Below are positions 1-64,000 of a stretch of 64,000 nucleotides of DNA, one piece after another; position 1 is the stretch's first letter; the number at the start of each line of letters is the position of its first letter. This stretch comes from Cutibacterium namnetense (lineage in GTDB: Bacteria; Actinomycetota; Actinomycetes; Propionibacteriales; Propionibacteriaceae), in NCBI RefSeq assembly GCF_001642025.1, contig NZ_LWHO01000001.1:124001-188000 (forward strand). The letters run 5' to 3'. Position numbers and translations under genes: made by a program. The notes under the pieces were generated by a model, which saw nothing but the letters and a program-made list of their open reading frames with translations, did not search any database and was not told where the DNA came from.

Positions 1-345
1 GATGCCGCTCCCGGCCAATGGCACTGGGCCGAGGAATGGCGGATCGACATGATCCAGATGGTTCGCGACATCGGGGTCGAGGTGGCCCGGAGAGCCATGG
101 AAATGAGAGACGTCGAGCTGGCGTCCCGGGCTCTAGCCAGAGCTACCGTCGCCTGCCCCGAGGACGAGGTGTTGCTAGTGGCCCGCATCAAACTGGCGGA
201 TGAACTCGACGATCGCGGGGAGGTCGAAAGGCTGGTGTACGTACTGTCTCGTCAGGCGCGACGGCTTGGTGTGGACTTGTCAGAGGACACCATCACCGTC
301 CTGCAAGAGGTGATGGAAGGTCGCGCGCGGGCCAGGGTGGTCTGA
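1..345 (+). CDS. C-terminal fragment of BTAD/TPR-like protein
   Basis: The frame is open from the first base of the window and ends at a TGA at 343-345, so only about 114 C-terminal residues are visible. They are helical, with a TPR-like rhythm (an ARRAMEMRDVELASRALARA-like stretch, then LADELDDRGEVERL). This resembles the bacterial transcriptional activator domain found at the C-terminus of SARP-like and LysM-BTAD actinobacterial proteins. An internal ATG at 49 lies inside the continuous frame and is probably not the start. The function of the whole protein cannot be told from this piece, and the BTAD label is a moderate-confidence resemblance. Confidence 0.6.
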   Translation, partial: DAAPGQWHWAEEWRIDMIQMVRDIGVEVARRAMEMRDVELASRALARATVACPEDEVLLVARIKLADELDDRGEVERLVYVLSRQARRLGVDLSEDTITVLQEVMEGRARARVV

Positions 346-389
346 GGGTGTCCGCGATCAAGGTCGAGGGTGCCGCCACTATTGAGGCG

Positions 390-1733
390 TCACTCTTCGG
401 AGTTACCCGTAGGCAACCCGCCAAGAGCGCTGCCCTTGTCAAAAACATCGTTACCATGGACTTGAGTTGCTAGCGCGAAGATTACGGCCACCACGACGTA
501 GGCGATAGCTAGCCCGACTATGTGCGGGCCGGATAGTCCCTGGATGGGCAACACCAACGCAGCCAAGGCTGAACCTGCCACGAACATCGCGTTGTACACC
601 ATGTCGTAAGCGATGAACACGCGACCCTTGTAGACGTCAGTGATTTGTGCCTGACAAATGGTGTCGACACCGGCCTTGAGAGACTGGGCGAAGAGCCCGA
701 CGAGAAAGCCAGTCACGAGTAGACCCCAACGGTTAGGGATGGCACCGGGGAAGGCCTGGATGACCGCAGTTGCGATGAGGAGGGTGATAAGGGCACGACG
801 CATTCCTAGGCGATGCACCAACATGGGCATGAAGCCTGCCGAGAGCACAAATCCGGCACCCATAGCTACAGCCCAGACCGTCATGTCTGCCATGGCTCCG
901 TTGATGTCAGACTGCACATGGAATCGGTTACGGTACCCCAGAATCATCGCCACCGAATACACCCCGAACAGTACCCGCTGGGCGCCGATCAGCGTGAGGG
1001 AATGTCCCACCAGTGGCACCTTTCCCAGGTAGCGGAACCCATCCACCACATCCCCAGCTACCGCTCTCATCGTCCGGGAACGATCCACTAATGGCGGCCC
1101 AAGCTCCCGACGTGAAAACTGCAGCCCCAAGGCGACCGAGACTGCGAAGAGGGCCGCAGAAATGCAGAAAATGATCGTATCGGCGTGGTGCACAGGAATA
1201 TGGCGTCCGGCAATCATGCGCACTGCTGCAGCAACAATCGCACCGATCATGAGCCCTAGCGGGCCAATCGTTGGCATGATTGACGATGCCGTCAGGTAGT
1301 CGCGCTTGTCGATGGTGTATTCCAACCCAGCGACCAAGGCGGTGAGCAAAAACCGGTTCAGGCTCATCGCGATGAGCAACCCAATGAGCAAGGCCAGGTG
1401 AGAGGGCTTATCGCGCGCACCACCCCAGACCAAGATCCCCAGCCCGATCGCAATAAGGCAGCGCAGACCATCGGTATAGACGAGGATGCGCTGACGCGAC
1501 CAGCGGTCGAGCACGACGGAGACGAAGGGGCCAATGATGCTGAAGGGCAACAAGGTAATAGCCAACACCATGGCGATCGACCACGCGTCAGGCTGCTGCT
1601 CGGGGGAGAGTAGAACGTAGGAGGCCATCCCGACCTGTAGGGTGCCGTCAGCCGCCTGGGTGGCTACACGAACCCCGAGGATCTTGCGGAAATCGCGACG
1701 TCGCCACAGGTGGCGCAGTTTTTGCCAGAACAC
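390..1733 (-). CDS. MFS transporter
   Basis: This is a polytopic membrane protein with about 12 hydrophobic segments and the general look of a major facilitator superfamily exporter: LSPEQQPDAWSIAMVLAITL near the N-terminus and charged cytoplasmic loops such as VVLDRWSRQR, the MFS loop 2-3 type motif. The reading frame stays open to an ATG at 1811. I prefer the GTG at 1733 because AAGGAG sits five bases upstream of it and the protein then begins with the usual short cytoplasmic segment (FWQKLRHLWRRRDFRKI). The substrate is unknown. It converges with the partial gene ending at 345 and is divergent from fhs. No regulator is adjacent. Confidence 0.8.
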   Translation of the reverse strand: MFWQKLRHLWRRRDFRKILGVRVATQAADGTLQVGMASYVLLSPEQQPDAWSIAMVLAITLLPFSIIGPFVSVVLDRWSRQRILVYTDGLRCLIAIGLGILVWGGARDKPSHLALLIGLLIAMSLNRFLLTALVAGLEYTIDKRDYLTASSIMPTIGPLGLMIGAIVAAAVRMIAGRHIPVHHADTIIFCISAALFAVSVALGLQFSRRELGPPLVDRSRTMRAVAGDVVDGFRYLGKVPLVGHSLTLIGAQRVLFGVYSVAMILGYRNRFHVQSDINGAMADMTVWAVAMGAGFVLSAGFMPMLVHRLGMRRALITLLIATAVIQAFPGAIPNRWGLLVTGFLVGLFAQSLKAGVDTICQAQITDVYKGRVFIAYDMVYNAMFVAGSALAALVLPIQGLSGPHIVGLAIAYVVVAVIFALATQVHGNDVFDKGSALGGLPTGNSEE

Positions 1734-2086
1734 GTGGTCTCCTTCGGGCTGGCCTTTACTGATCTTAAAGGGTGAACCGAAGAACAGTCGCCGGGGCCAT
1801 CTCAACGGCACGGCAAGGTTGGCCTTATTAGCGGCGCTGTAAGAACGAAGTGGCGTGAGTAGTTTGGCCCCGACACCCGTCGTGCGGCAACCCGGGGTGG
1901 GCTTGTGATGAGGGAGACATCATGACAGAACTCGAAAGGGCCTAGGATTCTTCTAGGAGAATCTAGGTGACACGTGACGACATCAAAACGCTACGCTGCC
2001 GCGACGAGCGAGATCATGGCCGGCCACCATGATGCGCTGCAGGTATGCAGAGAAGCGATCAACACGTCATGATTGGAGCTATGACG
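1734..2086. other. Intergenic region between MFS gene and fhs
   Basis: About 350 bases separate the divergent MFS and fhs starts, so promoters for both should lie here. The only structure I can point to is an imperfect palindrome at 1941-1967. I see no coding sequence with a convincing ribosome site, no tRNA and no recognisable riboswitch. Confidence 0.6.
1941..1967. promoter_or_regulatory. Imperfect palindrome upstream of fhs
   Basis: CCTAGGATTCT is followed by TCTAGG and then AGAATCTAGG. The inner arms GATTCT/AGAATC pair perfectly and the outer arms nearly so. There is no T-run, so a terminator is unlikely. It lies about 120 bases before the fhs start and could be an operator for fhs or the divergent MFS gene. 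The function is not known. Confidence 0.4.
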
Positions 2087-3778
2087 ATGAAGTCGGATCT
2101 TGAAATTGCTCGGGAGGCTCACCTCGACCCTATCGAGAAGGTCGCAGCCCGGGCCGGCATTGATGCGAAGTATCTGGAGCCTTATGGGCGTGACGTTGCG
2201 AAGGTCGACCCTGACGTCATCAAAGACAACAGGGATCACCCTCGCGGTAAATATGTCGTCGTCACGGCCATGACCCCAACGCCCCTTGGCGAGGGCAAAA
2301 CGACTACCGCTGTTGGTCTAGCCCAGGGACTAGAGAAGATCGGCAAGCACAGCGTCTTGGCCCTGCGCCAACCGTCGATGGGTCCGACGTTCGGAATCAA
2401 GGGCGGTGCCGCTGGCGCCGGGTACTCCCAAGTGCTGCCGATGGAGAAGCTCAATCTGCACCTGACCGGTGACTTCCACGCGATCGGCGCAGCTCACAAC
2501 CTGCTTGCCGCCATGATCGACAACCACCTGCATCAAGGCAATGAACTCGACATCGAACCTCACTCGATCACGTGGCGTCGCGTTGTCGATATCAACGACC
2601 GTGCCCTGCGCAACACCATCGTCGGTCTGGGATCGAGGGTTGACGGGGTCCCCCGCGAGACCGGATTTGATATCACTGCTGCCAGCGAGGTTGGCGTCAT
2701 CCTGGCCCTGGCCACCTCCTTGTCTGACCTGCGTGCTCGCTTGGGGCGCATTGTCGTCGGCTACAACCGTGCTAAGAAGCCAGTAACTGCCGAAGATCTG
2801 CACGCTGCCGGATCAATGGCTGTCATCCTCAAAGACGCCCTCAAGCCGAACTTGTTGCAAACCACCGAGAACAGCCCGGTACTCGTCCACGCTGGGCCCT
2901 TCGGCAATATCGCTACCGGCAACTCCTCGGTCATGGCAGACCGCGTCGGTATCGGTTGCGGCGACTACCTACTCACCGAGGCTGGCTTCGGCGCTGACAT
3001 GGGAGCCGAGCGGTTCTTCAACATCAAATGCCGCATCGGCGGGATGCGCCCTGACGCTGCCGTCCTCGTCGTCACCGTGCGTGCCCTTAAGACCCACGCC
3101 GGTCGCTACCAGGTCGTCCCCGGAAAACCCTTGCCCGAGGCGATGCTCGAGGACAACCCTGACGACGTGCTTGCTGGTGGCGCTAACCTGCGTAAGCACA
3201 TCGAGATTGTGCGCGAGTTTGGCGTCTCCCCGGTTGTCGCTCTCAATGTTTTCCCGACTGATTACCCCGACGAGATTGACGCGGTCCGTAAGGTCGCTGA
3301 GGCTGCCGGAGCCCACTTCGCCTCCTCGACCCACGTCGTCGATGGCGGTGGCGGTGCGGTCGACTTGGCTCGCGCGGTCGTCACAGCCTGTGACCAGAAG
3401 ACCGCCTTCCGCTACACCTATGACCTTGAGGATTCCTTGGTCGAGAAACTCACCAAAATTGCTACCAAGGTTTACGGGGCTGACGGGATCGACATCGCCC
3501 CGGCGGCAGCTAAGGAATTGGCCCACTTCGAGGACCTCGGCTACGGCACATTCCCGGTCGTCATCGCGAAAACTCATCTGTCCCTGTCCCATGACCCATC
3601 CCTCAAGGGTGCCCCGACCGGGTGGCGGCTGCCCGTGCGCGAGGTGAGGGCTGCCGTCGGAGCTGGGTACATCTACGCGATTTGCGGCGACATGCGCACT
3701 ATGCCGGGTCTGGGCCGTCACCCGGCTGCCGAAAGGATTGATATCGACGATAACGGCGAGACCATCGGACTTTTCTGA
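2087..3778 (+). CDS. fhs: Formate-tetrahydrofolate ligase
   Basis: The enzyme joins formate to tetrahydrofolate with ATP to give 10-formyl-THF, feeding purine and formyl-Met synthesis and formate assimilation in the cytoplasm. The sequence has the family P-loop region TPLGEGKTTTAVGLAQGL, the RQPSMGPTFGIKGGAAGAGY substrate loop and the LTGDFHAIGAAHNLLAA segment. Its length of about 563 residues matches the usual 550-560. The frame opens at 2045, but the ATG at 2087 has GGAG eight bases upstream and gives the expected N-terminus (MKSDLEIAREAHLDPI), whereas the ATG at 2081 is too close to the same GGAG. The gene stands alone and is followed by a strong hairpin terminator, so it is probably monocistronic. 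Confidence 0.97.
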   Translation: MKSDLEIAREAHLDPIEKVAARAGIDAKYLEPYGRDVAKVDPDVIKDNRDHPRGKYVVVTAMTPTPLGEGKTTTAVGLAQGLEKIGKHSVLALRQPSMGPTFGIKGGAAGAGYSQVLPMEKLNLHLTGDFHAIGAAHNLLAAMIDNHLHQGNELDIEPHSITWRRVVDINDRALRNTIVGLGSRVDGVPRETGFDITAASEVGVILALATSLSDLRARLGRIVVGYNRAKKPVTAEDLHAAGSMAVILKDALKPNLLQTTENSPVLVHAGPFGNIATGNSSVMADRVGIGCGDYLLTEAGFGADMGAERFFNIKCRIGGMRPDAAVLVVTVRALKTHAGRYQVVPGKPLPEAMLEDNPDDVLAGGANLRKHIEIVREFGVSPVVALNVFPTDYPDEIDAVRKVAEAAGAHFASSTHVVDGGGGAVDLARAVVTACDQKTAFRYTYDLEDSLVEKLTKIATKVYGADGIDIAPAAAKELAHFEDLGYGTFPVVIAKTHLSLSHDPSLKGAPTGWRLPVREVRAAVGAGYIYAICGDMRTMPGLGRHPAAERIDIDDNGETIGLF

Positions 3779-3788
3779 CACCAGCGGT

Positions 3789-3819
3789 TCGGGGACGCGG
3801 AACGGTACCGCGTCCCCGA
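3789..3819 (+). terminator. Rho-independent-type terminator after fhs
   Basis: TCGGGGACGCGG (3789-3800) pairs perfectly over 12 bp with CCGCGTCCCCGA (3808-3819) around a 7-base loop, eleven bases after the fhs stop. The T-run that follows is weak (GCTAGTTTCAT). Confidence 0.85.
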
Positions 3820-3853
3820 GCTAGTTTCATGCGGGGGTGGTTTGTCGCAGGGG

Positions 3854-4267
3854 ATGTCGTACCCTCAATTCGTGGCCAGCAAACGAACCGAGGATGCCCG
3901 CCTCCGTATGGAGTTTGAGGAGAAAGCGCGCCGTCAGGAAGCTGCGCAGGCTCAGCGACTTATTGACGATTTTCTCGTTACGGCTCGCGTTAAGGGGATG
4001 ACACCAGTGCCACTGCGTGCCCAACTTATGGACGGTCACGAGGCGCGCACTGACAAACGAGGCTGGTACCTCAACGCTCAACATTCCCTCGCCATCGGGG
4101 AGAACGGGGAGTATTACCACCTCGTCGTGCCCGGCGGTGCTGTCGAGCGACTGCGCGGGGTCAAGCTTCACCCTTCCCTGCCACCGATGCACATTGGCCG
4201 AGGTGGTCGCGACGGTGAGACTGGAGACCTCAAAGAGTTCTTAACGTGGCTGATTGACCGTCGTTAG
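3854..4267 (+). CDS. Conserved small hypothetical protein
   Basis: I do not recognise this protein of about 137 residues. It begins with a charged helix (SKRTEDARLRMEFEEKARRQ), probably a short coiled coil. A compact beta-rich domain follows, containing GWYLNAQHSLAIGENGEYYHLVV, with conserved-looking Trp and Tyr residues and no membrane segment. The start is uncertain: the ATG at 3854 is preferred, and an in-frame TTG at 3842 is possible. Neither has an ideally spaced ribosome site. The stop codon overlaps the stop of the convergent membrane-protein gene by three bases, so neither gene has room for its own terminator in between. Confidence 0.65.
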   Translation: MSYPQFVASKRTEDARLRMEFEEKARRQEAAQAQRLIDDFLVTARVKGMTPVPLRAQLMDGHEARTDKRGWYLNAQHSLAIGENGEYYHLVVPGGAVERLRGVKLHPSLPPMHIGRGGRDGETGDLKEFLTWLIDRR

Positions 4268-4794
4268 GCTTCGACGGTCGCCGCGGTGTGACGCTGACCA
4301 CCTATTCGACGGCGGCTCTTGGACTTCAAGTAGTCACGTCCGAACCATGCTGTCACCACGATCGCGCTGGCGAGGAATCCCCAGGGGATGAGACGCATGC
4401 CCAGGATGGTGTGGTCGCGTACCGTCACGATGGCGTCATCTGGATGACTCGGTGTGGCCTGGATAACCAGATCGACCTTCTGACCCACGTGGTACTTCTT
4501 AACGTCCCGGTAGGGGTTCGATGAGACCGTGTCCGTCACCCCATCGTAGGTATACGAAATGAGCGCAACATGGCCGCCTTCAGCGTGCATGAGGTACCGG
4601 GTGGCGCCCGTGCTGACTGAGTGGTGCAAGTAGACAGCTGTAACGGTGCCCTGGATGATCTGACCATCATGGATGAAATCGTCGCTGCGGTCAGCCAGTA
4701 CGAGGTACAGGCCCCCCACGGTCGCGAGATAGATCACGCCGAGCAAAGCCATGACACGCTTGAACTTCGTCACAGCGAACAGCATACGTTGCAC
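4264..4794 (-). CDS. DUF3592-like membrane protein
   Basis: The protein of about 176 residues has one N-terminal transmembrane helix (residues ~14-34), an extracytoplasmic beta-rich domain of about 90 residues (GTVTAVYLHHSVSTG ... VGQKVDLVIQ) and a second helix near residue 135, followed by a basic tail. This layout resembles DUF3592 proteins, whose function is unknown. The start is a GTG with AGAGGG eight bases upstream. An ATG three codons further in is the alternative. It lies 15 bases after the sigma-like gene on the same strand and is probably co-transcribed with it. Confidence 0.65.
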   Translation of the reverse strand: MQRMLFAVTKFKRVMALLGVIYLATVGGLYLVLADRSDDFIHDGQIIQGTVTAVYLHHSVSTGATRYLMHAEGGHVALISYTYDGVTDTVSSNPYRDVKKYHVGQKVDLVIQATPSHPDDAIVTVRDHTILGMRLIPWGFLASAIVVTAWFGRDYLKSKSRRRIGGQRHTAATVEA

Positions 4795-4809
4795 CCATCA
4801 CAACCCTCT

Positions 4810-5484
4810 TCATGACGCGGCGAGTAGCTCGTCACGGCGCTGCCGCATGGCCCTACTCGCCCGAGAACAGTGAGCTCGCACCGCTGTGGCACTGGTGTTG
4901 TGGCGTTGTGCGGCGGTAGCGCAGTCCAATGCCTCCACCCACACACTGCGCAATATTGGCGCGCTGGCCGGGGTGATGATTCCGAGCTTCTCAGCTGAGC
5001 TGAGCAGGTCCGACGCGACCCGCCCTGGCTCGTGAACCTCTGGTGCGCTGACGTCGATCGATTCGACAAGGGTCTCCCGGCTGCTGCGTTGGCGTCGAGA
5101 TGAGATGGCATGCAGACAGTCCAAGGCCACATTCAGGCACACCTTATTGGTACGGGACAAAGGGAAATTGGCGATAATCACCCAAGCCTCACCGATGTAA
5201 TCGTCCAGACAGGCCTGACGATCGCGGCTGGCGATCATGACCAGGGTGGGAATAACCGCCTGGATCAGTGCCATCCCGGCGAATTCGGTGGTTTGGCCTG
5301 CCCCACTTCGGACGGCGATGAGGGCGCGAAGCGCGGCAGCGTCGTCTTGGCGCAGTTGCTGGGGAAGGTTCTCTGGGCGGCACCCGCGACAGATCAAGTC
5401 AATGTGCCATGAGGCGCGGGGGTGGGAGCACAACTCCTGCCAGAGGCAGCGGAGGCGGCGGGCTGTGGTGGACGTGCAGGTCAT
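4810..5484 (-). CDS. Sigma-70 region 4-like DNA-binding protein
   Basis: The protein has about 224 residues. The last 40 (CATAAQRHNTSATAVRAHCS, then basic residues) look like the helix-turn-helix of sigma region 4. The middle (residues ~75-130) is helical and could be a degenerate sigma region 2. The N-terminus is Cys/Arg rich (IDLICRGCR) and may bind metal. An ATG start with AAAGG eight bases upstream supports the call. The gene is followed by the DUF3592-like gene. Four direct copies of GGTGTTGTC/GGTGTTGCC lie just upstream, and a further copy overlaps the ribosome site, which suggests specific regulation. It may be a divergent sigma factor or a replication/mobile-element regulator. Confidence 0.5.
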   Translation of the reverse strand: MTCTSTTARRLRCLWQELCSHPRASWHIDLICRGCRPENLPQQLRQDDAAALRALIAVRSGAGQTTEFAGMALIQAVIPTLVMIASRDRQACLDDYIGEAWVIIANFPLSRTNKVCLNVALDCLHAISSRRQRSSRETLVESIDVSAPEVHEPGRVASDLLSSAEKLGIITPASAPILRSVWVEALDCATAAQRHNTSATAVRAHCSRASRAMRQRRDELLAAS

Positions 5485-5527
5485 GGCAACACCTTTCGGG
5501 TGGGCGATGCCCTAAGCCCATCAGCAT

Positions 5528-5590
5528 GGTGTTGTCTGCGGTGTTGCCCACATCGGTCTAGGTGTTGTCCTTCTGCACGCGGGTGTTGTC
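5528..5590 (-). promoter_or_regulatory. Four phased GGTGTTGYC direct repeats
   Basis: Copies of GGTGTTGTC or GGTGTTGCC start at 5528, 5540, 5561 and 5582, with spacings of 12, 21 and 21 bases (the last two are two helical turns). An oppositely oriented copy covers 5485-5493, next to the ribosome site of the sigma-like gene. The position upstream of the gene start at 5484 and the phasing point to a binding array for a regulator, possibly the gene's own product. Confidence 0.5.
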
Positions 5591-5608
5591 CGCTTAACCG
5601 TTGCGAAA

Positions 5609-5640
5609 AACCGGCCGTGCCCCCAAGGACACGGCCGGTT
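5609..5640 (-). terminator. Terminator of the FtsX-type ABC operon
   Basis: On the minus strand AACCGGCCGTG pairs perfectly over 11 bp with CACGGCCGGTT around a 10-base loop and runs directly into TTTTT. It lies 30 bases after the permease stop at 5670, which is the classic intrinsic terminator layout. Confidence 0.92.
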
Positions 5641-5669
5641 CATCACATGCTGACTTCCTGTACGAGGCC

Positions 5670-8144
5670 TCACTCGTCGGCGAGAGCCTCAGTCGGAATC
5701 GCCTTGGCAGCCCGCCTACCCGGCAACACCGAGGCCAGGCATGCCGCCACCAGGCAGATCGCGACAAGGCCGAGGGTCCATGGCCAATCGATTGAGAAGT
5801 GCAATGGGATGGTGTCCGAGGCGACCCGGAATACCGACCGGATGCCCAGCCAGGCGAAGTAGAACCCAGCTACCATCCCGACGATGACGCCGACCATTCC
5901 GACCTGGATCGACTCGTACAGCAGCATCAACCTCAATCCACGCCTCTGCATGCCCATGGCTCGCAACAGTGCAGACTCCCGACGTCGCTCCAACACCGAC
6001 AGGCTCAACGTGTTGGCCACGCCGATGAGGGCGATGAGCACTGCCACGCCGAGCAAGGCCGTCATCACCATCAGCAGGAAGTTGAGGATCAGCTCGACGA
6101 TGCCGCCGATGAGGGCACCTCCACCGATGTCCATGTGCTGCGAATCATTACTCGGCATGGACGTCATGACCGTCAGAATCGAGGCCAGATTGCTACGGTC
6201 ATTCAAGTGGACCCAGATGGACTGGTCACCCACGGAAGGCACGATCTTCTCCATGTCCTCCTGACTGACCACGACGTCGTCTTCAGAAAGCCCGTGGACC
6301 TTCGTGACGTTGAGAGTCACCTTGCCCTTGGAAGACGCGAAGGTCATGGTCTTTGGCGGGTTGCTTACAGAGGTCACCAGTGCGACCCCCGGCTTCATCT
6401 CCTTGGCGATTGAGGGTGCTACCTTGGCGATCTCGTCAGGGTTTCCGGACAATATATGGGCGTGAGGGGACAGATCACTGTCGGCAAACCCACCCTTGAG
6501 GACGATGGAGTCCTTAACGTTCGGCAGGTCTTGCACCGTCTTGACGGCCGATTTGTCGAGAGTCCCCGTCGTCTCCTGGCCGGTATGCCGGTCGTAGGAC
6601 GGGCGGTTCGTGAGGGTGACGTCGATGGGGAAATGCTCGTTGATCTGGTCCATGACCGTCGTGCGCGTCGTCGAGATACCCACCTGCAAGGTCACTGACA
6701 AACCGATAGCCAACATGAGGGCTACCGCAGTCAGAGAAGTGCGAGTCGGGTTGCGGTTGGCATTTGAGGTTGATAGCCGGGCGGTCGGCCCGAGCGGCCG
6801 TAGGAGGAATCCCATGGCGCGGATCAACCACGGCACATACAGCGGGGTCGCGATGAGCAAAGTCGCAGACAGGCAGACTGCTGACAAAATCGCCATCACG
6901 ATGATCGATGTGCCGGTCCCAACTATTGCGCCCACAGATAGTGCTATCCCAGCCACTGCAAGCAAAGAGCAGATGATGATCCTTGCGATACCGGTGCGAC
7001 GCTTCTGCTCCACCGTCGGTACTGGGCGCAATGCCTCCAACGGAGCCACTCGGGTTGCCCGCAATGCCGGCAGGAAGGCCGCCAGCACAGTGATGGCAAT
7101 GCCAATGAGGAACTCGACGATAATGTCCCCCCACGGCCACGTTAACCCGAAAGCCAAGGCCCCGGTATAGGCTACGCCGGCAACGGTTAACAGGATGCCG
7201 AGCACGACCCCCAGCGCAGATCCGAGGACACCGAGCACGATCGCCTCGGCGAGGACACGTCGTCTCACCTGCCCGCTCGACGCCCCAACAGCCCTCATGA
7301 GGCCGATTTGGCGACGTCGCTGAGCCAACAAGATGAGGAACGTCGTCGTGATGATGATCGCTCCCACCAGCAGGGCGACAGCACCGAAGACCATGAGCAT
7401 GTACTTGGTGACGTCGAAGTCCTGGGTGAGGTCATTGATGGTTTTCTTCTGGAAAGAGGCAGCTGTCGAGATCGTGGCGCCGGTGTCGCCGTGAGTATTG
7501 AACTGCGGCGCGTCCTTGACCTTCGGCAGGGTCTTTTCGAGGTTGGCGACGAGTTGCTCGGGCGTCGTTCCGTTCTTGGCCTTGACGACCCAGGTGTCGG
7601 GGTCTTGGCTAGGGAGCAGGCTCACGTAGGCCGGAGCGGTTTGCAGAGCCGAGGGATCGTCGGTGATGCCGACCACCTTGACGCTATGACCGCTCAACTC
7701 GACGGTATCGCCAATGCCGGCGTGGAGATCCTTAGCGGCGTCCTCAGACAGAGCGACCTCGTTGGCCTTCGAGGGCCAGGACCCATCCTTGATCGCCGAC
7801 CAGCGGAAGGGCTCTGACGGAACCTGGTGGAGGTCGATCATCACCGAATCGTGATTGTGGGCTGCCGGCATGGACATCGACGACACGGTGTCAACGGCCC
7901 CGACTCCCTGGGTTTCCTTAATGGCCTGGGTGACCGCATTGGGGTCGGCATCAGTTCCGCCGGTGTCGACGACGACGTCGGCCTTCGAGGTGGCGACGGC
8001 CTGTTCCTTGCCGAGTGCCACACCCTGGGTGCGTACGAACATCGAGATGCCGACGAGAAACCCGACCGATACGGCAATGGCAATAAGGGTTGCGGCCACC
8101 CGACCTGGATGGTGGCGCAGCTCTCTGAGAGCCTCAGTGAACAT
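5670..8144 (-). CDS. FtsX/MacB-type ABC transporter permease
   Basis: The 824-residue permease has two FtsX repeats. It has an N-terminal transmembrane helix (residues ~17-38) after a basic start (LRELRHHPGRVAAT). A large periplasm-facing MacB-like domain follows (~45-240), then three helices (~250-370), a second transmembrane and extracellular domain unit, and three C-terminal helices. Motifs such as RRRQIGLMRAVGAS and RRRESALLRAMGMQ are typical of the coupling loops. It overlaps the ATPase gene by one base (TGATG), so the two are translationally coupled. The pair probably exports or resists a membrane-active compound. With a response regulator next door, a bacitracin- or antimicrobial-peptide-type resistance role is plausible but unproven. 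Confidence 0.93.
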   Translation of the reverse strand: MFTEALRELRHHPGRVAATLIAIAVSVGFLVGISMFVRTQGVALGKEQAVATSKADVVVDTGGTDADPNAVTQAIKETQGVGAVDTVSSMSMPAAHNHDSVMIDLHQVPSEPFRWSAIKDGSWPSKANEVALSEDAAKDLHAGIGDTVELSGHSVKVVGITDDPSALQTAPAYVSLLPSQDPDTWVVKAKNGTTPEQLVANLEKTLPKVKDAPQFNTHGDTGATISTAASFQKKTINDLTQDFDVTKYMLMVFGAVALLVGAIIITTTFLILLAQRRRQIGLMRAVGASSGQVRRRVLAEAIVLGVLGSALGVVLGILLTVAGVAYTGALAFGLTWPWGDIIVEFLIGIAITVLAAFLPALRATRVAPLEALRPVPTVEQKRRTGIARIIICSLLAVAGIALSVGAIVGTGTSIIVMAILSAVCLSATLLIATPLYVPWLIRAMGFLLRPLGPTARLSTSNANRNPTRTSLTAVALMLAIGLSVTLQVGISTTRTTVMDQINEHFPIDVTLTNRPSYDRHTGQETTGTLDKSAVKTVQDLPNVKDSIVLKGGFADSDLSPHAHILSGNPDEIAKVAPSIAKEMKPGVALVTSVSNPPKTMTFASSKGKVTLNVTKVHGLSEDDVVVSQEDMEKIVPSVGDQSIWVHLNDRSNLASILTVMTSMPSNDSQHMDIGGGALIGGIVELILNFLLMVMTALLGVAVLIALIGVANTLSLSVLERRRESALLRAMGMQRRGLRLMLLYESIQVGMVGVIVGMVAGFYFAWLGIRSVFRVASDTIPLHFSIDWPWTLGLVAICLVAACLASVLPGRRAAKAIPTEALADE

Positions 8145-9004
8145 CAGCCCTCCAATCCGGCCATTGCCTCACTCACCGATTCGGCGGTGGGAGAGGCAAG
8201 GTCGTCGACGATATGACCGTCTAACAACATGAGGGCGCGGTCGGCATAGGATGCAGCCTTCGCGTCGTGAGTGACCATGATGATCGTCTGTCCCAGATCG
8301 TCGACGCAGTGGCGCAGGTAACCCAACAAGTTTGCGCCTGACTTTGAGTCCAACGCGCCGGTGGGCTCGTCAGCGAAGACGACGTGCGGCTTGGTGATCA
8401 TGGCTCGGGCGCAAGCGACGCGCTGCTGCTGGCCGCCCGACATCTCCGAGGGACGATGCTTAAGCCGGTCGCCGATACCCAGACCGGTGATCAACTGATC
8501 CCACAGCGCCATATCAGGCTTGCGGCCAGCCAGGTCCAGAGGCAGCAGGATGTTTTCCTCGGCGGTGAGCATCGGCAGCAGGTTGAACGACTGAAAGATA
8601 AACCCGACATTGTCGCGGCGCAGGGTCGTCAGCTTGGCGTCAGGAAGACTCGAAATCTCGTTGCCAGCCAGGAATACTCGCCCGGAGGTGATACGGTCCA
8701 GGCCAGCCAGACAGTGCATGAGGGTCGACTTGCCGGATCCTGACGGGCCCATGATCGCGGTGAAGGTGCCACGGGTGAAGCGAACGTCGATCGAGTTCAG
8801 AGCAGTGACGCGGGTCTCCCCCTGCCCGAAGACCTTGGTGAGTTGCATACCGGCTGCGGCATCGGTCTCGATGGGAGTGTTGAGGAGTCCGGGAGCGAGG
8901 CCGCCATGTCGCAGTGGTTCGAACGGTCTCGGCTCGCTCGGCATCGCATGGCTCGGCCAGTGCTGGGGTTCGTCGGATTCGTAAAGTCGGTCGTGGTCGC
9001 TCAT
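8144..9004 (-). CDS. ABC transporter ATP-binding protein (MacB/LolD type)
   Basis: The protein has a Walker A (GPSGSGKST), a Q-loop (FIFQSFNLLPMLTAEEN), the signature MSGGQQQR, a Walker B with catalytic Glu (VVFADEPTGALDS) and an H-loop (MVTHD), so it is a complete ATPase. The LDSKSGANLL wording is typical of the MacB/LolD group that pairs with FtsX permeases. Candidate starts are ATGs at 9034, 9016 and 9004. The last has AAAGG four bases upstream and is used here. The stop overlaps the permease start. A promoter should lie in 9035-9129 together with the end of the response-regulator gene. Confidence 0.94.
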   Translation of the reverse strand: MSDHDRLYESDEPQHWPSHAMPSEPRPFEPLRHGGLAPGLLNTPIETDAAAGMQLTKVFGQGETRVTALNSIDVRFTRGTFTAIMGPSGSGKSTLMHCLAGLDRITSGRVFLAGNEISSLPDAKLTTLRRDNVGFIFQSFNLLPMLTAEENILLPLDLAGRKPDMALWDQLITGLGIGDRLKHRPSEMSGGQQQRVACARAMITKPHVVFADEPTGALDSKSGANLLGYLRHCVDDLGQTIIMVTHDAKAASYADRALMLLDGHIVDDLASPTAESVSEAMAGLEG

Positions 9005-9129
9005 GATGCCTTTCATGGTTCCCGAAGAGAGCATCGACTAGTAGCTAGCTGATGCTCCTCACGCCTGAGGTGACGTGAAAATTAAGAAGGACATTGAGGA
9101 TGCCCAGTATTGAGTACTGCTTAGGTACC

Positions 9130-9786
9130 TCAAATGAGGCCGACCTCATGGGCAAACAGTACGAGGCCAACCCTGTCACGGCACTCTAATTTCGATAGTA
9201 GTCGGCCAATGTGAGTTTTTACAGTGCCCTCTGCCATGTAGAGGGTCTGCGCGATTTCGGCGTTCGTCGCTCCCTTAGCAATCTCCACCAACACTTCCCT
9301 CTCGCGATCCGTCAGGACCGACAGCCTTTTATCTGCGGCCTTGGGATCGTTGGGCAGGGTGGGGACGACGTGGTCGAGCAGACGGCGGGTTGCTGACGGC
9401 GCAACGACGGCGTCGCCGTCAGCAACGTTGCGGATAGCGCTCAGCAGCTCCGTGGGGCGGGCATCCTTGAGGAGGAACCCCGAGGCGCCGGCTTTGAGTG
9501 CGGCGTACACGTACTCGTCGAGGTCAAAGGTGGTAAGAATCAGCACCCTAGTATCTAGCGGGGAGGCTGTGATGCGTCGGGTGGCCTCAACACCGTCCAT
9601 CTGCGGCATCCGGATGTCCATGAGAGCGACGTCGACAGGCATTCGACGCAGCACGTCAAGGGCCTCGACGCCATTTGACGCCTCCGCGACGACCTCCATG
9701 TCGTCCTCGGACTCGATGAGCATGCGAAACCCCGAACGGACCAAGGACTGGTCGTCAACGAGGATGACGCGAATCGGATCGGGCAT
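9130..9786 (-). CDS. NarL/LuxR-family response regulator
   Basis: The 218-residue protein has a receiver domain (acidic pair D11-D12, phosphoacceptor D57 in ALMDIRMPQMDG, Lys in FLLKDA) and a C-terminal LuxR-type HTH (LTDREREVLVEIAKGATNAE, then EGTVKTHIGRLLSKL). It has a clear GGAGGTGCC-ATG start. No kinase is adjacent. The nearest NarL-type partner kinase on the same strand is at 24634-26004, beyond the sugar island. The gene is placed to control the downstream FtsX-type ABC pair. Confidence 0.95.
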   Translation of the reverse strand: MPDPIRVILVDDQSLVRSGFRMLIESEDDMEVVAEASNGVEALDVLRRMPVDVALMDIRMPQMDGVEATRRITASPLDTRVLILTTFDLDEYVYAALKAGASGFLLKDARPTELLSAIRNVADGDAVVAPSATRRLLDHVVPTLPNDPKAADKRLSVLTDREREVLVEIAKGATNAEIAQTLYMAEGTVKTHIGRLLSKLECRDRVGLVLFAHEVGLI

Positions 9787-9819
9787 GGCACCTCCAGCTG
9801 CTTGTCAGTCGAAGCTTAC

Positions 9820-10312
9820 CTACCGCGTGCCGTGCAGGAATGTGTCGATCTCAGGATTTGCGGGGTCGTAATGGTCGCCGCACCAGGTCTCGGCGAATCG
9901 CTCTAGACGCTGATCGGTCGAGTGAAAAAGGAGGAACAGCGTCGCGCCGTGGGCAATCATGGCGGGCAAGACGGATGCGCCTGGTAGGCGTAGCAAGAAC
10001 GCGAGAACGAACAGGATGAGCGCAGGCCAGGTCATTGCAGAGAACGCCAGCATCGTCTTCTTGGCGATGGCGGTCCTCATCGCGCTCGCCGGTTAGTTTG
10101 GTGGGAAACGGGCGCAGTATCAGGCCAAGGATCAATGCCACAAGCCACGATGCAACCGGGATGCCTAATGATTCGACGAGCGGTGCGTGGGATTCCGGGA
10201 GGATTACCCACGCATCCAGTCCGAATAACCCAAGCGCTACAGCCACGGTGAGGAGCATGAAGTCCAGGCTTCTCGTGATGCCATGAGTTAACACAGCGCA
10301 ATAGTATTTCAT
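9820..10312 (-). pseudogene. Small membrane protein gene, apparently frameshifted
   Basis: Two overlapping frames look like halves of one membrane protein. The first (from ATG 10312) encodes two helices (LDFMLLTVAVALGLFGLDAW and ASWLVALILGLILRPF) and then runs into a low-complexity Arg-rich shadow. The second (ATG 10080 to 9820) encodes two more helices (WPALILFVLAFLLRL and VLPAMIAHGATLFLLF) with a natural soluble tail ending FLHGTR. Removing one base close to 10081 would join them into about 163 residues reading LTGER-MRTAIAKK. The alternative is two genuine overlapping small genes. It lies between the response regulator and the sugar permease, at one end of the glycan island. Confidence 0.5.
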
Positions 10313-10356
10313 GCCGCGACTGTCCAAGTCGGGGTTGGGCCTCTCCTTGATGTGGC

Positions 10357-11187
10357 TTAACTCTTGACTGCTCCCTCCGAGATGCCGGCGATGAGTTGCT
10401 TGGCGCCAGCGGCAAACACAAAGAGCAGCGGAACGACAGCAATGAGCGAAGAAGCCATGAGCATGCCGTAGTCGGTGCCGTGTGCTGTCTTGAGTTGACT
10501 CAAGGCCACCTGCAGGGTCAATTTGCTGGGGTCGTTGAGGACGATAAGGGGCCACATGAAGTCGTTCCACGAGCCGATGAAGGTGAAGATCCCCAAGAAT
10601 GCCATGGCAGGACGAATAATCGGTAGACACACGTGCGTGTACTGGTGCCAGAACCCGCACCCATCGAGCGTGGCGGCCTCCAGCAGTTCCTTGGGGATGG
10701 CGTTCGTGGCGTACTGGCGCAGCCAAAACACGCCGAACGAGCTGGCCAGGGAGGGCACGATGACGGCCTTAAGATCGCCTACCCATCCGATCTTGCTCAT
10801 GAGGACGAACTGCGGAATCGTCGCTAGTTGGGTGGGTAGCAGGAATGTCGCTAGGACAGCGGAGAAGAGCAGGTTCTTGCCGGGAAAATCGAACTTAGCG
10901 AAGGCGAAGGCCGCCAGCGACGAGATGAGCAGCACGAGCACAGCGACCGTGGTCGCCACCAAAGCCGTATTGGCCATAGCCGCCCAGATGTTGATCTTGC
11001 CGGCGATGGTGTGGACATTCTCGCCCAGACGGTCGCCGGGGGTGAGAACCGGAGGGTACCGGTAGATCACCGAGGACGGTCGGCTGGCCAGCACGAACAT
11101 CCAGTAGAACGGGAACAGCGAGATCAGCCCGCCCAGAATGAGGAATAGGTGTCGGAAGAACGCCCCGATGTGCACACGGCGTCTCAT
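10357..11187 (-). CDS. Sugar ABC transporter permease (MalG type)
   Basis: The inner-membrane permease of about 276 residues has six predicted helices and the binding-protein-dependent EAA loop (ELLEAATLDGCGFWHQYTHV). SWNDFMWPLIVL is a hallmark of MalG-type carbohydrate permeases. Its ATG overlaps the stop of the upstream permease gene (ATGA). It forms the inner channel with the MalF-type partner. No ATPase gene accompanies it, so a shared MsmX-like ATPase elsewhere must energise it. Confidence 0.95.
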   Translation of the reverse strand: MRRRVHIGAFFRHLFLILGGLISLFPFYWMFVLASRPSSVIYRYPPVLTPGDRLGENVHTIAGKINIWAAMANTALVATTVAVLVLLISSLAAFAFAKFDFPGKNLLFSAVLATFLLPTQLATIPQFVLMSKIGWVGDLKAVIVPSLASSFGVFWLRQYATNAIPKELLEAATLDGCGFWHQYTHVCLPIIRPAMAFLGIFTFIGSWNDFMWPLIVLNDPSKLTLQVALSQLKTAHGTDYGMLMASSLIAVVPLLFVFAAGAKQLIAGISEGAVKS

Positions 11188-12149
11188 CGCGACACCTTGC
11201 GATCATGCTCACGAGTGACCAGCCAGTTGATGATTGAGAAGAACAGCACAACGACGAATACTCCCCAGGCGATCGTCGCACCATAGCCAAACCGGTTTTC
11301 CTGGAAGGCCACTGAGTAGAAGTAGAGCACCATCGTCAGACCGGAGTTGTTTACCCCGCCTGCCGAGGCTGCCCCGGCGGACTGGGAGCTCGTGAGCACC
11401 TGCGCCTCGGTGAAGCTCTGTAACGAACCGATTGTCGACATGAGGGTGATGAACAAGACGATGGCGCGCAGCTGGGGCAAGGTAACGTGGAAAAACGTCT
11501 GCCACCCGTTGGCTCCGTCGATGGCAGCCGCCTCATACTGCGTCTTGTCGATGGCCTGCAGACCGGCGAGAATGAGCAGTGCGTTATAGCCGACGAATGA
11601 CCACACCGTCAACGACGAGATGGCGATCTTGATGCCCCACTCGCTTTGCAACCAGGCGATATTTTCCTGGCCTAGCAGGTTGCGCACGGCATTGGCCAGG
11701 CCAAACTGGCTGGAAAAGATCGAGCTGAATAGGATGCCCATAGCCACCATGGACGTGATGTTCGGCACCAGATAGATGACCCGGTAGGTCGTAGAGAACC
11801 GCATCGTCTTGTTAAGCATGAGGGCGACGATCGTGGCGATGATGAGTGTCGGGATCGTGCCCATCGCCCACAGAATGAGCGTGTTGCCTAGCGACTTGTA
11901 GAACAGGTGGTCGCTGATGAGATACCTGAAATTTTCTAGGCCGACGAAGTTGGCGCTCCCCAAGCCGGACCAGTCAGTGAAGGCTAGTAGCAGGGTGAAC
12001 ACCATCGGTATAGCCGCGAAGACGAGGAAAAAGAAGAAATACGGGCTCAAAGCGGCATAGATAGGCAACGCCTTGCGCATTCGCCGGCCCACGGAGGGAC
12101 GACGCAGCTCATCGGTGAGCGTGGCGGTGACGATATGTGGCGAACTCAT
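11184..12149 (-). CDS. Sugar ABC transporter permease (MalF type)
   Basis: The 321-residue protein has a cytoplasmic N-terminus, then LSPYFFFFLVFAAIPMVFTL as the first helix and five more. The EAA loop is YEAAAIDGANGWQTFFHVTL. It is the partner of the MalG-type permease with which it overlaps by four bases, and it lies 15 bases downstream of the binding-protein gene. The three genes form one operon running away from the DeoR-type regulator. Confidence 0.95.
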   Translation of the reverse strand: MSSPHIVTATLTDELRRPSVGRRMRKALPIYAALSPYFFFFLVFAAIPMVFTLLLAFTDWSGLGSANFVGLENFRYLISDHLFYKSLGNTLILWAMGTIPTLIIATIVALMLNKTMRFSTTYRVIYLVPNITSMVAMGILFSSIFSSQFGLANAVRNLLGQENIAWLQSEWGIKIAISSLTVWSFVGYNALLILAGLQAIDKTQYEAAAIDGANGWQTFFHVTLPQLRAIVLFITLMSTIGSLQSFTEAQVLTSSQSAGAASAGGVNNSGLTMVLYFYSVAFQENRFGYGATIAWGVFVVVLFFSIINWLVTREHDRKVSR

Positions 12150-12164
12150 CTCGGTACAGACGCC

Positions 12165-13469
12165 TCACTTGACGGTGAGATGCAGTTGTCCGGCGATGCG
12201 CTTGGCCTCGGAGACGGCATCTTGCCAGGCAGTTTCCGGATTCTTCCCCGAGGATTCGACTCGCTCGAGCTGAGCCGCGAACGGGGCGGAGACGGCACCG
12301 GAGTTCGAGTCCTCGAAAAGTGGACGTACCGATTCGGCAGCCTTGCCGAAGACCTTCGCAGCATGCTGGCCGCCAAGGAAGTCCACTGGACCCGAGACTT
12401 TCGGGTCGTCATAGGCTTTCGGGGAGACGGGAAAGTTGCCATTGTGGACGTACTCGCGTATCTGGGACTGTACGCTGAGCAGTTCGCGGATCGCGGCGAA
12501 GGATGCCTTGGGATCTGAGGCGCCGGCGGGGATGGACAGGGATGAACCGCCCTGGTTGATGGCCGGGCCGGGGTGGGCGCACACCCGCCACTTTCCTTTG
12601 GTCTGGGGAGCGTCAACCATGAGGTCGGCCAGGTGCCAGGAGGCACCGAAATCGGCAGGCAAACGTCCCTCGTTGACGGCGGCTGCGGCATCGGAGGTGT
12701 CGGACTTGATCGTGGCAACGATGCCGGCCTTCAGCGCCTTGACGGTGATGTTCCAGGCGTTGCGAATGTGGTCCTGGTCGCCGATGAAGGTTTTCTTTTC
12801 GTCAATGAATCCCTTGCCCGACTGCGGCCAGATCGTGTCGAACAAGCCAGCGGCGTTGCGCACCAGGTAGGTCTTCTCCTTGGCAGCCAGCAACTTAGTA
12901 CCGAACTCGATGAAGGCATCCCAGGTAGTTATCTGAGCGGCGACCTGGTCGGGATCGCTGGGCAGTTTGGCCTGCTCGAAGATGTCAGCCCGGTAGAACA
13001 GAGCTGTGGGGCCGATGTCGGAGGGGATTCCCAGCTGCTTGCCATCAGTGGTGGTGGCCTGGGCCCACTTCCAGGCCAGGTAGTCAGATTTGATGTCTTT
13101 GGCGCCAAGAGTATTGAGATCGACGAAGTATCCGGCGTGGTCCCGGAAGAAGGCGATGTCCTCGCCCTTGACACCGGTAAGATCGGGCAGCCCGGAGCCT
13201 GCGGTGAAGGTTGTGGTGAGCTTCTGCTTGAAATCACCGCCGATGATGTCCTGACGCACGCTATAGGACGGCTGCGCCTTAGCGACGGCAGCCAGCGTCT
13301 GCTTGTCGAAGCCTTCTGGCCAGATCCACAGGACGAGCTTCTTAGCGTCACCGGCACCCTTGTCCGACGCGGGCTCGGTGGAGGTGGAGCATCCGGTTAA
13401 CGCCGACACTCCCAACATGCCCAGCCCGGTGAAGCCGCCGGAGAGCAGATGACGACGCGACAGATTCAT
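12165..13469 (-). CDS. Extracellular sugar-binding lipoprotein
   Basis: This is the solute-binding protein of a family-1 carbohydrate importer. The ATG at 13469 has GGAGGG upstream and gives MNLSRRHLLSGGFTGLG. The SRRHLL pair followed by a hydrophobic stretch and the lipobox LTGC suggests Tat export and lipid anchoring at Cys ~28. The mature part keeps family features (LVLWIWPEG, AAAVNEGRLPADFGASWHLA). It is first in the operon with the two permeases and divergent from the DeoR regulator. Its neighbours suggest it binds mannose-rich or N-glycan oligosaccharides, but the ligand is not shown by the sequence. Confidence 0.93.
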   Translation of the reverse strand: MNLSRRHLLSGGFTGLGMLGVSALTGCSTSTEPASDKGAGDAKKLVLWIWPEGFDKQTLAAVAKAQPSYSVRQDIIGGDFKQKLTTTFTAGSGLPDLTGVKGEDIAFFRDHAGYFVDLNTLGAKDIKSDYLAWKWAQATTTDGKQLGIPSDIGPTALFYRADIFEQAKLPSDPDQVAAQITTWDAFIEFGTKLLAAKEKTYLVRNAAGLFDTIWPQSGKGFIDEKKTFIGDQDHIRNAWNITVKALKAGIVATIKSDTSDAAAAVNEGRLPADFGASWHLADLMVDAPQTKGKWRVCAHPGPAINQGGSSLSIPAGASDPKASFAAIRELLSVQSQIREYVHNGNFPVSPKAYDDPKVSGPVDFLGGQHAAKVFGKAAESVRPLFEDSNSGAVSAPFAAQLERVESSGKNPETAWQDAVSEAKRIAGQLHLTVK

Positions 13470-13814
13470 GAGGTCCCTCCTTGGGGTTGAACGGGAATCG
13501 GCACCGACAAAATTGCTCAAAAATGTTCATATGGAGGCGGGCTTCGAACCATCCCCTCCTGGTGCGGACGCCTTTTCAGGGAAATTCAGGGCTCGTATAC
13601 CCGCCAGGGACCTAGGGTGTCACGACTGTGTGCAACCGAGGTTAACTGTAGGTGATCTCCAGGCAACAACCTTGTCAATGCTTGATTCGAGTGTGATCAA
13701 ACCAACCGATAGAGGTTGGCTTGTGAGATCACTGTAGCGGTCGGTGGGGGCCAAACTGCCGAAAAATGATTGAAATGACGGAATTGTGTAGACCGATGGC
13801 CCTGGATCGGTACC
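13470..13814. other. Divergent promoter region of the glycan island
   Basis: About 345 bases lie between the divergent binding-protein and DeoR starts. The region must contain the promoters of both operons. I see one large imperfect palindrome (13690-13734), a candidate operator for the DeoR-family protein, and no convincing gene. Confidence 0.6.
13690..13734. promoter_or_regulatory. Candidate DeoR-family operator palindrome
   Basis: AGTGTGATC (left) and GATCACT (right) flank an inner hairpin in which CCAACC (13702-13707) pairs with GGTTGG (13714-13719). The nested symmetry, the position between two divergent operons and the DeoR-type gene next to it make it the likely site that switches both directions. 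Confidence 0.5.
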
Positions 13815-14573
13815 ATGGGGCACATGCTCAAGGCCGCTCGTCACGACGCGATCGTCGAACTGCTGCGAGACCGGCCTGCCATGCGCACCGTCGACGTCGC
13901 TCGGAACCTGAACGTGAGCATGGCCACGGCCCGACGCGATTGCATCGCCCTGGAAGATAAGGGCATCATCGAGCGTTCCTGGGGAGGTATCCAACTCGTC
14001 ACGAGCGTGGATGACCATTTCGGTGGCGTCATGAATCATCATGCTCAGGCCAAGGCCGCGATTGCCCGCAAAGCCGCCGAGCTTGTCCACGACGGCGACA
14101 CCATCATCATGGACATCGGCACCACCGTCCACCATCTGTCCGGGCTGCTCACTGGGCGCTCCATCACCGTACTTACGGCGTCCCTTCCCGTCTTCGAGGC
14201 TCTCAAAACCGCCCCGGACGTCACCGTCGTTGTGCTTGGGGGAGTGTGGTCTGAGCGGTACCAGTGCTTTGACGGTCAGTTTGTCGCTGAAGCACTGACC
14301 CACCATCAAGCTGACCTGGCCTTTCTAGGCTGCTCAGGGGTGAGTGCCAACGGGAGAGTCCGTGACACGAGTCGCTCCCAGGCCCACATCAAGCAGGCGA
14401 TCATCGCTGCCGCAAGTCGGAGCTACTTGCTCGTCGACTCCGAAAAATTCCCGGGTGTTGGCGCACATTCCCCGTTCACCATCGAGGAGGTCAGCGGCGT
14501 CATTACCACCGGGTCGCTGTCACTGGACTTCGACGCCCACGGCGAGTCAACAGTGGAGGTCATTACCGCATGA
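13815..14573 (+). CDS. DeoR-family transcriptional regulator
   Basis: The 252-residue repressor-type protein has an N-terminal winged HTH (VDVARNLNVSMATARRDCIA) and a C-terminal sugar-phosphate-sensing domain (GDTIIMDIGTTVHHLSGLL, the D-x-G-T-T motif). Starts at ATG 13815 or 13824 are both possible. Its stop overlaps the GH4 start (ATGA), so it is the first gene of the plus-strand degradation operon. It is divergent from the importer operon. A phosphorylated sugar made by the downstream enzymes is the expected effector (inference). Confidence 0.93.
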   Translation: MGHMLKAARHDAIVELLRDRPAMRTVDVARNLNVSMATARRDCIALEDKGIIERSWGGIQLVTSVDDHFGGVMNHHAQAKAAIARKAAELVHDGDTIIMDIGTTVHHLSGLLTGRSITVLTASLPVFEALKTAPDVTVVVLGGVWSERYQCFDGQFVAEALTHHQADLAFLGCSGVSANGRVRDTSRSQAHIKQAIIAAASRSYLLVDSEKFPGVGAHSPFTIEEVSGVITTGSLSLDFDAHGESTVEVITA

Positions 14574-15958
14574 AGCTCACCATTCTTGGCGGCGGGGGAT
14601 TCCGCGTCCCACTGGTATTTAAGGCCCTGGCCCGTGACACCTCACCGCAACGAGTTACTGAACTACGGCTCTACGACACCGATTCGGTGCGGCTAGGCGT
14701 CATCGAGAAGGTTTTAGCCCAGCTCGCCCCCGCCCTGCCACACGCGCCGTCAGTGGTGGCCACCACCGCACTGCCCACTGCCTTGGCGGGAACCGACTTC
14801 ATCTTCTCGGCCATCCGCGTCGCCGGTACTCGCGGACGTGCCCTTGACGAGTCGATGTGCCTGGCTCGCGGTGTTATTGGTCAAGAGACCGTTGGGGCTG
14901 GCGGTATCTCATATGCCTTGCGGGGGATCCCGGTGGTACTCGACCTCGTCGAGCAGATCACGCAGTATGCCCCTGACGCCAAGGTCATCAACTTCACGAA
15001 CCCGGCCGGGGTGATGACCGAGGTCATGCAGCGTCGCCTGGGAGACCAGGTGGTGGGCATCTGTGACTCGCCGGTGGGCCTGGCCCGCCGCATCCTCACC
15101 ACCCTGCAGCGTGCCGGGGCGGCACCGGCAGATCTTGGGTCCCTGTTCAACGCCGACGGACGGATTCACATCGGCTACAGCGGGCTCAACCACTTAGGTT
15201 GGCTCACCAGCCTGGACGTCGATGGGGTCGACGTCCTGCCGCGTCTACTTGAACGTCCTGACCTCATCGAGAGCTTCGAGGAAGGCCGTCTCTTCGGTGC
15301 CGACCTGGTGCAAGCCTTGGGCGCCGTGCCCAACGAGTACCTGCATTATTACTACTACTCACGCGACGACCTCGCCGTCGATCGGAAGGCCGAAGCCCCA
15401 CGCGGAGCCTTCCTGGAATCCCAGCAGAAGCGCTTCTACACCACGGCCCAACACACTGACGATGTCGCTGGACTGTGGGAAGCTACCCGCCTGGAACGCG
15501 AAGAGACCTACATGGCCACCAATCGCGAGGTCTCGGGTGAGTTCGCACGCGACGAGGCCGATTTGGAAACCGGCGGATACGACAAGGTTGCTCTGGCAAT
15601 CATGCACGCCATCGCCAACGACGTGCCCGCCGAACTCATCCTCAATGTCGCCAACCATGGAGCCCTTCCCGACCTGCCCGACGATGCCGTCGTGGAGGTC
15701 CCGTGCCGGGTAGATGGAGCCGGGATCCACCGGCTGCCCGCTCCCGCACTGCCAGACCACGCCCGAGGGCACGTCGTCAACGCCAAATACGTTGAACAAC
15801 GCACCATAGATGCTGCTGTCAACCACAGTCGTACCGCCGCCCTGCTAGCCCTGAGCCACCACCCGCTCGTCGACTCCGTGCACGTCGCCGAGCAGCTGCT
15901 AGACGACTTCGCGGAAGCCTTCGACGGCCTGGGGTACCTCAAGGATGCTCATGCATGA
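14570..15958 (+). CDS. GH4-family NAD-dependent glycosidase
   Basis: The 462-residue protein belongs to glycoside hydrolase family 4, which uses NAD+ and Mn2+ for an oxidation-elimination mechanism. The N-terminus has the Rossmann motif (LGGGGFRVPLVFKAL) and the family's NFTNPAGVMTE and ICDSPVG metal/substrate regions, then GLNHLGWL. Annotations for such proteins are usually 6-phospho-beta-glucosidase, but no PTS accompanies it here. The substrate may be phosphorylated after import by the PfkB kinase or may not be phosphorylated. It overlaps the regulator by four bases and the alpha-mannosidase by a few. Confidence 0.9.
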   Translation: MKLTILGGGGFRVPLVFKALARDTSPQRVTELRLYDTDSVRLGVIEKVLAQLAPALPHAPSVVATTALPTALAGTDFIFSAIRVAGTRGRALDESMCLARGVIGQETVGAGGISYALRGIPVVLDLVEQITQYAPDAKVINFTNPAGVMTEVMQRRLGDQVVGICDSPVGLARRILTTLQRAGAAPADLGSLFNADGRIHIGYSGLNHLGWLTSLDVDGVDVLPRLLERPDLIESFEEGRLFGADLVQALGAVPNEYLHYYYYSRDDLAVDRKAEAPRGAFLESQQKRFYTTAQHTDDVAGLWEATRLEREETYMATNREVSGEFARDEADLETGGYDKVALAIMHAIANDVPAELILNVANHGALPDLPDDAVVEVPCRVDGAGIHRLPAPALPDHARGHVVNAKYVEQRTIDAAVNHSRTAALLALSHHPLVDSVHVAEQLLDDFAEAFDGLGYLKDAHA

Positions 15959-18900
15959 CCACACCAAACTCACCCAGGATCGGATTGGCCACCTCAAGGA
16001 ACGTCTCGAACGAGAAATCACCCAGAAAATCTGCCCACTACAGGTGACGGCGTGGCAGGTGCCCGGCGAGCCGGTGAGCTTCGCGGAGGCAACCGCCGCC
16101 AGCTACCAGCCATTTCCGCCCGGGACCTGGTGGGGTGCTCCGTGGAGCACCTGGTGGCTTCATGTCACCGGCACCCTTCCAGCTAGCCACGTTGACGAGG
16201 AGATCGACCTCTCGATGGACCTCGGATTCGTCGGCGACTGGGCTGGAAACCAGGCTGAAGCGATGGTGTATACCCCCGCAGGGCGCCCGCTTAAAGCCCT
16301 CAACCCCCGTAACCATCGGATCGGACTCAACCACGGCGCGCTCGCCGCCCGATTCGCCGCGCAAGGCGAGCCGCTCATCGGGGCCGACGGAGACGTCGAG
16401 TTGTGGGTGGAGGCCGCCGGCAACCCAGACATGACCCAGCATCTGGCCGAACCTACCGAACTGGGGGATCGTCACACTGCGGGCCACGAGCCGCTGTGGC
16501 AGTTCAAGGCAGCGGAGCTCTCGGTGCGCCGCAATGAGGTGTGGGGCTTGTGGCTTGACATCGACGTCCTCGACGGGCTCATGCGCCAGCTGCCAGCCGA
16601 CTCCACCCATCGCGCCAGGCTGCTCTACGGCCTGGAACAGGCTGCTGACGAAGTCGATCGTCACGGGATCATCGCCGGTGCTGAACCTGCCCGCCAGATC
16701 CTTGCCAGGTACCTGGATTCGGGGGCTAACTCATCGGCTCAACAGATGACGGCTATCGGACACGCACACATCGACTCGGCATGGCTATGGCCGGTGCGTG
16801 AAACCCGCCGCAAGGTGGTGCGCACCTTCTCCAACGTCATCTCCTTGGCTGAGGAGTACCCCGACTTTCACTTCGCCTGCACCAGCGCCCAGCACTATGC
16901 CTGGCTCCAAGACTCCTCACCAGAGCTTTTCAAGCGCGTTCAGGAGGCCATCGAGCGTGGCCAGTGGCATCCGGTGGGCGGTATGTGGGTGGAGTCTGAC
17001 ACCAATCTGCCCGCTGGGGAATCGTTGGTGAGACAGTTCACCAGCGGTCTGCGCTGGATGCGCGAACACCTTGGGGTGCGTCCAGACTGCCTGTGGTTGC
17101 CGGACTCGTTTGGCTACACCGGGGCGCTGCCCCAGATTGCCCGGCTTGCGGGCATGAACTGGTTCTTCACCCAGAAACTCAGCTGGAACACGACGAACAT
17201 CTTTCCCCACCACACATTCTGGTGGGAGGGCATCGACGGGACCCGCATCTGGACGCACTTCCCGCCAGTGGACTGCTACGACTCCATCGTCAGCGCTCAA
17301 GAGGTCGGCAAGGCCGAGGCGAACTTCAAGGAGAAGGGTGCGGCCCGGCGCTCGATCCTGCCATTCGGGTACGGAGACGGCGGCGGAGGGCCTACCGCCG
17401 AACAGGTAGAACGCGTCCATAGGTTCGCCGACCTGGAGGACGCACCCCAGGTGCGGCTGGGATCGCCAGACGACTACTTCAACGGGGCCCGCGATGACTA
17501 TCCGGGGGCGCCGGTGTGGCGCGGCGAGATGTACCTGGAGTTCCACCGGGGCGTCTACACCTCCGTCCACGCCCTCAAGGACGGTAACCGGCGCGCCGAA
17601 GCTGGGCTCGCGGCTGCCGAGTGGCTGGTCACCGTGGCGGCCCGCGTCGGCCACCCCTACCCTTACGAGCAGCTAGAACAGCTGTGGCGGCGTACCCTGC
17701 TGCTCCAGTTCCACGACATCCTGCCTGGATCGTCGATTGCTTGGGTCAATCACGAGGCCGTCGCTGAATTCACCGCCATCCGTGCTGAATTGGATCAGCT
17801 CACAGACGACGCCTGGCAGGCACTGTCACAGGTGAGTGGCGACGAGACAGCGGGGATGAGCGTGGTCAATCCGTCCCACGCGGACCGTCGCGAAGTCATC
17901 ACCGTCAGTGGTCGACCCGCACTCGTGCAGATACCAGCTATGGCGGCAAAGCCGCTGGCCGATGCCATGGTTACTCCCGAGCACCCAGTGTATGTGCAGC
18001 GAGGGCGCGACGCGATCCGGATCGCCAACGGACTCGTCGAGGTGGGTGTTGACACTCGCGACGGGCTGGTGAACTCGATTACTGACCTGGTAGCTGGCCG
18101 CGAGCTCCTGCTGGCCGGGCAGCGTGCCAACCGACTCGTCCTGCACCCCGACTACCCCGACTGCTTCGATGCCTGGGAACTGCAGCGTCAGTACCGCCAC
18201 AGCGCCAACCCAGTCGACGACGTCACCGACCTGTCTGTCACCGAAGACCCGCTGCGCGCCCAGGTGCGCGTCGAACGTCGGGTCGGAAACTCCAGCTTCG
18301 TCCAGACCATCACTGTGGATGCCGATAGCCGGGCGGTCGAGTTCAGCCTCGACGTCGACTGGGCCGAGCAGGCCCGCGTGCTCAAGGTGGACTTTCCCCT
18401 CGACGTGGCCGCCCGCTCCAGCCGTGACGAGATCCAGTTTGGCTACATCGAACGGCCGATCGGGACTAACACGTCCTGGGATGACGCCCACTTTGAAAGC
18501 TGCGGGCAGCAATGGATGCTGCTGAGTGAACCTCGATACGCGGTGGCGCTAGTCAACCAGTCCAGCTACGGCCACGACGTGAGCCCAGCCGGCGGCGACG
18601 AACACACCCCCACCCTGGGGGTAATGGCCCGGCTGACCCTGCTGCGTTCCCCACAGAGCCCAGACCCCCACCCCGACCAGGGACGTCACCACCTCAGCTA
18701 CAGTCTGCTTACCGACGCCGAGGTCGGCTCGGCGCACGTCGAGGCGGCACGGCTCAACCAGCCGCTCCAGCTGCGAGGCGGCACGGTGGAGCTACCCAGC
18801 ACGGCCCGGATCGAGCCGGTGCATGGTACGGCCGTCATCGATGCCGTCAAGCAGACCTTTGACGGGTCCGGGGATCTCGTCATACGCATCCATGAGGCCG

Positions 18901-19076
18901 CGGGTGCCCGCAGCACAGTGCGTCTGCTGCTGGATCAGGACGGTTGTATGAGTGAGGTGGACCTGCTCGAGGAGCCCGTGAGTGATCCGACCCAGCAGCT
19001 TCCGGCCAGCACCTGCCACGGGGTGGAACTCACCCTGCGTCCCTTCCAAATCGTGACGTTGAGAGTGAGCCAGTGA
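15951..19076 (+). CDS. GH38 alpha-mannosidase
   Basis: The large cytoplasmic-looking enzyme has about 1,041 residues and no signal peptide. GH38 hallmarks are the zinc-binding GHAHIDSAWLWP (about residues 269-280) and the catalytic nucleophile Asp in LPDSFGYTGALPQ (about 385). The N-terminal ancillary domain, the GH38 core and the C-terminal beta-sandwich domains are all present. The ATG at 15951 has AAGG seven bases before it, while the one at 15945 does not. The enzyme would remove alpha-linked mannose from imported glycans. It is followed, with a one-base overlap, by a phosphodiesterase gene. Confidence 0.95.
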   Translation: MHDHTKLTQDRIGHLKERLEREITQKICPLQVTAWQVPGEPVSFAEATAASYQPFPPGTWWGAPWSTWWLHVTGTLPASHVDEEIDLSMDLGFVGDWAGNQAEAMVYTPAGRPLKALNPRNHRIGLNHGALAARFAAQGEPLIGADGDVELWVEAAGNPDMTQHLAEPTELGDRHTAGHEPLWQFKAAELSVRRNEVWGLWLDIDVLDGLMRQLPADSTHRARLLYGLEQAADEVDRHGIIAGAEPARQILARYLDSGANSSAQQMTAIGHAHIDSAWLWPVRETRRKVVRTFSNVISLAEEYPDFHFACTSAQHYAWLQDSSPELFKRVQEAIERGQWHPVGGMWVESDTNLPAGESLVRQFTSGLRWMREHLGVRPDCLWLPDSFGYTGALPQIARLAGMNWFFTQKLSWNTTNIFPHHTFWWEGIDGTRIWTHFPPVDCYDSIVSAQEVGKAEANFKEKGAARRSILPFGYGDGGGGPTAEQVERVHRFADLEDAPQVRLGSPDDYFNGARDDYPGAPVWRGEMYLEFHRGVYTSVHALKDGNRRAEAGLAAAEWLVTVAARVGHPYPYEQLEQLWRRTLLLQFHDILPGSSIAWVNHEAVAEFTAIRAELDQLTDDAWQALSQVSGDETAGMSVVNPSHADRREVITVSGRPALVQIPAMAAKPLADAMVTPEHPVYVQRGRDAIRIANGLVEVGVDTRDGLVNSITDLVAGRELLLAGQRANRLVLHPDYPDCFDAWELQRQYRHSANPVDDVTDLSVTEDPLRAQVRVERRVGNSSFVQTITVDADSRAVEFSLDVDWAEQARVLKVDFPLDVAARSSRDEIQFGYIERPIGTNTSWDDAHFESCGQQWMLLSEPRYAVALVNQSSYGHDVSPAGGDEHTPTLGVMARLTLLRSPQSPDPHPDQGRHHLSYSLLTDAEVGSAHVEAARLNQPLQLRGGTVELPSTARIEPVHGTAVIDAVKQTFDGSGDLVIRIHEAAGARSTVRLLLDQDGCMSEVDLLEEPVSDPTQQLPASTCHGVELTLRPFQIVTLRVSQ

Positions 19077-20131
19077 TGAAACTCCTTCTCGTGTGCATCG
19101 ACGGGATGCGCCTTGACATGGCACTGCCCGAGGCACTGCCACGCAATTCGGGATTCGCCCAGCCCGATCACCCCGCTGACCCGCGATTCGTGCGGGGCGT
19201 GGGGCAAGGTGAGCCCGTTCCCGAGCATCCGGTAGCGGCTGTCGACCACACCCTGACCGTCGACCAGGCACCCCATGGTCTGGCCCCCACCCTCGCGCGT
19301 TTGGTGCGAGGCGACGAGCACTCCCAAGGCACGATCATCCCCATGTGGATGACTCCACCCACTGATTCCGCTCCCGGCTGGACGACGATCCTCACCGGTG
19401 CCACCCATGAGCAGTGCAATGTGTGGTGGAACGAGTTCGTCGGCCACGACTTGGCCCGTCACCCCGACATCCTCTCCCAAGTGTTCTTCGCCAACCCAGC
19501 CGCGCGCACTATCGCCGCAGCAACCTGGGACGCCTTCGTCAGCCCCTACGGGCCCGGTCCGATCATCCACCAGCGGGTGGACCAGCAGCGCACCGGCCAG
19601 CACCAGCTCTTCAGCCCAGATCTTTCCCGAGGCATCGATCGCGCCGATGAGCAAGTGTCGTCGTGGGCCGCTTGGCACCTCCTACACGAAGGCCCGGACG
19701 CGGCCGTCGTCTACTTTGAAGGGGTAGACCATGCCGGGCATAGCTTCGGAGCGGACTCCGAGCCATACCGGCAGGCAATTCAGCACGTCGACGAACTCAC
19801 CCGTCACCTCGTCAAAGCGGTTGCCGAACGGTACGAGCAGCTCGGGGAGCAGTGGCTCGTCGCCGTGACCACCGATCACGGTCACAAACCCGAAGGGGGT
19901 CACGGGGAGGACGAGGTGGAGGTACGTCGCAGCTTCCTGGTGACGCATCACATCGGTGGGACACTTCCTGAGCCGTTGCTGCGTACCGATCCCATCCGTA
20001 GTCATGAACTGACGCCGTTATTGCTTGAGACGATCAGGGTGCACCCTGGCCATATGGACGCCAGCGACGTCGGCGTCCGGCGTGACGTGGAACCTATCGG
20101 CCCAAGTAGAGAGATGGATTTTGAATGGTGA
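19076..20131 (+). CDS. Alkaline-phosphatase-superfamily phosphodiesterase
   Basis: The protein of about 351 residues has the metal-site layout of type I phosphodiesterase/nucleotide pyrophosphatases: an N-terminal CIDGMRLDM, a likely Thr nucleophile in GWTTILTGA, VDHAGHSFG and TTDHGHKPEGGHG. There is no signal peptide, so it is probably cytoplasmic. ATG 19076 overlaps the mannosidase stop (GTGATG) and a GTG one codon earlier is possible. Its place between an alpha-mannosidase and a HAD phosphatase suggests it removes phosphodiester-linked groups from sugars or glycans. That role is inference. Confidence 0.85.
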   Translation: MKLLLVCIDGMRLDMALPEALPRNSGFAQPDHPADPRFVRGVGQGEPVPEHPVAAVDHTLTVDQAPHGLAPTLARLVRGDEHSQGTIIPMWMTPPTDSAPGWTTILTGATHEQCNVWWNEFVGHDLARHPDILSQVFFANPAARTIAAATWDAFVSPYGPGPIIHQRVDQQRTGQHQLFSPDLSRGIDRADEQVSSWAAWHLLHEGPDAAVVYFEGVDHAGHSFGADSEPYRQAIQHVDELTRHLVKAVAERYEQLGEQWLVAVTTDHGHKPEGGHGEDEVEVRRSFLVTHHIGGTLPEPLLRTDPIRSHELTPLLLETIRVHPGHMDASDVGVRRDVEPIGPSREMDFEW

Positions 20132-20769
20132 CGATGCACGTGCCTCAGCAGGTGGATGCCGTCCTCTTCGACATGGACGGAACCCTGCTCGACACCCTGC
20201 CAGCTTGGCGGGTGGCGTCGGAGCATCTGTGGGGCTTTCCTCTGGCTGACGCCGACAGCGCCGAGGTTGACGGGGGCACCGTCGACGACGTCGTCGAGCT
20301 GTATTTGCGGGACCACCCCCACGCAGATCCTCAGGCTACTGGCGAGCGGTTCATGGACATCCTTGACGCCAACCTGGCTGGCAACGCCGAGCCGATGCCC
20401 GGTGCTGATCGCCTAGTGAAGAGACTGGCGGGACACGTGCCTATCGCGGTGGTCTCGAATTCCCCGACGCGTTTAGTGCGTGACGGATTGGCCTCACAGG
20501 GCTGGCTGGACCTCTTCGACACTGTCCTTGGGGTGGACGACGTCGCCGCCGGTAAGCCGGCCCCCGACCCCTACCTCACCGCAGCCAGACGCCTGGGGGC
20601 CGAGCCGAGTCGATGCGTCGTCATCGAGGACTCCGCTTTCGGGCTGCGCGCTGGGCGAGCCGCCGGAGCGTGGGTCCTCACGGTCGGGCGCAGGCTCAAG
20701 GGCCAGGGGGATATGTGGGTACCCGGATTGCACGATGAGCGGGTGACGTCCTGGGAGCCCTATCGATGA
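20125..20769 (+). CDS. HAD-superfamily sugar phosphatase/mutase-like hydrolase
   Basis: The 214-residue haloacid dehalogenase has motif I FDMDGTLLDT (nucleophile about D16, acid about D18), motif II VVSNSPT, motif III Lys in GKPAPDPYL and motif IV IEDSAFGLRAG. A cap domain lies between motifs I and II, as in beta-phosphoglucomutase-like subfamily IA/IB enzymes. The start may be ATG 20125 or 20134. It overlaps the phosphodiesterase upstream and GH125 downstream. It probably dephosphorylates a sugar phosphate in the same pathway. Confidence 0.9.
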   Translation: MVTMHVPQQVDAVLFDMDGTLLDTLPAWRVASEHLWGFPLADADSAEVDGGTVDDVVELYLRDHPHADPQATGERFMDILDANLAGNAEPMPGADRLVKRLAGHVPIAVVSNSPTRLVRDGLASQGWLDLFDTVLGVDDVAAGKPAPDPYLTAARRLGAEPSRCVVIEDSAFGLRAGRAAGAWVLTVGRRLKGQGDMWVPGLHDERVTSWEPYR

Positions 20770-22064
20770 GGGCATGCGAGTTGACACCCGCCCTACAGCG
20801 GCGGCTAGACGAGATTGGCGCTCGGATCGGCCAGGGCGTGAGCGAAGGTATTGACGAGGCGACGGGCCGGCAAGCTGCGAGCCGATTTGTCGCCTGGATG
20901 ACGGACACGTGGACTCGCACCATGACTCGCGACGAGCACGGCGTCTTCGTCGTCACCGGCGACATTCCGGCCATGTGGCTGCGCGACTCCTCGGCGCAAT
21001 TGTGGCCGTTCTTGGGGATGTGTGATCTGCCCGAGGTGGCCGCCCAGATCGGTGACGTTATCGCCCGCCAGTGGCACTGCGTCGGCGTCGACCCCTACGC
21101 CAACGCTTTCAATCCCGGCCCGACCGGGGCACACTTCGACCCCGCCGACCTCAACCTTGCCGAGGAGTTATGGGAGCGCAAATACGAGGTCGATTCGCTG
21201 GCCTTCCCCGTCGACCTCGCATGGCGGTTCTGGCAGCGTACTGCACGTCGCGAACACCTTGATGACGCGGTGCACGAGGGGTGCGTACGCATCGTCGACG
21301 TCTGGAGTCTGGAACAGGACCACACCACCCGCTCTGCATATCGTCATGTGCGCCCCAGTGAACCCGTCGACACCCTCGGTGCTGATGGGTCGGGAGGACC
21401 AGTGGGCTACACCGGGATGACCTGGAGTGGATTCCGACCCTCCGACGACGCCTGTTGCTACGGCTATAACATTCCAGCTCAGTTCATGGCGATGCGTGCT
21501 GTGCGCCAGATTCGTGAATTTTGTCGCATCTGGGATGACGAGGACCTTGCCGAGCGTGCCGCGAAACTGGCCGACGAGATTGACGCCGGGGTGCGGCAGT
21601 TCGGTATCGTCAACGACCATTTTGCTTACGAGGTGGACGGGCTCGGATCGGTGCTAGAGATGGACGACGCGAACATGCCATCCCTGTTGTCCCTGCCCCT
21701 CACCAGCGACCTCGGTCGTGGCCACCCGCTCTACCAGAGCACCCGCAAGTGGGTGCTCAGCGCGGCTAACCCGTACCTGTTCAGCGGTCCGGCAGCCCGC
21801 GGCATTGGTAGCCCGCACAGTCCTGCGGGGTACATCTGGCACATCGGTTTGGCGGTGCAGGGACTGACCGGGGACGGCGTCGAGGCTCGCGAATGCTTAG
21901 CGACGATCCTCGCCACCGATGGTGGTACTGGCTGGACTCACGAGAGCTTTGATCCAAGCGACCCCACCCGGTTCACCCGAGGATGGTTCAGTTGGTCGAA
22001 CTCGATGGCCTGCCTGCTCATGATGAAAGTTGCCGGTATCGACGCCATCACCGGTGCCAGTTGA
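20766..22064 (+). CDS. GH125 exo-alpha-1,6-mannosidase
   Basis: The 432-residue protein has the family signature GDIPAMWLRDSSAQ with the proposed general acid at D74, plus GYIWHIGLAVQ and FSWSNSMACLL near the C-terminus. GH125 enzymes from Clostridium perfringens and Streptococcus pneumoniae are known exo-alpha-1,6-mannosidases that act on N-glycan cores. No signal peptide is present, so it acts after uptake. It shares ATGA coupling with the HAD gene. Its 3' end overlaps the convergent GH20 gene by 17 bases. Confidence 0.93.
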   Translation: MRACELTPALQRRLDEIGARIGQGVSEGIDEATGRQAASRFVAWMTDTWTRTMTRDEHGVFVVTGDIPAMWLRDSSAQLWPFLGMCDLPEVAAQIGDVIARQWHCVGVDPYANAFNPGPTGAHFDPADLNLAEELWERKYEVDSLAFPVDLAWRFWQRTARREHLDDAVHEGCVRIVDVWSLEQDHTTRSAYRHVRPSEPVDTLGADGSGGPVGYTGMTWSGFRPSDDACCYGYNIPAQFMAMRAVRQIREFCRIWDDEDLAERAAKLADEIDAGVRQFGIVNDHFAYEVDGLGSVLEMDDANMPSLLSLPLTSDLGRGHPLYQSTRKWVLSAANPYLFSGPAARGIGSPHSPAGYIWHIGLAVQGLTGDGVEARECLATILATDGGTGWTHESFDPSDPTRFTRGWFSWSNSMACLLMMKVAGIDAITGAS

Positions 22065-23580
22065 CCCCCATCGCGGTGAGACGGCGAGTTTGGGTCGCCA
22101 ATTCTGACAGCGGCCGAGCCGGGCTGCCAGTCCACAACTGCTCGGCGATCGAGGTACCGCGCGGGAAAGCGGCATCCTCAACTTGGGCGGGGGTGCGCAG
22201 ATATTCGGTCCACAGTTGGAACTGTCCACCCAGCAAGTGAGGTGAGTTCACCGCGGCCAGCACGTCGTGCAGCCCGGCGACGTCGCCCATAGTCATCGGA
22301 GCGTCGATTGTCACCGGCGCCTGCGGACCCGCCTCAATGCCGTGATCTAAGTAGGTGTGCCGGGCGGGGGCAGCGATGACATCGTGACCTGCGGCAGCGG
22401 CGCGGGCAATGTCATCGGCATCCCGCCACACCATCACAGTGATCTCCTCGGGCGCACTGGCCTCCAATACCTCGTCCCAGGCGATGACTTGACGCCCTGC
22501 CGCGACCACGTGATGACACATCTGGCGCTCGAACCACGCCTGGGCTTGATGTGGGGTCGTGATCCCCAGCTTCGCCAGCCGGGTACGGGTGGGCTCATGC
22601 CCAAACCATTCGTTGCCGGGGCACTCGTCGCCACCGATGTGGATCGGTGAGTTCGGGAAGACCTCCATCACGGTGTCCAAGGCGTCGCGGCAGAAGGCCA
22701 AGGAGTCGTCGGTGAGGCTGATGTGATGCTCCGACACCCCGAAAGCGGTGCGTGGGTGATCGATCGGTACTCCGCAGCCCAGCGCGGGGTAGGCGGCCAC
22801 CACCGACTCGGTGTGGCCCGGTAGATCGATTTCCGGAACGACTGTGATGCCCAGCATGCCTGCCCGCTCATCGATGGCGCGCAACTGGTCGATGGTGTAC
22901 GCGCCACCATGGGGTATGTGGTCGTGCGTGGCGACGTCGTCACAATCGTTGTCGTCGGGTGGTGGTTGGTGACCTCGTACCGTACCTGGACGCCACGCCC
23001 CCACCGTGGTCAGACGCGGCCAGCCGGGTACCGGCAGGCGCCACCCCTGGTCGTCAGAGAGGTGCAGGTGGAGCCGGTTGAGCTTGTGCATGGCCAGCAC
23101 ATCCAGGAAACCCATGATGAACGAGGCAGGCATGAAATGCCGCGAGACGTCCAGATGGGCCCCGCGCCAACTGTGGCGTGGTGCGTCGACGATGACGCCC
23201 TTCGGAAGGTACAGGCGCTCCAGGGCTAGCGGCCCGGGCCCGTAAACCCACGGGGTGAGCAGCTGAAGCAGAGTCTGCACCGCCCAATGCGCGCCGGATG
23301 GGCTGCCAACGGTGACGCGGACCTGCACGTCGATCTCGATGCGGTAACCCTCCGTTTCTAACGCGGGATTGACCGTAACAGTGAGGGAGGCGTCATCTGA
23401 TGTTGCTCGCACGACGTCGAGTGCTGGAGCTAATCTCTCGGCGAGGATCGTAACGGCATTGGTGACCTCGTCGGGGCCAGCCCAGGTGAGCACCGCCGGC
23501 AAGGGGAATCGTCCTTCGGTGAGTCGCACCTGGCGGGGCTGGGGGCACAGGCCCCGGGCCAGGGCGTCGGTGGTGGGCAT
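22048..23580 (-). CDS. GH20 beta-N-acetylhexosaminidase
   Basis: The protein of about 510 residues has an N-terminal GH20b-like domain and a catalytic TIM barrel with the Asp-Glu pair HIGGDECPG (D318-E319) and HLSDDQGWRLPV. ATG 23580 has GGAG upstream and avoids an unlikely 39-residue Cys/His-rich extension. No signal peptide is seen, so it probably releases GlcNAc from imported fragments in the cytoplasm. It is divergent from the PfkB kinase, which may phosphorylate a sugar released here. Confidence 0.95.
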   Translation of the reverse strand: MPTTDALARGLCPQPRQVRLTEGRFPLPAVLTWAGPDEVTNAVTILAERLAPALDVVRATSDDASLTVTVNPALETEGYRIEIDVQVRVTVGSPSGAHWAVQTLLQLLTPWVYGPGPLALERLYLPKGVIVDAPRHSWRGAHLDVSRHFMPASFIMGFLDVLAMHKLNRLHLHLSDDQGWRLPVPGWPRLTTVGAWRPGTVRGHQPPPDDNDCDDVATHDHIPHGGAYTIDQLRAIDERAGMLGITVVPEIDLPGHTESVVAAYPALGCGVPIDHPRTAFGVSEHHISLTDDSLAFCRDALDTVMEVFPNSPIHIGGDECPGNEWFGHEPTRTRLAKLGITTPHQAQAWFERQMCHHVVAAGRQVIAWDEVLEASAPEEITVMVWRDADDIARAAAAGHDVIAAPARHTYLDHGIEAGPQAPVTIDAPMTMGDVAGLHDVLAAVNSPHLLGGQFQLWTEYLRTPAQVEDAAFPRGTSIAEQLWTGSPARPLSELATQTRRLTAMGVNWHR

Positions 23581-23679
23581 CTCTGCTCCTCGTGACATCG
23601 CCTGACAATGGGATGTTTCACAGCTTACTGGGGCGCTGCCTATGCTAGGGGCGACCCATTGCGCGCAGGAGCCATGCCC

Positions 23680-24615
23680 ATGTCCGTCAACCGTCATCCT
23701 CGGCTGCTTACCGCCGGCATCACGTTCCGCGATTTCGTCATCTCTGGAATTGACCAGTTGCCCAGACTAGGCGAGGAGCGTTACGGCACCGACTTCGTCG
23801 CCACCTGGGGTGGGGTCGCGAACACGGCACGGATTGCGGCAAGCCTGGGTGCGCAAGTCGAGTTGCTGACGGGTCTAGGCGACGACCCCAACTCCCAGAT
23901 GTGCCGTCAGGAACTAACCGACTGGGGCATCAACCTGGCCCCGAGCCCGGTCAACCCTGGCTGGGCTCTCCCAGTGACGATGAGCCAGGCGTGTGGCACC
24001 GAGCGGGCTATGACGACGGTGGAAGCTGCGTTGCCAGCTCCGCTTCCCGCACCGAACCTTGACGGAGTCGACGTCGTCGTCACCCATGTGTCGGTCCCCG
24101 CGGACACCTGGCTGCATGAAGCTGCCGGCGCGGGGATTCCAGTGATCGCAGACCACGGATTCGAGGACGAATACGAATCCGGATTGCTGGACGCGGTGTC
24201 GGGATGCACCTGCTACACGCCTAATGCTATAGAGGCGATGCACCTTACGGGTGCCGACGACCCCGTGCGGGCCGCTCGAGCCCTCGCTGAGCACGTGCCG
24301 GTGGTTGTTGTGACTTGTGGTGGCGACGGGATCGTCGGTGTGGATTCTCGTACCGGCGAGGAGATTCACGTCCCGGCGGTGGCCATTAACCCGGTCAACA
24401 CCACAGGTGCTGGCGACGCTACCTTGGCCGGCCTGGCCTGGAGCTGGGGGTGGCAGGTGCCGTTCGCCCGTAAGCTCGACGTCGCCGCCCTGGTAGGGGC
24501 TATCGTCACTTCGCGAGCGCACGGAACTGCCGACCCCCTCACACCCGAGGATGTGCTCGCCTGGGTACCGCGGGCTCCGGAGCGGTTAGGGTTCCTCACC
24601 GAACTGTTGGGATAA
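23680..24615 (+). CDS. PfkB-family sugar kinase
   Basis: The ribokinase-like enzyme of about 311 residues has GGVANTARIAASLG in the N-terminal sugar-binding region and the C-terminal anion hole/catalytic base motif NTTGAGDATLAGLA (Asp base). ATG 23680 has AGGAG eight bases upstream, whereas the ATG at 23674 is too close. The substrate is not evident. From the neighbours, mannose, GlcNAc or a related sugar is plausible. It converges on the histidine-kinase gene with an 18-base gap and is the last gene of the glycan island. Confidence 0.9.
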   Translation: MSVNRHPRLLTAGITFRDFVISGIDQLPRLGEERYGTDFVATWGGVANTARIAASLGAQVELLTGLGDDPNSQMCRQELTDWGINLAPSPVNPGWALPVTMSQACGTERAMTTVEAALPAPLPAPNLDGVDVVVTHVSVPADTWLHEAAGAGIPVIADHGFEDEYESGLLDAVSGCTCYTPNAIEAMHLTGADDPVRAARALAEHVPVVVVTCGGDGIVGVDSRTGEEIHVPAVAINPVNTTGAGDATLAGLAWSWGWQVPFARKLDVAALVGAIVTSRAHGTADPLTPEDVLAWVPRAPERLGFLTELLG

Positions 24616-24633
24616 ATGGCGTCGGAGCCGAGC

Positions 24634-26004
24634 TCACCTCTGGCGGGAATCGCCCTGGACCGGCAGGTTCGCTATGACGCAGAACCCGCCCTCTTTACGA
24701 GGCCCCGCGGACAATTGCCCACCCATCGACGTCACGCGCTCCCTCATTCCTTGGAGGCCGTGTCCCCGACCGTCCCCCTGGACGGCATCCCCGTACCCGT
24801 CGTCGAGAATCTCCACGTGAATCGCGGTAGGTGAGTACGTCAGGTCTACAGTGGCGTGAGCGCTTGGACCAGCGTGCTTGAGGACGTTGGTGAGAGCTTC
24901 CTGAACGACTCGGTACACCACCAGTCCAAGGGTCTGGGAAACCACCGGCTCTGCCCCGGTGACCCTCAGTTCAACTTTCGCCCCGGACTTTTCCACCAGG
25001 TCGGGAATCTCAGTCAGGCCGGGGGAGGGAGAGAACTCGGCGTCGGTGTCCTGGCGTAGCACCCCGACTATTCGCCTCATCTCAAGGAGAGCCTCTCGGC
25101 CGGTCTCGGCGATGGTATCGAGCACCTCGGGGGCCTTCTCGGGTTTTTTCGTTGCTAATGCTTTGCCGCCTTCGGCCTGCACAATCATGATCGACAGCGA
25201 ATGGGCGACGATGTCGTGGAGCTCTCGTGCGATCTCGTTGCGGGTGCGCTCCTCGGCGACCCTGGCCTGCTGCTCCCGCTCGGCGAGGATCGCACGGTAC
25301 CGCTGGGCTTTGACGATGCGTTGCTGGGAGTCGATGAGGGCGGACTCTCGCAGCCGCCGGCCTACCGCGTATGGGGTAAGAACGAGGCCCGCGCATACCG
25401 TCATGGCGAGCACCAACAGCACCCAGGGTGTTCCCGATGAGGGATCGTAACCGGCGGCAATGGTGGGGATCCACCTCATTGGTCCAATGACAGAGCCCAC
25501 AGCTCCGACCCACAGCACCCAGCGAGACTGGTGGCCGTCGACCCACCTCGCCACTGAGTAGGAGGTGATCGGGACGACGAAGATACTCAGCACCGGGAAA
25601 GGTACAAAGAAGAACTGGATAGCAGCCCCGATGGCGACCAACGTCATCATGAGAAGAGGATGTTCGCGGCGCACCGGCAGGGAAGCCACCATGACCATCG
25701 ATGAGAACAAGGCGGCGACATACTCTGGGCGCGGCCATTCCACCAGGCTGACGAGGTAGGGGACGATCGTCACTACAGCCATGACGAGGGTCAGGGTGAC
25801 GTCTCCCCACCACGCCCGTTCGGTGTCGGTTGGGCGGCCGTCGTCGAGCTTGGGGTCCAGCACCTCTTCCATACCGGGGATGCTGATTTGGGGGACGTTA
25901 TTGCGGCTCGGGTTGAACCGATTGAGACGGGCGCGTACCCCTGCTCCGCGGGAACCGTTGGGGCGGCTCTCCGTGGGTAGCGGCTGCGATCCGGTGTCCT
26001 CCAT
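24634..26004 (-). CDS. NarL-type sensor histidine kinase
   Basis: The membrane kinase has a basic cytoplasmic N-terminus and about six helices (roughly residues 70-215). A short linker coiled coil (VKAQRYRAILAEREQQARVAEE) is followed by a HisKA_3 box (RELHDIVAHSLSIM, phosphoacceptor about H263) and a HATPase domain with DDGYGDAVQGDGRGHGLQGM. Starts at ATGs 26085 and 26004 are both possible. The later one is used because the extra residues look non-conserved. No response regulator is next to it. The NarL-type regulator at 9130-9786 on the same strand is the obvious candidate partner. Confidence 0.93.
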   Translation of the reverse strand: MEDTGSQPLPTESRPNGSRGAGVRARLNRFNPSRNNVPQISIPGMEEVLDPKLDDGRPTDTERAWWGDVTLTLVMAVVTIVPYLVSLVEWPRPEYVAALFSSMVMVASLPVRREHPLLMMTLVAIGAAIQFFFVPFPVLSIFVVPITSYSVARWVDGHQSRWVLWVGAVGSVIGPMRWIPTIAAGYDPSSGTPWVLLVLAMTVCAGLVLTPYAVGRRLRESALIDSQQRIVKAQRYRAILAEREQQARVAEERTRNEIARELHDIVAHSLSIMIVQAEGGKALATKKPEKAPEVLDTIAETGREALLEMRRIVGVLRQDTDAEFSPSPGLTEIPDLVEKSGAKVELRVTGAEPVVSQTLGLVVYRVVQEALTNVLKHAGPSAHATVDLTYSPTAIHVEILDDGYGDAVQGDGRGHGLQGMRERVTSMGGQLSAGPRKEGGFCVIANLPVQGDSRQR

Positions 26005-26194
26005 ATCCGCAATTCTAGAAACCCGCCATAAACCCGCCATGGAAAATCGGTTAGGCATGGCAGATAGTGACACGTGGGCTGGCAACGCGCACCACTCGTG
26101 ACCAATTCACCACACGCAGCCCGTGGCCGCCATAGAGGCGGGTGAGCCGCCCCTAAACTTGAGCGCGACGAGTTCGACGTTACGGAAGGTTCCC

Positions 26195-27184
26195 ATGAAG
26201 ATTCTCATCACCGGCGGGGCCGGTTACATCGGATCGACGGTTGGTTCAGCGTGTGAGGAGGCTGGCCATGAGGTCGTCGTGCTGGATGACCTGTCCGCGG
26301 GATGCCGCGAATTCGTTCGCGACCGCACGTTCTACGAGGGCGACATCGCTGATCAGGACCTGCTCGATCGTGTCTTCTCTGAGAACCAGATCGACGCCGT
26401 CGTCCACTGCGCAGCCAAGATCGTCGTCCCCGAATCGGTTGATGAGCCGCTGACCTATTACGGCAATAATGTCGGCAAGACCGTTGCCCTGCTCAAGGGT
26501 ATGGAGCGCAACGGTGTACACCGCATCTTGTTTTCGTCCTCGGCGTCGATCTATGCCACTGACGAGGAGTTCAAGGTCACTGAGGAATCCGCGCTGGACC
26601 CCGGCTCCCCCTATGCCACCACTAAATTCATGGTGGAACTCATCCTGCGTGACGCCGCCCACGCCTCCGATCTCAAGGCGCTGAGCCTGCGGTACTTTAA
26701 CCCGATCGGCTCGGATCCGAAGCTGCGTACCGGTCAGCAGATTGAACATCCCACCCATGTGCTCGGCAAGATGATCGACGCCTGGATGGAGGATTCCACT
26801 TTCACTGTTACTGGGGTTGAGTGGCCGACTCGCGACGGGTCAGGTATTCGCGACTACATCCACGTTTGGGATCTGGCTCGCGCTCATGTTGCTGCTTTGG
26901 AGCATCTCGATGAGGTTACGACCGACGACCCGTATCAGGTATTCAATATCGGTACCGGAAGCGGCGTTACCGTCAAGGAGCTCGTTAAAGCCTTCGAAGA
27001 AGGCACTGGAAGGTCCCTCAATGTCGTCTACGGTCCGCCGCGTCCCGGTGACGTTGCAGGTGCCTACACTGTGTCCCGCCGGGCTAAAGACCTGCTCGGT
27101 TGGAGCGCGGAGTTAACCCAGGCAGATGGGATTCGCGACGCCATTGCATGGCTGCCAGAGCGCAAGAAGATCCTGGGTTACTGA
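26195..27184 (+). CDS. galE: UDP-glucose 4-epimerase
   Basis: The 329-residue short-chain dehydrogenase-type epimerase interconverts UDP-glucose and UDP-galactose for envelope polysaccharide and galactose metabolism. It has the NAD-binding GGAGYIGS, the SSSASIYA Ser region, the YATTKFMVE catalytic Tyr-x-x-x-Lys and LRYFNPIGSD. ATG 26195 is preceded by GGAAGG and gives the standard MKILITGGAGYIG start, so the open 24 codons before it are not used. It is divergent from the sensor kinase with about 190 bases between. Confidence 0.96.
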   Translation: MKILITGGAGYIGSTVGSACEEAGHEVVVLDDLSAGCREFVRDRTFYEGDIADQDLLDRVFSENQIDAVVHCAAKIVVPESVDEPLTYYGNNVGKTVALLKGMERNGVHRILFSSSASIYATDEEFKVTEESALDPGSPYATTKFMVELILRDAAHASDLKALSLRYFNPIGSDPKLRTGQQIEHPTHVLGKMIDAWMEDSTFTVTGVEWPTRDGSGIRDYIHVWDLARAHVAALEHLDEVTTDDPYQVFNIGTGSGVTVKELVKAFEEGTGRSLNVVYGPPRPGDVAGAYTVSRRAKDLLGWSAELTQADGIRDAIAWLPERKKILGY

Positions 27185-27225
27185 TCCTCCTTAGGTGGGC
27201 AACCCCGGCGTTTTACAGTAAAGCC

Positions 27226-27381
27226 ATGAATAAACCCCTCCTCGTGGGCCTTGCCGTTGTGGCCAGTGCCATTGCAGTGACCAGCCGGATCAGCTCAATG
27301 AGGAGGGGCTGGATCGACGAGGTATGGCGATTCGGCATGGATGGGATCGACGAGCGCCCCGACGACGAGCAGTGGAGCTGA
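27226..27381 (+). CDS. Small membrane-anchored protein
   Basis: This 51-residue peptide starts MNKPLLVGLAVVASAIAVTS, a likely signal anchor, followed by a charged tail rich in Asp/Glu (GIDERPDDEQWS). The ribosome site is weak (AAAG). It lies 41 bases after galE and 9 bases before the stop of the convergent permease gene. The function is unknown. It is kept because the hydrophobic-plus-acidic design looks like a real small protein. Confidence 0.45.
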   Translation: MNKPLLVGLAVVASAIAVTSRISSMRRGWIDEVWRFGMDGIDERPDDEQWS

Positions 27382-27389
27382 CCGTCGTC

Positions 27390-28829
27390 TTATTCAGTCC
27401 GGGTTAGCCCCTCATCGAGGACCCGACGCAGAGTCGGACGGGTAACCCACAGACCCAGTCGAACCATCCCCGCCCCCACCAGAATGGTGGCGACTGTTAC
27501 GAGGATCGTCGCTGGCCGGGTGACGAGAGCGATCCCGGTCGCCGGGATGAGCAGCAGCCCGGTGGCGACAATGCCGGCGGCCATGGCAAACCGCATCGGG
27601 GAAATGACAGTGACGCGTCGCACCTTGTCCTGGGCCCACAGATCCATCCCGACGACGTCCAACCCCACCTCGACAGATCGACGATCGAGGACCGCAGCAG
27701 CCTGGTTGACTCCCACCGAGCAGGCAACAGTGGCGAAGGCGAAGGCGATGAGGAGGATGACACCAGTCTGTAGATCCCCTCCGATGATTCGGGAAGATAC
27801 CGTGGCCTGGGAATCGTTACCGACGGCCTGCATCATCGCGGCTCCGGTCCCCCCGAGCATTCCAACCACGCACACCGCTCCCAGCGAGGCCATCTGGGTC
27901 CAGGCTGCGCGGGGGTTCTCCAACACCTGACGGGCTGCCACAAGATCGGTGGCACTCGTAGCCTGCTTGAGACGGTGCTGGAAGTACATCGCCAGCAGCT
28001 TGGGGCCAATGATGTTGGCGAGTTCGACGACGGCGGCCAGGGTGACGGCGATAAACACGTACACGCCTACCATGCCCGTCTGTCTACCGAGGAACTTCAA
28101 CGCAGCTCTAGAAAAGACGATGAGCACAACGACGGTGCCACCGACTGCCAGCCGAATCCACGAGACCGATCGAGGCTGGCTGCGCATCCGCACTCCAAGC
28201 GGGGACACGTCAACCCTTCGCAGGCCGATCGCAGAGCTGACAAGGGCGAGTAGCACGAGGGCGAGGATGACGCCGGCCACCGGGATGGGACCCAGCAGGA
28301 TCGAATCTGCACCGACCCTTCCACCGTTGAACGACAGCTGCCCCAGCAGAGGCAGACACAGTGCATATCCGGCAATGCCCAGAATGGAACCTGTGAAGGC
28401 CTGTAACCCAGCCTCGGCCAGGGTCATTACCCGCAACAGATGGGACGAAGCGCCCACAAGTCGCAGAGCAGACAACCGGTCGTCCCGCCGTCGGGCCGAC
28501 AAACGTGCCGCCGACGCGGCCAAGGTCATCAGGGGCAGCACCAACAGGATGACGGCAACTGTCGAAGTCAGTTTGTAGAAGGCAGAGTTCTGTCCCGGTA
28601 GGTGCCACATCATGACGGCACCGCCAGTGACGTCAAGGATCATTGTCGCAATGACAGTAAAGGCGACCACCGGCAGCCGCCAGGAGGAGTGGTCGGCAAC
28701 CGAGACACGGAGGATCATGCCGAGGACCGCAGCAGTAGCCGGATGTCCAGGCGTAACTCCCGGCGTCTCGGGGACGGTGAGGGGCGGGATCCTTTGACTG
28801 GCGTCGATAGTTGGCGTCACAGTCACCAC
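27390..28829 (-). CDS. FtsX-family ABC permease
   Basis: The protein of about 479 residues has around eight to ten hydrophobic segments and an FtsX-like loop (ARRRDDRLSALRLVGASSHLL). A GTG start with an upstream purine-rich GACGGGAC is used, and the start overlaps the ATPase stop by seven bases. Unlike the permease at 5670-8144 it lacks a large MacB periplasmic domain, so it is closer to the bacteriocin/lantibiotic-immunity type. The substrate is unknown. Confidence 0.9.
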   Translation of the reverse strand: MVTVTPTIDASQRIPPLTVPETPGVTPGHPATAAVLGMILRVSVADHSSWRLPVVAFTVIATMILDVTGGAVMMWHLPGQNSAFYKLTSTVAVILLVLPLMTLAASAARLSARRRDDRLSALRLVGASSHLLRVMTLAEAGLQAFTGSILGIAGYALCLPLLGQLSFNGGRVGADSILLGPIPVAGVILALVLLALVSSAIGLRRVDVSPLGVRMRSQPRSVSWIRLAVGGTVVVLIVFSRAALKFLGRQTGMVGVYVFIAVTLAAVVELANIIGPKLLAMYFQHRLKQATSATDLVAARQVLENPRAAWTQMASLGAVCVVGMLGGTGAAMMQAVGNDSQATVSSRIIGGDLQTGVILLIAFAFATVACSVGVNQAAAVLDRRSVEVGLDVVGMDLWAQDKVRRVTVISPMRFAMAAGIVATGLLLIPATGIALVTRPATILVTVATILVGAGMVRLGLWVTRPTLRRVLDEGLTRTE

Positions 28830-29575
28830 GTCCCGTCAGAATGACGCACGTCGTCAGAGACGATTCGGCCGTCTTGCAGGCGAAGGATGCGCTGGCAGCG
28901 GCGGGCAACATTTTCGTCATGGGTGACGACGACGAGGGTGCGTTCCCGTCCGGTCGTCGCCGAAAGCAGAATAGCCATCACTTCGACGGCGGTGGCCGAG
29001 TCGAGGGCCCCGGTGGGTTCGTCAGCGAAGACAATCGCCGGATCGATCACCTGGGACCGCGCAATAGCGACGCGTTGGGCCTGGCCCCCGGAGAGCTGGC
29101 CGATCCGGCGATCTGCCATGCCGCCCAACCCCATCGATTCAAGCCACTGGGCGGCATACCTGACGGCCTCGGCTCGGGATACGCCGTTGAGCATGAGAGG
29201 CAGGGCGGTGTTCTCCACCGCAGTGAGCTCGGGGACAAGCATTCCTTGCTGGAAGACGAAACCCAGGGATTGACGACGTAACTTTGCGCGGTCCTCGCTA
29301 GAGAGGTTTTCGACGTTGACGGTGCGGTCCGGCAGGCCCAGCTCGATAGTGCCAGAGTCAGCCGAAAGAATCCCCGACAAGCAGTGCAGCAAGGTGGTCT
29401 TGCCTGACCCAGACGGCCCCATAATGGCGACCGACTGGCCGGCTGGGATGGCGATGTCGATGTGGTCGAGGGCACGTGTCGTCCCGTAGGTTTTCGTCAG
29501 CGCCAGGGTGCGCAGGTGGGCGCCACGGATAGCCGCGTCAGCAGCATGGAGGTGTGGGCGAGTTGTCGTCAACAT
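28823..29575 (-). CDS. ABC transporter ATP-binding protein (FtsX partner)
   Basis: Complete ATPase motifs are present: Walker A GPSGSGKTT, Q-loop FVFQQGMLVPELTAVEN, signature LSGGQAQR, Walker B IVFADEPTGALDS and VVTHDEN. ATG 29575 is preferred to one at 29608 because the added residues are not part of the fold. The gene overlaps the permease and is divergent from the aldehyde dehydrogenase. Confidence 0.93.
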   Translation of the reverse strand: MLTTTRPHLHAADAAIRGAHLRTLALTKTYGTTRALDHIDIAIPAGQSVAIMGPSGSGKTTLLHCLSGILSADSGTIELGLPDRTVNVENLSSEDRAKLRRQSLGFVFQQGMLVPELTAVENTALPLMLNGVSRAEAVRYAAQWLESMGLGGMADRRIGQLSGGQAQRVAIARSQVIDPAIVFADEPTGALDSATAVEVMAILLSATTGRERTLVVVTHDENVARRCQRILRLQDGRIVSDDVRHSDGTW

Positions 29576-29718
29576 GGCCTCTACTGTGCTGCCCAAAGCC
29601 CTCGTCACACATCATGCTGGCGGGCGAATTGGCTGGTCCTCCCGTGGTATGAGCGTGTTCTCCCCACGTGAACGCCGAACCCTGCGACATCGTCGACACC
29701 CCGTCATAGGGTGGTTTT

Positions 29719-31176
29719 ATGATGACCAACGACCGTTCGCTCCCCTCCGATCTCCCCACCAAGTTGCTCATCGACGGAGAATGGGTTGACGCCGAGGCGT
29801 CCCGCACCTTCGACGTTATCGATCCCGCCACTGAGAAGTTCCTCGTCGCCATCGCCGATGCCTCTGTTGACCAAGGCACCGATGCCCTCGACGCTGCTGT
29901 TCGTGCCCAGCGCTCCTGGGCCGACACCGCCCCGCGAGAGCGCGCCGAAGTCCTGCGCGAGACGTTTAGCCTCGTCACCAAGCGCAAGGATGACTTCGCC
30001 CGCCTCATGACCCTCGAGATGGGTAAGCCGCTCGCTGAGTCCTACGGTGAGGTCAGTTATGGTGCCGAATTCCTGCGCTGGTTCTCGGAGGAAGCTGTGC
30101 GCATCCGTGGTGACTACGGTCTGCTTCCTGAGGGCAAAGTTCGTCAGCTGGTCACTAAGCGTCCCATCGGTCCGTGCCTGTTCATCACGCCATGGAACTT
30201 CCCGCTGGCGATGGCCACCCGCAAGGTCGCCCCGGCTCTGGCTGCTGGGTGCACTGTGGTGATCCGCCCAGCCTCGGCTACCCCGTTGACCACCTTGCTG
30301 CTCGCCAAGACGTTCCTCGATGCTGGCCTGCCAGCTGGTGTCCTCAATGTCATTACTGGCCGGGACCACGCCGTCACTGACGCGGTCTTGGAGGACCCGC
30401 GGCTGCGCAAGCTCTCTTTCACGGGGTCTACCGGGGTTGGTGTGAACCTGCTAGGTAAGGCTGCCAAGCACGTGTTGCGTACCTCAATGGAACTGGGTGG
30501 TAACGCTCCCTTCATCGTTTTTGACGATGCCGACCTAGACCAAGCCATCGTCGGGGCCAAAGCCGCCAAGATGCGCAACATGGGCGAGGTCTGCATCGCT
30601 GCGAACCGCTTTATCGTCCACGAGTCGGTGGCCGAGGAGTTCACCGACAAGATGGTGGAGATGATGTCAGGTCTGGTCGTCGGGGACGGCTTAGACGAAA
30701 AATCCGAAGTCGGGCCCATGATCACCGAACGGGACCGCGAAAAGGTTGATGGTCTGGTGCGTTCTGCTGTTGAAGCCGGTGCCACCGTGCGCTGTGGTGG
30801 TGAGATCCCTGCGGGTAAGGGCTGGTTCTACCCGCCGACGGTGCTTGCTGGCGTTCCTGCCGACGCTGAGATCATGCAGACCGAGATTTTCGGGCCGGTC
30901 GCCCCGGTGACGACCTTCCGCACCGAAGAAGAAGCGTTAGCCCTCGCCAACTCGGTTCCGGTCGGACTGGCCGGGTATGTGTTTACCCGTGACACAGCTC
31001 GCATCCTGCGGATGGGACAGAAGCTGGAGGTCGGCATGATCGGCGCGAACCTGGGGGCGTTCTCTAACGCGGCTGCCCCATTTGGTGGCGTCAAGGAGTC
31101 CGGGCTGGGCCGCGAGGGTTCTTACCAGGGCATCGAGGAATTCTTGGAGACGATCTACGTCGCCCTTCCCGCATAA
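29719..31176 (+). CDS. gabD: Succinate-semialdehyde dehydrogenase family enzyme
   Basis: The NAD(P)-dependent aldehyde dehydrogenase of about 485 residues has the catalytic Cys in MGEVCIAANRF and the general-base Glu in MELGGNAPFIVF, with a cofactor loop at SFTGSTGVG. The overall wording (ITPWNFPLAM, GPVAPV) is that of the GabD/SSADH group. AGGGTGG lies before tandem ATGs at 29719 and 29722. No GABA transaminase is nearby, so the true substrate may be another semialdehyde. The gene symbol is used for the family only. Confidence 0.85.
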   Translation: MMTNDRSLPSDLPTKLLIDGEWVDAEASRTFDVIDPATEKFLVAIADASVDQGTDALDAAVRAQRSWADTAPRERAEVLRETFSLVTKRKDDFARLMTLEMGKPLAESYGEVSYGAEFLRWFSEEAVRIRGDYGLLPEGKVRQLVTKRPIGPCLFITPWNFPLAMATRKVAPALAAGCTVVIRPASATPLTTLLLAKTFLDAGLPAGVLNVITGRDHAVTDAVLEDPRLRKLSFTGSTGVGVNLLGKAAKHVLRTSMELGGNAPFIVFDDADLDQAIVGAKAAKMRNMGEVCIAANRFIVHESVAEEFTDKMVEMMSGLVVGDGLDEKSEVGPMITERDREKVDGLVRSAVEAGATVRCGGEIPAGKGWFYPPTVLAGVPADAEIMQTEIFGPVAPVTTFRTEEEALALANSVPVGLAGYVFTRDTARILRMGQKLEVGMIGANLGAFSNAAAPFGGVKESGLGREGSYQGIEEFLETIYVALPA

Positions 31177-31220
31177 TCGTCACGACATGATGGCGAGAAA
31201 CAAACGATAGCGTCGGACTC

Positions 31221-32498
31221 GTGGCCACTTCACGGATCCGATTTCTCCTCGCCGTCGTACTGACGGGGTTGGCGTCGGGACTCATCGGTGGTCTTACCAG
31301 CGAACTGTCTCACCTCTTGGAGGCCTGCGCGTTCGGTGTGCCCTTCTCCCCCTCAACGACAGGTGTCGGAACAGTCGCCATGTGGAGACGCCTTACCGCA
31401 CCGATTGTGGGCGCTCTCATTGCGGGGTTGACGTGGTGGTGGCTGCGTCCGCTCCCGTCGGGGTCGATCACCTCGGTGCGGCAGGCCGTCGACTCTCCGG
31501 CGCGGCTACGCCCGGTCGAGACCATCGTTGATGCTCTCGCCCAGCTCGTCGTCGTCGGCTCCGGGAGTTCCCTAGGCCGAGAGGCGGCACCGCGTCAGAT
31601 GGCTGCCTTGGCCGCCCAGGGGTTATCCGACACCTTCCGAGTCGACCCTGCCACCCGGCGGGTTGTGCTGGCCAGCGCTGCCGGTGCCGGCCTGGCATCG
31701 GTCTATAACGTGCCCGTCGCTGGAGCGCTGTACGCCCTGGAACTGACAGTGCGCCCTAACCTTCGCACCAAGCGCGGCTGGGGACAGGTGGGGATAGCCG
31801 TCGTCATCTCCGCCCTGTCAACGGTGACGGCATGGTTGTTTAACCATGGCCGGCCCATCTACCGCTCACCAGCCGCCACAGTGACGAGTAGTGGCCTCGG
31901 CTGGGTGGTTCTTGTCGTCGCGGCGTCGACCGTTGCGGGGGCCGGGATGGGCCTGCTCTTTAGGGAGACGAAACGACGAGTTCCCCTCACCTCCAGGCTG
32001 TGGTGGACGGTTCCGCTGGGATCGGCTGGCGTGACAGCCATCGCCGTGGTGGCACCTCAGGTGGTCGGCAATGGTCAGGTCATCGTCAATCTGGTGCTGG
32101 CTCATCCCGTGGCCCCAGCCAGCTTGGCGATCCTGCTCGTCGGCAAGATTCTTGCCACGACGGTGGCACTACGATCCGGTGCTGCTGGCGGCCTACTGAC
32201 CCCCTCCCTATCTGCAGGTGCCCTAGTTGGAGCCCTGGTGGCCGTGCTGGCAGGGATCGACGCACCCTCCCAGGCTGCAATGATGGTAATTGTCGGCGCC
32301 GGATGCGTGCTGTCCATGACCCAGCGTGCTCCGCTATTCGCAGCCGCCTTTGCGCTAGAACTAGCTCGCCCCGGAATGCTAGGAGTTCCGGTTGTTCTCG
32401 TAGCGGTTGTGCTCGGTTGGGTAGGGTCCGTTCTCGTCAGTCGGCGGCCCCACGGGCGGATAGGTCGGGCTCCGGGGAATACGTCTGATCCGCGGTAG
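31221..32498 (+). CDS. ClC-family chloride channel/transporter
   Basis: The polytopic protein of about 425 residues has the ClC selectivity motifs in order: GSGSSLGREAAPRQM (the GREGP-type motif, with Ala before Pro), SAAGAGLASVYNVPVAGALYALE and RSGAAGGLLTPSLSAGALVG. The gating Glu is the one in GREAA. A GTG start at 31221 is used, with a weak ribosome site. It lies 44 bases after the dehydrogenase gene, possibly in the same transcript. Whether it is a channel or an H+/Cl- (or fluoride) exchanger cannot be told. Confidence 0.9.
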   Translation: MATSRIRFLLAVVLTGLASGLIGGLTSELSHLLEACAFGVPFSPSTTGVGTVAMWRRLTAPIVGALIAGLTWWWLRPLPSGSITSVRQAVDSPARLRPVETIVDALAQLVVVGSGSSLGREAAPRQMAALAAQGLSDTFRVDPATRRVVLASAAGAGLASVYNVPVAGALYALELTVRPNLRTKRGWGQVGIAVVISALSTVTAWLFNHGRPIYRSPAATVTSSGLGWVVLVVAASTVAGAGMGLLFRETKRRVPLTSRLWWTVPLGSAGVTAIAVVAPQVVGNGQVIVNLVLAHPVAPASLAILLVGKILATTVALRSGAAGGLLTPSLSAGALVGALVAVLAGIDAPSQAAMMVIVGAGCVLSMTQRAPLFAAAFALELARPGMLGVPVVLVAVVLGWVGSVLVSRRPHGRIGRAPGNTSDPR

Positions 32499-32553
32499 TC
32501 TGAGCGGGATGTACCAGCCGCGGTGCGGCGCCCCCCATATCCAAGGAAGACAC

Positions 32554-34920
32554 ATGACTCAGGACCTGGCTTCAGCAATCGCATTCCAGGTGCGATCGAC
32601 TTCAGGACGTTCCGTCACCGCGTCGACTCCTATGGAGGTGTGGCAGGGATTATCTGCCTCCGTCGTGGGCCGTATTGCAGATGACTGGCAGGCCACTGAC
32701 GCTGCCTACAAGGCCGGACGTCAGGAGCACTACTTCTCCGCTGAATTCCTCATGGGACGGGCCCTGCTCAATAACTTGTCGAACCTTGGACTGGTCAACG
32801 AGACCCGTGAGGCCCTCGCCAACTTCGGTATCGACTTGTCCCAGGTACTCGAACAGGAGCCTGACGCTGCGCTAGGTAACGGTGGCCTCGGCCGTCTGGC
32901 CGCCTGTTTTCTCGACTCCTGTGCCACCCTAGAACTGCCTGTCACTGGTTACGGAATCCTCTACCGCTACGGTTTGTTCAAACAGCTCTTCGACAACGGT
33001 TTCCAGACTGAGCATCCGGACCCGTGGATGGAAGAGGGCTACCCATTTGTCATCCGTCGCCAAGAGCAGCAGCGCATCGTCCGCTACGCCGACATGTGGG
33101 TGCGTGCCATTCCTCACGATATGCCGATCACCGGCTATGGGACTCGCAACGTCGGAACTCTACGGCTGTGGAAAGCCGAGCCGATGGAACAGTTCGACTA
33201 CCAGGCTTTCAACTCCCAACGCTTCACCGACGCCATCGTCGAGCGGGAGCGCACCTCCGATATTTCGCGAGTGCTCTACCCCAACGACACCACCTTTGAG
33301 GGCAAAGTGCTGCGGGTGCGTCAGCAATACTTCTTCTGCTCGGCCTCCTTGCAGGAGATCGTGGACAACTACATCGAGCACCACGGCCAGGACCTCACTG
33401 ACTTCGCCAAGTACAACTCGATCCAGGTCAATGACACCCACCCAGTGCTGTCCATCCCTGAGCTCATGCGCATCCTCCTCGATGACCACGGCATGGGTTG
33501 GGAGCAGGCGTGGCAGATCGTCACCCACACCTTCGCCTACACCAACCACACCGTGCTGGCCGAGGCCCTCGAGAAGTGGGAAATGCAGATCTTCGATCGC
33601 CTGTTCCCGCGCATTTGCGAGATCGTGCGCGAGATTGATCGCCGTTTCCGTGAGGATATGAACAAGCGCGGCCTGGACGCCTCCACCATCGAGTACATGG
33701 CCCCGGTCAGTGGCAACCAGGTACGGATGGCGTGGATCGCCTGCTACGCCTCCTACTCCATCAACGGTGTGGCCGCCCTGCACACCGAGATCATCAAACG
33801 CGAAACCCTCAAAGAGTGGTACGCGATCTGGCCGCAGCGGTTCAACAATAAGACCAACGGCGTCACCCCGCGCCGCTGGCTCAACCAGTGCAACCCGCGT
33901 CTGGCCGCCCTGTTGACCGAAGTCACCGGCTCTGACGCTTGGGTCAAGGATCTTGCCGTGCTCGCTGACTACACCGATTCCGTAGACGACTCGGTCTACG
34001 ACCGCATCAACGAGATCAAACACGCCAACAAGGCTGACTTTGCGGCTTGGGTGGCCGAGCGTGAGGGCGTCGAGATCGATCCGGATGCCATCTTCGACGT
34101 CCAAATCAAGAGGCTGCACGAATACAAAAGGCAGCTTCTCAACGCCTTCTACATCCTTGACCTCTACTTCCGTATCAAGGACGACCCCACTGTCGATGTG
34201 CCCAAGCGGGTGTTCATCTTCGGCGCTAAGGCCGCCCCCGGCTACCTTCGTGCTAAGGCGATCATCAAATTCATCAACGAGGTGGCTCGTCTGGTCAATA
34301 ACGACGATGACATCGACGGGCGAATCAAAGTTGTCTTCGTTCACAATTACAACGTCTCCCCAGCCGAGCACATCATCCCGGCCGCTGACGTCTCCGAGCA
34401 GATCTCGATGGCCGGCAAGGAGGCCTCGGGCACCTCGAATATGAAGTTCATGATGAACGGCGCACTCACCTTGGGCACCTTGGATGGGGCCAACGTCGAG
34501 ATCCTCGACGCTGTCGGTGATGAAAACTCCTACATCTTTGGTGCCACTGAGGAACAGCTGCCCTCCCTCAAGCGGGACTACGATCCACGGTGGCATTACG
34601 AGAACGTGCCGGGCCTCAAGCGAGTCATCGATGCGCTGACCGACGGTACCCTCGACGACAACGGTTCCGGCTGGTTCCATGACCTGCGTCAGAGCCTCAT
34701 GGAGCCCGGTTGGGAGGGTCCCGACGTCTACTACGTGCTGGGCGACTTCGCGTCCTACCGGGATGTCAAGGACAAGATGGCCGCTGATCATGCTGACGCC
34801 CATGGTTGGGCGCGCAAGGCGTGGGTGAACGTCACCAAGTCTGGTCGGTTTTCCTCGGACCGCACTATCCGCGACTACGCCGAACAGGTGTGGAAGCTGG
34901 AGCCAGTCAGGGTTGAGTGA
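32554..34920 (+). CDS. glgP: Glycogen/maltodextrin phosphorylase
   Basis: The enzyme of about 788 residues phosphorolyses alpha-1,4-glucans to glucose-1-phosphate. The PLP-Lys lies in SGTSNMKFMMNGALTLGTLD. The N-terminal part has GNGGLGRLAACFLDS, typical of GlgP/PygM-type phosphorylases. ATG 32554 has AAGGAAG nearby and is used instead of the ATG at 32509. A long antisense open frame over this gene is a codon-bias shadow. A weak hairpin follows the stop. Confidence 0.96.
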   Translation: MTQDLASAIAFQVRSTSGRSVTASTPMEVWQGLSASVVGRIADDWQATDAAYKAGRQEHYFSAEFLMGRALLNNLSNLGLVNETREALANFGIDLSQVLEQEPDAALGNGGLGRLAACFLDSCATLELPVTGYGILYRYGLFKQLFDNGFQTEHPDPWMEEGYPFVIRRQEQQRIVRYADMWVRAIPHDMPITGYGTRNVGTLRLWKAEPMEQFDYQAFNSQRFTDAIVERERTSDISRVLYPNDTTFEGKVLRVRQQYFFCSASLQEIVDNYIEHHGQDLTDFAKYNSIQVNDTHPVLSIPELMRILLDDHGMGWEQAWQIVTHTFAYTNHTVLAEALEKWEMQIFDRLFPRICEIVREIDRRFREDMNKRGLDASTIEYMAPVSGNQVRMAWIACYASYSINGVAALHTEIIKRETLKEWYAIWPQRFNNKTNGVTPRRWLNQCNPRLAALLTEVTGSDAWVKDLAVLADYTDSVDDSVYDRINEIKHANKADFAAWVAEREGVEIDPDAIFDVQIKRLHEYKRQLLNAFYILDLYFRIKDDPTVDVPKRVFIFGAKAAPGYLRAKAIIKFINEVARLVNNDDDIDGRIKVVFVHNYNVSPAEHIIPAADVSEQISMAGKEASGTSNMKFMMNGALTLGTLDGANVEILDAVGDENSYIFGATEEQLPSLKRDYDPRWHYENVPGLKRVIDALTDGTLDDNGSGWFHDLRQSLMEPGWEGPDVYYVLGDFASYRDVKDKMAADHADAHGWARKAWVNVTKSGRFSSDRTIRDYAEQVWKLEPVRVE

Positions 34921-34944
34921 GTTTCGGGCCTGATGGAGCATCGC

Positions 34945-34977
34945 GGACACCGGGTTGGCCACGGGCGCCCGGCGTCC
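34945..34977. terminator. Possible bidirectional hairpin between convergent genes
   Basis: GGACaCCGGG pairs with CCCGGcGTCC (one mismatch) around a 13-base loop between the ends of glgP and the convergent membrane-protein gene. There is no T-run on either strand, so its efficiency as a terminator is doubtful. Confidence 0.35.
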
Positions 34978-34993
34978 ACGTGTATCTGGAGGG

Positions 34994-35386
34994 TCAGCCC
35001 CATAGCGCCTTGGCTGCCACCGTGAGCAGTACCGACCACAAAGCCGAGGCCATCGTTCCGATGATGAATTGCTCGATAGCTGCGCTTGACTCCTTGTTGG
35101 CCTGCGTAGCGTCCGATCCCGGGGTGGGTTGTGACTTTAGTTCGGCATAGCGGGCGAGGGTCTTGACGCCGAGGATGACGGCGATTCCGGCCGGATAGCT
35201 GGCGAGGATGGCGGTGGCGATTCCCAGCCGCTCTAAATAGCCGATCCACAGGCCTCCGCGCAGCAGGCCAGTATCCGCGCCGGCGCGGACTCCGGCGGCG
35301 TGGAAAACTAGCGAGACAACGTACTTGCCGCCCCACACCGCAGCGATGACGAGGAGAGCGGCCGCGATTCTCATGGTGACGATCAT
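34994..35386 (-). CDS. Small membrane partner of the SatD-like protein
   Basis: The 130-residue protein has a first helix (AAALLVIAAVWGGKYVVSLVF), a middle helix (AILASYPAGIAVILGV) and a C-terminal helix (ASALWSVLLTVAAKAL). Its ATG overlaps the SatD-like stop (ATGA), so the two are translationally coupled, as SatD-type proteins often are with a membrane protein. The function is unknown. Confidence 0.75.
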   Translation of the reverse strand: MIVTMRIAAALLVIAAVWGGKYVVSLVFHAAGVRAGADTGLLRGGLWIGYLERLGIATAILASYPAGIAVILGVKTLARYAELKSQPTPGSDATQANKESSAAIEQFIIGTMASALWSVLLTVAAKALWG

Positions 35387-36006
35387 TGCGCTTCCTGGGC
35401 CAGATCGGCGGCGAGCTGGCGAGTCTCGACGAGGTATTCCCAGCGGGCACGGGTGAGTCGCTGGCTGACGGCCGAGGGGCTAATTCCGAGGGTCCGCGCG
35501 GTCTCATCGCTGCTCATAGACAGATCGTAGAACTTGGCGACATCACGGGAGGCGGGGCGCATCCGCCGGGCGAGATCGACGACGATCTGGGCTGCCTGGC
35601 AGAACCGGCGCATTCCATCAGTGCCGTTGGGAAAGACGTGGATTGCTGCGCGACGTCGTCGACACTCGTCGATCGCTTCTCGGGCCGATATGTAAGCCGG
35701 TCCTCGTGCTGCGCGCGTGGAATCGGGCAGCGGAGTGTCGACCTCGCCATGGGAGACTCCAATACGCCACGGCCCAGAACCGGCCGTCCACACGGCGTGG
35801 ATGAGGCTGGCGGGGTCAGTGGTGAGGGCCTGGACCTCGTCACCGGAAGTCCGCTCTGGGGGAAGGACCCATTCCGGGGTGCCGACCCTGTGACCCGTGG
35901 GGCTCACCAGTAGCCCGGGGGAGGTCAGGGCAGCAAGGAGATGGGGGACCTCGTCGTTGTGACGTCGACTGTCAACCTGGTCGGCAAGAATGACCCAGGC
36001 GAGCAT
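35383..36006 (-). CDS. SatD-like protein with C-terminal HTH
   Basis: The 207-residue protein opens with WVILADQVDSRRHNDEVPHL, close to the IGDIVDSR start of SatD-family proteins. It ends with a basic HTH-like segment (SSDETARTLGISPSAVSQRL) resembling sigma region 4. ATG 36006 has AGGAG seven bases before it. The family is known from Streptococcus mutans acid tolerance, but its biochemical role is unclear. The HTH suggests it acts as a regulator, perhaps responding to the membrane partner. Confidence 0.75.
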   Translation of the reverse strand: MLAWVILADQVDSRRHNDEVPHLLAALTSPGLLVSPTGHRVGTPEWVLPPERTSGDEVQALTTDPASLIHAVWTAGSGPWRIGVSHGEVDTPLPDSTRAARGPAYISAREAIDECRRRRAAIHVFPNGTDGMRRFCQAAQIVVDLARRMRPASRDVAKFYDLSMSSDETARTLGISPSAVSQRLTRARWEYLVETRQLAADLAQEAQ

Positions 36007-36571
36007 GGAACGCTCCTTCCTCGTGGCTTCTAGCATGCCGATCGCTGTTTTAGCGAATAACCTAAATCGTAGTCCCGTGAAGCTTAAATCCTTACATGTA
36101 TCCCTGTATGAACGTGTGGTGATTCGGTGGGAAGGGAAACCTTCTGCCATCCGGAGAGACCCTCGTAACCGTTTCTCGCACGTTTGCCATGGCGGTGCTG
36201 TAGCTGGGTGAACTCGTTAACCACCATGACCTCCCTGGTTCTCGAAAACTGTTTGGTTTGGGCTTTCAGCCAGGGGTTGAATGCGCGCTTCGAACCGCCT
36301 TCAACCCCGTTAGGAGCCGCCGGAACGCACAGTACGCATGTCAGCCACGTCGATAAGCAACGACAAGCCGCGGTCATGGCCGTCTGGCAGATGAGGCCCC
36401 GCGCCACACTCAGCTTCGCTTCAGCGCTGTGGCAATCCTGCAGGGAAGGCCGTCAGCTGCTACCACGAATGGCAGTCGTCACGATGACGCACATGATTGC
36501 CACGGAGGATCGCCGTCGTCGACGCCATCCATGGAAGGATGGGTAACACCCGACACAGATCAGGAGTCGCC
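36007..36571. other. Long intergenic region before pfk
   Basis: About 565 bases lie between divergent genes. They contain a 9-bp perfect inverted repeat at 36273-36308 (GGGGTTGAA ... TTCAACCCC, 18-base loop) and a smaller GGAAGG-GAAA-CCTTC hairpin near 36133. No open frame has a good ribosome site. It could hold promoters for both neighbours and perhaps a small RNA. I cannot show transcription. Confidence 0.5.
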
Positions 36572-37699
36572 ATGTCCAAAAAGAAGAAGGTCGGCATCCT
36601 CACCGCAGGCGGTGACTGCCCCGGGCTCAACGCCGCGATCCGCGGATTTGGGAAAGCCGCCATCCGCCAGCACGGCATGGAACTCATCGGTATTCAGGAC
36701 GGCTTCCTCGGATTGGCGGAGAATCGCACCGTCACCCTTGACCCGCGTGCCCTCTCGGGCATCCTCACCGTCGGCGGGACCATCTTGGGAACCAGCCGTG
36801 ACAAGGTCAACCACATGGTTATCGACGGCGAGGAACGGGATATGGTCCCCACCATTGTCGAGAACTACGAGAAGCTGGGACTTGACGCTCTGGTGACCTT
36901 GGGTGGCGGCGGCACCGCCAAGAATGCGTACAAGCTAGCCAAGGCCGGACTAAACGTCTTGCATCTGCCCAAAACAATCGACAACGACATCGTCGGAACC
37001 GACGACTCCTTTGGGTTCTCGACGGCACTAGAGATCGCCACTGAGGCCATCGACCGGCTGCACTCCACCGCCCACTCCCACCACCGCATTATCCTCGCCG
37101 AGATCATGGGTCACCGTGCCGGGTGGCTGGCCCTCGGCTCGGGCATCGCCGGCGGCGCTGACGTGATCCTGCTGCCCGAAGTGCCCTACAAACTGGACTC
37201 CATCGTCCAGGCGGTGGAAAACCGACAGAAGCAGGGACTGAATTTCTCTGTCATCGCGGTGGCCGAGGGCGCTCGTGACGAGGCCGATTCGGCTGCGATG
37301 GCCGGAGCCCAGGCCCTTGTTGACGCTGCCAAGACTGCGGAGACGAAGGCGGCGGCCAAGAAGGCCAAGAAGGATCTTGAACATTCCATGCGCGACAACA
37401 CCCTCAAGTTGGCTACCCAGCTTGAGGAGGCCACCAAGCTGGAGTCGCGGGTCTCAATCCTCGGCTATGTGCAGCGTGGCGGTATCCCGTGCGCTCACGA
37501 CCGTCTGCTTGCCACCCGGCTGGGAACCATGGGTGCCAGGCTCGTTGATGACGGCGAGTTCGGCATCATGGTGGCCGCGAAGGGCACAGATGCCACGACT
37601 GTGCCGTTGAAAGAGGTCGCTGGCAAGGTTAAATACGTGCCTGCTGATCATCCGTGGGTGAAGGCGGCACGTCAGGTCGGAACCGGTCTAGGCGACTAA
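36572..37699 (+). CDS. pfkA: 6-phosphofructokinase (group III type)
   Basis: The enzyme of about 375 residues phosphorylates fructose-6-phosphate. It has [13 protein letters not shown], the catalytic [17 protein letters not shown] and [20 protein letters not shown]. The start has AGGAG seven bases before ATG 36572. At the phosphoryl-donor site, E. coli D103-G104 corresponds here to Gly113-Gly114 ([10 protein letters not shown]), and the Gly of PGTIDND is Lys134. PPi enzymes have Asp-Asp with Lys, so ATP may be preferred, but the missing acid is unusual. A Lys/Ala-rich insertion (about residues 250-285) may form a helix. Confidence 0.9.
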
Positions 37700-37736
37700 A
37701 GTTTTGCCATTGGTTTTCGTCAAGGGCACCTGCCAT

Positions 37737-38318
37737 TCAAGCGTGTACCATACACCGGACCCCGGGGTTAGCGTCGATGGTCGCGGTCTGCCCCGTCACA
37801 CCCTCGACGACCCCACAGTGCAGGGAACACACCACCTGGGGGTAATCGCGGGCCAGGTCCAGGAAGGGGCAATGGCGCAGCTCGATACCGTCCTCTTCTA
37901 CGGTCGGGGAGAAGCCCATGTCATCGAGTACTGCGACGAGATCGTCGGGGCGACGCCGCCCCCAACGCTGACCGATGCGCATGGCCGTAGCTGTCGGGTT
38001 GTTGGCGAGGACAACCTCCTCAACGAGCATCTGAGCTAGCAGCCGATAGGCCCGTGGTCCTTCGTCGCTGACGAGGATAAAAAGCGTGTGCGGACGTCCC
38101 CGGGTGGCCCGATGTCGACGCGTCATCGTCGCTCGCCCCTGTTCGACGAGATGGTCGAGGTGGAATCGCGCCGTCGAGGGGTGAATCCCTAGGTCGGAGG
38201 CCAGTTCGGCGCTCGTCGCTGAACCGCCACGTCGTCTCAGAGCGTCGGCGACCTCGTCGATACGCTGCTGTGATCCTGGATCGACCAGGCTCGCAGTGTC
38301 ATCACTTCGTGTGCTCAT
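37737..38318 (-). CDS. HTH regulator with Cys cluster (SufR/NO-sensor-like)
   Basis: The 193-residue protein has an N-terminal winged HTH (about residues 17-80, GIHPSTARFHLDHLVEQGRA) and a C-terminal domain with C150, C164, C168 and C189 (LRHCPFLDLARDYPQVVC). This resembles SufR-like [Fe-S]-binding regulators, though the spacing is not identical. Its start overlaps the nitrite-reductase stop (ATGA), so it is the last gene of that operon. An [Fe-S] cluster sensitive to NO or oxygen would make sense for feedback on nitrite reduction. The ligand and cluster are inferred, not shown. Confidence 0.8.
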   Translation of the reverse strand: MSTRSDDTASLVDPGSQQRIDEVADALRRRGGSATSAELASDLGIHPSTARFHLDHLVEQGRATMTRRHRATRGRPHTLFILVSDEGPRAYRLLAQMLVEEVVLANNPTATAMRIGQRWGRRRPDDLVAVLDDMGFSPTVEEDGIELRHCPFLDLARDYPQVVCSLHCGVVEGVTGQTATIDANPGVRCMVHA

Positions 38319-41059
38319 GTCGTCACCTCAATGAATCCCTTGGCGCCGCGCTCCATCTCCACGAAGGAGTGGTTAACAAAGGTGTAGCGTCCTGGCTCCT
38401 CGAAGAGCATCTCAACGAAACCGCCCTGGGCGCTGGCCAGATCGAGGGCCTGGCAGCCCCCACCCTCCGGATTGCCACGTTTGAGAGTGTAAGCGCCCTC
38501 CTTAAAGACGGTGTCGAATTGGGTTCCGACGACGTGGAAAGAGCACCCTCGACTCGGGCCAGCCGCGAGTACCCAGATGCGCACCCGCTCGCCGACTCTG
38601 GCTTTGAGAGGCTCAAAAACGTATTGGTTGGCGTGCCCGTTGAACATCGTCAGATCAGGGGTTTCGTTGGCAATCTTGGCGATATTGACTTCCGCCCCAT
38701 TGTGCTCACTTAGGTAGGTCTCCGACTGCACCAGGTAGAACTCCCGATCGGCTCGAGGCAGGTCGTGCGGCGGCACGATGACGGCTCCGAACATGCCTGC
38801 TGCAATGTGAGCTGACATCGGGGCGGTAGAGCAGTGGTAGAGCCAGATCCCAGCGCGATGCAGGGTGAAGTTGTAGTCCAACTGCTGGCCCGGAGCGATG
38901 GTGCGCATGACCTTGGTAGGGGAGACCGTACCGGCGTGGAAGTCCAGAGAGTGGCCCATGGTGCCCTTGTTGACCAGGTGGATTCTCATCTGGTCGCCGA
39001 TACGAGCGTGGATGACCGGGGCCATATAACGGCCGTTGTAGGTCATCGCGTCGATGGTTGTCTCAGGGGCGATCTCCTGCACGGACTCCTGGGCGATGAG
39101 CGTCATCTGGTGAATGCGTCCGGTCATCAGTGGTGGTAGCACCGCATCGCGGGTCCTGAAATCCTTGCCCGGAGCTTTCGTCAAGTCGATCCTGCGACGG
39201 GGATTAGCGACGTCGCTGTGGGTATCGGGGCTGTCGGCGCCCGACATGCCATCGACCTTGACGTTAAGCACCATGCCCATCGACTTGTGCCCGACGATGG
39301 TGCACCAGCCCTCGGTTGGCCCGGTGATGACCCCGGCTTTGACGGTGGCGTGAGCTCCGGGAGCTAGGCGCGGTGAGTGGGCTCCGTTGGCGAATTGGAG
39401 GTCGTGGACTTGGTTGGGGTCCTTGTTGGTGATCTCAACGACCAGCTGATCACCAGCCGGGACGGTGATGGTGCTGGGGTGGTATCTCATCGCTTTGGCA
39501 GTGACGGTGACCTTCGTGGTGTGACCGGTGGGGGCGACGTCCCCGATGACCGCCGCCGAACCGTTGGTGTCGTTGGTGGGCGGGGCTTCGTCGAGGTGAC
39601 GACCGATCGCGGCCGCCGTCAAGGCGGTGGCCAGGCCGGCAAAGGCCCCGACGAAAGAGCGGCGGTCTGGGGGAGCGGTGGGAGCGGGTTCGACGGGCTT
39701 GCTGGTGGTCCCGGCCACGGCGGAGCGGTCTGGCGGAGCAGCTTGGGCGGCTGCTGTGCCGGAACCGGGGACTTCTTTGTTTTCCGAAGCAACCTTCCGG
39801 GCTGCCATCTGGCGTCCCTTCTCCTTGAGCAGGGGCACTCCGGTGCGCACCATCGCGGCGGCGGCCGGCAGGAAGGTGGCCAATCCGGCGACGGTCAGCA
39901 CTATGCCGATGCGACGGGTCCACGTGCCCATTGCAAGCACCCACAACAGCAGGCCGGCATTGGTGATCGTGGCGCGCAGTGCTCCGTAGGCGTGCATCTT
40001 GGCATTGGTAGCTCGGACGATTGTCGGTCCGCCGCCCATGACCATCGGCATGAGGTAGCTCATTGCGCCGATGAGGAGCTGGAGCAGGAACCCGACGATG
40101 ACGGGCACCGATAGGGTAAAGATGTCGTCCGCGAGCAGCCCCCTACCGTTGGAGGCGAGCTTCCATACCAGCCAAACGAGCCACACCAGCAGCCAGCAGA
40201 TGGCGGCCCCCATAGTGAATCCGGGGAAGTCGCGCGGCGGCTTACGGACAGCACAGGCCACCAGGTCGCCCAACACGATACAGATTCCCACGATGTGGGC
40301 CGCCACGCCGAGGGCAGCCAGCCACCACAACCCGCACAGGGCTCCGGTGGTCACCACCGCCATCGCCACAAGCATGACGTACAGGGAGATCTTCCCGTGG
40401 CGTTCTTGGACGGGCTGCATCTTGGTGCGCAGCACGGTCGGCCACAACGTGATGAGGGTACCGATGACGGTCAGACCGACGAAGCCGAGCAGGTTGAGCG
40501 CCTGGTGGGCCACTAACAGACGAGTTCGCCACGGCTCGGTGGGAGAGAAGGCCATGATTGCGCCGAGGGTTGCGCCCAGTGGCAGCAGACCGGCAGCCGC
40601 ACAGTAAAACCACACCGTCGAGGCGAACCGTCCCGGTAAAGCGTGGCGAACTTGGTGGGCCAGAGCGAAGGCGTACCACGTCAGCACCGATCCGACGACG
40701 ACGGCACCGACGACGGTCACCCATGGCCAGGTCGCCACCATGCCGACGCAGGTGACGATGATGCCGATTGTGAGCAGCCGAATGCGTGATACCTGACGAC
40801 TACGGTCGGCGTCAGTGAGGTTGTTGTGCAGGATCGCCTCGGTGAAGTATTGCCCCCACACCATGATCGAGGTAGTAGCCACACCGAGCGTGATCATGTG
40901 CACCAGTAGCCAGCGTGACTGCGGGATCCATGGGCTTGCGACTGCCACGATGAGCAGGGCTAACAGCCACCCTGACACTGGACGTGATGCCTTGCGATGC
41001 CAGCTGCGGCGAGTGGTGTCAGGTTTACGATCACTCGGTGCGGGTGTGATATCAGGCAT
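38315..41059 (-). CDS. Membrane-fused copper nitrite reductase (NirK type)
   Basis: The 914-residue fusion has an N-terminal multi-helix domain (~30-430, NnrS/heme-protein-like). A linker follows, then a cupredoxin domain (~505-615) with blue-copper ligands in VHDLQF and WCTIVGHKSMGM. A two-domain copper nitrite reductase completes it (~640-914). In the last part the type 1 ligands H703, C743, H751 and M756 and the type 2 ligands H708, H742 and H897 are all present, so it should be catalytically complete and produce NO from nitrite. AGGAGGGACC lies before the ATG. The cupredoxin probably passes electrons to the NirK domain. Confidence 0.92.
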   Translation of the reverse strand: MPDITPAPSDRKPDTTRRSWHRKASRPVSGWLLALLIVAVASPWIPQSRWLLVHMITLGVATTSIMVWGQYFTEAILHNNLTDADRSRQVSRIRLLTIGIIVTCVGMVATWPWVTVVGAVVVGSVLTWYAFALAHQVRHALPGRFASTVWFYCAAAGLLPLGATLGAIMAFSPTEPWRTRLLVAHQALNLLGFVGLTVIGTLITLWPTVLRTKMQPVQERHGKISLYVMLVAMAVVTTGALCGLWWLAALGVAAHIVGICIVLGDLVACAVRKPPRDFPGFTMGAAICWLLVWLVWLVWKLASNGRGLLADDIFTLSVPVIVGFLLQLLIGAMSYLMPMVMGGGPTIVRATNAKMHAYGALRATITNAGLLLWVLAMGTWTRRIGIVLTVAGLATFLPAAAAMVRTGVPLLKEKGRQMAARKVASENKEVPGSGTAAAQAAPPDRSAVAGTTSKPVEPAPTAPPDRRSFVGAFAGLATALTAAAIGRHLDEAPPTNDTNGSAAVIGDVAPTGHTTKVTVTAKAMRYHPSTITVPAGDQLVVEITNKDPNQVHDLQFANGAHSPRLAPGAHATVKAGVITGPTEGWCTIVGHKSMGMVLNVKVDGMSGADSPDTHSDVANPRRRIDLTKAPGKDFRTRDAVLPPLMTGRIHQMTLIAQESVQEIAPETTIDAMTYNGRYMAPVIHARIGDQMRIHLVNKGTMGHSLDFHAGTVSPTKVMRTIAPGQQLDYNFTLHRAGIWLYHCSTAPMSAHIAAGMFGAVIVPPHDLPRADREFYLVQSETYLSEHNGAEVNIAKIANETPDLTMFNGHANQYVFEPLKARVGERVRIWVLAAGPSRGCSFHVVGTQFDTVFKEGAYTLKRGNPEGGGCQALDLASAQGGFVEMLFEEPGRYTFVNHSFVEMERGAKGFIEVTT

Positions 41060-42227
41060 GGTCCCTCCTGGCGAGGCGTGCGGGGGTCGGATCGGTGGAC
41101 GTGGCGGGCACGGGGGTCAGGGCTTCTGCCGCATCCGTCGCGGCTCCTGGGCGCCTGCGGGACCTTACGTGACTGGCGATGACGGCCACTAAACTCAGCA
41201 GGGCCACAACGTTGACGACCCCGCCCACCTGGAACGCGCCGGAACGTTTCAACCCGTCACCGATCCCGATGCGCACCAGCAGGGAGGCCTCCAGCAGGAA
41301 GGCCGGAAGCCAGAACCACGTCGTCCATGCCAGCCGGACTCGCAACACGGCGGGCAGGATGATAGGGGCGTGGCCGAGGATCATCCCCATGGTGAATCCG
41401 AGGAAGATCGAGTGGACGACGGCGTCGTACCCACTGAGGGAGATGGGCGGCCCCTGGATCGTGCATATGATCCCGGCCGTTGCGAGCCACAGGTAGGCGA
41501 CCATGAGCAGCAGGCCGATATAAGCGGCCTGGCCGCCGCGTCTTAGGCCGCCACGGGCAACATCATGGCGGCACAACCACGCTGCGAGTCCAATCAGCAC
41601 CACACCGAGCACCCGCCACCCGATCGTTGGGCTGACGACCGAGACGAGCAGGGCTGCCACCAGTGCCAGACATAGGGCTGGCAGGGCGTGGTTACGGGCC
41701 ATCGTCACACGTGACAGCTCCAGCCTTTCCCCACAGATCGTCAGGATCATGTAGCAGGCCAACCACCCGATGATCTGGGAGACGCGTACCCCCGATGTCA
41801 GCAGAGCAGCGGCCCCGGCAGCGCAGAAGGCACCGGCACCTTGGATGACGACGGCGTCGTCGTAGCTGCGTCGCCACAGGGGAACGTAGATGGCCAGTAA
41901 TCCCAACTGGGCGAGCGTGAGCACAGCGAGTCCGGCGCGGGCGGAGTCGAAGGGCAGAGGCGCTAGCATGACGATGACGCCGAGCCCGGATATAGCCGGG
42001 ACGAGGTACCCGAGGCGATGGCCGAGTGCTACTGCGCGTTCCAGGCAGATGACGGTCCCGACGAACCCGAGCACCATGAGGGGCCCGTGCCAGTCGGATA
42101 GTCGCGTCGACATCACTGGCGACCACACCCCGAGCATCAGCAGGGCACCGTCGAGACCGGCCAGCAGGGAAATGCCGGCCGCGACTATGAGCCAGGCGTG
42201 GTGCGATCCGGCGGAGGAAGTAGGCAC
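41052..42227 (-). CDS. NnrS-like heme/copper membrane protein
   Basis: The 391-residue protein has about 10-12 helices. Conserved His motifs (SDWHGPLMVLGFVGTVICLE and HSIFLGFTMGMILGHAPIIL) match NnrS-type membrane proteins associated with nitrite/NO metabolism. A GTG start has AAAAGGA six bases upstream. The end overlaps the nitrite-reductase gene by eight bases. It may relieve NO damage or supply electrons to the reductase. It is first in the operon, so the promoter should lie in 42228-42371. Confidence 0.85.
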   Translation of the reverse strand: MPTSSAGSHHAWLIVAAGISLLAGLDGALLMLGVWSPVMSTRLSDWHGPLMVLGFVGTVICLERAVALGHRLGYLVPAISGLGVIVMLAPLPFDSARAGLAVLTLAQLGLLAIYVPLWRRSYDDAVVIQGAGAFCAAGAAALLTSGVRVSQIIGWLACYMILTICGERLELSRVTMARNHALPALCLALVAALLVSVVSPTIGWRVLGVVLIGLAAWLCRHDVARGGLRRGGQAAYIGLLLMVAYLWLATAGIICTIQGPPISLSGYDAVVHSIFLGFTMGMILGHAPIILPAVLRVRLAWTTWFWLPAFLLEASLLVRIGIGDGLKRSGAFQVGGVVNVVALLSLVAVIASHVRSRRRPGAATDAAEALTPVPATSTDPTPARLARRDHA

Positions 42228-42371
42228 GGGGAATCCTTTTTTCGACTATTGGATCCTCAAAATACCAGGGTTGATGAGGCTGCCCTCACTTGACCCCGCT
42301 GTGTGATGGTACCTGGGTGGAGGTTGCGCAGTGGCACCACGGGTGTGCGGCACCTGCCTGAGCGCTGCTCA

Positions 42372-42653
42372 TCAGGCCACCTTCACCGGATGGTCGGGAT
42401 GCTTGTCCAGCCAACCCTTGATGAACGAGCAGGCCGGACGCACCGCCAGACCTTGGGAAGTAATGTCGTCGAGAGCGAACCGTGCCAAGGCACTGCCGAC
42501 GCCCCTGCCGCCGAAGGCTGCGAAGACCTCGGTATGGGGCATGACGACGACGTCTCGCTCGCGTCGGAATTCAGCGAATCCGGCGAGCTCTCCGTCGAGG
42601 TGAGCTTCGTAGCGTGACTGCTGGTCGTTTTTGGTGACGGTCGTTTCACTCAT
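42372..42653 (-). CDS. GNAT-family acetyltransferase-like (YjdJ type)
   Basis: The 93-residue protein has the acetyl-CoA loop FGGRGVGSALARFAL and ends with RPACSFIKGWLDKHP, the standard pattern of the short YjdJ/NATD1 GNAT group, whose substrate is unknown. ATG 42653 is used rather than the ATG at 42722. It is divergent from the catalase gene. Confidence 0.85.
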   Translation of the reverse strand: MSETTVTKNDQQSRYEAHLDGELAGFAEFRRERDVVVMPHTEVFAAFGGRGVGSALARFALDDITSQGLAVRPACSFIKGWLDKHPDHPVKVA

Positions 42654-42791
42654 ACATCCCATTGTCGGGTAATTGTCCTTGGTTTCTGCCTTTTTTGCAC
42701 AGGCTTTCTCCGGTGGCGTCATGACCTTGGAAGTGACCTTGTTGGGGGGGCAGTGTGGAGGTGAACACCTAACGCATACAGAGGAGTCGTC

Positions 42792-44243
42792 ATGCCTATT
42801 GATCCCAGCAGGCCCTCAACGAACACCAATGGGTCACCAGCCCCCAGCGACGAATACTCCCTGACCGTCGGCGCTGACGGCCCGGTGGCGCTCCACGACG
42901 CGCACCTGGTGGACACCCTGGCCCACTTCAACCGAGAAAACATCCCCGAGCGTAAGCCCCATGCCAAAGGCTCGGGTGCTTTTGGTCACCTTGAGATCAC
43001 TGCCGACGTCTCGGAGTACACCAAGGCATCCTTCCTACAGAAGGGGCGCGAAACTCCCATGCTGGCCCGATTCTCCACAGTCGCTGGTGAGCTCGGGAGT
43101 CCCGACACCTGGCGTGACGTCCGGGGATTCTCGCTGAAGTTCTACACCGACGAGGGCAACTTCGACATGGTCGGCAACAACACTCCGGTGTTCTTCATGC
43201 GTGACCCGATGAAGTTCCCGCATTTCATCCGCTCCCAGAAGCGGCTGCCAAATTCTGGCCTGCGCAGTCCGAACATGATGTACGACTATTGGAGTTTGTC
43301 GCCAGAATCGGCCCATCAGGTCGCTTACCTTATGGGACCGCGCGGCATTCCGCTCAGCTACCGCACTATGAACGGCTACTCCTCACACACTTACTCCTGG
43401 GTCAACGCTGAAGGGAAGATCACCTGGGTGAAGTACCACTTCATCAGCGACCAGGGTGTTCACAACATGACTGCGGATCAGGCGAAGGAGACCGTCGGTG
43501 ACCACCCGGACATCCACCGCGAGGACCTCTTTAACCACATTGCCGACGGTGACTATCCCTCCTGGACCGTCAAGGTGCAGCTCATGCCCTACGACGAGGC
43601 CAAGGATTACCGGTTCAACCCCTTCGACATCACCAAGGTGTGGCCGCACAAGGACTACCCGCTGCACACCATCGGCAAGTTCACCCTGGACCGCAACCCG
43701 GAGAATTTCTTCGCCCAGATCGAGCAGGCGGCCTTCTCGCCATCTAACACTGTTGAGGGCACCGGGTTGTCGCCAGACCGTATGCTGCTAGGCCGCGTCT
43801 TCGCTTACAACGATGCCGCCCGAAATCGCCTGGGAGCCAACTACGAACAGCTCCCAGTGAATTGTCCGGTGACGCCGACGAACCAGTACACCTTCGATGG
43901 CCCGATGGCCTTCGAACACTCCGGATCGGCACCCACCTACGCTCCCAACTCTTACGGTCGCCACTTTGCCACCGGGTACCGAACCGGTGGCGAGGCTACC
44001 TGGGAGGCTGACGGCGAACTCGTTCGTTCCGCCCAGACCCGGCACGCCGACGATGACGACTTCGGTCAGGCTCACACCCTGGTGCGTGACGTTTTCTCCG
44101 ATGCGGAGCGCGATGAGCTCGTCGATACCTTGGTCGACTTGATGACCAATTTCGACATGGAGGAGCCGGTCCTCGGCAACACGCTGTCTTACTGGCGCCA
44201 CATTGACTCCGGTGTCGCCGAGGCAATCGAGGGCAGAATCTGA
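42792..44243 (+). CDS. katA: Monofunctional heme catalase
   Basis: The 483-residue clade 3-type catalase breaks down H2O2. It has the distal catalytic His57 in [13 protein letters not shown], Asn130 in [11 protein letters not shown] and the proximal Tyr region [18 protein letters not shown] strong AGAGGAG site precedes the ATG. A small hairpin (AGGTGaaCACCT) lies at 42759-42770 in the leader. It stands alone and probably responds to oxidative stress. It lies next to the nitrite/NO operon, which also produces radicals. Confidence 0.97.
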
Positions 44244-44275
44244 CGATCGATCCCAGCGCTGGGCTGTCCCGCAGC

Positions 44276-46021
44276 TCAGTGCTGGTTCGACCACACCCGC
44301 CACAGCGCGGCGAACGGTCCATCGCCGTGACGCAGTTGCTCCGGCGGCCCGACTTCGACGATCCGACCACCGGCCATGACGGCGACCTCGTCGGCCATCG
44401 CCACCTGGGACAACCGGTGAGCCACCACGAGGGCGGTCCGTCCCCTGACGGCCTCGGCTGCGGCATGATCAAGAGCCGCAGCACCGGAGCTACCGGCTTC
44501 CGCCGTCGCCTCATCAAGGATGATGACGGGCGGGTCTGCCAGCAATGCGCGCGCCAGGGCGACCTGTTGTGCCTGGGCAGGTGAAAGGCGGGTTCCCAAC
44601 CGTCCCACCACAGTGTCGACGCCGTTGGGGAGCTGCTCGATCCAATCAGCCCCGACCCGCTCCAATGCCGCAAGGATGGCGTCGCGGACACGCTCGTCGG
44701 GCCAGTCTTCGGCCTGTGCGGGCAACCCCAGTGCCACATCGTCGAAGAGGGTGCCGGAGAAGGTGTGGATTTCCTGGCTGATGAGCACGGTCCGGGCATG
44801 ACCCGATGTCATGGTGACGGTTCCCTGCCGGGGTTCCAGCAACCCCGCGACGAGAGCCGCCAAGGTTGACTTGCCCGCCCCCGACTCCCCGACGAGCACC
44901 ACGGTGTGTCCGGCTGGAATGTCCAGACTCACCATGTGCAGCACATCAGGGCCGTCTTGATAGCCAAAGCTCACCTGATCCACATGAATCGCCGTCGGCC
45001 CGGGCTGGTACCGCTGGAGGGTTGGTGACTTGTCGTGGCGTGCCCCGATGACGCCCACCACCCGCTGCAGGCACACCCATGCAGCCTGCAGGTTGTTGAG
45101 GAACATGAGCAGGAACCGCACTGGAGAGAACAACCTCAGCAGCACCAGCACCGCCGCCGCAGCCGCGCCGACGCTCAACCGGTCGGTGGTCACGAGCAGG
45201 TATCCCGTCCAGGCGACGCCGATCGTCGCCACTGCCTCGCCGGCTAGCAGCCGCACGATGAGGGTGTTACCGAGGAACCGTCCGCGTAAGCTCCAGCGGA
45301 TGGCCTGCCACGATCCGTTGGCCACCGCCCGGGTGCGCAGGTTTTCCAGTCCGAAGGCGCGCACCGCGTCCACCCCGTGAATCGTCGAGAGGATGTGCTG
45401 GGACTGGGTCGTCGACGCGCTCCTCTCCGCCCGGTACACCGGTGGGGCCGTGCGCAGGAACTCCCGAATTGCGAGGCCATAGAGCACCGCGGCGAGGAGG
45501 ACGGGGACGAAGAAAAGCGGATGCAGGCTGGCCAGCGCGCCCACTGACACAATCACCATGATCATGGTGTTGACGAGTCGGGGGAGGGCGCCATTAGCGG
45601 CGTCGCGCACAGCCGTGACATCGTCGGAGGCCCGCGAGACCAGATCGGCGGTACCAGCCTTCTCGACCCGTTGCTGGTCCAGCCCCAGGCCGGCCGCGAT
45701 CATGGACTCGCGCAACCGGGTGATGATGGTCGTAAAGAAGGACGGCGTGAGGGACTGTGCGGCACCGTTACAGATCCCTGACCCGATCACTGCAGCAACC
45801 ATCACTAACGCTGGGGTGAGCAGAGCTGAGGTTGGGCGGTGAGCCTTGGCGGCGTCGATGATCCAGCCGGTAGCCACCGGTACAGCCAGATCGAGCAGGG
45901 AGGCCGCCGTAATCACCACGATTGCCCCAATAAAGTAGCCGCGCACTCCGCGTGCTGCCCGGTGGACCTCCTGGCGAACCTGGGCAGCAGTAGCCAGTGG
46001 CAACGAGCGGGGGAGGCTCAT
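44276..46021 (-). CDS. Half-ABC exporter with active Walker motifs, degenerate signature
   Basis: The 581-residue half-transporter has an ABCB-type transmembrane domain (residues ~30-310) and an ATPase domain. Walker A (GESGAGKST) and Walker B (VIILDEATAEAG, catalytic Glu present) are intact. The signature reads LSPAQAQQ where LSGGQ is expected. Its start overlaps the upstream half-transporter stop (ATGA). It is the last gene of the cobalamin-riboswitch operon. With its partner it forms one good ATP site. The exported substrate is unknown, and a corrinoid, tetrapyrrole or metal complex is plausible from context. Confidence 0.93.
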   Translation of the reverse strand: MSLPRSLPLATAAQVRQEVHRAARGVRGYFIGAIVVITAASLLDLAVPVATGWIIDAAKAHRPTSALLTPALVMVAAVIGSGICNGAAQSLTPSFFTTIITRLRESMIAAGLGLDQQRVEKAGTADLVSRASDDVTAVRDAANGALPRLVNTMIMVIVSVGALASLHPLFFVPVLLAAVLYGLAIREFLRTAPPVYRAERSASTTQSQHILSTIHGVDAVRAFGLENLRTRAVANGSWQAIRWSLRGRFLGNTLIVRLLAGEAVATIGVAWTGYLLVTTDRLSVGAAAAAVLVLLRLFSPVRFLLMFLNNLQAAWVCLQRVVGVIGARHDKSPTLQRYQPGPTAIHVDQVSFGYQDGPDVLHMVSLDIPAGHTVVLVGESGAGKSTLAALVAGLLEPRQGTVTMTSGHARTVLISQEIHTFSGTLFDDVALGLPAQAEDWPDERVRDAILAALERVGADWIEQLPNGVDTVVGRLGTRLSPAQAQQVALARALLADPPVIILDEATAEAGSSGAAALDHAAAEAVRGRTALVVAHRLSQVAMADEVAVMAGGRIVEVGPPEQLRHGDGPFAALWRVWSNQH

Positions 46022-47784
46022 GACAGCATTTTCCGGTAGTCGTCGCGGGCCAGCAGTTCGCGATGTGGGGCGCGTGCGATCTGGCGGCCGACGGCGTCGA
46101 GCAGCACCACCTCATCCATCTGGTCCAGCAGAGCCGGGGACGTCGTAGCGATGATGGTGGTGCGTCCGGCCCGCAGGCGTTGCATCTTCTCGGCGATGGT
46201 GGCGGTGGTGACAGCGTCGATGCTCGTAGTGGGGTCAATGAGCACGAGGCCGTCGGGAGAGTGCAGCAGGGCACGGGCCAAGGCCAGACGCTGACGCTGC
46301 CCCCCGGACACGTGGCGGCCACCCTCTCCGACGTTGGTCTCCAGCCCGCGTGGTAGCACGGCGGCGACGGTGTCTAGGGCGGCTGCGTCGACGACGGCGT
46401 TCAGTCTGGCGACAGTCGTCTGGCTGTCGAGCACGATGTTCGCGCGCGCAGTGTCGTCGAATAGTTCGGGGGAGCGGGGAGCCACCAACACCAGGCGGCG
46501 CCGCTGGGCAGGATTGAGTTTGCTGGTCGGAACTCCGTTGAGAAGGGTTCGCGGATCGTGGTTAATGGCCTCGGCCAAGGCATCACAGATCTGCTGAGGG
46601 GCCACGACCCCCAGGTGGGTGCCTCCGGCGACGTCCAGCTGGAAATCCTTGACCGGGATGTGCAACTCCACTGGACCGTCACCAGGTGTGGTGCGGGCAC
46701 CATCGTCGGGATGAACCTGCCAGGCAGCCGGGCTGTCACGCAACTCACAGAATCGGTCCCCGGAGGCGTGGGCGGTGGCCAGCATCGTCGCGGTGTCGAC
46801 GCCCAGTGCCCGCAGTGGTGGACCGAGGGTTTGGGCCAGCCCGACCACGGTGGCGAGTTCCCCGACGCTGATACGCCCGGCTAGGGTGAGCCACCCAGCC
46901 AGCACCGTCAGTGCGGTGATGAATACTCCCACCGAGGCGTTAATCGTCCCGGTGTAGATCCCTTTGACGCGCCGGGTGCGCAGGGAGGCGTCGAGGCCAT
47001 GACGACTGGCAGCCCGGAATCTTGCGGTGGCTCGACGTTGCGCCGAGAGCCCTTGTATGACCCGCAATCCGCTGGTGAGATCGGCGGCTGACCCGGCTAC
47101 GGCGGCCTCGGCGCGGCGCTCGCGACGAGTGCTGCGCTTAACCGGGGCGACCCCCTTCACCGACAGCAGGATGAGTAGCGGCACAATGCACACCGTTGCC
47201 AGCGTCAACCAGCCGTTGATGAGGGTCATCGAGATGAGGGCGCCGAGCAGGGTGACGACATTGCCGGGGATAGACGTCAGCGCGATGAAGGCTCGCGACA
47301 CCGCCCGCACATCCGTGACGACGACCGCGAGCAGGTCGCCGGGAAGCCGCGAGCGCCCGCCGATCCCTTCCGGGGCGGTGATCCGGGTGAGGGCCTGCAC
47401 GCGGAGGTCATGCTCGGCCACACCGGCCCCGACATTGGTCTGCATCCGTACCGTCTGGGCCACCGCGCGCACCGCGTAGGACAGCCCAACCAAGGCTAGC
47501 CATCCGGTCAGTGCCGCAGCATCGGCGGCCACCACCCCGTCGTCGATGGCGCGCCCCAAGGCCATCGGCACGCCGATATTCACCAGGCTGACGAAGGCCG
47601 AGGCGATCGATCCGGGCAGTAACCAGTGCCGCCCATCGCGGGCCATCCGGCGCACCAGTGCCCGTCCGTCGTGGGCGTAGGTGATGTCGATCAGAGGAGC
47701 ATCAATGGGTGGTGGGGTCTGCCTGGGGATGCGTGGCAGCCAGCGCAGCTTCGGTTGCCAGTGTCGGCGCGGGGTGCGTATCAC
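46018..47784 (-). CDS. Half-ABC exporter with degenerate Walker motifs, intact signature
   Basis: The 588-residue half-transporter lacks a P-loop: where GxxGxGKS should be it has GVVAPQQICDALAEAI. Its Walker B reads LVLIDPTTSID (the Glu is Pro). Its signature VSGGQRQRLALARALL is perfect. It therefore supplies the signature for the partner's ATP site and cannot hydrolyse ATP at its own site. A GTG start overlaps the ChlI-like stop (GTGA) and its stop overlaps the partner (ATGA). Six helices span roughly residues 50-330. Confidence 0.93.
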   Translation of the reverse strand: MIRTPRRHWQPKLRWLPRIPRQTPPPIDAPLIDITYAHDGRALVRRMARDGRHWLLPGSIASAFVSLVNIGVPMALGRAIDDGVVAADAAALTGWLALVGLSYAVRAVAQTVRMQTNVGAGVAEHDLRVQALTRITAPEGIGGRSRLPGDLLAVVVTDVRAVSRAFIALTSIPGNVVTLLGALISMTLINGWLTLATVCIVPLLILLSVKGVAPVKRSTRRERRAEAAVAGSAADLTSGLRVIQGLSAQRRATARFRAASRHGLDASLRTRRVKGIYTGTINASVGVFITALTVLAGWLTLAGRISVGELATVVGLAQTLGPPLRALGVDTATMLATAHASGDRFCELRDSPAAWQVHPDDGARTTPGDGPVELHIPVKDFQLDVAGGTHLGVVAPQQICDALAEAINHDPRTLLNGVPTSKLNPAQRRRLVLVAPRSPELFDDTARANIVLDSQTTVARLNAVVDAAALDTVAAVLPRGLETNVGEGGRHVSGGQRQRLALARALLHSPDGLVLIDPTTSIDAVTTATIAEKMQRLRAGRTTIIATTSPALLDQMDEVVLLDAVGRQIARAPHRELLARDDYRKMLS

Positions 47785-48767
47785 ACTGTCCTGCTAACTG
47801 AGTCGAGTGGGCGTCGCCTCATCCGGTGCGGCAGGACGAGCCGGGCAGCCTGGGAGAGGTCCTCTGTGGTGATCTCGGTGCGACCGTTCCAAGCTGCCAG
47901 GGTGCGCGACGCTCGGACCATCATGATGTCGGCGCGGTGACCGTCGACGTGGGCGTTGAGGCAGGTGCGAGCTGCCGTCATAAGGGTCTCATCGGTGATG
48001 ACTACCTGGGTGATGAGCTCGCTGGCACATCGGATTCGTTCGCCGAGCTCGTGGCCATCCTGTTCCCAGGTGCGCGAGAAGCCAGTGGGGTCGTCCTCGA
48101 AGGTCATTCGGCGCCGGATTACCTCAATGCGCTTGTGCGGGTCGTCCTCCCCGCTGACGGTGACGCATAGCCCGAAACGGTCGAGTAACTGGGGGCGTAG
48201 TTCGCCCTCCTCCGGATTCATGGTGCCGACCAGGGTGAACCGGGCTGGATGGGTAATACTGACTCCCTCTCGCTCTACCGTGTTGACGCCCATGGCGGCT
48301 GAATCCAGCAACAGGTCAACGACGTGGTCGTCGAGCAGGTTAACCTCGTCAACATAGAGGATCGCCCGGTGGGCTGTGGCAAGGAGGCCGGGTTCGAAAC
48401 GGCGCCGCCCCTCTCGCAGCGCCGTCTCCATGTCGAGGGTTCCTGTGACACGGTCCTCGGTGGCGCCGACTGGCAGCTCGACGACTGGAACTTGGACGGT
48501 CCGTGGAGTGGGCATTGGTTGCGGCAGCCCGAGCTCGGCGGCATGGTCGGGGTATTCCTCGGGGGACAGGTGGTAAGCCCCGGGTACCTCCTGGTGCTTC
48601 GGCAGCAGGGCCGCCAGGCCGCGTACTGCGGTGGATTTGGCGGTGCCCTTCTCGCCGCGGATGAGCACCCCAGACAGATCGGGGCTGATGGTGGCGAGGA
48701 TGAGGGCCAGCTTCATCTCCTCCTGACCGACGATGGCGCAGAAGGGGTAGACGGGGTGTTGTGCCAT
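47781..48767 (-). CDS. ChlI-like AAA+ chelatase subunit
   Basis: The AAA+ ATPase of about 328 residues has Walker A (IRGEKGTAKST), Walker B (ILYVDEVNLLDDHVVD) and a sensor region (LVGTMNPEEGELRPQLLDRFG). These mark the magnesium-chelatase I / cobaltochelatase small subunit. In actinobacteria this type pairs with a vWA partner and CobN to insert cobalt into hydrogenobyrinate diamide. ATG 48767 has AAAGGACC before it. A longer frame to 48911 is out of keeping with the family. Confidence 0.92.
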   Translation of the reverse strand: MAQHPVYPFCAIVGQEEMKLALILATISPDLSGVLIRGEKGTAKSTAVRGLAALLPKHQEVPGAYHLSPEEYPDHAAELGLPQPMPTPRTVQVPVVELPVGATEDRVTGTLDMETALREGRRRFEPGLLATAHRAILYVDEVNLLDDHVVDLLLDSAAMGVNTVEREGVSITHPARFTLVGTMNPEEGELRPQLLDRFGLCVTVSGEDDPHKRIEVIRRRMTFEDDPTGFSRTWEQDGHELGERIRCASELITQVVITDETLMTAARTCLNAHVDGHRADIMMVRASRTLAAWNGRTEITTEDLSQAARLVLPHRMRRRPLDSVSRTV

Positions 48768-48768
48768 A

Positions 48769-50745
48769 TCAGCGGTCCTTTCGGGGAGATTGGTGGGAAG
48801 GATCAAGGTGGGAAACGATGTTGACGAGGTCGTCGGCCCGCAAGTCATCGATGCGCAGACAGGGGCCGCCCAAGGCGGTAGCAATGTCGCGGGCCCGCGA
48901 CAGCTGGACACCGCGAGGATCCTCGGTGTCGATGACCACCCAGCTGAGTCGTGTGTCAGCGCCGATCTCGGTTGCTACCCGGATCGCCTCATCGGTGGCC
49001 CGGGAGTTGGGCTGACCGTCCAGACCGACGTTGCCGCGCCCGTCGGTCACGAGGACGAGTAGCGGTCGCAGTCCCGGATCTTTGAGGAGCAGGGGTCGCA
49101 CGACCTCGCAGGCCTTGACCAGCCCAGTTGACAGTGGGGTGCGCCCACCGATCGGCAGTTGTGCTAAACCGCGCTGTGCTACCTCCACTGAGGAGGTCAC
49201 CGGCACTAGAACTTCGGCCCGGTCGCGACGGAAACCGATGAGGCACACCCGGTCACGTTTGACGTAGGCGTCTAAGAGGAGGGACAGCACGGCCCCTTTG
49301 GAGGCGGTCATCCGGCCTCGTGACCCCATCGACCCGGAAGCGTCGACCACGAAGACCACGCAGGAGGCGGCTCGCCCGGCCCGTACCTTGGCCCGCCAGT
49401 CGATCGGCTTGACGTGCACCGCCACGTCAGGACGATCGTGGGTTCGACGTGACTTCTGATGAACCGCCGCTGCACGGAGGGTGGCGTCCAGGGCGAGATC
49501 TTCGGGACTGTCGGTGGGGCGGGCGGAAATGTAGCGGCCGCGCCAATCGCTGCTACGGGTGCGCAGTCGTCGCCCGGAAGCACGTCGGGCGTGGCGATCC
49601 TGGCCGGGCTCCAAGGGGCGAACAGCGAAAGGGTCACCGATGGCAGCTACCTGTTCGCCGATGCTTGATGGTTGATTCTGCTGGTCGTGCTGGCCGTTGT
49701 CCCGCTGATTGTGGGGGTCTTCCCGGTTGCCGGGTTGTTGTTCGCTTTGTTGCTCGCTTGAGTTGGCGAGCGGCGGGGCAGAATTCTCGCCCCCCTGCGG
49801 GCCTCCCGTCTGCGGGCTGGGCTGCTCGGGCTCCGGGGGACGTTGCTCGTGCTGGTCCGACTGATCATGAGAGTGTTGGCTTCGCGGCGGAGGAGGGTCC
49901 GACGGGGTTTCGGCGCGACGACGGTGTCGCAGCACCATCTCGCTGATCGTTAACACGTCGTCTTCGGTGGCGATGCCGCGACCGGCTAGGGCGGCGTGGG
50001 CTCGGGTGGCTTCGGCCATGACGATGTCGGCGCGGTGCCCGGCGACGTGGTTCTGCCGACACAGGCAGGAGATAAGTTCGGTGACGACCTCGTCAAGTCG
50101 GACGCTAGTGACGAGGTGTCGGGCCTTCTCAATGGCTGCGGCCTGACGGTCCTGGTCACCTTGCCAGCGGGCGCCGAACCCGGTCGGATCTGCGTCGTGG
50201 TCGAAGCGTCGCCGGATGATCTCGGCCCGGGCGCTCGGGTCAGACTCACCGTGCACGTCGACGCACAGCCCGAACCGGTCAAGCAGTTGGGGCCGCAATG
50301 ACCCCTCCTCAGGGTTCATCGTCCCCACCAGTACGAAACGGCTCGCCAAGGAGGCTGTCAGACCCTCACGCTCCACCCGAACCGTCCCAGCGCAGGCGTC
50401 AATGACGAGATCGACGAGGTGGTCGTCGAGGAGATTGACCTCGTCGACGTACAGCACCCCGCCGTCGACCTCGCTGAGCAAACCTGGCTGGAGCACTGGA
50501 CGTCCAGACACCAAGGTTGCCTCAAGGTCCAATCCGCCGACGAGACGGTCCTCGGTAGCTCCCAGGGCCAAAGTGCGCATGGTGTGACCGGGTAGCAGCT
50601 CGACGAGACCACGAACCAGCGTCGACTTGGCCGTTCCCTTCTCCCCGCTGAGGACGACCCCGCCGATACGCGGGTTGACCGCGCACAACAGCAGGGCAAG
50701 TCTGGCGTCGTCCTGCGCGACGATGGCGGTGAACGGGTAGGTCAT
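48769..50745 (-). CDS. ChlD-like AAA+/vWA chelatase subunit
   Basis: The 658-residue protein has an AAA+ domain (SGEKGTAKST, residues ~32-42; VLYVDEVNLLDDHLVD). A long Pro/Gln/Ser-rich acidic linker follows (~275-360), then a C-terminal vWA domain with the MIDAS motif VVDASGSMGS and later metal-site residues. It couples ATPase rings to the large CobN subunit. Its start shares a base with the CobN stop (TGATG), and one base separates its stop from the ChlI-like start. Both the AAA and vWA domains are complete. Confidence 0.93.
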   Translation of the reverse strand: MTYPFTAIVAQDDARLALLLCAVNPRIGGVVLSGEKGTAKSTLVRGLVELLPGHTMRTLALGATEDRLVGGLDLEATLVSGRPVLQPGLLSEVDGGVLYVDEVNLLDDHLVDLVIDACAGTVRVEREGLTASLASRFVLVGTMNPEEGSLRPQLLDRFGLCVDVHGESDPSARAEIIRRRFDHDADPTGFGARWQGDQDRQAAAIEKARHLVTSVRLDEVVTELISCLCRQNHVAGHRADIVMAEATRAHAALAGRGIATEDDVLTISEMVLRHRRRAETPSDPPPPRSQHSHDQSDQHEQRPPEPEQPSPQTGGPQGGENSAPPLANSSEQQSEQQPGNREDPHNQRDNGQHDQQNQPSSIGEQVAAIGDPFAVRPLEPGQDRHARRASGRRLRTRSSDWRGRYISARPTDSPEDLALDATLRAAAVHQKSRRTHDRPDVAVHVKPIDWRAKVRAGRAASCVVFVVDASGSMGSRGRMTASKGAVLSLLLDAYVKRDRVCLIGFRRDRAEVLVPVTSSVEVAQRGLAQLPIGGRTPLSTGLVKACEVVRPLLLKDPGLRPLLVLVTDGRGNVGLDGQPNSRATDEAIRVATEIGADTRLSWVVIDTEDPRGVQLSRARDIATALGGPCLRIDDLRADDLVNIVSHLDPSHQSPRKDR

Positions 50746-53700
50746 CAGATCAGCCCCAGCCCGGTCAGGTCGAGCCCACCGGCGAGGGACTGTGGAGGCG
50801 CACCCACCCGAGTGTCCGGGTCGGCGCGGGGGTCGTCAGAGACCTCTTCGATGGTGCCTTCGATGTCGGCGTAGGTGTTCTCCAGTTCCCCGACGGTGTT
50901 CGGATTGGCCTCCCAAACGTGGCGCTGGGCGGCGTCGAGTAGTTTGTCGACGATGTTGTGCAGGGCGTGCGGGTTGACTTGCCGGAACCATTCCTGCATC
51001 GCCGGGTCGAGGGCGTAACGACGCGCCACGGCTTCCCACAGACCGTCGTCGACGACGTCGGCGGTGGCGTCCCACCCGATGAGGATGTCGAGCACCTTGG
51101 ACAGATCACCGGCCCCCTTGTATCCGTGCCGCTGCAACCCCTCGATCCACGACGGGTTGAGGATTCGCGAACGCAGGATGAGGCGAGCTTCCTCCGTGGT
51201 GGTGCGCGTGGCGATGCGGGCCGGATCCGAAGAGTCCCCCACCAGCGACATTGGTGCCTCTCCCCGTACCGTCGTCGCAGCAGCGATGAGCCCGCCGTAG
51301 TAGTTGTAGAAGTCGGTGCAGCTGAGCATGTCGTACTCGCGGGTGTCCTCATTCTTGACGGTGACATCCATGCGCTTCAGGCTCGCAGTGAACCTTTCGG
51401 TCTCCACGTCCCCGAACACCCCCTCACCGTAAGCGTGGGAGGAGGCGGCGATGTAGGCCCTACCTAGGTCAGTCTTGTCCTGCCACGCTTTGGTTTCGAT
51501 GAGTTCTTCCACCCCGGCACCGTATCCGCCAGGCGGGCATCCAAAGACCCGGAGGGTGGCCTTGCGACGAGCTTGCTCGACGTCAACACCCTGGGCGATC
51601 AGCTCGGTGACGTCGGCCTCGACATGCGTGCGCAGCATGTTGTCGTCGTCAGGTTCTGGGAGGGTCGCGACCATCCGCACCGCCCGGTCGACCATCTCGA
51701 CGAGATTGGGGAAGGCATCGCGGAACAAGCCGGAGATGCGCGCAGAGACGTCGATACGGGGACGCCCCAGTTCGGAGGGTTCGATGATCTGCAACCCGCT
51801 GACGAGCCCGGAAGTCTCCCAGACTGGACGCACCCCCATGAGATACAGGATTTCGGCGATGTCGGCCCCGCCGCTACGCATGTTCGGGGTACCCCAAACC
51901 ACCACCCCGACGGTGCGCGGCCACGGCTGGTCAGGGTGGGTTTGGGCATACTCGCGCAGGAGTTGATCGGCCAATTCGATCCCTTCACGCCATCCTGTCG
52001 GGGTGGGCATGGTTTGGGGGTCCAGGGAGAAGAAATTGCGTCCGCTCGGCAAGATGTGGGCGTTACCGCGGCTGGGCGCTCCCGATGGTCCGGGGGCCAC
52101 GAACCCGCCGTCGAGAGCCGTCATGATGGCGTCGATCTCGTTGCTGGTGGCGTCTAGCCGTGGCATGAGGTCAGTAAGCACCCAGGTGAGCGTCTCGATG
52201 ACGTCGCCGCGTTCGGCACCGAGCTGTTGGCGGCACAACTGGGCGGCCAAATCGTGCGCTCCGGTACCGTCAGAGCACCTGTTGTGGTGGTGGGCGACAA
52301 CAGGGGTGAGCAGCTCCACGCAGCGGCGGTGCGCCTCGGCCATGAGCTGCCGGCCGGTCAGGCCATCGGGCAGGTCGGCGATGACGGGCACCGGCTCACC
52401 GGCTTTGGCACTGACCTCGTCGAGGCTGGTTCCCCAGGCATCCAGCACGGCTTCGCGCAGGGACGGTATCGGCCCGTTAGGCTGACGGGTGAGTTGGGCC
52501 ACGTACTCCACTTCGGCGGCGATCGGGTTGTCGAGGTCGGCGACGACCCTGCCCAGCACGTGCAGACCATCGGCGATCTCGCGGTCCTGCAAGTCGAGCA
52601 GATGGTGGTGGACCCTGTCGAGCACCTCGACGGGATCGGCGTCGACGTCGGCACTTGTCAAACCCAGATCGGTGTCTAGACCAGCCTCGACGACCGCCTT
52701 CCATACCTGCTTCGCGACGGTTCTGGCCCGCTGGGGACTTTGCGACTGTGCCCCGGCGTGTTCACGCAGGATGCGGTCGATCTCGGCAGTGGAGTCGTAC
52801 AACCCGGCCTGACGCATCGGTGGGGTGAGGTGGTCGACGAGGGCTGCGGCACTGCGCCGTTTAGCCTGGGTGCCCTCCCCAGGGTTGTTGATGAGGTATG
52901 GGTAGATGTTGACCATCCGGTCCAAGGCGAGCTCGGGGTAGCACTCCTCGGACAGGCCTAGCCCCTTGCCCGGCAGCCACTCCAGGCTCCCGTGGGTGCC
53001 GACGTGGATGACGGCGTCGGCCTTGAAGACGTCACGGATCCAACGGTAGTGGGCTAGGTAGTGGTGGGGAGGGGGAAGGAGGGGGTCGTGGAGGTCGGAA
53101 TCGGTGACGGCCTCGAAATATCCTCGCGGGGGCTGGATCGTCAGCAGCACGTTGCCGTCGAGGTGCCCGGCGAAGGAAAACTCGTCGTTGTGGACGAACA
53201 GGGTGCCCGGATGCGGGCCCCAGGCGCGGTCCATCGACTCGCGCACCGTCGGTGGCAGGGCCCGGTACCACGGGCGGGAGGTTGCTAGGTCGGCGTGGGC
53301 CTCGGCGCGCTGATGCATTTGCTCGGGGGTGAGCCAGCGCTGGTCGCACGTCAGAGACGACAACAACGCCTGGGCGATGTCGTCGGCCGACTCGAACTGG
53401 TCGGGGACGTCGTAGCCCTCCTCGGCCATCCGGATGAGCAGCTGGCGTGCCGACTCGAAGGTGTCCAGTCCGCTGGCACAGCCGATCCGGTCGTTGCGCG
53501 GCGGATGGTGGTGGAAAACTATCGCCACTTTGCGTTGACTGGCCGGAGTGCGAGCCAGCCGGGCCCACGAAAGGGCCAACTGGGCCATCGCCTCGGGACG
53601 ACCAGGGACGGGGACCAAGTGTGGCACGACGGCTCCGGTGAGGTCGTCGACCTTGTCAATCTCTCGGGTGGCCAGGAACTTGGTAATAAGGGCACCATCG

Positions 53701-54650
53701 AACTCCGGTTGAGCGGCCTGGGTGGCAACGTCCATCGCCCCCATCCCCTGGGCCTCCCATGCCGCATGCGGAGCATAAGAAGTGAGGGCATGCAACACGC
53801 TTACCCCGAGCTTCGGGTAGGCGTCGGCATTGGCAGGCACACCGACCGTCATGGACATGCCGTGGACGTCAATAAGAGTGTCGATGACGCGGTTGCCGTT
53901 CTCGTCGTACAGCAAGGTCTCCAGAGTTTGGGCCATGCCGAGATTGCCGCGGCGAGCGTCAGGCAGGCGCAGACAAAAGAAGGGCACGGTGTTGGCATCG
54001 AGGGCTTCAACCGCCTCAACGAGAGCCTCAATATGCGCGGTGTTGTGCTCCAACCAGTAGCTACGCGGAAAGGTGATCCCAACGGTGGGCCGATCGGGGT
54101 CTAGGTGGCACCGGTACTCAGCGAGGTTGGTGAACAGGCCGTAACGAGGATGCCAGATCCCCTCGGTGGGGGCGGGGATGACGTCGGGGATGGGGGCTGA
54201 TCCTCCGTTCACCCGGTCGATGAGGACCCGCAGCGCTGCTTCGACATTGTCCGGGCCGCCCATCTCCAGCAGCCCGACGAGACCCCTCCAGGTGCCGTCG
54301 TCGAGTCCGCTGGCCCAGTCCTGGGCGGCCAGGAGCCCGTCGTCATCACCAGAGGTGGGTTGGATGTGGATCCACGGCAGCGGCAGACCGGATTCGCGAC
54401 GGGATCTCCACGCCTCAATCAGCGCGGGCCATGCCGGGCAGGAGGTGGTACCGCCGTGGAAACTGAGCACCACGGCGTCACTGCGGGCGGCCGCCTGGGC
54501 GAAGGCGCGGGCCAGTTCCGGGTCGGTGACCTGCTCCTTAGTGCGGCCGAAGAGGGTGATATCGAGACCGATGGTGCGTAGCCGGGACAAGGCTTGGCTG
54601 ACGAGTGTGAGCTCGCCGCCGGTGGCAGAGAAGAAGCACAGGGTGGTCAT
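50745..54650 (-). CDS. cobN: Cobaltochelatase large subunit
   Basis: The CobN/BchH-family subunit of about 1,301 residues has the hallmark HVGTHGSLEWLPGKGLGLS, with GEGTQAKRRSAAA following. It binds the corrin ring and receives cobalt in aerobic-type cobalamin synthesis, driven by the AAA subunits. ATG 54650 overlaps the radical SAM stop (ATGA), and a longer frame to 54767 is a shadow of the radical SAM gene. A BchH-type magnesium chelatase is excluded in context by the cobalamin riboswitch and the absence of chlorophyll genes. Confidence 0.94.
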   Translation of the reverse strand: MTTLCFFSATGGELTLVSQALSRLRTIGLDITLFGRTKEQVTDPELARAFAQAAARSDAVVLSFHGGTTSCPAWPALIEAWRSRRESGLPLPWIHIQPTSGDDDGLLAAQDWASGLDDGTWRGLVGLLEMGGPDNVEAALRVLIDRVNGGSAPIPDVIPAPTEGIWHPRYGLFTNLAEYRCHLDPDRPTVGITFPRSYWLEHNTAHIEALVEAVEALDANTVPFFCLRLPDARRGNLGMAQTLETLLYDENGNRVIDTLIDVHGMSMTVGVPANADAYPKLGVSVLHALTSYAPHAAWEAQGMGAMDVATQAAQPEFDGALITKFLATREIDKVDDLTGAVVPHLVPVPGRPEAMAQLALSWARLARTPASQRKVAIVFHHHPPRNDRIGCASGLDTFESARQLLIRMAEEGYDVPDQFESADDIAQALLSSLTCDQRWLTPEQMHQRAEAHADLATSRPWYRALPPTVRESMDRAWGPHPGTLFVHNDEFSFAGHLDGNVLLTIQPPRGYFEAVTDSDLHDPLLPPPHHYLAHYRWIRDVFKADAVIHVGTHGSLEWLPGKGLGLSEECYPELALDRMVNIYPYLINNPGEGTQAKRRSAAALVDHLTPPMRQAGLYDSTAEIDRILREHAGAQSQSPQRARTVAKQVWKAVVEAGLDTDLGLTSADVDADPVEVLDRVHHHLLDLQDREIADGLHVLGRVVADLDNPIAAEVEYVAQLTRQPNGPIPSLREAVLDAWGTSLDEVSAKAGEPVPVIADLPDGLTGRQLMAEAHRRCVELLTPVVAHHHNRCSDGTGAHDLAAQLCRQQLGAERGDVIETLTWVLTDLMPRLDATSNEIDAIMTALDGGFVAPGPSGAPSRGNAHILPSGRNFFSLDPQTMPTPTGWREGIELADQLLREYAQTHPDQPWPRTVGVVVWGTPNMRSGGADIAEILYLMGVRPVWETSGLVSGLQIIEPSELGRPRIDVSARISGLFRDAFPNLVEMVDRAVRMVATLPEPDDDNMLRTHVEADVTELIAQGVDVEQARRKATLRVFGCPPGGYGAGVEELIETKAWQDKTDLGRAYIAASSHAYGEGVFGDVETERFTASLKRMDVTVKNEDTREYDMLSCTDFYNYYGGLIAAATTVRGEAPMSLVGDSSDPARIATRTTTEEARLILRSRILNPSWIEGLQRHGYKGAGDLSKVLDILIGWDATADVVDDGLWEAVARRYALDPAMQEWFRQVNPHALHNIVDKLLDAAQRHVWEANPNTVGELENTYADIEGTIEEVSDDPRADPDTRVGAPPQSLAGGLDLTGLGLI

Positions 54651-55741
54651 GATGCACACTCCAGACGGGCGAGGGTGCCGTCGACGAGGCAGGCTAGTGG
54701 GGTGCGGCGCTGTTCCGGGTCGGCCCAGGCGTTGGCCTCTACGCGGGATGGGCAGTCGCCGGGGCATCGCCCTGCTAGAGCACAGCTGTGGCAGGGCCCG
54801 TGCAAGGTGTGGCGATCCGGTGCGAAACGTCGCCGTAAGTTCTGCCAGTCGATGCTATGGACGGTTCCCGCCCGGGACGCCACATCCCCGACGGCTTGGG
54901 AACAGGGGTAGATGCTGCCATCGGGGGCGACCGCCATCGATTCCCCGACCGCCGCATGACAGTAGGGTCGGTTCGTTACGGGAAGCAGGCTTCGGCCCGA
55001 AGGGTCGACGGTGCTTGTCGTAGGTATCGGGCCACTGCGGAGCGCAGTTCTGACGGTCTCTAACTCTCGCCAGCGCAGGGGCGTGGCGCGCAGTGCGTTG
55101 ATCTGTGCCAGGCTCCGGTAGAGCGTGGTGATTCCGTCGATGACGGCCTGGTCAGCGGGGACGAGATCATCTCGCTCGGCTGCGTTCCCGATTGCCACAA
55201 GTGGGTCGAGCCCGAACCCGGTGATGTTGGGGAACCCCGCCAGCGTGAGGGCCAGCTCATCGAGGTGATCGACATTGCGGGCCGACAGCACCGTCGTTAC
55301 CCGCACCGGAATGTCGGCTTGGGCGAGCGCGAATAGGCCGCGGAAGGTCTGCGCTGCTGATCCGCGCGTCGCCTCTTGCACGGCGGGTGGCCCGTCGATG
55401 CTCACCCCGACCCGGAGGCCGTAGCGTTTCAGCATGGCGATCATGTCGCCGTTGAGGCGGGCGCCATTGGTCTGGATGCCGCAGGTGACCGTTGCTCCCC
55501 TGATTGCCACAACCCGTCGGGCGACGTGCTCGACGACAGAGGGCACCAGGGTCGGCTCACCACCGGCCAGTTGGACGTGGGCAGGCCGTCCGGTGGCTCG
55601 TGCACCTTCCTCGACGAGGTCCAAGGCGGCGTCTGCCACTTCGATGGGCATCCGGGCGCCTCGACGGTCGCGGCGGTAACAATAGGAACAGGCGAGGTCG
55701 CAGGCCGCGGTTGGCCACAGGACGAGGTAGCGCACGGTCAT
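54647..55741 (-). CDS. Radical SAM/SPASM-like protein
   Basis: The 364-residue protein has the [4Fe-4S] SAM-binding motif CDLACSYCY (residues ~14-22), LAGGEPTL for SAM binding and a C-terminal Cys-rich region (CHAAVG, CSQAVG, CHSCALAGRCPGDC) like a SPASM auxiliary cluster domain. Such proteins usually modify peptides, as anaerobic sulfatase maturases do, but no peptide substrate gene is apparent here. Both ends overlap neighbours by four bases (ATPase gene before, cobN after), so it is a coupled member of the operon. Its role in cobalt or corrinoid handling is unknown. Confidence 0.9.
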   Translation of the reverse strand: MTVRYLVLWPTAACDLACSYCYRRDRRGARMPIEVADAALDLVEEGARATGRPAHVQLAGGEPTLVPSVVEHVARRVVAIRGATVTCGIQTNGARLNGDMIAMLKRYGLRVGVSIDGPPAVQEATRGSAAQTFRGLFALAQADIPVRVTTVLSARNVDHLDELALTLAGFPNITGFGLDPLVAIGNAAERDDLVPADQAVIDGITTLYRSLAQINALRATPLRWRELETVRTALRSGPIPTTSTVDPSGRSLLPVTNRPYCHAAVGESMAVAPDGSIYPCSQAVGDVASRAGTVHSIDWQNLRRRFAPDRHTLHGPCHSCALAGRCPGDCPSRVEANAWADPEQRRTPLACLVDGTLARLECAS

Positions 55742-56736
55742 GGCCGGGTCTGCCCCTTCCGGAGAGCGATCAGGTGATCATGGAGTTGGGACAGGGTGAG
55801 CAGCACACGGTCGTTGACCGCCCAACCTTCGGCGGTGACGCTGATTGTCAGCACTTCCTCACCTGGCTGCTCGACGACCCGATACCCGGATCGGTTCAGA
55901 ACATGATGGGCAAGATCGGCGTCCACACCGTGCCCAACGACCCGTGCGACCGGACGCCCGGTATCGGACTGCCAGAAGGTGAGAGTGTGAAGGTCAAAGG
56001 TGATTCCTTCGGTGCGGAAGGCCGATTCGAGTGCGCCGTTGCGGGCTAGATCCTCCGGCCCTCCGATCGTCACGTCCGTGTCGTGTCCGGCTACCCATAG
56101 GGTGTCGGCGTAACGCATCACCGGCTCGATGTCATGGCTGCACACCACTACGGCGATGTTCCGGTCCGTGCATACCCCGCGCAGCATGCCGAGTAGGGCG
56201 ATCCGTCCTGGCGGATCGAGGAAGGAGGTTGGCTCGTCGAGCAGCAGTATGGACGGCTCCTGGGTCAGCGCTCGAGCGACCATCACCCGTTGGCGCTGAC
56301 CGTCCGACAGCTCGCCGATGAAGGCGTCGGCTAGATCGGTCGCTCCGACGGCTGTCAAAGAGTCATCGATGACGGCGTGGTCGCGGGGCCTCAGACGTCC
56401 CCCGATGCCAGAGTGCGGGTGACGCCCTAGCGAAACAATGTCTCGACACGTGAGACGAGCTACCGACACTTTATCAGTGAGGACGGTCGACAGGGTTTGG
56501 GCGATCTGACGGCGCGACATCCGTGACGTCGCTGTGCCGTTGAGCTCCACCTCGCCCCGTAGACTCGGCTGCAATCCCGCCACCGAGCGCAGCAGGGTCG
56601 ACTTGCCGGCACCGTTGGGGCCGACGAGCCCGACCATCTGTCCGGCCTCCACCGAGCCCGTCACCCCAGACAGCACTGTGGTGGTGTGGTGGCCTGACCG
56701 GTATCCGACGTCCAGGCTCTTTACAGCGAGACCCAT
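55738..56736 (-). CDS. FecE/BtuD-type ABC importer ATPase
   Basis: The protein has about 332 residues: Walker A GPNGAGKST, signature LSDGQRQR (Asp for Gly), Walker B ILLLDEPTSFLD and VCSHDIEPVM. A C-terminal extension of about 80 residues is not typical. Start ATG 56736 overlaps the permease stop (TGATG). With the FecCD permease and lipoproteins it forms a metal-complex/corrinoid importer. The cobalamin riboswitch and CobN point to corrinoid or cobalt complexes rather than ferric siderophores. Confidence 0.92.
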   Translation of the reverse strand: MGLAVKSLDVGYRSGHHTTTVLSGVTGSVEAGQMVGLVGPNGAGKSTLLRSVAGLQPSLRGEVELNGTATSRMSRRQIAQTLSTVLTDKVSVARLTCRDIVSLGRHPHSGIGGRLRPRDHAVIDDSLTAVGATDLADAFIGELSDGQRQRVMVARALTQEPSILLLDEPTSFLDPPGRIALLGMLRGVCTDRNIAVVVCSHDIEPVMRYADTLWVAGHDTDVTIGGPEDLARNGALESAFRTEGITFDLHTLTFWQSDTGRPVARVVGHGVDADLAHHVLNRSGYRVVEQPGEEVLTISVTAEGWAVNDRVLLTLSQLHDHLIALRKGQTRP

Positions 56737-57797
56737 CACGTCGCCTCCGCCTCCCGGTACCAACGGATGAGGATGACCATGACGACCGGCGCGCCGAACA
56801 CCGCATTGACCGCGTTGACGGGCAGCACATCGTCACCCGGCAGCTGGGCCAGAATGTCCGCCACCAAGGCTAGTGAGCCGCCCGTAAGAATGCACCCGGG
56901 CAGCAGATAGCGGTGGTCGGCGGTGCCCAGCACGCCGCGCGTCAAGTGAGGTACCGCAATTCCAAGAAAGCTGATCGGCCCGCAGAAAGCGGTGGCCGCC
57001 CCGGCAAGGATGGCCGTGCTGGCGACCAGCAGGGAGCGCACCACCTTGAGGTTCATCCCCATCGTCTGGGCGTACCGTTCCCCCAGTAGGAGGGCATTGA
57101 GGGGTTTGGCGAGCGGCAGACTGGCCCCGATCATGATCACCATAATCGGGACCATCACCTTGAGGTTATCCCAGGTCACGCCGTGGTAACTGCCAAACTG
57201 CCAGCGGGTGTATTGAGCAACGAGTTCTGGGCTGGCGCGCGACAGCAGTACCGTCACCCCCGACGACACGAAATACCCGATCATGACACCGAGCAGCAAC
57301 AGGATCGTTGAGGAGTGGATAAACCGTCCTGTCAGCATGACGATGCATAACACGACGGTCGCGCCTAGAGCAGCCGCAACCATGATCAACAGGTCCGAGC
57401 CGATGCCCAACCCAGAGGCGAAGGCGGCCGCCCCCATCGACGTGGAGGCGGACAACACCACCAGGGCGACGCCCAGACTGGCTCCTGAAGAGATACCAAG
57501 CACGTAGGGGTCAGCCAGTGGATTGCGAAATAAGGTTTGCATCTCCAGACCCGATATCCCCAATGCTGCTCCGACGAGCAGCGCGGCGATGGTGCGGGGT
57601 TCGCGAACGTCGCTGACGATCGTCAAGGCGACCGGATCGACGTGGGTGCCGCCGGTGATGATCGTCATGACGTCACCGATCGGGATGTTCACTGAGCCTA
57701 GGGCCAATCCGGCGAGGGCCACCAAGACGAAGATCACGGTGAGGATCACGAAACGGACGGGCAACGGTAGCCCTCGCCGTCGTCGCTGCGTCGTCAC
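56736..57797 (-). CDS. FecCD/BtuC-family importer permease
   Basis: The 353-residue protein has about ten helices and the family's LEMQTLFRNPLADPYVLGIS and GPISFLGIAVPHLTRG. The last cytoplasmic segment contacts the ATPase. Its ATG overlaps the lipoprotein stop (ATGA). A corrinoid-type import function is inferred from the riboswitch, because sequence alone cannot separate vitamin B12 from siderophore permeases. Confidence 0.94.
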   Translation of the reverse strand: MTTQRRRRGLPLPVRFVILTVIFVLVALAGLALGSVNIPIGDVMTIITGGTHVDPVALTIVSDVREPRTIAALLVGAALGISGLEMQTLFRNPLADPYVLGISSGASLGVALVVLSASTSMGAAAFASGLGIGSDLLIMVAAALGATVVLCIVMLTGRFIHSSTILLLLGVMIGYFVSSGVTVLLSRASPELVAQYTRWQFGSYHGVTWDNLKVMVPIMVIMIGASLPLAKPLNALLLGERYAQTMGMNLKVVRSLLVASTAILAGAATAFCGPISFLGIAVPHLTRGVLGTADHRYLLPGCILTGGSLALVADILAQLPGDDVLPVNAVNAVFGAPVVMVILIRWYREAEAT

Positions 57798-59017
57798 TTG
57801 GCGGTGGCCTTTCGGTAGAAGGTGAACTGGTGGTCGGTGCTGAGTTCAGGGTGAAGGATCGCCGACAGGTCCGCCAGCACAAGGTCGGGCCGGACGACAC
57901 CGGTCTGCCAGTAGTCGTTGCCGTGTCTCGGATCGGCGCGCAGGGTGGCGTCCCAGACATTGCCGGTATGCATCGCCTTGAGGGTCTTCATTCGCGGATC
58001 GGCCCTGATGATGTCGGGTATCGATGACTTTTCCGGTTCGTTGATCTGACCATCGATCCAGAAGTCGGCGTTGTGGGCTTTCTTAAGGATGGTCTCGGTG
58101 GTCATCTTCGACGAGGCCACCCCATGCACGTCTTTGAAGACGTACTCGCCGCCGGCATCGCGCAGGAACTGGATGGAATAGTTTTCGTCGGGCTTGATGT
58201 ACCAGATGCCCTTGAACTGGTAGCCGTACAGCACGCTGGGCCGCGTTGTCACTGTGGCGGTGTGCTGAACAGTCTGGTGGTACTTCTTGGCGATCTCGTC
58301 GTATTTCTGGTTCGCGACGCGCTCGGCATTGACGAACAGTGAGTCGTACTTGATCCATTCGGCGCGTCCCAGTGGGGTGTTCTCAAGGAAATCGGGCTCG
58401 GCGACTACTGGTGTACCCATCTCCTTGACTTTGGCGAACTTGCTCGGGTCGTCGTGGCCGCTGACGATGAACAGGTCGGAGCGCAGTGAGGCAAGCTTCT
58501 CGGTGTTGATCTCGGTGGTGCCGTCCCCGGCGGCGAAATCCGCGACCTTGTGGGCCTTGAGAGCTTCGCGGGTCTTCGGGTCGCCAACCCTGTCCACATT
58601 GGCCATCCCAACCACGGTGTCCAGCTTGTTCATCATCTGGAACTTCAAGGGTTCGGTGGTTGATCCGAGTGCAACCCGGGTAGTGGGGATGCTGATCCGC
58701 TGCGCCGTGGCGAGATCGCCGGTCAACGACGGCTTGGGGGCACCGCACTGCACCAGAACGTACGTGGCCTTCCTTGGTGAGGTGTTTGACGGGTGCTTGA
58801 TCGTCACCACCTTGTAGGACTTGTGATACGAAACCGTGATGCCGCGAGCGTCACTGAAAGTGGCCTTCTCGGGGAAGTAGTCCTTCTGCGGGTCGAAGTT
58901 CTTGATGCAGGACCGCCCAGACTGGGTCGAAGAGTCTGGGGACCCTGAGCACCCGGCGAGGGCCGCGAGAACCAGAGCGACGACTGTCAGACCCGCGATG
59001 GGATGATGGATGTGCAT
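57794..59017 (-). CDS. Importer substrate-binding lipoprotein 2
   Basis: The 407-residue lipoprotein has signal/lipobox VVALVLAALAGC and a periplasmic-binding-protein fold of the FecB/BtuF type (SVIS/TVVG-like pattern, e.g. LDTVVGMANVDRVGD). It is a close paralogue of the preceding gene: YFPEKATFSDARGITVSYHK here and YFPDKVTFTGAKEVSISYHK there, with QCGAPKPSLTGDLA in both. Two Cys (one in CIKNFDP, one in QCGAPKP) match in the pair and may form a disulfide. It is coupled to the permease. Confidence 0.9.
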   Translation of the reverse strand: MHIHHPIAGLTVVALVLAALAGCSGSPDSSTQSGRSCIKNFDPQKDYFPEKATFSDARGITVSYHKSYKVVTIKHPSNTSPRKATYVLVQCGAPKPSLTGDLATAQRISIPTTRVALGSTTEPLKFQMMNKLDTVVGMANVDRVGDPKTREALKAHKVADFAAGDGTTEINTEKLASLRSDLFIVSGHDDPSKFAKVKEMGTPVVAEPDFLENTPLGRAEWIKYDSLFVNAERVANQKYDEIAKKYHQTVQHTATVTTRPSVLYGYQFKGIWYIKPDENYSIQFLRDAGGEYVFKDVHGVASSKMTTETILKKAHNADFWIDGQINEPEKSSIPDIIRADPRMKTLKAMHTGNVWDATLRADPRHGNDYWQTGVVRPDLVLADLSAILHPELSTDHQFTFYRKATAK

Positions 59018-59053
59018 GCGTGCTCCAAAGGGAAGCCGTGGTGCGCGGCGGGA

Positions 59054-60316
59054 TCAGGCGAGCTTCTGGTAGTAGTACGGCGTGTACCCGGGCATGAGGT
59101 CGGGATGGAAGATGTACGTGAGGTCCTTGAGGACAATGTCGGGGTGAACGACTCCGGATTGCCAAAAGTCATTGCCGGTGTCGGGGGCGGTGCGCTTGGT
59201 CGGATTCCAAACCTTTCCCTTCTGGAAGGCCAGTAGGTTGCCGTAGCGTGGGTTTTGCTTCAGGGCGTCCGCCTTGGTTTTCCACGTCGTCATAGACATG
59301 TAGTTGCCGTTGAGCCAGAAGTCGGCCTTGGAGCCGTATTTGAAAACCACCTCCGAGTCGGTGGGAACGGCGCCGGTCTTCTTGACGGCCCCACCCATGA
59401 CATCGGATGCCCCGGCGTCGGACATGAACCGGATCATGTAGGAATCGGTGCCAGGAACGTACCACTGGCCTTTGGTCTCCTGGCCGACGAGGACGCTAGG
59501 CCTGGAGGTGCCACCCTTAGCCGTTTTCGCAACCTCGTCGTAGCGCTTGGTGATGTCGTCGAAAGCTTTGGCGCTCAGAGCCTCTTTGTTGAGCAGCACG
59601 CCGTAGGCCTTCATCCATTCGGCGCGGGCCAGCGGGTCGGACTCGAGGTAGTCGAGGTCCGGCATTACGGGGATGTTGGCAGACTGTACCTGTTTGAATC
59701 CCTCCACTGCGGCGCTGGCGGCGAGCACGATGTTGGGTTTAAGGGCGATGATCTTCTCCGGGTCGGTGTTCATCCCAGCCGCCCCGTAGCTGGCAACCTT
59801 ACGGGCTTCCAAAGTATCGCGAGCCGGGCCGCGGTAGATCTGCTTGAGCTGGTTGACGCCGACGATGGTGTCCAGGGAGTTGAGGGTTTGGAAGACCGGT
59901 ATCTGGGTGGTCGAGGAGGCGGCGACCCGCTTGACCGGCACGTCGACGATCTGGGCCTTGGCAAGGTCGCCGGTCAACGACGGCTTGGGCGCGCCGCACT
60001 GCAGCAATACCAAGGTTTGCGCCATCTTGCCCTTCTTGCCGAAGGTCATCACCTTGTAGGACTTGTGGTAGCTGATGCTGACCTCTTTGGCTCCGGTAAA
60101 GGTGACCTTGTCGGGGAAATAGTCCTTGTCCTTGTTGAAAGATCCTGCCGGGATGCACCCGGACATATTGGCGCCGGTGCCAGACGATGAGGTCTTCGCC
60201 GACCCCTCCCCGGAAGTGGAGCCGGTACCGGAACAGCCGGCCAGAGCGAGGCTGGGGGCGACGAGAAGGGTGATGAGGGCCGAGATCCTTCTCGACGCCG
60301 TCTTCGGAATGCTCAT
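59054..60316 (-). CDS. Importer substrate-binding lipoprotein 1
   Basis: The lipoprotein of about 420 residues has signal SALITLLVAPSLALAGCSG and a Ser/Gly-rich linker, then the same binding fold as its downstream paralogue. ATG 60316 has GGGAGAA upstream (the riboswitch expression platform). It is the first gene of the riboswitch operon. Two binding proteins for one permease suggest two ligand forms, for instance different corrinoids or cobalt complexes. It lies 36 bases before its paralogue. Confidence 0.9.
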   Translation of the reverse strand: MSIPKTASRRISALITLLVAPSLALAGCSGTGSTSGEGSAKTSSSGTGANMSGCIPAGSFNKDKDYFPDKVTFTGAKEVSISYHKSYKVMTFGKKGKMAQTLVLLQCGAPKPSLTGDLAKAQIVDVPVKRVAASSTTQIPVFQTLNSLDTIVGVNQLKQIYRGPARDTLEARKVASYGAAGMNTDPEKIIALKPNIVLAASAAVEGFKQVQSANIPVMPDLDYLESDPLARAEWMKAYGVLLNKEALSAKAFDDITKRYDEVAKTAKGGTSRPSVLVGQETKGQWYVPGTDSYMIRFMSDAGASDVMGGAVKKTGAVPTDSEVVFKYGSKADFWLNGNYMSMTTWKTKADALKQNPRYGNLLAFQKGKVWNPTKRTAPDTGNDFWQSGVVHPDIVLKDLTYIFHPDLMPGYTPYYYQKLA

Positions 60317-60325
60317 GCGGTTCTC

Positions 60326-60344
60326 CCTGCGGTCATGCCGCAGG
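60326..60344 (-). promoter_or_regulatory. RBS-sequestering hairpin of the riboswitch
   Basis: CCTGCGG (60326-60332) pairs with CCGCAGG (60338-60344) with a 5-base loop. On the minus strand the 3' arm ends in the GGGAG of the first gene's ribosome site (60323-60327). This is the expected off-state structure of a translational cobalamin switch. Confidence 0.65.
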
Positions 60345-60369
60345 ACCAGCACACATTTGTGCTCGGCGG

Positions 60370-60515
60370 ACCTCTGCGGCGAAAGTCGTCACTGCCCCTC
60401 CGCAGCAAGTCGACCGGGCTGAGCCTGGTGGCATCACCGTTGCGCGAGAGCGTCGGACTTGCACCGACTTCGCTCACTGTGGAGTGCCTCGGACCGAGTC
60501 CGATTCGAGGCAATC
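60370..60515 (-). promoter_or_regulatory. Cobalamin riboswitch
   Basis: On the minus strand the aptamer core reads GAAGTCGGTGCAAGTCCGAC (around 60450-60471), then GCAACGGTGATGCCACC, then a B12-box-like AGCCCGGTCGACTTGCTGC (around 60399-60418). A 5' hairpin GCCTCG...CGAGGC closes the other side. These match the conserved cobalamin riboswitch features in order and spacing. It precedes the ten-gene operon and should turn it off when corrinoid is plentiful. Confidence 0.9.
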
Positions 60516-60595
60516 GCACATTAACACCATGCACATGGGGTGCGTTGCGGGGGCTGGGATGTGGGTTCGCCAACGGGGTGCTGGCACTTCCTGTC

Positions 60596-61387
60596 TCACA
60601 CCACCGAACTGAGACAACCGATGACCTCCCAGGGTCGCTGCGGGGCCACCAATTCGTGCAGCTCTTCGACGTCGCCGGGGGCACAGGCCAGCACGAGGCA
60701 AGTCGACGGCCCGCCAGAGTGCGTCAAGTCGACATCGGTGTGCTGGGATTCGACGCGCAGCCCCGCCGTGGCGGCCAGCTGCTCGGCCTCCCACGCTACC
60801 CCGTGAGACCCAACCGGGACGCAGTCGTGCACCTTCCCCGAGGCCATCAGTGCCCGAACCTCCGCGACGTCTACAATCTCATCCCTACCAGGGGCGACGT
60901 CGTCGTCAGGAGCGGAGATCGGAGCTCCGACGCACACCACGGCGTCACTGTCCTGGGCTTTCGGCAACTCGCCGTCCGGCATGACACCGATGACCGTCAC
61001 CCCGATGCCGGTCTGGGTCGTGGCGACGTTATCCTCCGTTGACCCGGTGACCGCATCGGGGTCGATCCCGGCTGCGGTGGCACAACGTTGGAACTCGGCG
61101 ATCATGGGCTGGGCAGATGCATGGTCTTGACACAGAGTGTCGACAAGGATGAGCGGACGTGCACCGGCGCACAGTACTTCCAGCAGTGGCACCCGCGCCC
61201 CCAGATGAGCACACCACACTGGGTCAGCTGGATAGGGATCGTCAGGTCGCGATCCGATGCCGCCGATAGCGTCGCAGGCGATGACCAGACGGGAGGCCGG
61301 AACGTCGGCCACCAGCAGATCGCGCAGACGAGTGACGGGCAATCTCATTGCGGGGACATGGTTCGGGGCGATCACGGTCTCATTCAA
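60596..61387 (-). CDS. AIR-synthase-fold protein, alpha-ribazole-kinase-like
   Basis: The protein of about 263 residues has LVIACDAIGGIGSRPDD, GARPLILVDTLCQ and GSTEDNVATTQTGIGVTVIG, the pattern of AIR synthase/ThiL/SelD-type ATP-binding proteins. It is closest to CblS, the alpha-ribazole kinase used to salvage the lower ligand of cobalamin. The operon reading toward the cobalamin riboswitch supports that. Starts at TTG 61387 or ATG 61348 are possible, both with weak ribosome sites. It lies 34 bases after the oleate hydratase gene and upstream of the riboswitch. The assignment is by motif resemblance. Confidence 0.6.
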   Translation of the reverse strand: MNETVIAPNHVPAMRLPVTRLRDLLVADVPASRLVIACDAIGGIGSRPDDPYPADPVWCAHLGARVPLLEVLCAGARPLILVDTLCQDHASAQPMIAEFQRCATAAGIDPDAVTGSTEDNVATTQTGIGVTVIGVMPDGELPKAQDSDAVVCVGAPISAPDDDVAPGRDEIVDVAEVRALMASGKVHDCVPVGSHGVAWEAEQLAATAGLRVESQHTDVDLTHSGGPSTCLVLACAPGDVEELHELVAPQRPWEVIGCLSSVV

Positions 61388-61420
61388 CCGCGACCGCCCC
61401 GAAACCGCATCGTCACGACG

Positions 61421-63204
61421 TCACGGCAGGATGTCCTCGTAGTAGGTGTTCTTCAACAGCTTCGACAACAGCCACCCACCCGGCAGACGTCCGTTGTTCA
61501 GCGTCTTCGCCGAAGCCAGCAGGGAGCGGATGTCATATTGGGCTGGCCAGATGGGCGGAATGTCACGGTCAAGGTCGAGCAACCCGTAGACGGCCATCAT
61601 TGCGGTGCGGGCCGAGCCCTCCGTAGTGAAGATGCAGTCGTCAGGGGTTTCAACAAACTGCCCAAGGCAGGCGAGGTTGACGCAGCCATCGGGAATGACC
61701 TCGGGCCGATCGCCCTTGCCACGCGGCATGAAAAAGGCTGTGACGTAGGGCATCGTGGCAATGCGCACCTTGGTGCGAGCCTTGATCTCCTCGAACTGGT
61801 CGAGCAGGCCAAAGTGGTAGCAGTATTCCTTGAGTAATTCCTCGCCGGTGCACTCCAGCATCGGCTTGTGCACACAGTCACCCTTCGCGAAGGGGTACAG
61901 TCCGTAGGCCCAAGCCACCCCCCAGTCCTCGGGCTGGCCGTGGAACTGCGGCTGGCGGTTCATCGTCAACGACAGGCACCACGAAGAGTCCTCGGCTGTG
62001 ATGATGCCACCGGTGACGGTGCGTCCCGACAGTGGATCATTGCCGGTCAGTTCCTTGATCTTCTTGAGGAACGGGTGGTCGCGTCCGATGAAGTTGAAGC
62101 TGATCGACTGCCACACCGTCTTGTCGGGATCGGCGCAGAAGACATCCGGGCGTCCAAAGACTGGGGAACGTTTCACCAGGTTGCGCCATAACTGCCAGCC
62201 GGCCTCCATCTCCTTGTGGTAAGGGGCAGCGTGGTCCATGTCACCGTAGCCGGTGCATTCAGTGAGCGAGCCGTTGGTGACGAAGACCAGATCCTTGGGG
62301 GTCATCTCGATGCGGTGGTTGCCGCCTTGGGCATCGCGGTACAAGACGGCGCGGGCGATCTTGCGGTGCGCAGTGATCTCTAAGTCGACGTCGTAAACCA
62401 GCGACTCGTACTGGAAGTTGACCCCCTGATCGGTCAACCAGCGCACAAGTGGCACGACGAACGAGTCGTACTGGTTGTACCTGGAGAATCTCAGGCACGA
62501 CAGATCGGAGAACCCGGGCAGATACTGCAAGAAGCGATGCATGTAGCGCTTGAGCTCGGTTAGCGACTGCCACTGCTCGAAGGCGAACATCGTCTTCCAC
62601 AAGGTGTAGAAGGTCGACTGGAGGAAATCCTCGTCGAACCAGTCCTCGATGGACTTGTAGTAGGTGTCGGACTCCTTGGCCAGCAGAAGCCTGACGATCG
62701 CCAGCTGACCTTTCTTATTGAGCCCCATTTTCGAGGCGTCGCGCTTGTGACCGCAATTATTAATGATCCGGCACCGGTTGATGTTGGGATCGTTCTCGTT
62801 CACGATACGGAACTCGTCAAGCACCGAATAGGGAGCCGGCATCTCCAAAGCTGGAATGTCCTGCATGATGTCCCAGAAGCATTCAAAATGCTGGCCCATT
62901 TCGCGCCCGCCGCGGGCAATGAAGCCCGCCTCGGTGTCGCCGTTGCCGTCGAAAGCGCCGCCAGGGACCTTGAGCTCCTCGAGGATGGTGATGTTAGCTC
63001 CGGGCAGCTGACCGTCGCGGATGAGGAAGGCGGCGGCGGTCAGGGCCGCGATCCCCGAGCCGACGATGTAGGCCTTGCGCTCGGCAGCATCGTCGGGGGT
63101 ACGGGTCGGTTGTGGGTGTAGGTGCCCAGATCGTTGTGGACGTACGCATTGCCATCAGGGCTGGTCGGGTAGCTGCGTTGGTAGATGTGTTGGAAGTTCG
63201 TCAT
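61421..63204 (-). pseudogene. Oleate hydratase with N-terminal frameshift
   Basis: The family (formerly myosin-cross-reactive antigen) adds water to cis-9 double bonds of host fatty acids, using FAD. The sequence from 63204 (ATG, GAGGAG before it) codes TNFQHIYQRSYPTSPDGNAY. It then shifts frame near 63108-63109, where CAACCGACCC lacks one C compared with a restoring CAACCCGACCC. The remainder, in the new frame, includes the Rossmann start KAYIVGSGIAALTAAAFLI, EELKVPGGAFDGNG and the long catalytic domain up to 61421. With the base restored it would be about 594 residues, the family length. It could be a true loss, phase variation or a sequencing error. Confidence 0.9.
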
Positions 63205-63384
63205 GATTTACTCCTCGCGCGACTCTCCCGGAAGTTCTTCGGTGAACCTCGACCATCTCCACGATAGCGCTGCCGCAGCGCAATGGAACTTCGCCGCCAG
63301 CCTTTGCAGGAATTCTTAAGGTGCGCCGTCAGTTCTCAGCAACGGAGCACGAGTCCTTGTCACTGCAAGGTGCCATACTGGTCC

Positions 63385-63466
63385 TTGGACACGGGGTGCG
63401 CCTTGGTGGCGCTGAGATCACACCCGTGGAACCTGATCTAGTTCGTACTGGCGAAGGGATGTCCAA
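63385..63466 (+). promoter_or_regulatory. TPP (THI-box) riboswitch
   Basis: ACGGGGTGC, GCTGAGA, ACCCGTGGAACCTGATC and a closing GCGAAGGGA occur in the TPP aptamer order. P1 is TTGGAC (63385-63390) pairing with GTCCAA (63461-63466), which ends next to the ATG at 63468. GAAGGGA, the ribosome site, lies inside the aptamer, so ligand binding should block translation directly. Confidence 0.93.
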
Positions 63467-63467
63467 G

Positions 63468-64000
63468 ATGGTTATTTCCACCACCGACGCGGCTGCTGAG
63501 CGGGGGGCAATTCCCCGCGTGCTATCGATTGCGGGAACCGATCCGTCCGGGGGCGCTGGCACCGCAGCCGACACCAAGTCGATCACCGCAGCAGGTGGAT
63601 ATGCGATGACTGTTGCCACCTCCCTGGTGGCCCAAAACACCACGGGGGTGCGGGCCCTCCACACCCCGTCCACCGAGTTCCTGGAGCAGCAGCTGTCAGC
63701 TATCAGCGACGATGTGACGATCGACGCCGTCAAGACGGGGATGCTCGGCACCGTTGAGATCGTCGACACGGTTGCGGCCTTCCTCGACGTGCACCGACCG
63801 CCGGTGGTTGTTGTCGATCCGGTCATGGTCGCCACTAGCGGGGACCGCCTCCTTGCCCCCGACGCCGAAGCAGCCATGCGCGAGTTTTGTCGCCGCGCGA
63901 CCGTCATCACCCCGAATACTTCAGAGCTTGCGGTGCTGTGCCAAAGTGACCCGGCGACGACTCAGGAACAGGCAGTGGAGCAGGCTCGGCGGTGGGCGGC
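63468..64000 (+). CDS. thiD: Hydroxymethylpyrimidine kinase, start only
   Basis: The window ends inside this gene. The first 177 or so residues show the ribokinase-fold HMP/HMP-P kinase of thiamine synthesis: VLSIAGTDPSGGAGTAADTK, then VDPVMVATSGDRLL and TVITPNTSEL. ATG 63468 follows the TPP riboswitch directly. ATG 63459 in the same frame is too close to the ribosome site. The neighbours beyond the window are unknown. Confidence 0.96.
   Translation, partial: MVISTTDAAAERGAIPRVLSIAGTDPSGGAGTAADTKSITAAGGYAMTVATSLVAQNTTGVRALHTPSTEFLEQQLSAISDDVTIDAVKTGMLGTVEIVDTVAAFLDVHRPPVVVVDPVMVATSGDRLLAPDAEAAMREFCRRATVITPNTSELAVLCQSDPATTQEQAVEQARRWA

Follow-up and report, generated by a model that had tools for sequence, protein, structure and literature searches.

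A probable vitamin B12-responsive operon of Cutibacterium couples a distinct CobN subfamily to a radical SAM enzyme and suggests a route for salvage of corrinoids or their cobalt

What does a CobN protein with ChlI- and ChlD-type partners do between the genes of an importer, a radical SAM/SPASM enzyme and an exporter-type ABC pair? This arrangement occurs in the window, our term for the whole 64,000-nt stretch of Cutibacterium namnetense DNA that was analysed (contig NZ_LWHO01000001.1). The first-pass annotation described a ten-gene minus-strand operon with nine near-abutting gene starts. The ten genes stand, all with intact reading frames (Table 1), and eight of the nine junctions are tight (seven overlaps of 1 or 4 nt and one 1-nt gap), but PBP1 and PBP2 are 36 nt apart. 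No sigma-70-like site was found between positions 43900 and 61000 (shuffled sequences: a mean of 2.1, sd 1.5), a consensus that says little for a G+C-rich actinobacterium, and a megablast search of the plasmid collection returned no match to the operon. Among nine Cutibacterium genomes examined, seven carry the operon, the window's and six others. Two of them (G006 and G004) lack PBP1 and thus have one binding protein instead of two, and a further genome, G001, retains a remnant, in which most genes are deleted and the leader now stands directly before EXP1-EXP2. The best NCBIfam match of the FecCD permease was BtuC (NF003001; 187.2 bits, cut-off 334).

Table 1. Features of the operon in the window, in order of transcription after the two leader elements.
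Feature	Length (aa)	Position	Strand	Basis
Cobalamin (AdoCbl-type) riboswitch aptamer		60348..60513	-	RF00174 19.1 bits, orthologous leaders
Hairpin, predicted translational expression platform		60323..60345	-	Consensus fold, 8 leaders
PBP1, substrate-binding protein	420	59054..60316	-	PF01497 76.1 bits
PBP2, second substrate-binding protein	407	57794..59017	-	PF01497 60 bits
FecCD/BtuC-type permease	353	56736..57797	-	PF01032 243.9 bits
Importer ABC ATPase	332	55738..56736	-	PF00005 106.1 bits
Radical SAM/SPASM enzyme	364	54647..55741	-	PF04055 64.1 bits
CobN, radical-SAM-linked subfamily	1301	50745..54650	-	PF02514 1181 bits, TIGR02257 876 bits
ChlD-type AAA/VWA subunit	658	48769..50745	-	TIGR02442 760.8 bits (cut-off 779.45)
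ChlI-type AAA+ subunit	328	47781..48767	-	PF01078, PF17863
EXP1, ABC exporter half	588	46018..47784	-	PF00664, PF00005
EXP2, ABC exporter half	581	44276..46021	-	PF00664, PF00005

A cobalamin riboswitch had been placed at the head of the operon. The window's own score falls short of this: its leader matches RF00174 at 19.1 bits (E 0.024 in 1.3 kb), below the cut-off of 31.5 bits, and no Rfam match at gathering score was found in the window. The leaders of its relatives in the genus do support the assignment, the element being kept at the same place before all six other operons and the G001 remnant. Their RF00174 scores are sub- or near-threshold: 31.7 (G002, just above the cut-off), 27.1 (G005), 26.0 (G003), 25.1 (G007), 24.2 (G004) and 23.9 bits (G006), with 27.9 bits for the remnant; the G003 leader also matches the AdoCbl family RF01482 at 43.7 bits (E 9.3e-7 in 601 bases; cut-off 50). 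The eight aligned leaders have a mean column identity of 83% and slight covariation (both sides changed in 5 of 61 pairs; covariation term -0.03), and their consensus fold contains a hairpin at alignment columns 200-220 that covers the PBP1 Shine-Dalgarno region. This hairpin would hide the Shine-Dalgarno sequence, a predicted translational control by AdoCbl, and the operon is probably turned on at low vitamin B12. Covariance-model searches gave 7-17 riboswitch matches per Cutibacterium genome.

The radical SAM gene adjoins cobN in 12 of 12 orthologous loci (seven in Cutibacterium, four on deltaproteobacterial MAG contigs and one in G075; the L045 CobN, at a contig end, is counted). This bears out its earlier assignment to the cobN system, and the orthologues are thus not located away from cobN. 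No radical SAM neighbour was found in ~1.5 kb of flank at any of 30 canonical actinobacterial CobN loci, these being the loci among the matches listed, out of 56 matching genomes. Across nine aligned orthologues of the enzyme, the CxxxCxxC motif and seven C-terminal cysteines are invariant, and profile searches matched 5wgg (E 6.1e-25) and the anSME structure 4k37 (E 7.3e-21). The enzyme shares the radical SAM core and Cys-rich SPASM C-terminus of anSME, PapB, AhbD and NirJ, but reached the cut-off of no named family among the best 25 of 65 NCBIfam families. Viperin-like PADLOC matches (49.5 bits) covered the radical SAM core alone and were judged not meaningful.

The CobN partner is equally distinctive. 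In a tree with 14 canonical actinobacterial CobNs, all 11 radical-SAM-linked rows group in a separate clade (support 100/100; the L045 protein was left out). These proteins carry SCTDFYN where canonical proteins have DSDDYFQ, along with further clade-specific residues (11 versus 14 rows; the groups exclude the fragment L108, L037, G108, two G258 rows, G227, G538 and G040_C46), and C71 and C435 are near-invariant (10 of 11). The distribution of the system is sparse, with 1 of 66 genomes in the class around G075 (E up to 1e-40) and 4 of 40 in the class around G040 (E up to 1e-30). The subfamily is distinct and horizontally scattered, occurring in skin bacteria and in bacteria of anaerobic sediments or digesters.

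Relatives outside the genus strengthened the B12 or corrinoid context proposed at first. In two Syntrophobacteraceae MAGs (L044 and L045), the operon is preceded by a cobalamin riboswitch with a strong score (116 and 119 bits), and CbiZ (PF01955), which belongs to a cobinamide-salvage family, adjoins it in all three readable non-Cutibacterium loci (L044, L046 and, on the opposite strand, L053). A CN-hydrolase gene lies between the importer and radical SAM genes in all three readable deltaproteobacterial loci (L044, L045, L046). CbiZ was found in none of the nine Cutibacterium genomes, so they lack the cobinamide step that the relatives have. The nearest described system is operon-2 of Dehalobacter restrictus, with a riboswitch, FepBCD, two CbiZ, CobN and Mg-chelatase subunits, reported to rise on average 46-fold under corrinoid starvation and to have homologues in Acetobacterium woodii, Clostridia and some deltaproteobacteria (Rupakula et al. 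2015, PMC4285132). Its cobalamin riboswitch, FepBCD/BtuCD-like importer and CobN with magnesium-chelatase subunits are all matched by the Cutibacterium operon, whereas the two CbiZ are not; conversely, the available text of PMC4285132 mentions no radical SAM gene and describes no exporter pair, and Cutibacterium has both.

Judging from sequence comparisons, we favour with moderate confidence a corrinoid-salvage operon (or one for cobalt handling) that is related to Dehalobacter operon-2 and has a dedicated radical-SAM partner, and the operon suggests an undescribed route for the salvage of corrinoids or their cobalt. The gene set, the radical SAM-cobN pairing, the CobN clade and motif, and the relatives' riboswitches were computed, and beside them we infer the substrate, the reaction, and the directions of the metal and of the ABC pair as follows. 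At low adenosylcobalamin, the leader would open and free the PBP1 ribosome-binding site, as its fold predicts. The binding protein or proteins and the FecCD/ABC importer would then take up a corrinoid or a related cobalt tetrapyrrole, to judge by their families and the CbiZ neighbours. A cytoplasmic, non-biosynthetic CobN driven by ChlI/ChlD may handle the central metal by cobalt insertion, exchange or removal on the imported corrin, and the radical SAM/SPASM enzyme, its putative obligate partner, may alter the corrin or its side chains or mature CobN. In Cutibacterium, the asymmetric ABC pair would carry a product, or else a second substrate, across the membrane.

Several observations count against corrinoid salvage: the sub-cut-off riboswitch score of the window, the slight covariation of the leaders, the lack of CbiZ in the genus, the radical SAM enzyme's closeness to peptide maturases, and L046 and L053, where no riboswitch at gathering score precedes the operon.

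The ABC pair had been described as an asymmetric, heterodimeric exporter, and its motifs agree with the asymmetry. EXP1 has a degenerate or lost Walker A and lacks the catalytic Glu; EXP2 has canonical Walker A and B motifs and a degenerate signature. Together they form one canonical ATP site (EXP2 GESGAGKST with EXP1 VSGGQ) and one degenerate site (the lost Walker A of EXP1 with EXP2 LSPAQ), a pattern kept in the window, the six other operons and G001. Heterodimeric exporters of the TM287/288 type likewise pair a degenerate composite site with a canonical one, but here the Walker A of EXP1 is wholly lost and the pair is under predicted cobalamin control. Its proposed membership in the system holds within the genus, where the pair is present in 7 of 7 operons and outlasts the other genes in G001, but not beyond it, as it was absent from all three non-Cutibacterium loci with a readable far end (L044, L046, L053). 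IrtAB, YbtPQ and Rv1819c are importers with an exporter fold, and the pair could be another, giving the operon two uptake routes. Riboswitch logic favours uptake, as do the position of the G001 leader and a related pair (32-39%) that comes after FecCD-ABC genes in G487. We nevertheless consider this unlikely, since the closest solved relatives among the matches listed (best 60 of 117 and best 60 of 182, the three importers named above not being among those compared) export drugs of several kinds or lipids, and in G482 a related pair stands apart, upstream of an alanine dehydrogenase gene.

A less probable alternative is cobalt harvesting, in which CobN would act as a de-chelatase like HmuS, the radical SAM enzyme would open or alter the ring, the cobalt would pass to de novo synthesis, and the exporter, thereby gaining a role, would expel the metal-free remnant. 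HmuS, of the same superfamily, is reported as a demonstrated de-chelatase (PMC12583661), and HmuS and the Bacteroides BtuS1/BtuS2 are described as import-linked CobN-superfamily proteins serving tetrapyrrole salvage rather than synthesis (PMC12583661, PMC6460266), a role like the one proposed here for the operon CobN. G003 moreover has a second import-chelatase module, beside HtaA, with the HmuS-like motif DLDHYFEYLGG. However, HmuS is described as periplasmic or membrane-anchored and working without ChlI/ChlD (PMC12583661), both of which are retained here; its LSLDHxxEFMGG motif with the axial His is absent from the operon CobN, which has LSCTDFYNYYGG at residues 1109-1120 and matches the CobN structure 7c6o (709 bits) far above HmuS (371 bits). 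A B12-short cell would also gain little from destroying an imported corrinoid, unless the molecule were unusable.

A still more speculative reading makes the radical SAM/SPASM enzyme a maturase dedicated to CobN. It would modify the invariant C1111-T1112 of SCTDFYN to give a modified-residue or thioether site, and the chelatase would handle the cobalt of corrinoids after their import, in a strongly reducing, anaerobic setting. If true, no earlier chelatase would have had an active-site residue made by radical chemistry, and a third functional type of CobN would join those for synthesis and for haem de-chelation. Two observations count against it: in G538, a distant radical SAM protein (27% identical) lies beside a CobN that reads DGDDFYSYQGG and lacks Cys at both 1038 and 1111, and C391 also occurs in G040_C46, on another contig of G040, and is thus not exclusive to the close clade.

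The first-pass annotation had attached CobN/ChlID to cobalamin synthesis, and a standard late-insertion enzyme, making B12 de novo and co-transcribed with a transporter by chance, now appears very unlikely. CobN with ChlID is reportedly an accepted cobaltochelatase combination (Rodionov 2003), and the operon shares this subunit set and passes the TIGR02257 equivalog cut-off (822.05 bits). However, CbiX is present in all nine Cutibacterium genomes (in the window's genome it is clustered with CbiG and corrin methylases), and CobN is intact in seven of nine, which makes a part in de novo synthesis unlikely for the operon CobN; cobalt insertion in propionibacteria is described as following the early pathway (PMC3534718). 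The separate clade, the changed motif and the constant radical SAM neighbour also set it apart, and G075 has both CobN types. On the CbiX and CobN counts, the de novo role was rejected. CbiD (PF01888) had no match in the nine genomes.

A haem-iron acquisition operon is more improbable again: PBP1 matches IsdE weakly (31.2 bits; cut-off 298.65) and CobN is tied to HmuS by superfamily, but homologous operons have cobalamin riboswitches and CbiZ neighbours, and the lack of the HmuS motif led us to reject a haem-only role. Least credible is a radical SAM enzyme making a ribosomal peptide, such as a cobalt chelator, for export by the downstream ABC pair: the enzyme's scores place it closer to peptide maturases (PapB 103.1 bits, AmcB 85) than to AhbD and NirJ, which act on tetrapyrroles, but it falls short of the cut-off of every family listed (PapB 340), begins at the radical SAM domain with no RRE-like extension or leader-binding domain, and belongs to genes packed too tightly for a precursor gene to fit at eight of nine junctions, the ninth offering 36 nt, while G075 and the readable deltaproteobacterial loci keep radical SAM-cobN without the exporter; a RiPP cluster was rejected on the family cut-offs and the missing precursor space.

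CobN-like proteins are by default annotated as cobaltochelatases of B12 synthesis, and this operon links a distinct subfamily of them with a single radical SAM enzyme and with B12-responsive import genes. The radical SAM-cobN pair is directly testable for the role of non-biosynthetic CobN proteins. If the pair does remodel or re-metallate corrinoids, it would add a new corrinoid-exchange step in communities where Cutibacterium is a main B12 producer.

All ten genes of the operon, which lies in a 2.37-Mb Cutibacterium genome, are open and closely packed: at seven of the nine junctions the genes overlap by 1 or 4 nt, and the other two are gaps of 1 and 36 nt, bearing out the earlier description of a tightly packed ten-gene operon. 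By family profiles, the products are two substrate-binding proteins (Peripla_BP_2; the first is PBP1), a FecCD permease, an ABC ATPase, a radical SAM protein (rSAM), CobN, ChlD-type and ChlI-type subunits, and two ABC exporter halves (EXP1 and EXP2). A convergent catalase gene sets the 3' limit. The gene upstream of the leader, which has a weak AIR-synthase-related match (see table), is found at the same place in the Cutibacterium genome G001, and three other Cutibacterium loci likewise have a TPP riboswitch close to the operon.

At gathering score, the Rfam scan of the window detected no cobalamin riboswitch, and relaxed settings returned the RF00174 match listed in the table. Matches to this family stand directly before the operon in genomes G002 (31.7 bits), G005 (27.1), G003 (26.0), G007 (25.1), G004 (24.2) and G006 (23.9), and before the operon remnant of G001 (27.9 bits); the G003 leader also matched the AdoCbl model RF01482 (43.7 bits, E 9.3e-7). 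The cobalamin riboswitch proposed in the first-pass annotation thus falls below the gathering score in the window itself, but is credible because matches precede the orthologous operons. The nine Cutibacterium genomes each hold 7 to 17 cobalamin riboswitch matches at E up to 0.001. Across eight aligned leaders the mean column identity is 83% and the consensus fold has 61 pairs, five with two-sided change; with a covariation term of ~0, the case for the element rests on conservation rather than covariation. A conserved hairpin over the Shine-Dalgarno region (alignment columns 200-220) of the predicted fold suggests translational control.

Features located in the window and in related loci
Feature	Location	Strand	Details
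RF00174 match before operon	window 60513-60348		19.1 bits
AIR-synthase-related gene	window 60596-61387	-	weak match to the AIR-synthase-related N-terminal domain, 26 bits
TPP riboswitch	window 63382-63476	+	75.6 bits
Second exporter-pair copy (L133)	G000:C2:502730-504670		window's own genome, apparently decayed
Second Cutibacterium chelatase operon (G003)	L037:4441-19492		PBP-FecCD-ABC-CobN/ChlH-like-ChlD-ChlI
AdoCbl riboswitch-like element	L037:4328-4479		RF01482, 38.2 bits (cut-off 50), E 1.5e-5, directly before HtaA gene
Nitrogenase-like genes	L046:2813-6338		beside radical SAM or CobN/ChlD genes
Nitrogenase-like genes	L054:4290-8046		beside radical SAM or CobN/ChlD genes
Nitrogenase-like genes	L144, L146		beside radical SAM or CobN/ChlD genes

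An rSAM orthologue was found in seven of nine Cutibacterium genomes (72-82%, HMM-level matches) and in none of 28 other relatives, five of which carry distant radical SAM paralogues only. Gene order is kept in the six other Cutibacterium operons, with a single binding protein in place of two in G004 and G006. A scan of GTDB genome contigs yielded seven loci, three from Cutibacterium and four from deltaproteobacterial MAG contigs, the latter with rSAMs 39-50% identical and adjoined by cobN in 4/4. Among 396 sampled Actinomycetota genomes, three matched with E no higher than 1e-40: the genome of the window, a distant match in G040, and a 50% identical one in G075, within the full set PBP-FecCD-ABC-rSAM-CobN-ChlD-ChlI. 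Altogether, cobN adjoins rSAM in 12/12 close orthologous loci rather than lying elsewhere, which supports the proposed membership of rSAM in the cobN system; no radical SAM homologue occurs within ~1.5 kb in the 30 canonical actinobacterial CobN loci listed.

The CobNs encoded beside rSAM that could be included in a 31-row tree (n = 11) form one group (support 100/100), separate from the 14 rows of canonical actinobacterial proteins. G075 carries one CobN of each type, and the rSAM tree likewise unites it with Cutibacterium (SH-aLRT 97, by a quick method with some long branches). Residues C391, C1038 and C1111 are invariant in 11/11 rSAM-linked CobNs and absent in 14/14 canonical ones, and at positions 1106-1121 of the window CobN the rSAM-linked clade has YDxxSCTDFYN..GGL, whereas canonical proteins have HDxxD(S/A)DDYFQ(Y/F)HGGM. 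In the HmuS structure, the equivalent loop faces a putative metal site (PMC12583661), which makes a changed catalytic chemistry plausible by analogy. Among solved structures, those of CobN match the window CobN better by sequence (709 and 626 bits) than HmuS does (371 bits).

Nine rSAM orthologues share an invariant radical SAM core and an invariant SPASM region with seven Cys. Among the best 25 of 65 NCBIfam families, rSAM reached no cut-off; the best scores were for PapB (103), AmcB (85), DynA (84.5) and anSME (71), with AhbD (50) and NirJ (47) lower, and the best solved relatives of its profile were anSME and 5wgg, which we take to be CteB. CteB and anSME act on cysteine in polypeptides. 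The SPASM enzymes AhbD and NirJ have tetrapyrrole side chains as substrates (PMC10452713, PMC12505453). By analogy, rSAM may work in either mode, on a polypeptide cysteine or on a tetrapyrrole side chain.

The CobN-ChlID set had been taken for the cobaltochelatase of B12 synthesis, a reading that is disfavoured: CbiX is present in 9/9 Cutibacterium genomes, whereas intact CobN occurs in 7/9 (G001 has a fragment, G008 none), and service in de novo synthesis is unlikely. In the window's genome CbiX is clustered with CbiG and corrin methylases, and propionibacteria are described as early cobalt inserters (PMC3534718). A CbiD (PF01888) match was obtained in 0/9 of these genomes despite CbiX, which means that something else has to perform the CbiD step.

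As for the putative exporter, its assignment to a cobalt/corrinoid system is more weakly supported: the pair is present in 7/7 Cutibacterium operons but in 0/3 of the other loci readable to the operon end. EXP1 is without Walker A and shows DP at the Walker B position, and EXP2 has LSPAQ in place of LSGGQ; this pattern, which the other six operons and G001 share, predicts a single canonical ATP site formed by EXP2 Walker A/B and EXP1 VSGGQ. In the G001 remnant the leader and ~20 PBP1 codons run into a CobN fragment of 95 residues, after which EXP1 (83%) and EXP2 (80%) are present at full length. This deletion may be recent, and exporter survival there need not reflect selection. In the second copy at L133, EXP2 (78-81% identical) is interrupted by a TGA and EXP1 is reduced to its C-terminal part.

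Outside Cutibacterium, cobalamin riboswitches score 115.8 and 119.3 bits at L044 and L045, Syntrophobacteraceae MAG contigs with the operon, and in L044, L046 and L053 a CbiZ gene lies after the operon or opposite to it (a count over contigs extending far enough, thus without L045 and L047); together these uphold the suggested corrinoid link. A CN-hydrolase gene lies between importer and rSAM in L044, L045 and L046. L046 also carries a NifH-NifD-like fusion and a NifK-like gene, and such a fusion adjoins a distant rSAM (24-28%) in three of four further actinobacterial genomes (G040, G537, G267); a chelatase with a nitrogenase-like reductase set recalls, by analogy, chlorophyll synthesis. The nitrogenase-like genes of the table are in each case a fusion of this kind plus a NifK-like protein, and the nearest models for the NifH part are CfbC/NifH, below cut-offs.

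The second chelatase operon, on contig L037, has remnants in L038 (G007) and L039 (G005). Its CobN/ChlH-like protein carries an HmuS-like motif, DLDHYFEYLGG, and a gene of the haem-binding HtaA family lies beside it on the opposite strand; judged by sequence, this operon may serve the de-chelation of haem or another tetrapyrrole in a Gram-positive. Upstream of it, no riboswitch match was found. If the element before the HtaA gene is a true AdoCbl riboswitch, a haem-binding-family protein would be under B12 control.

The nearest described system to the window operon is Dehalobacter operon-2, which has a riboswitch, a FepBCD/BtuCD-like importer, two CbiZ, CobN and Mg-chelatase subunits and rises 46-fold on average under corrinoid starvation (PMC4285132). 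The accessible part of the C. acnes riboswitch maps names ABC and cobalt transport and not a chelatase (PMC9600381), and we found no report of a radical SAM-CobN pair in the open-access literature, to which the search was confined. Overall, the operon is real, conserved and corrinoid-linked; we lean towards corrinoid salvage, in a broad sense, as its function, and, with a mechanism that we infer, place it in the CobN-ChlID salvage type, new in its obligate radical SAM partner.
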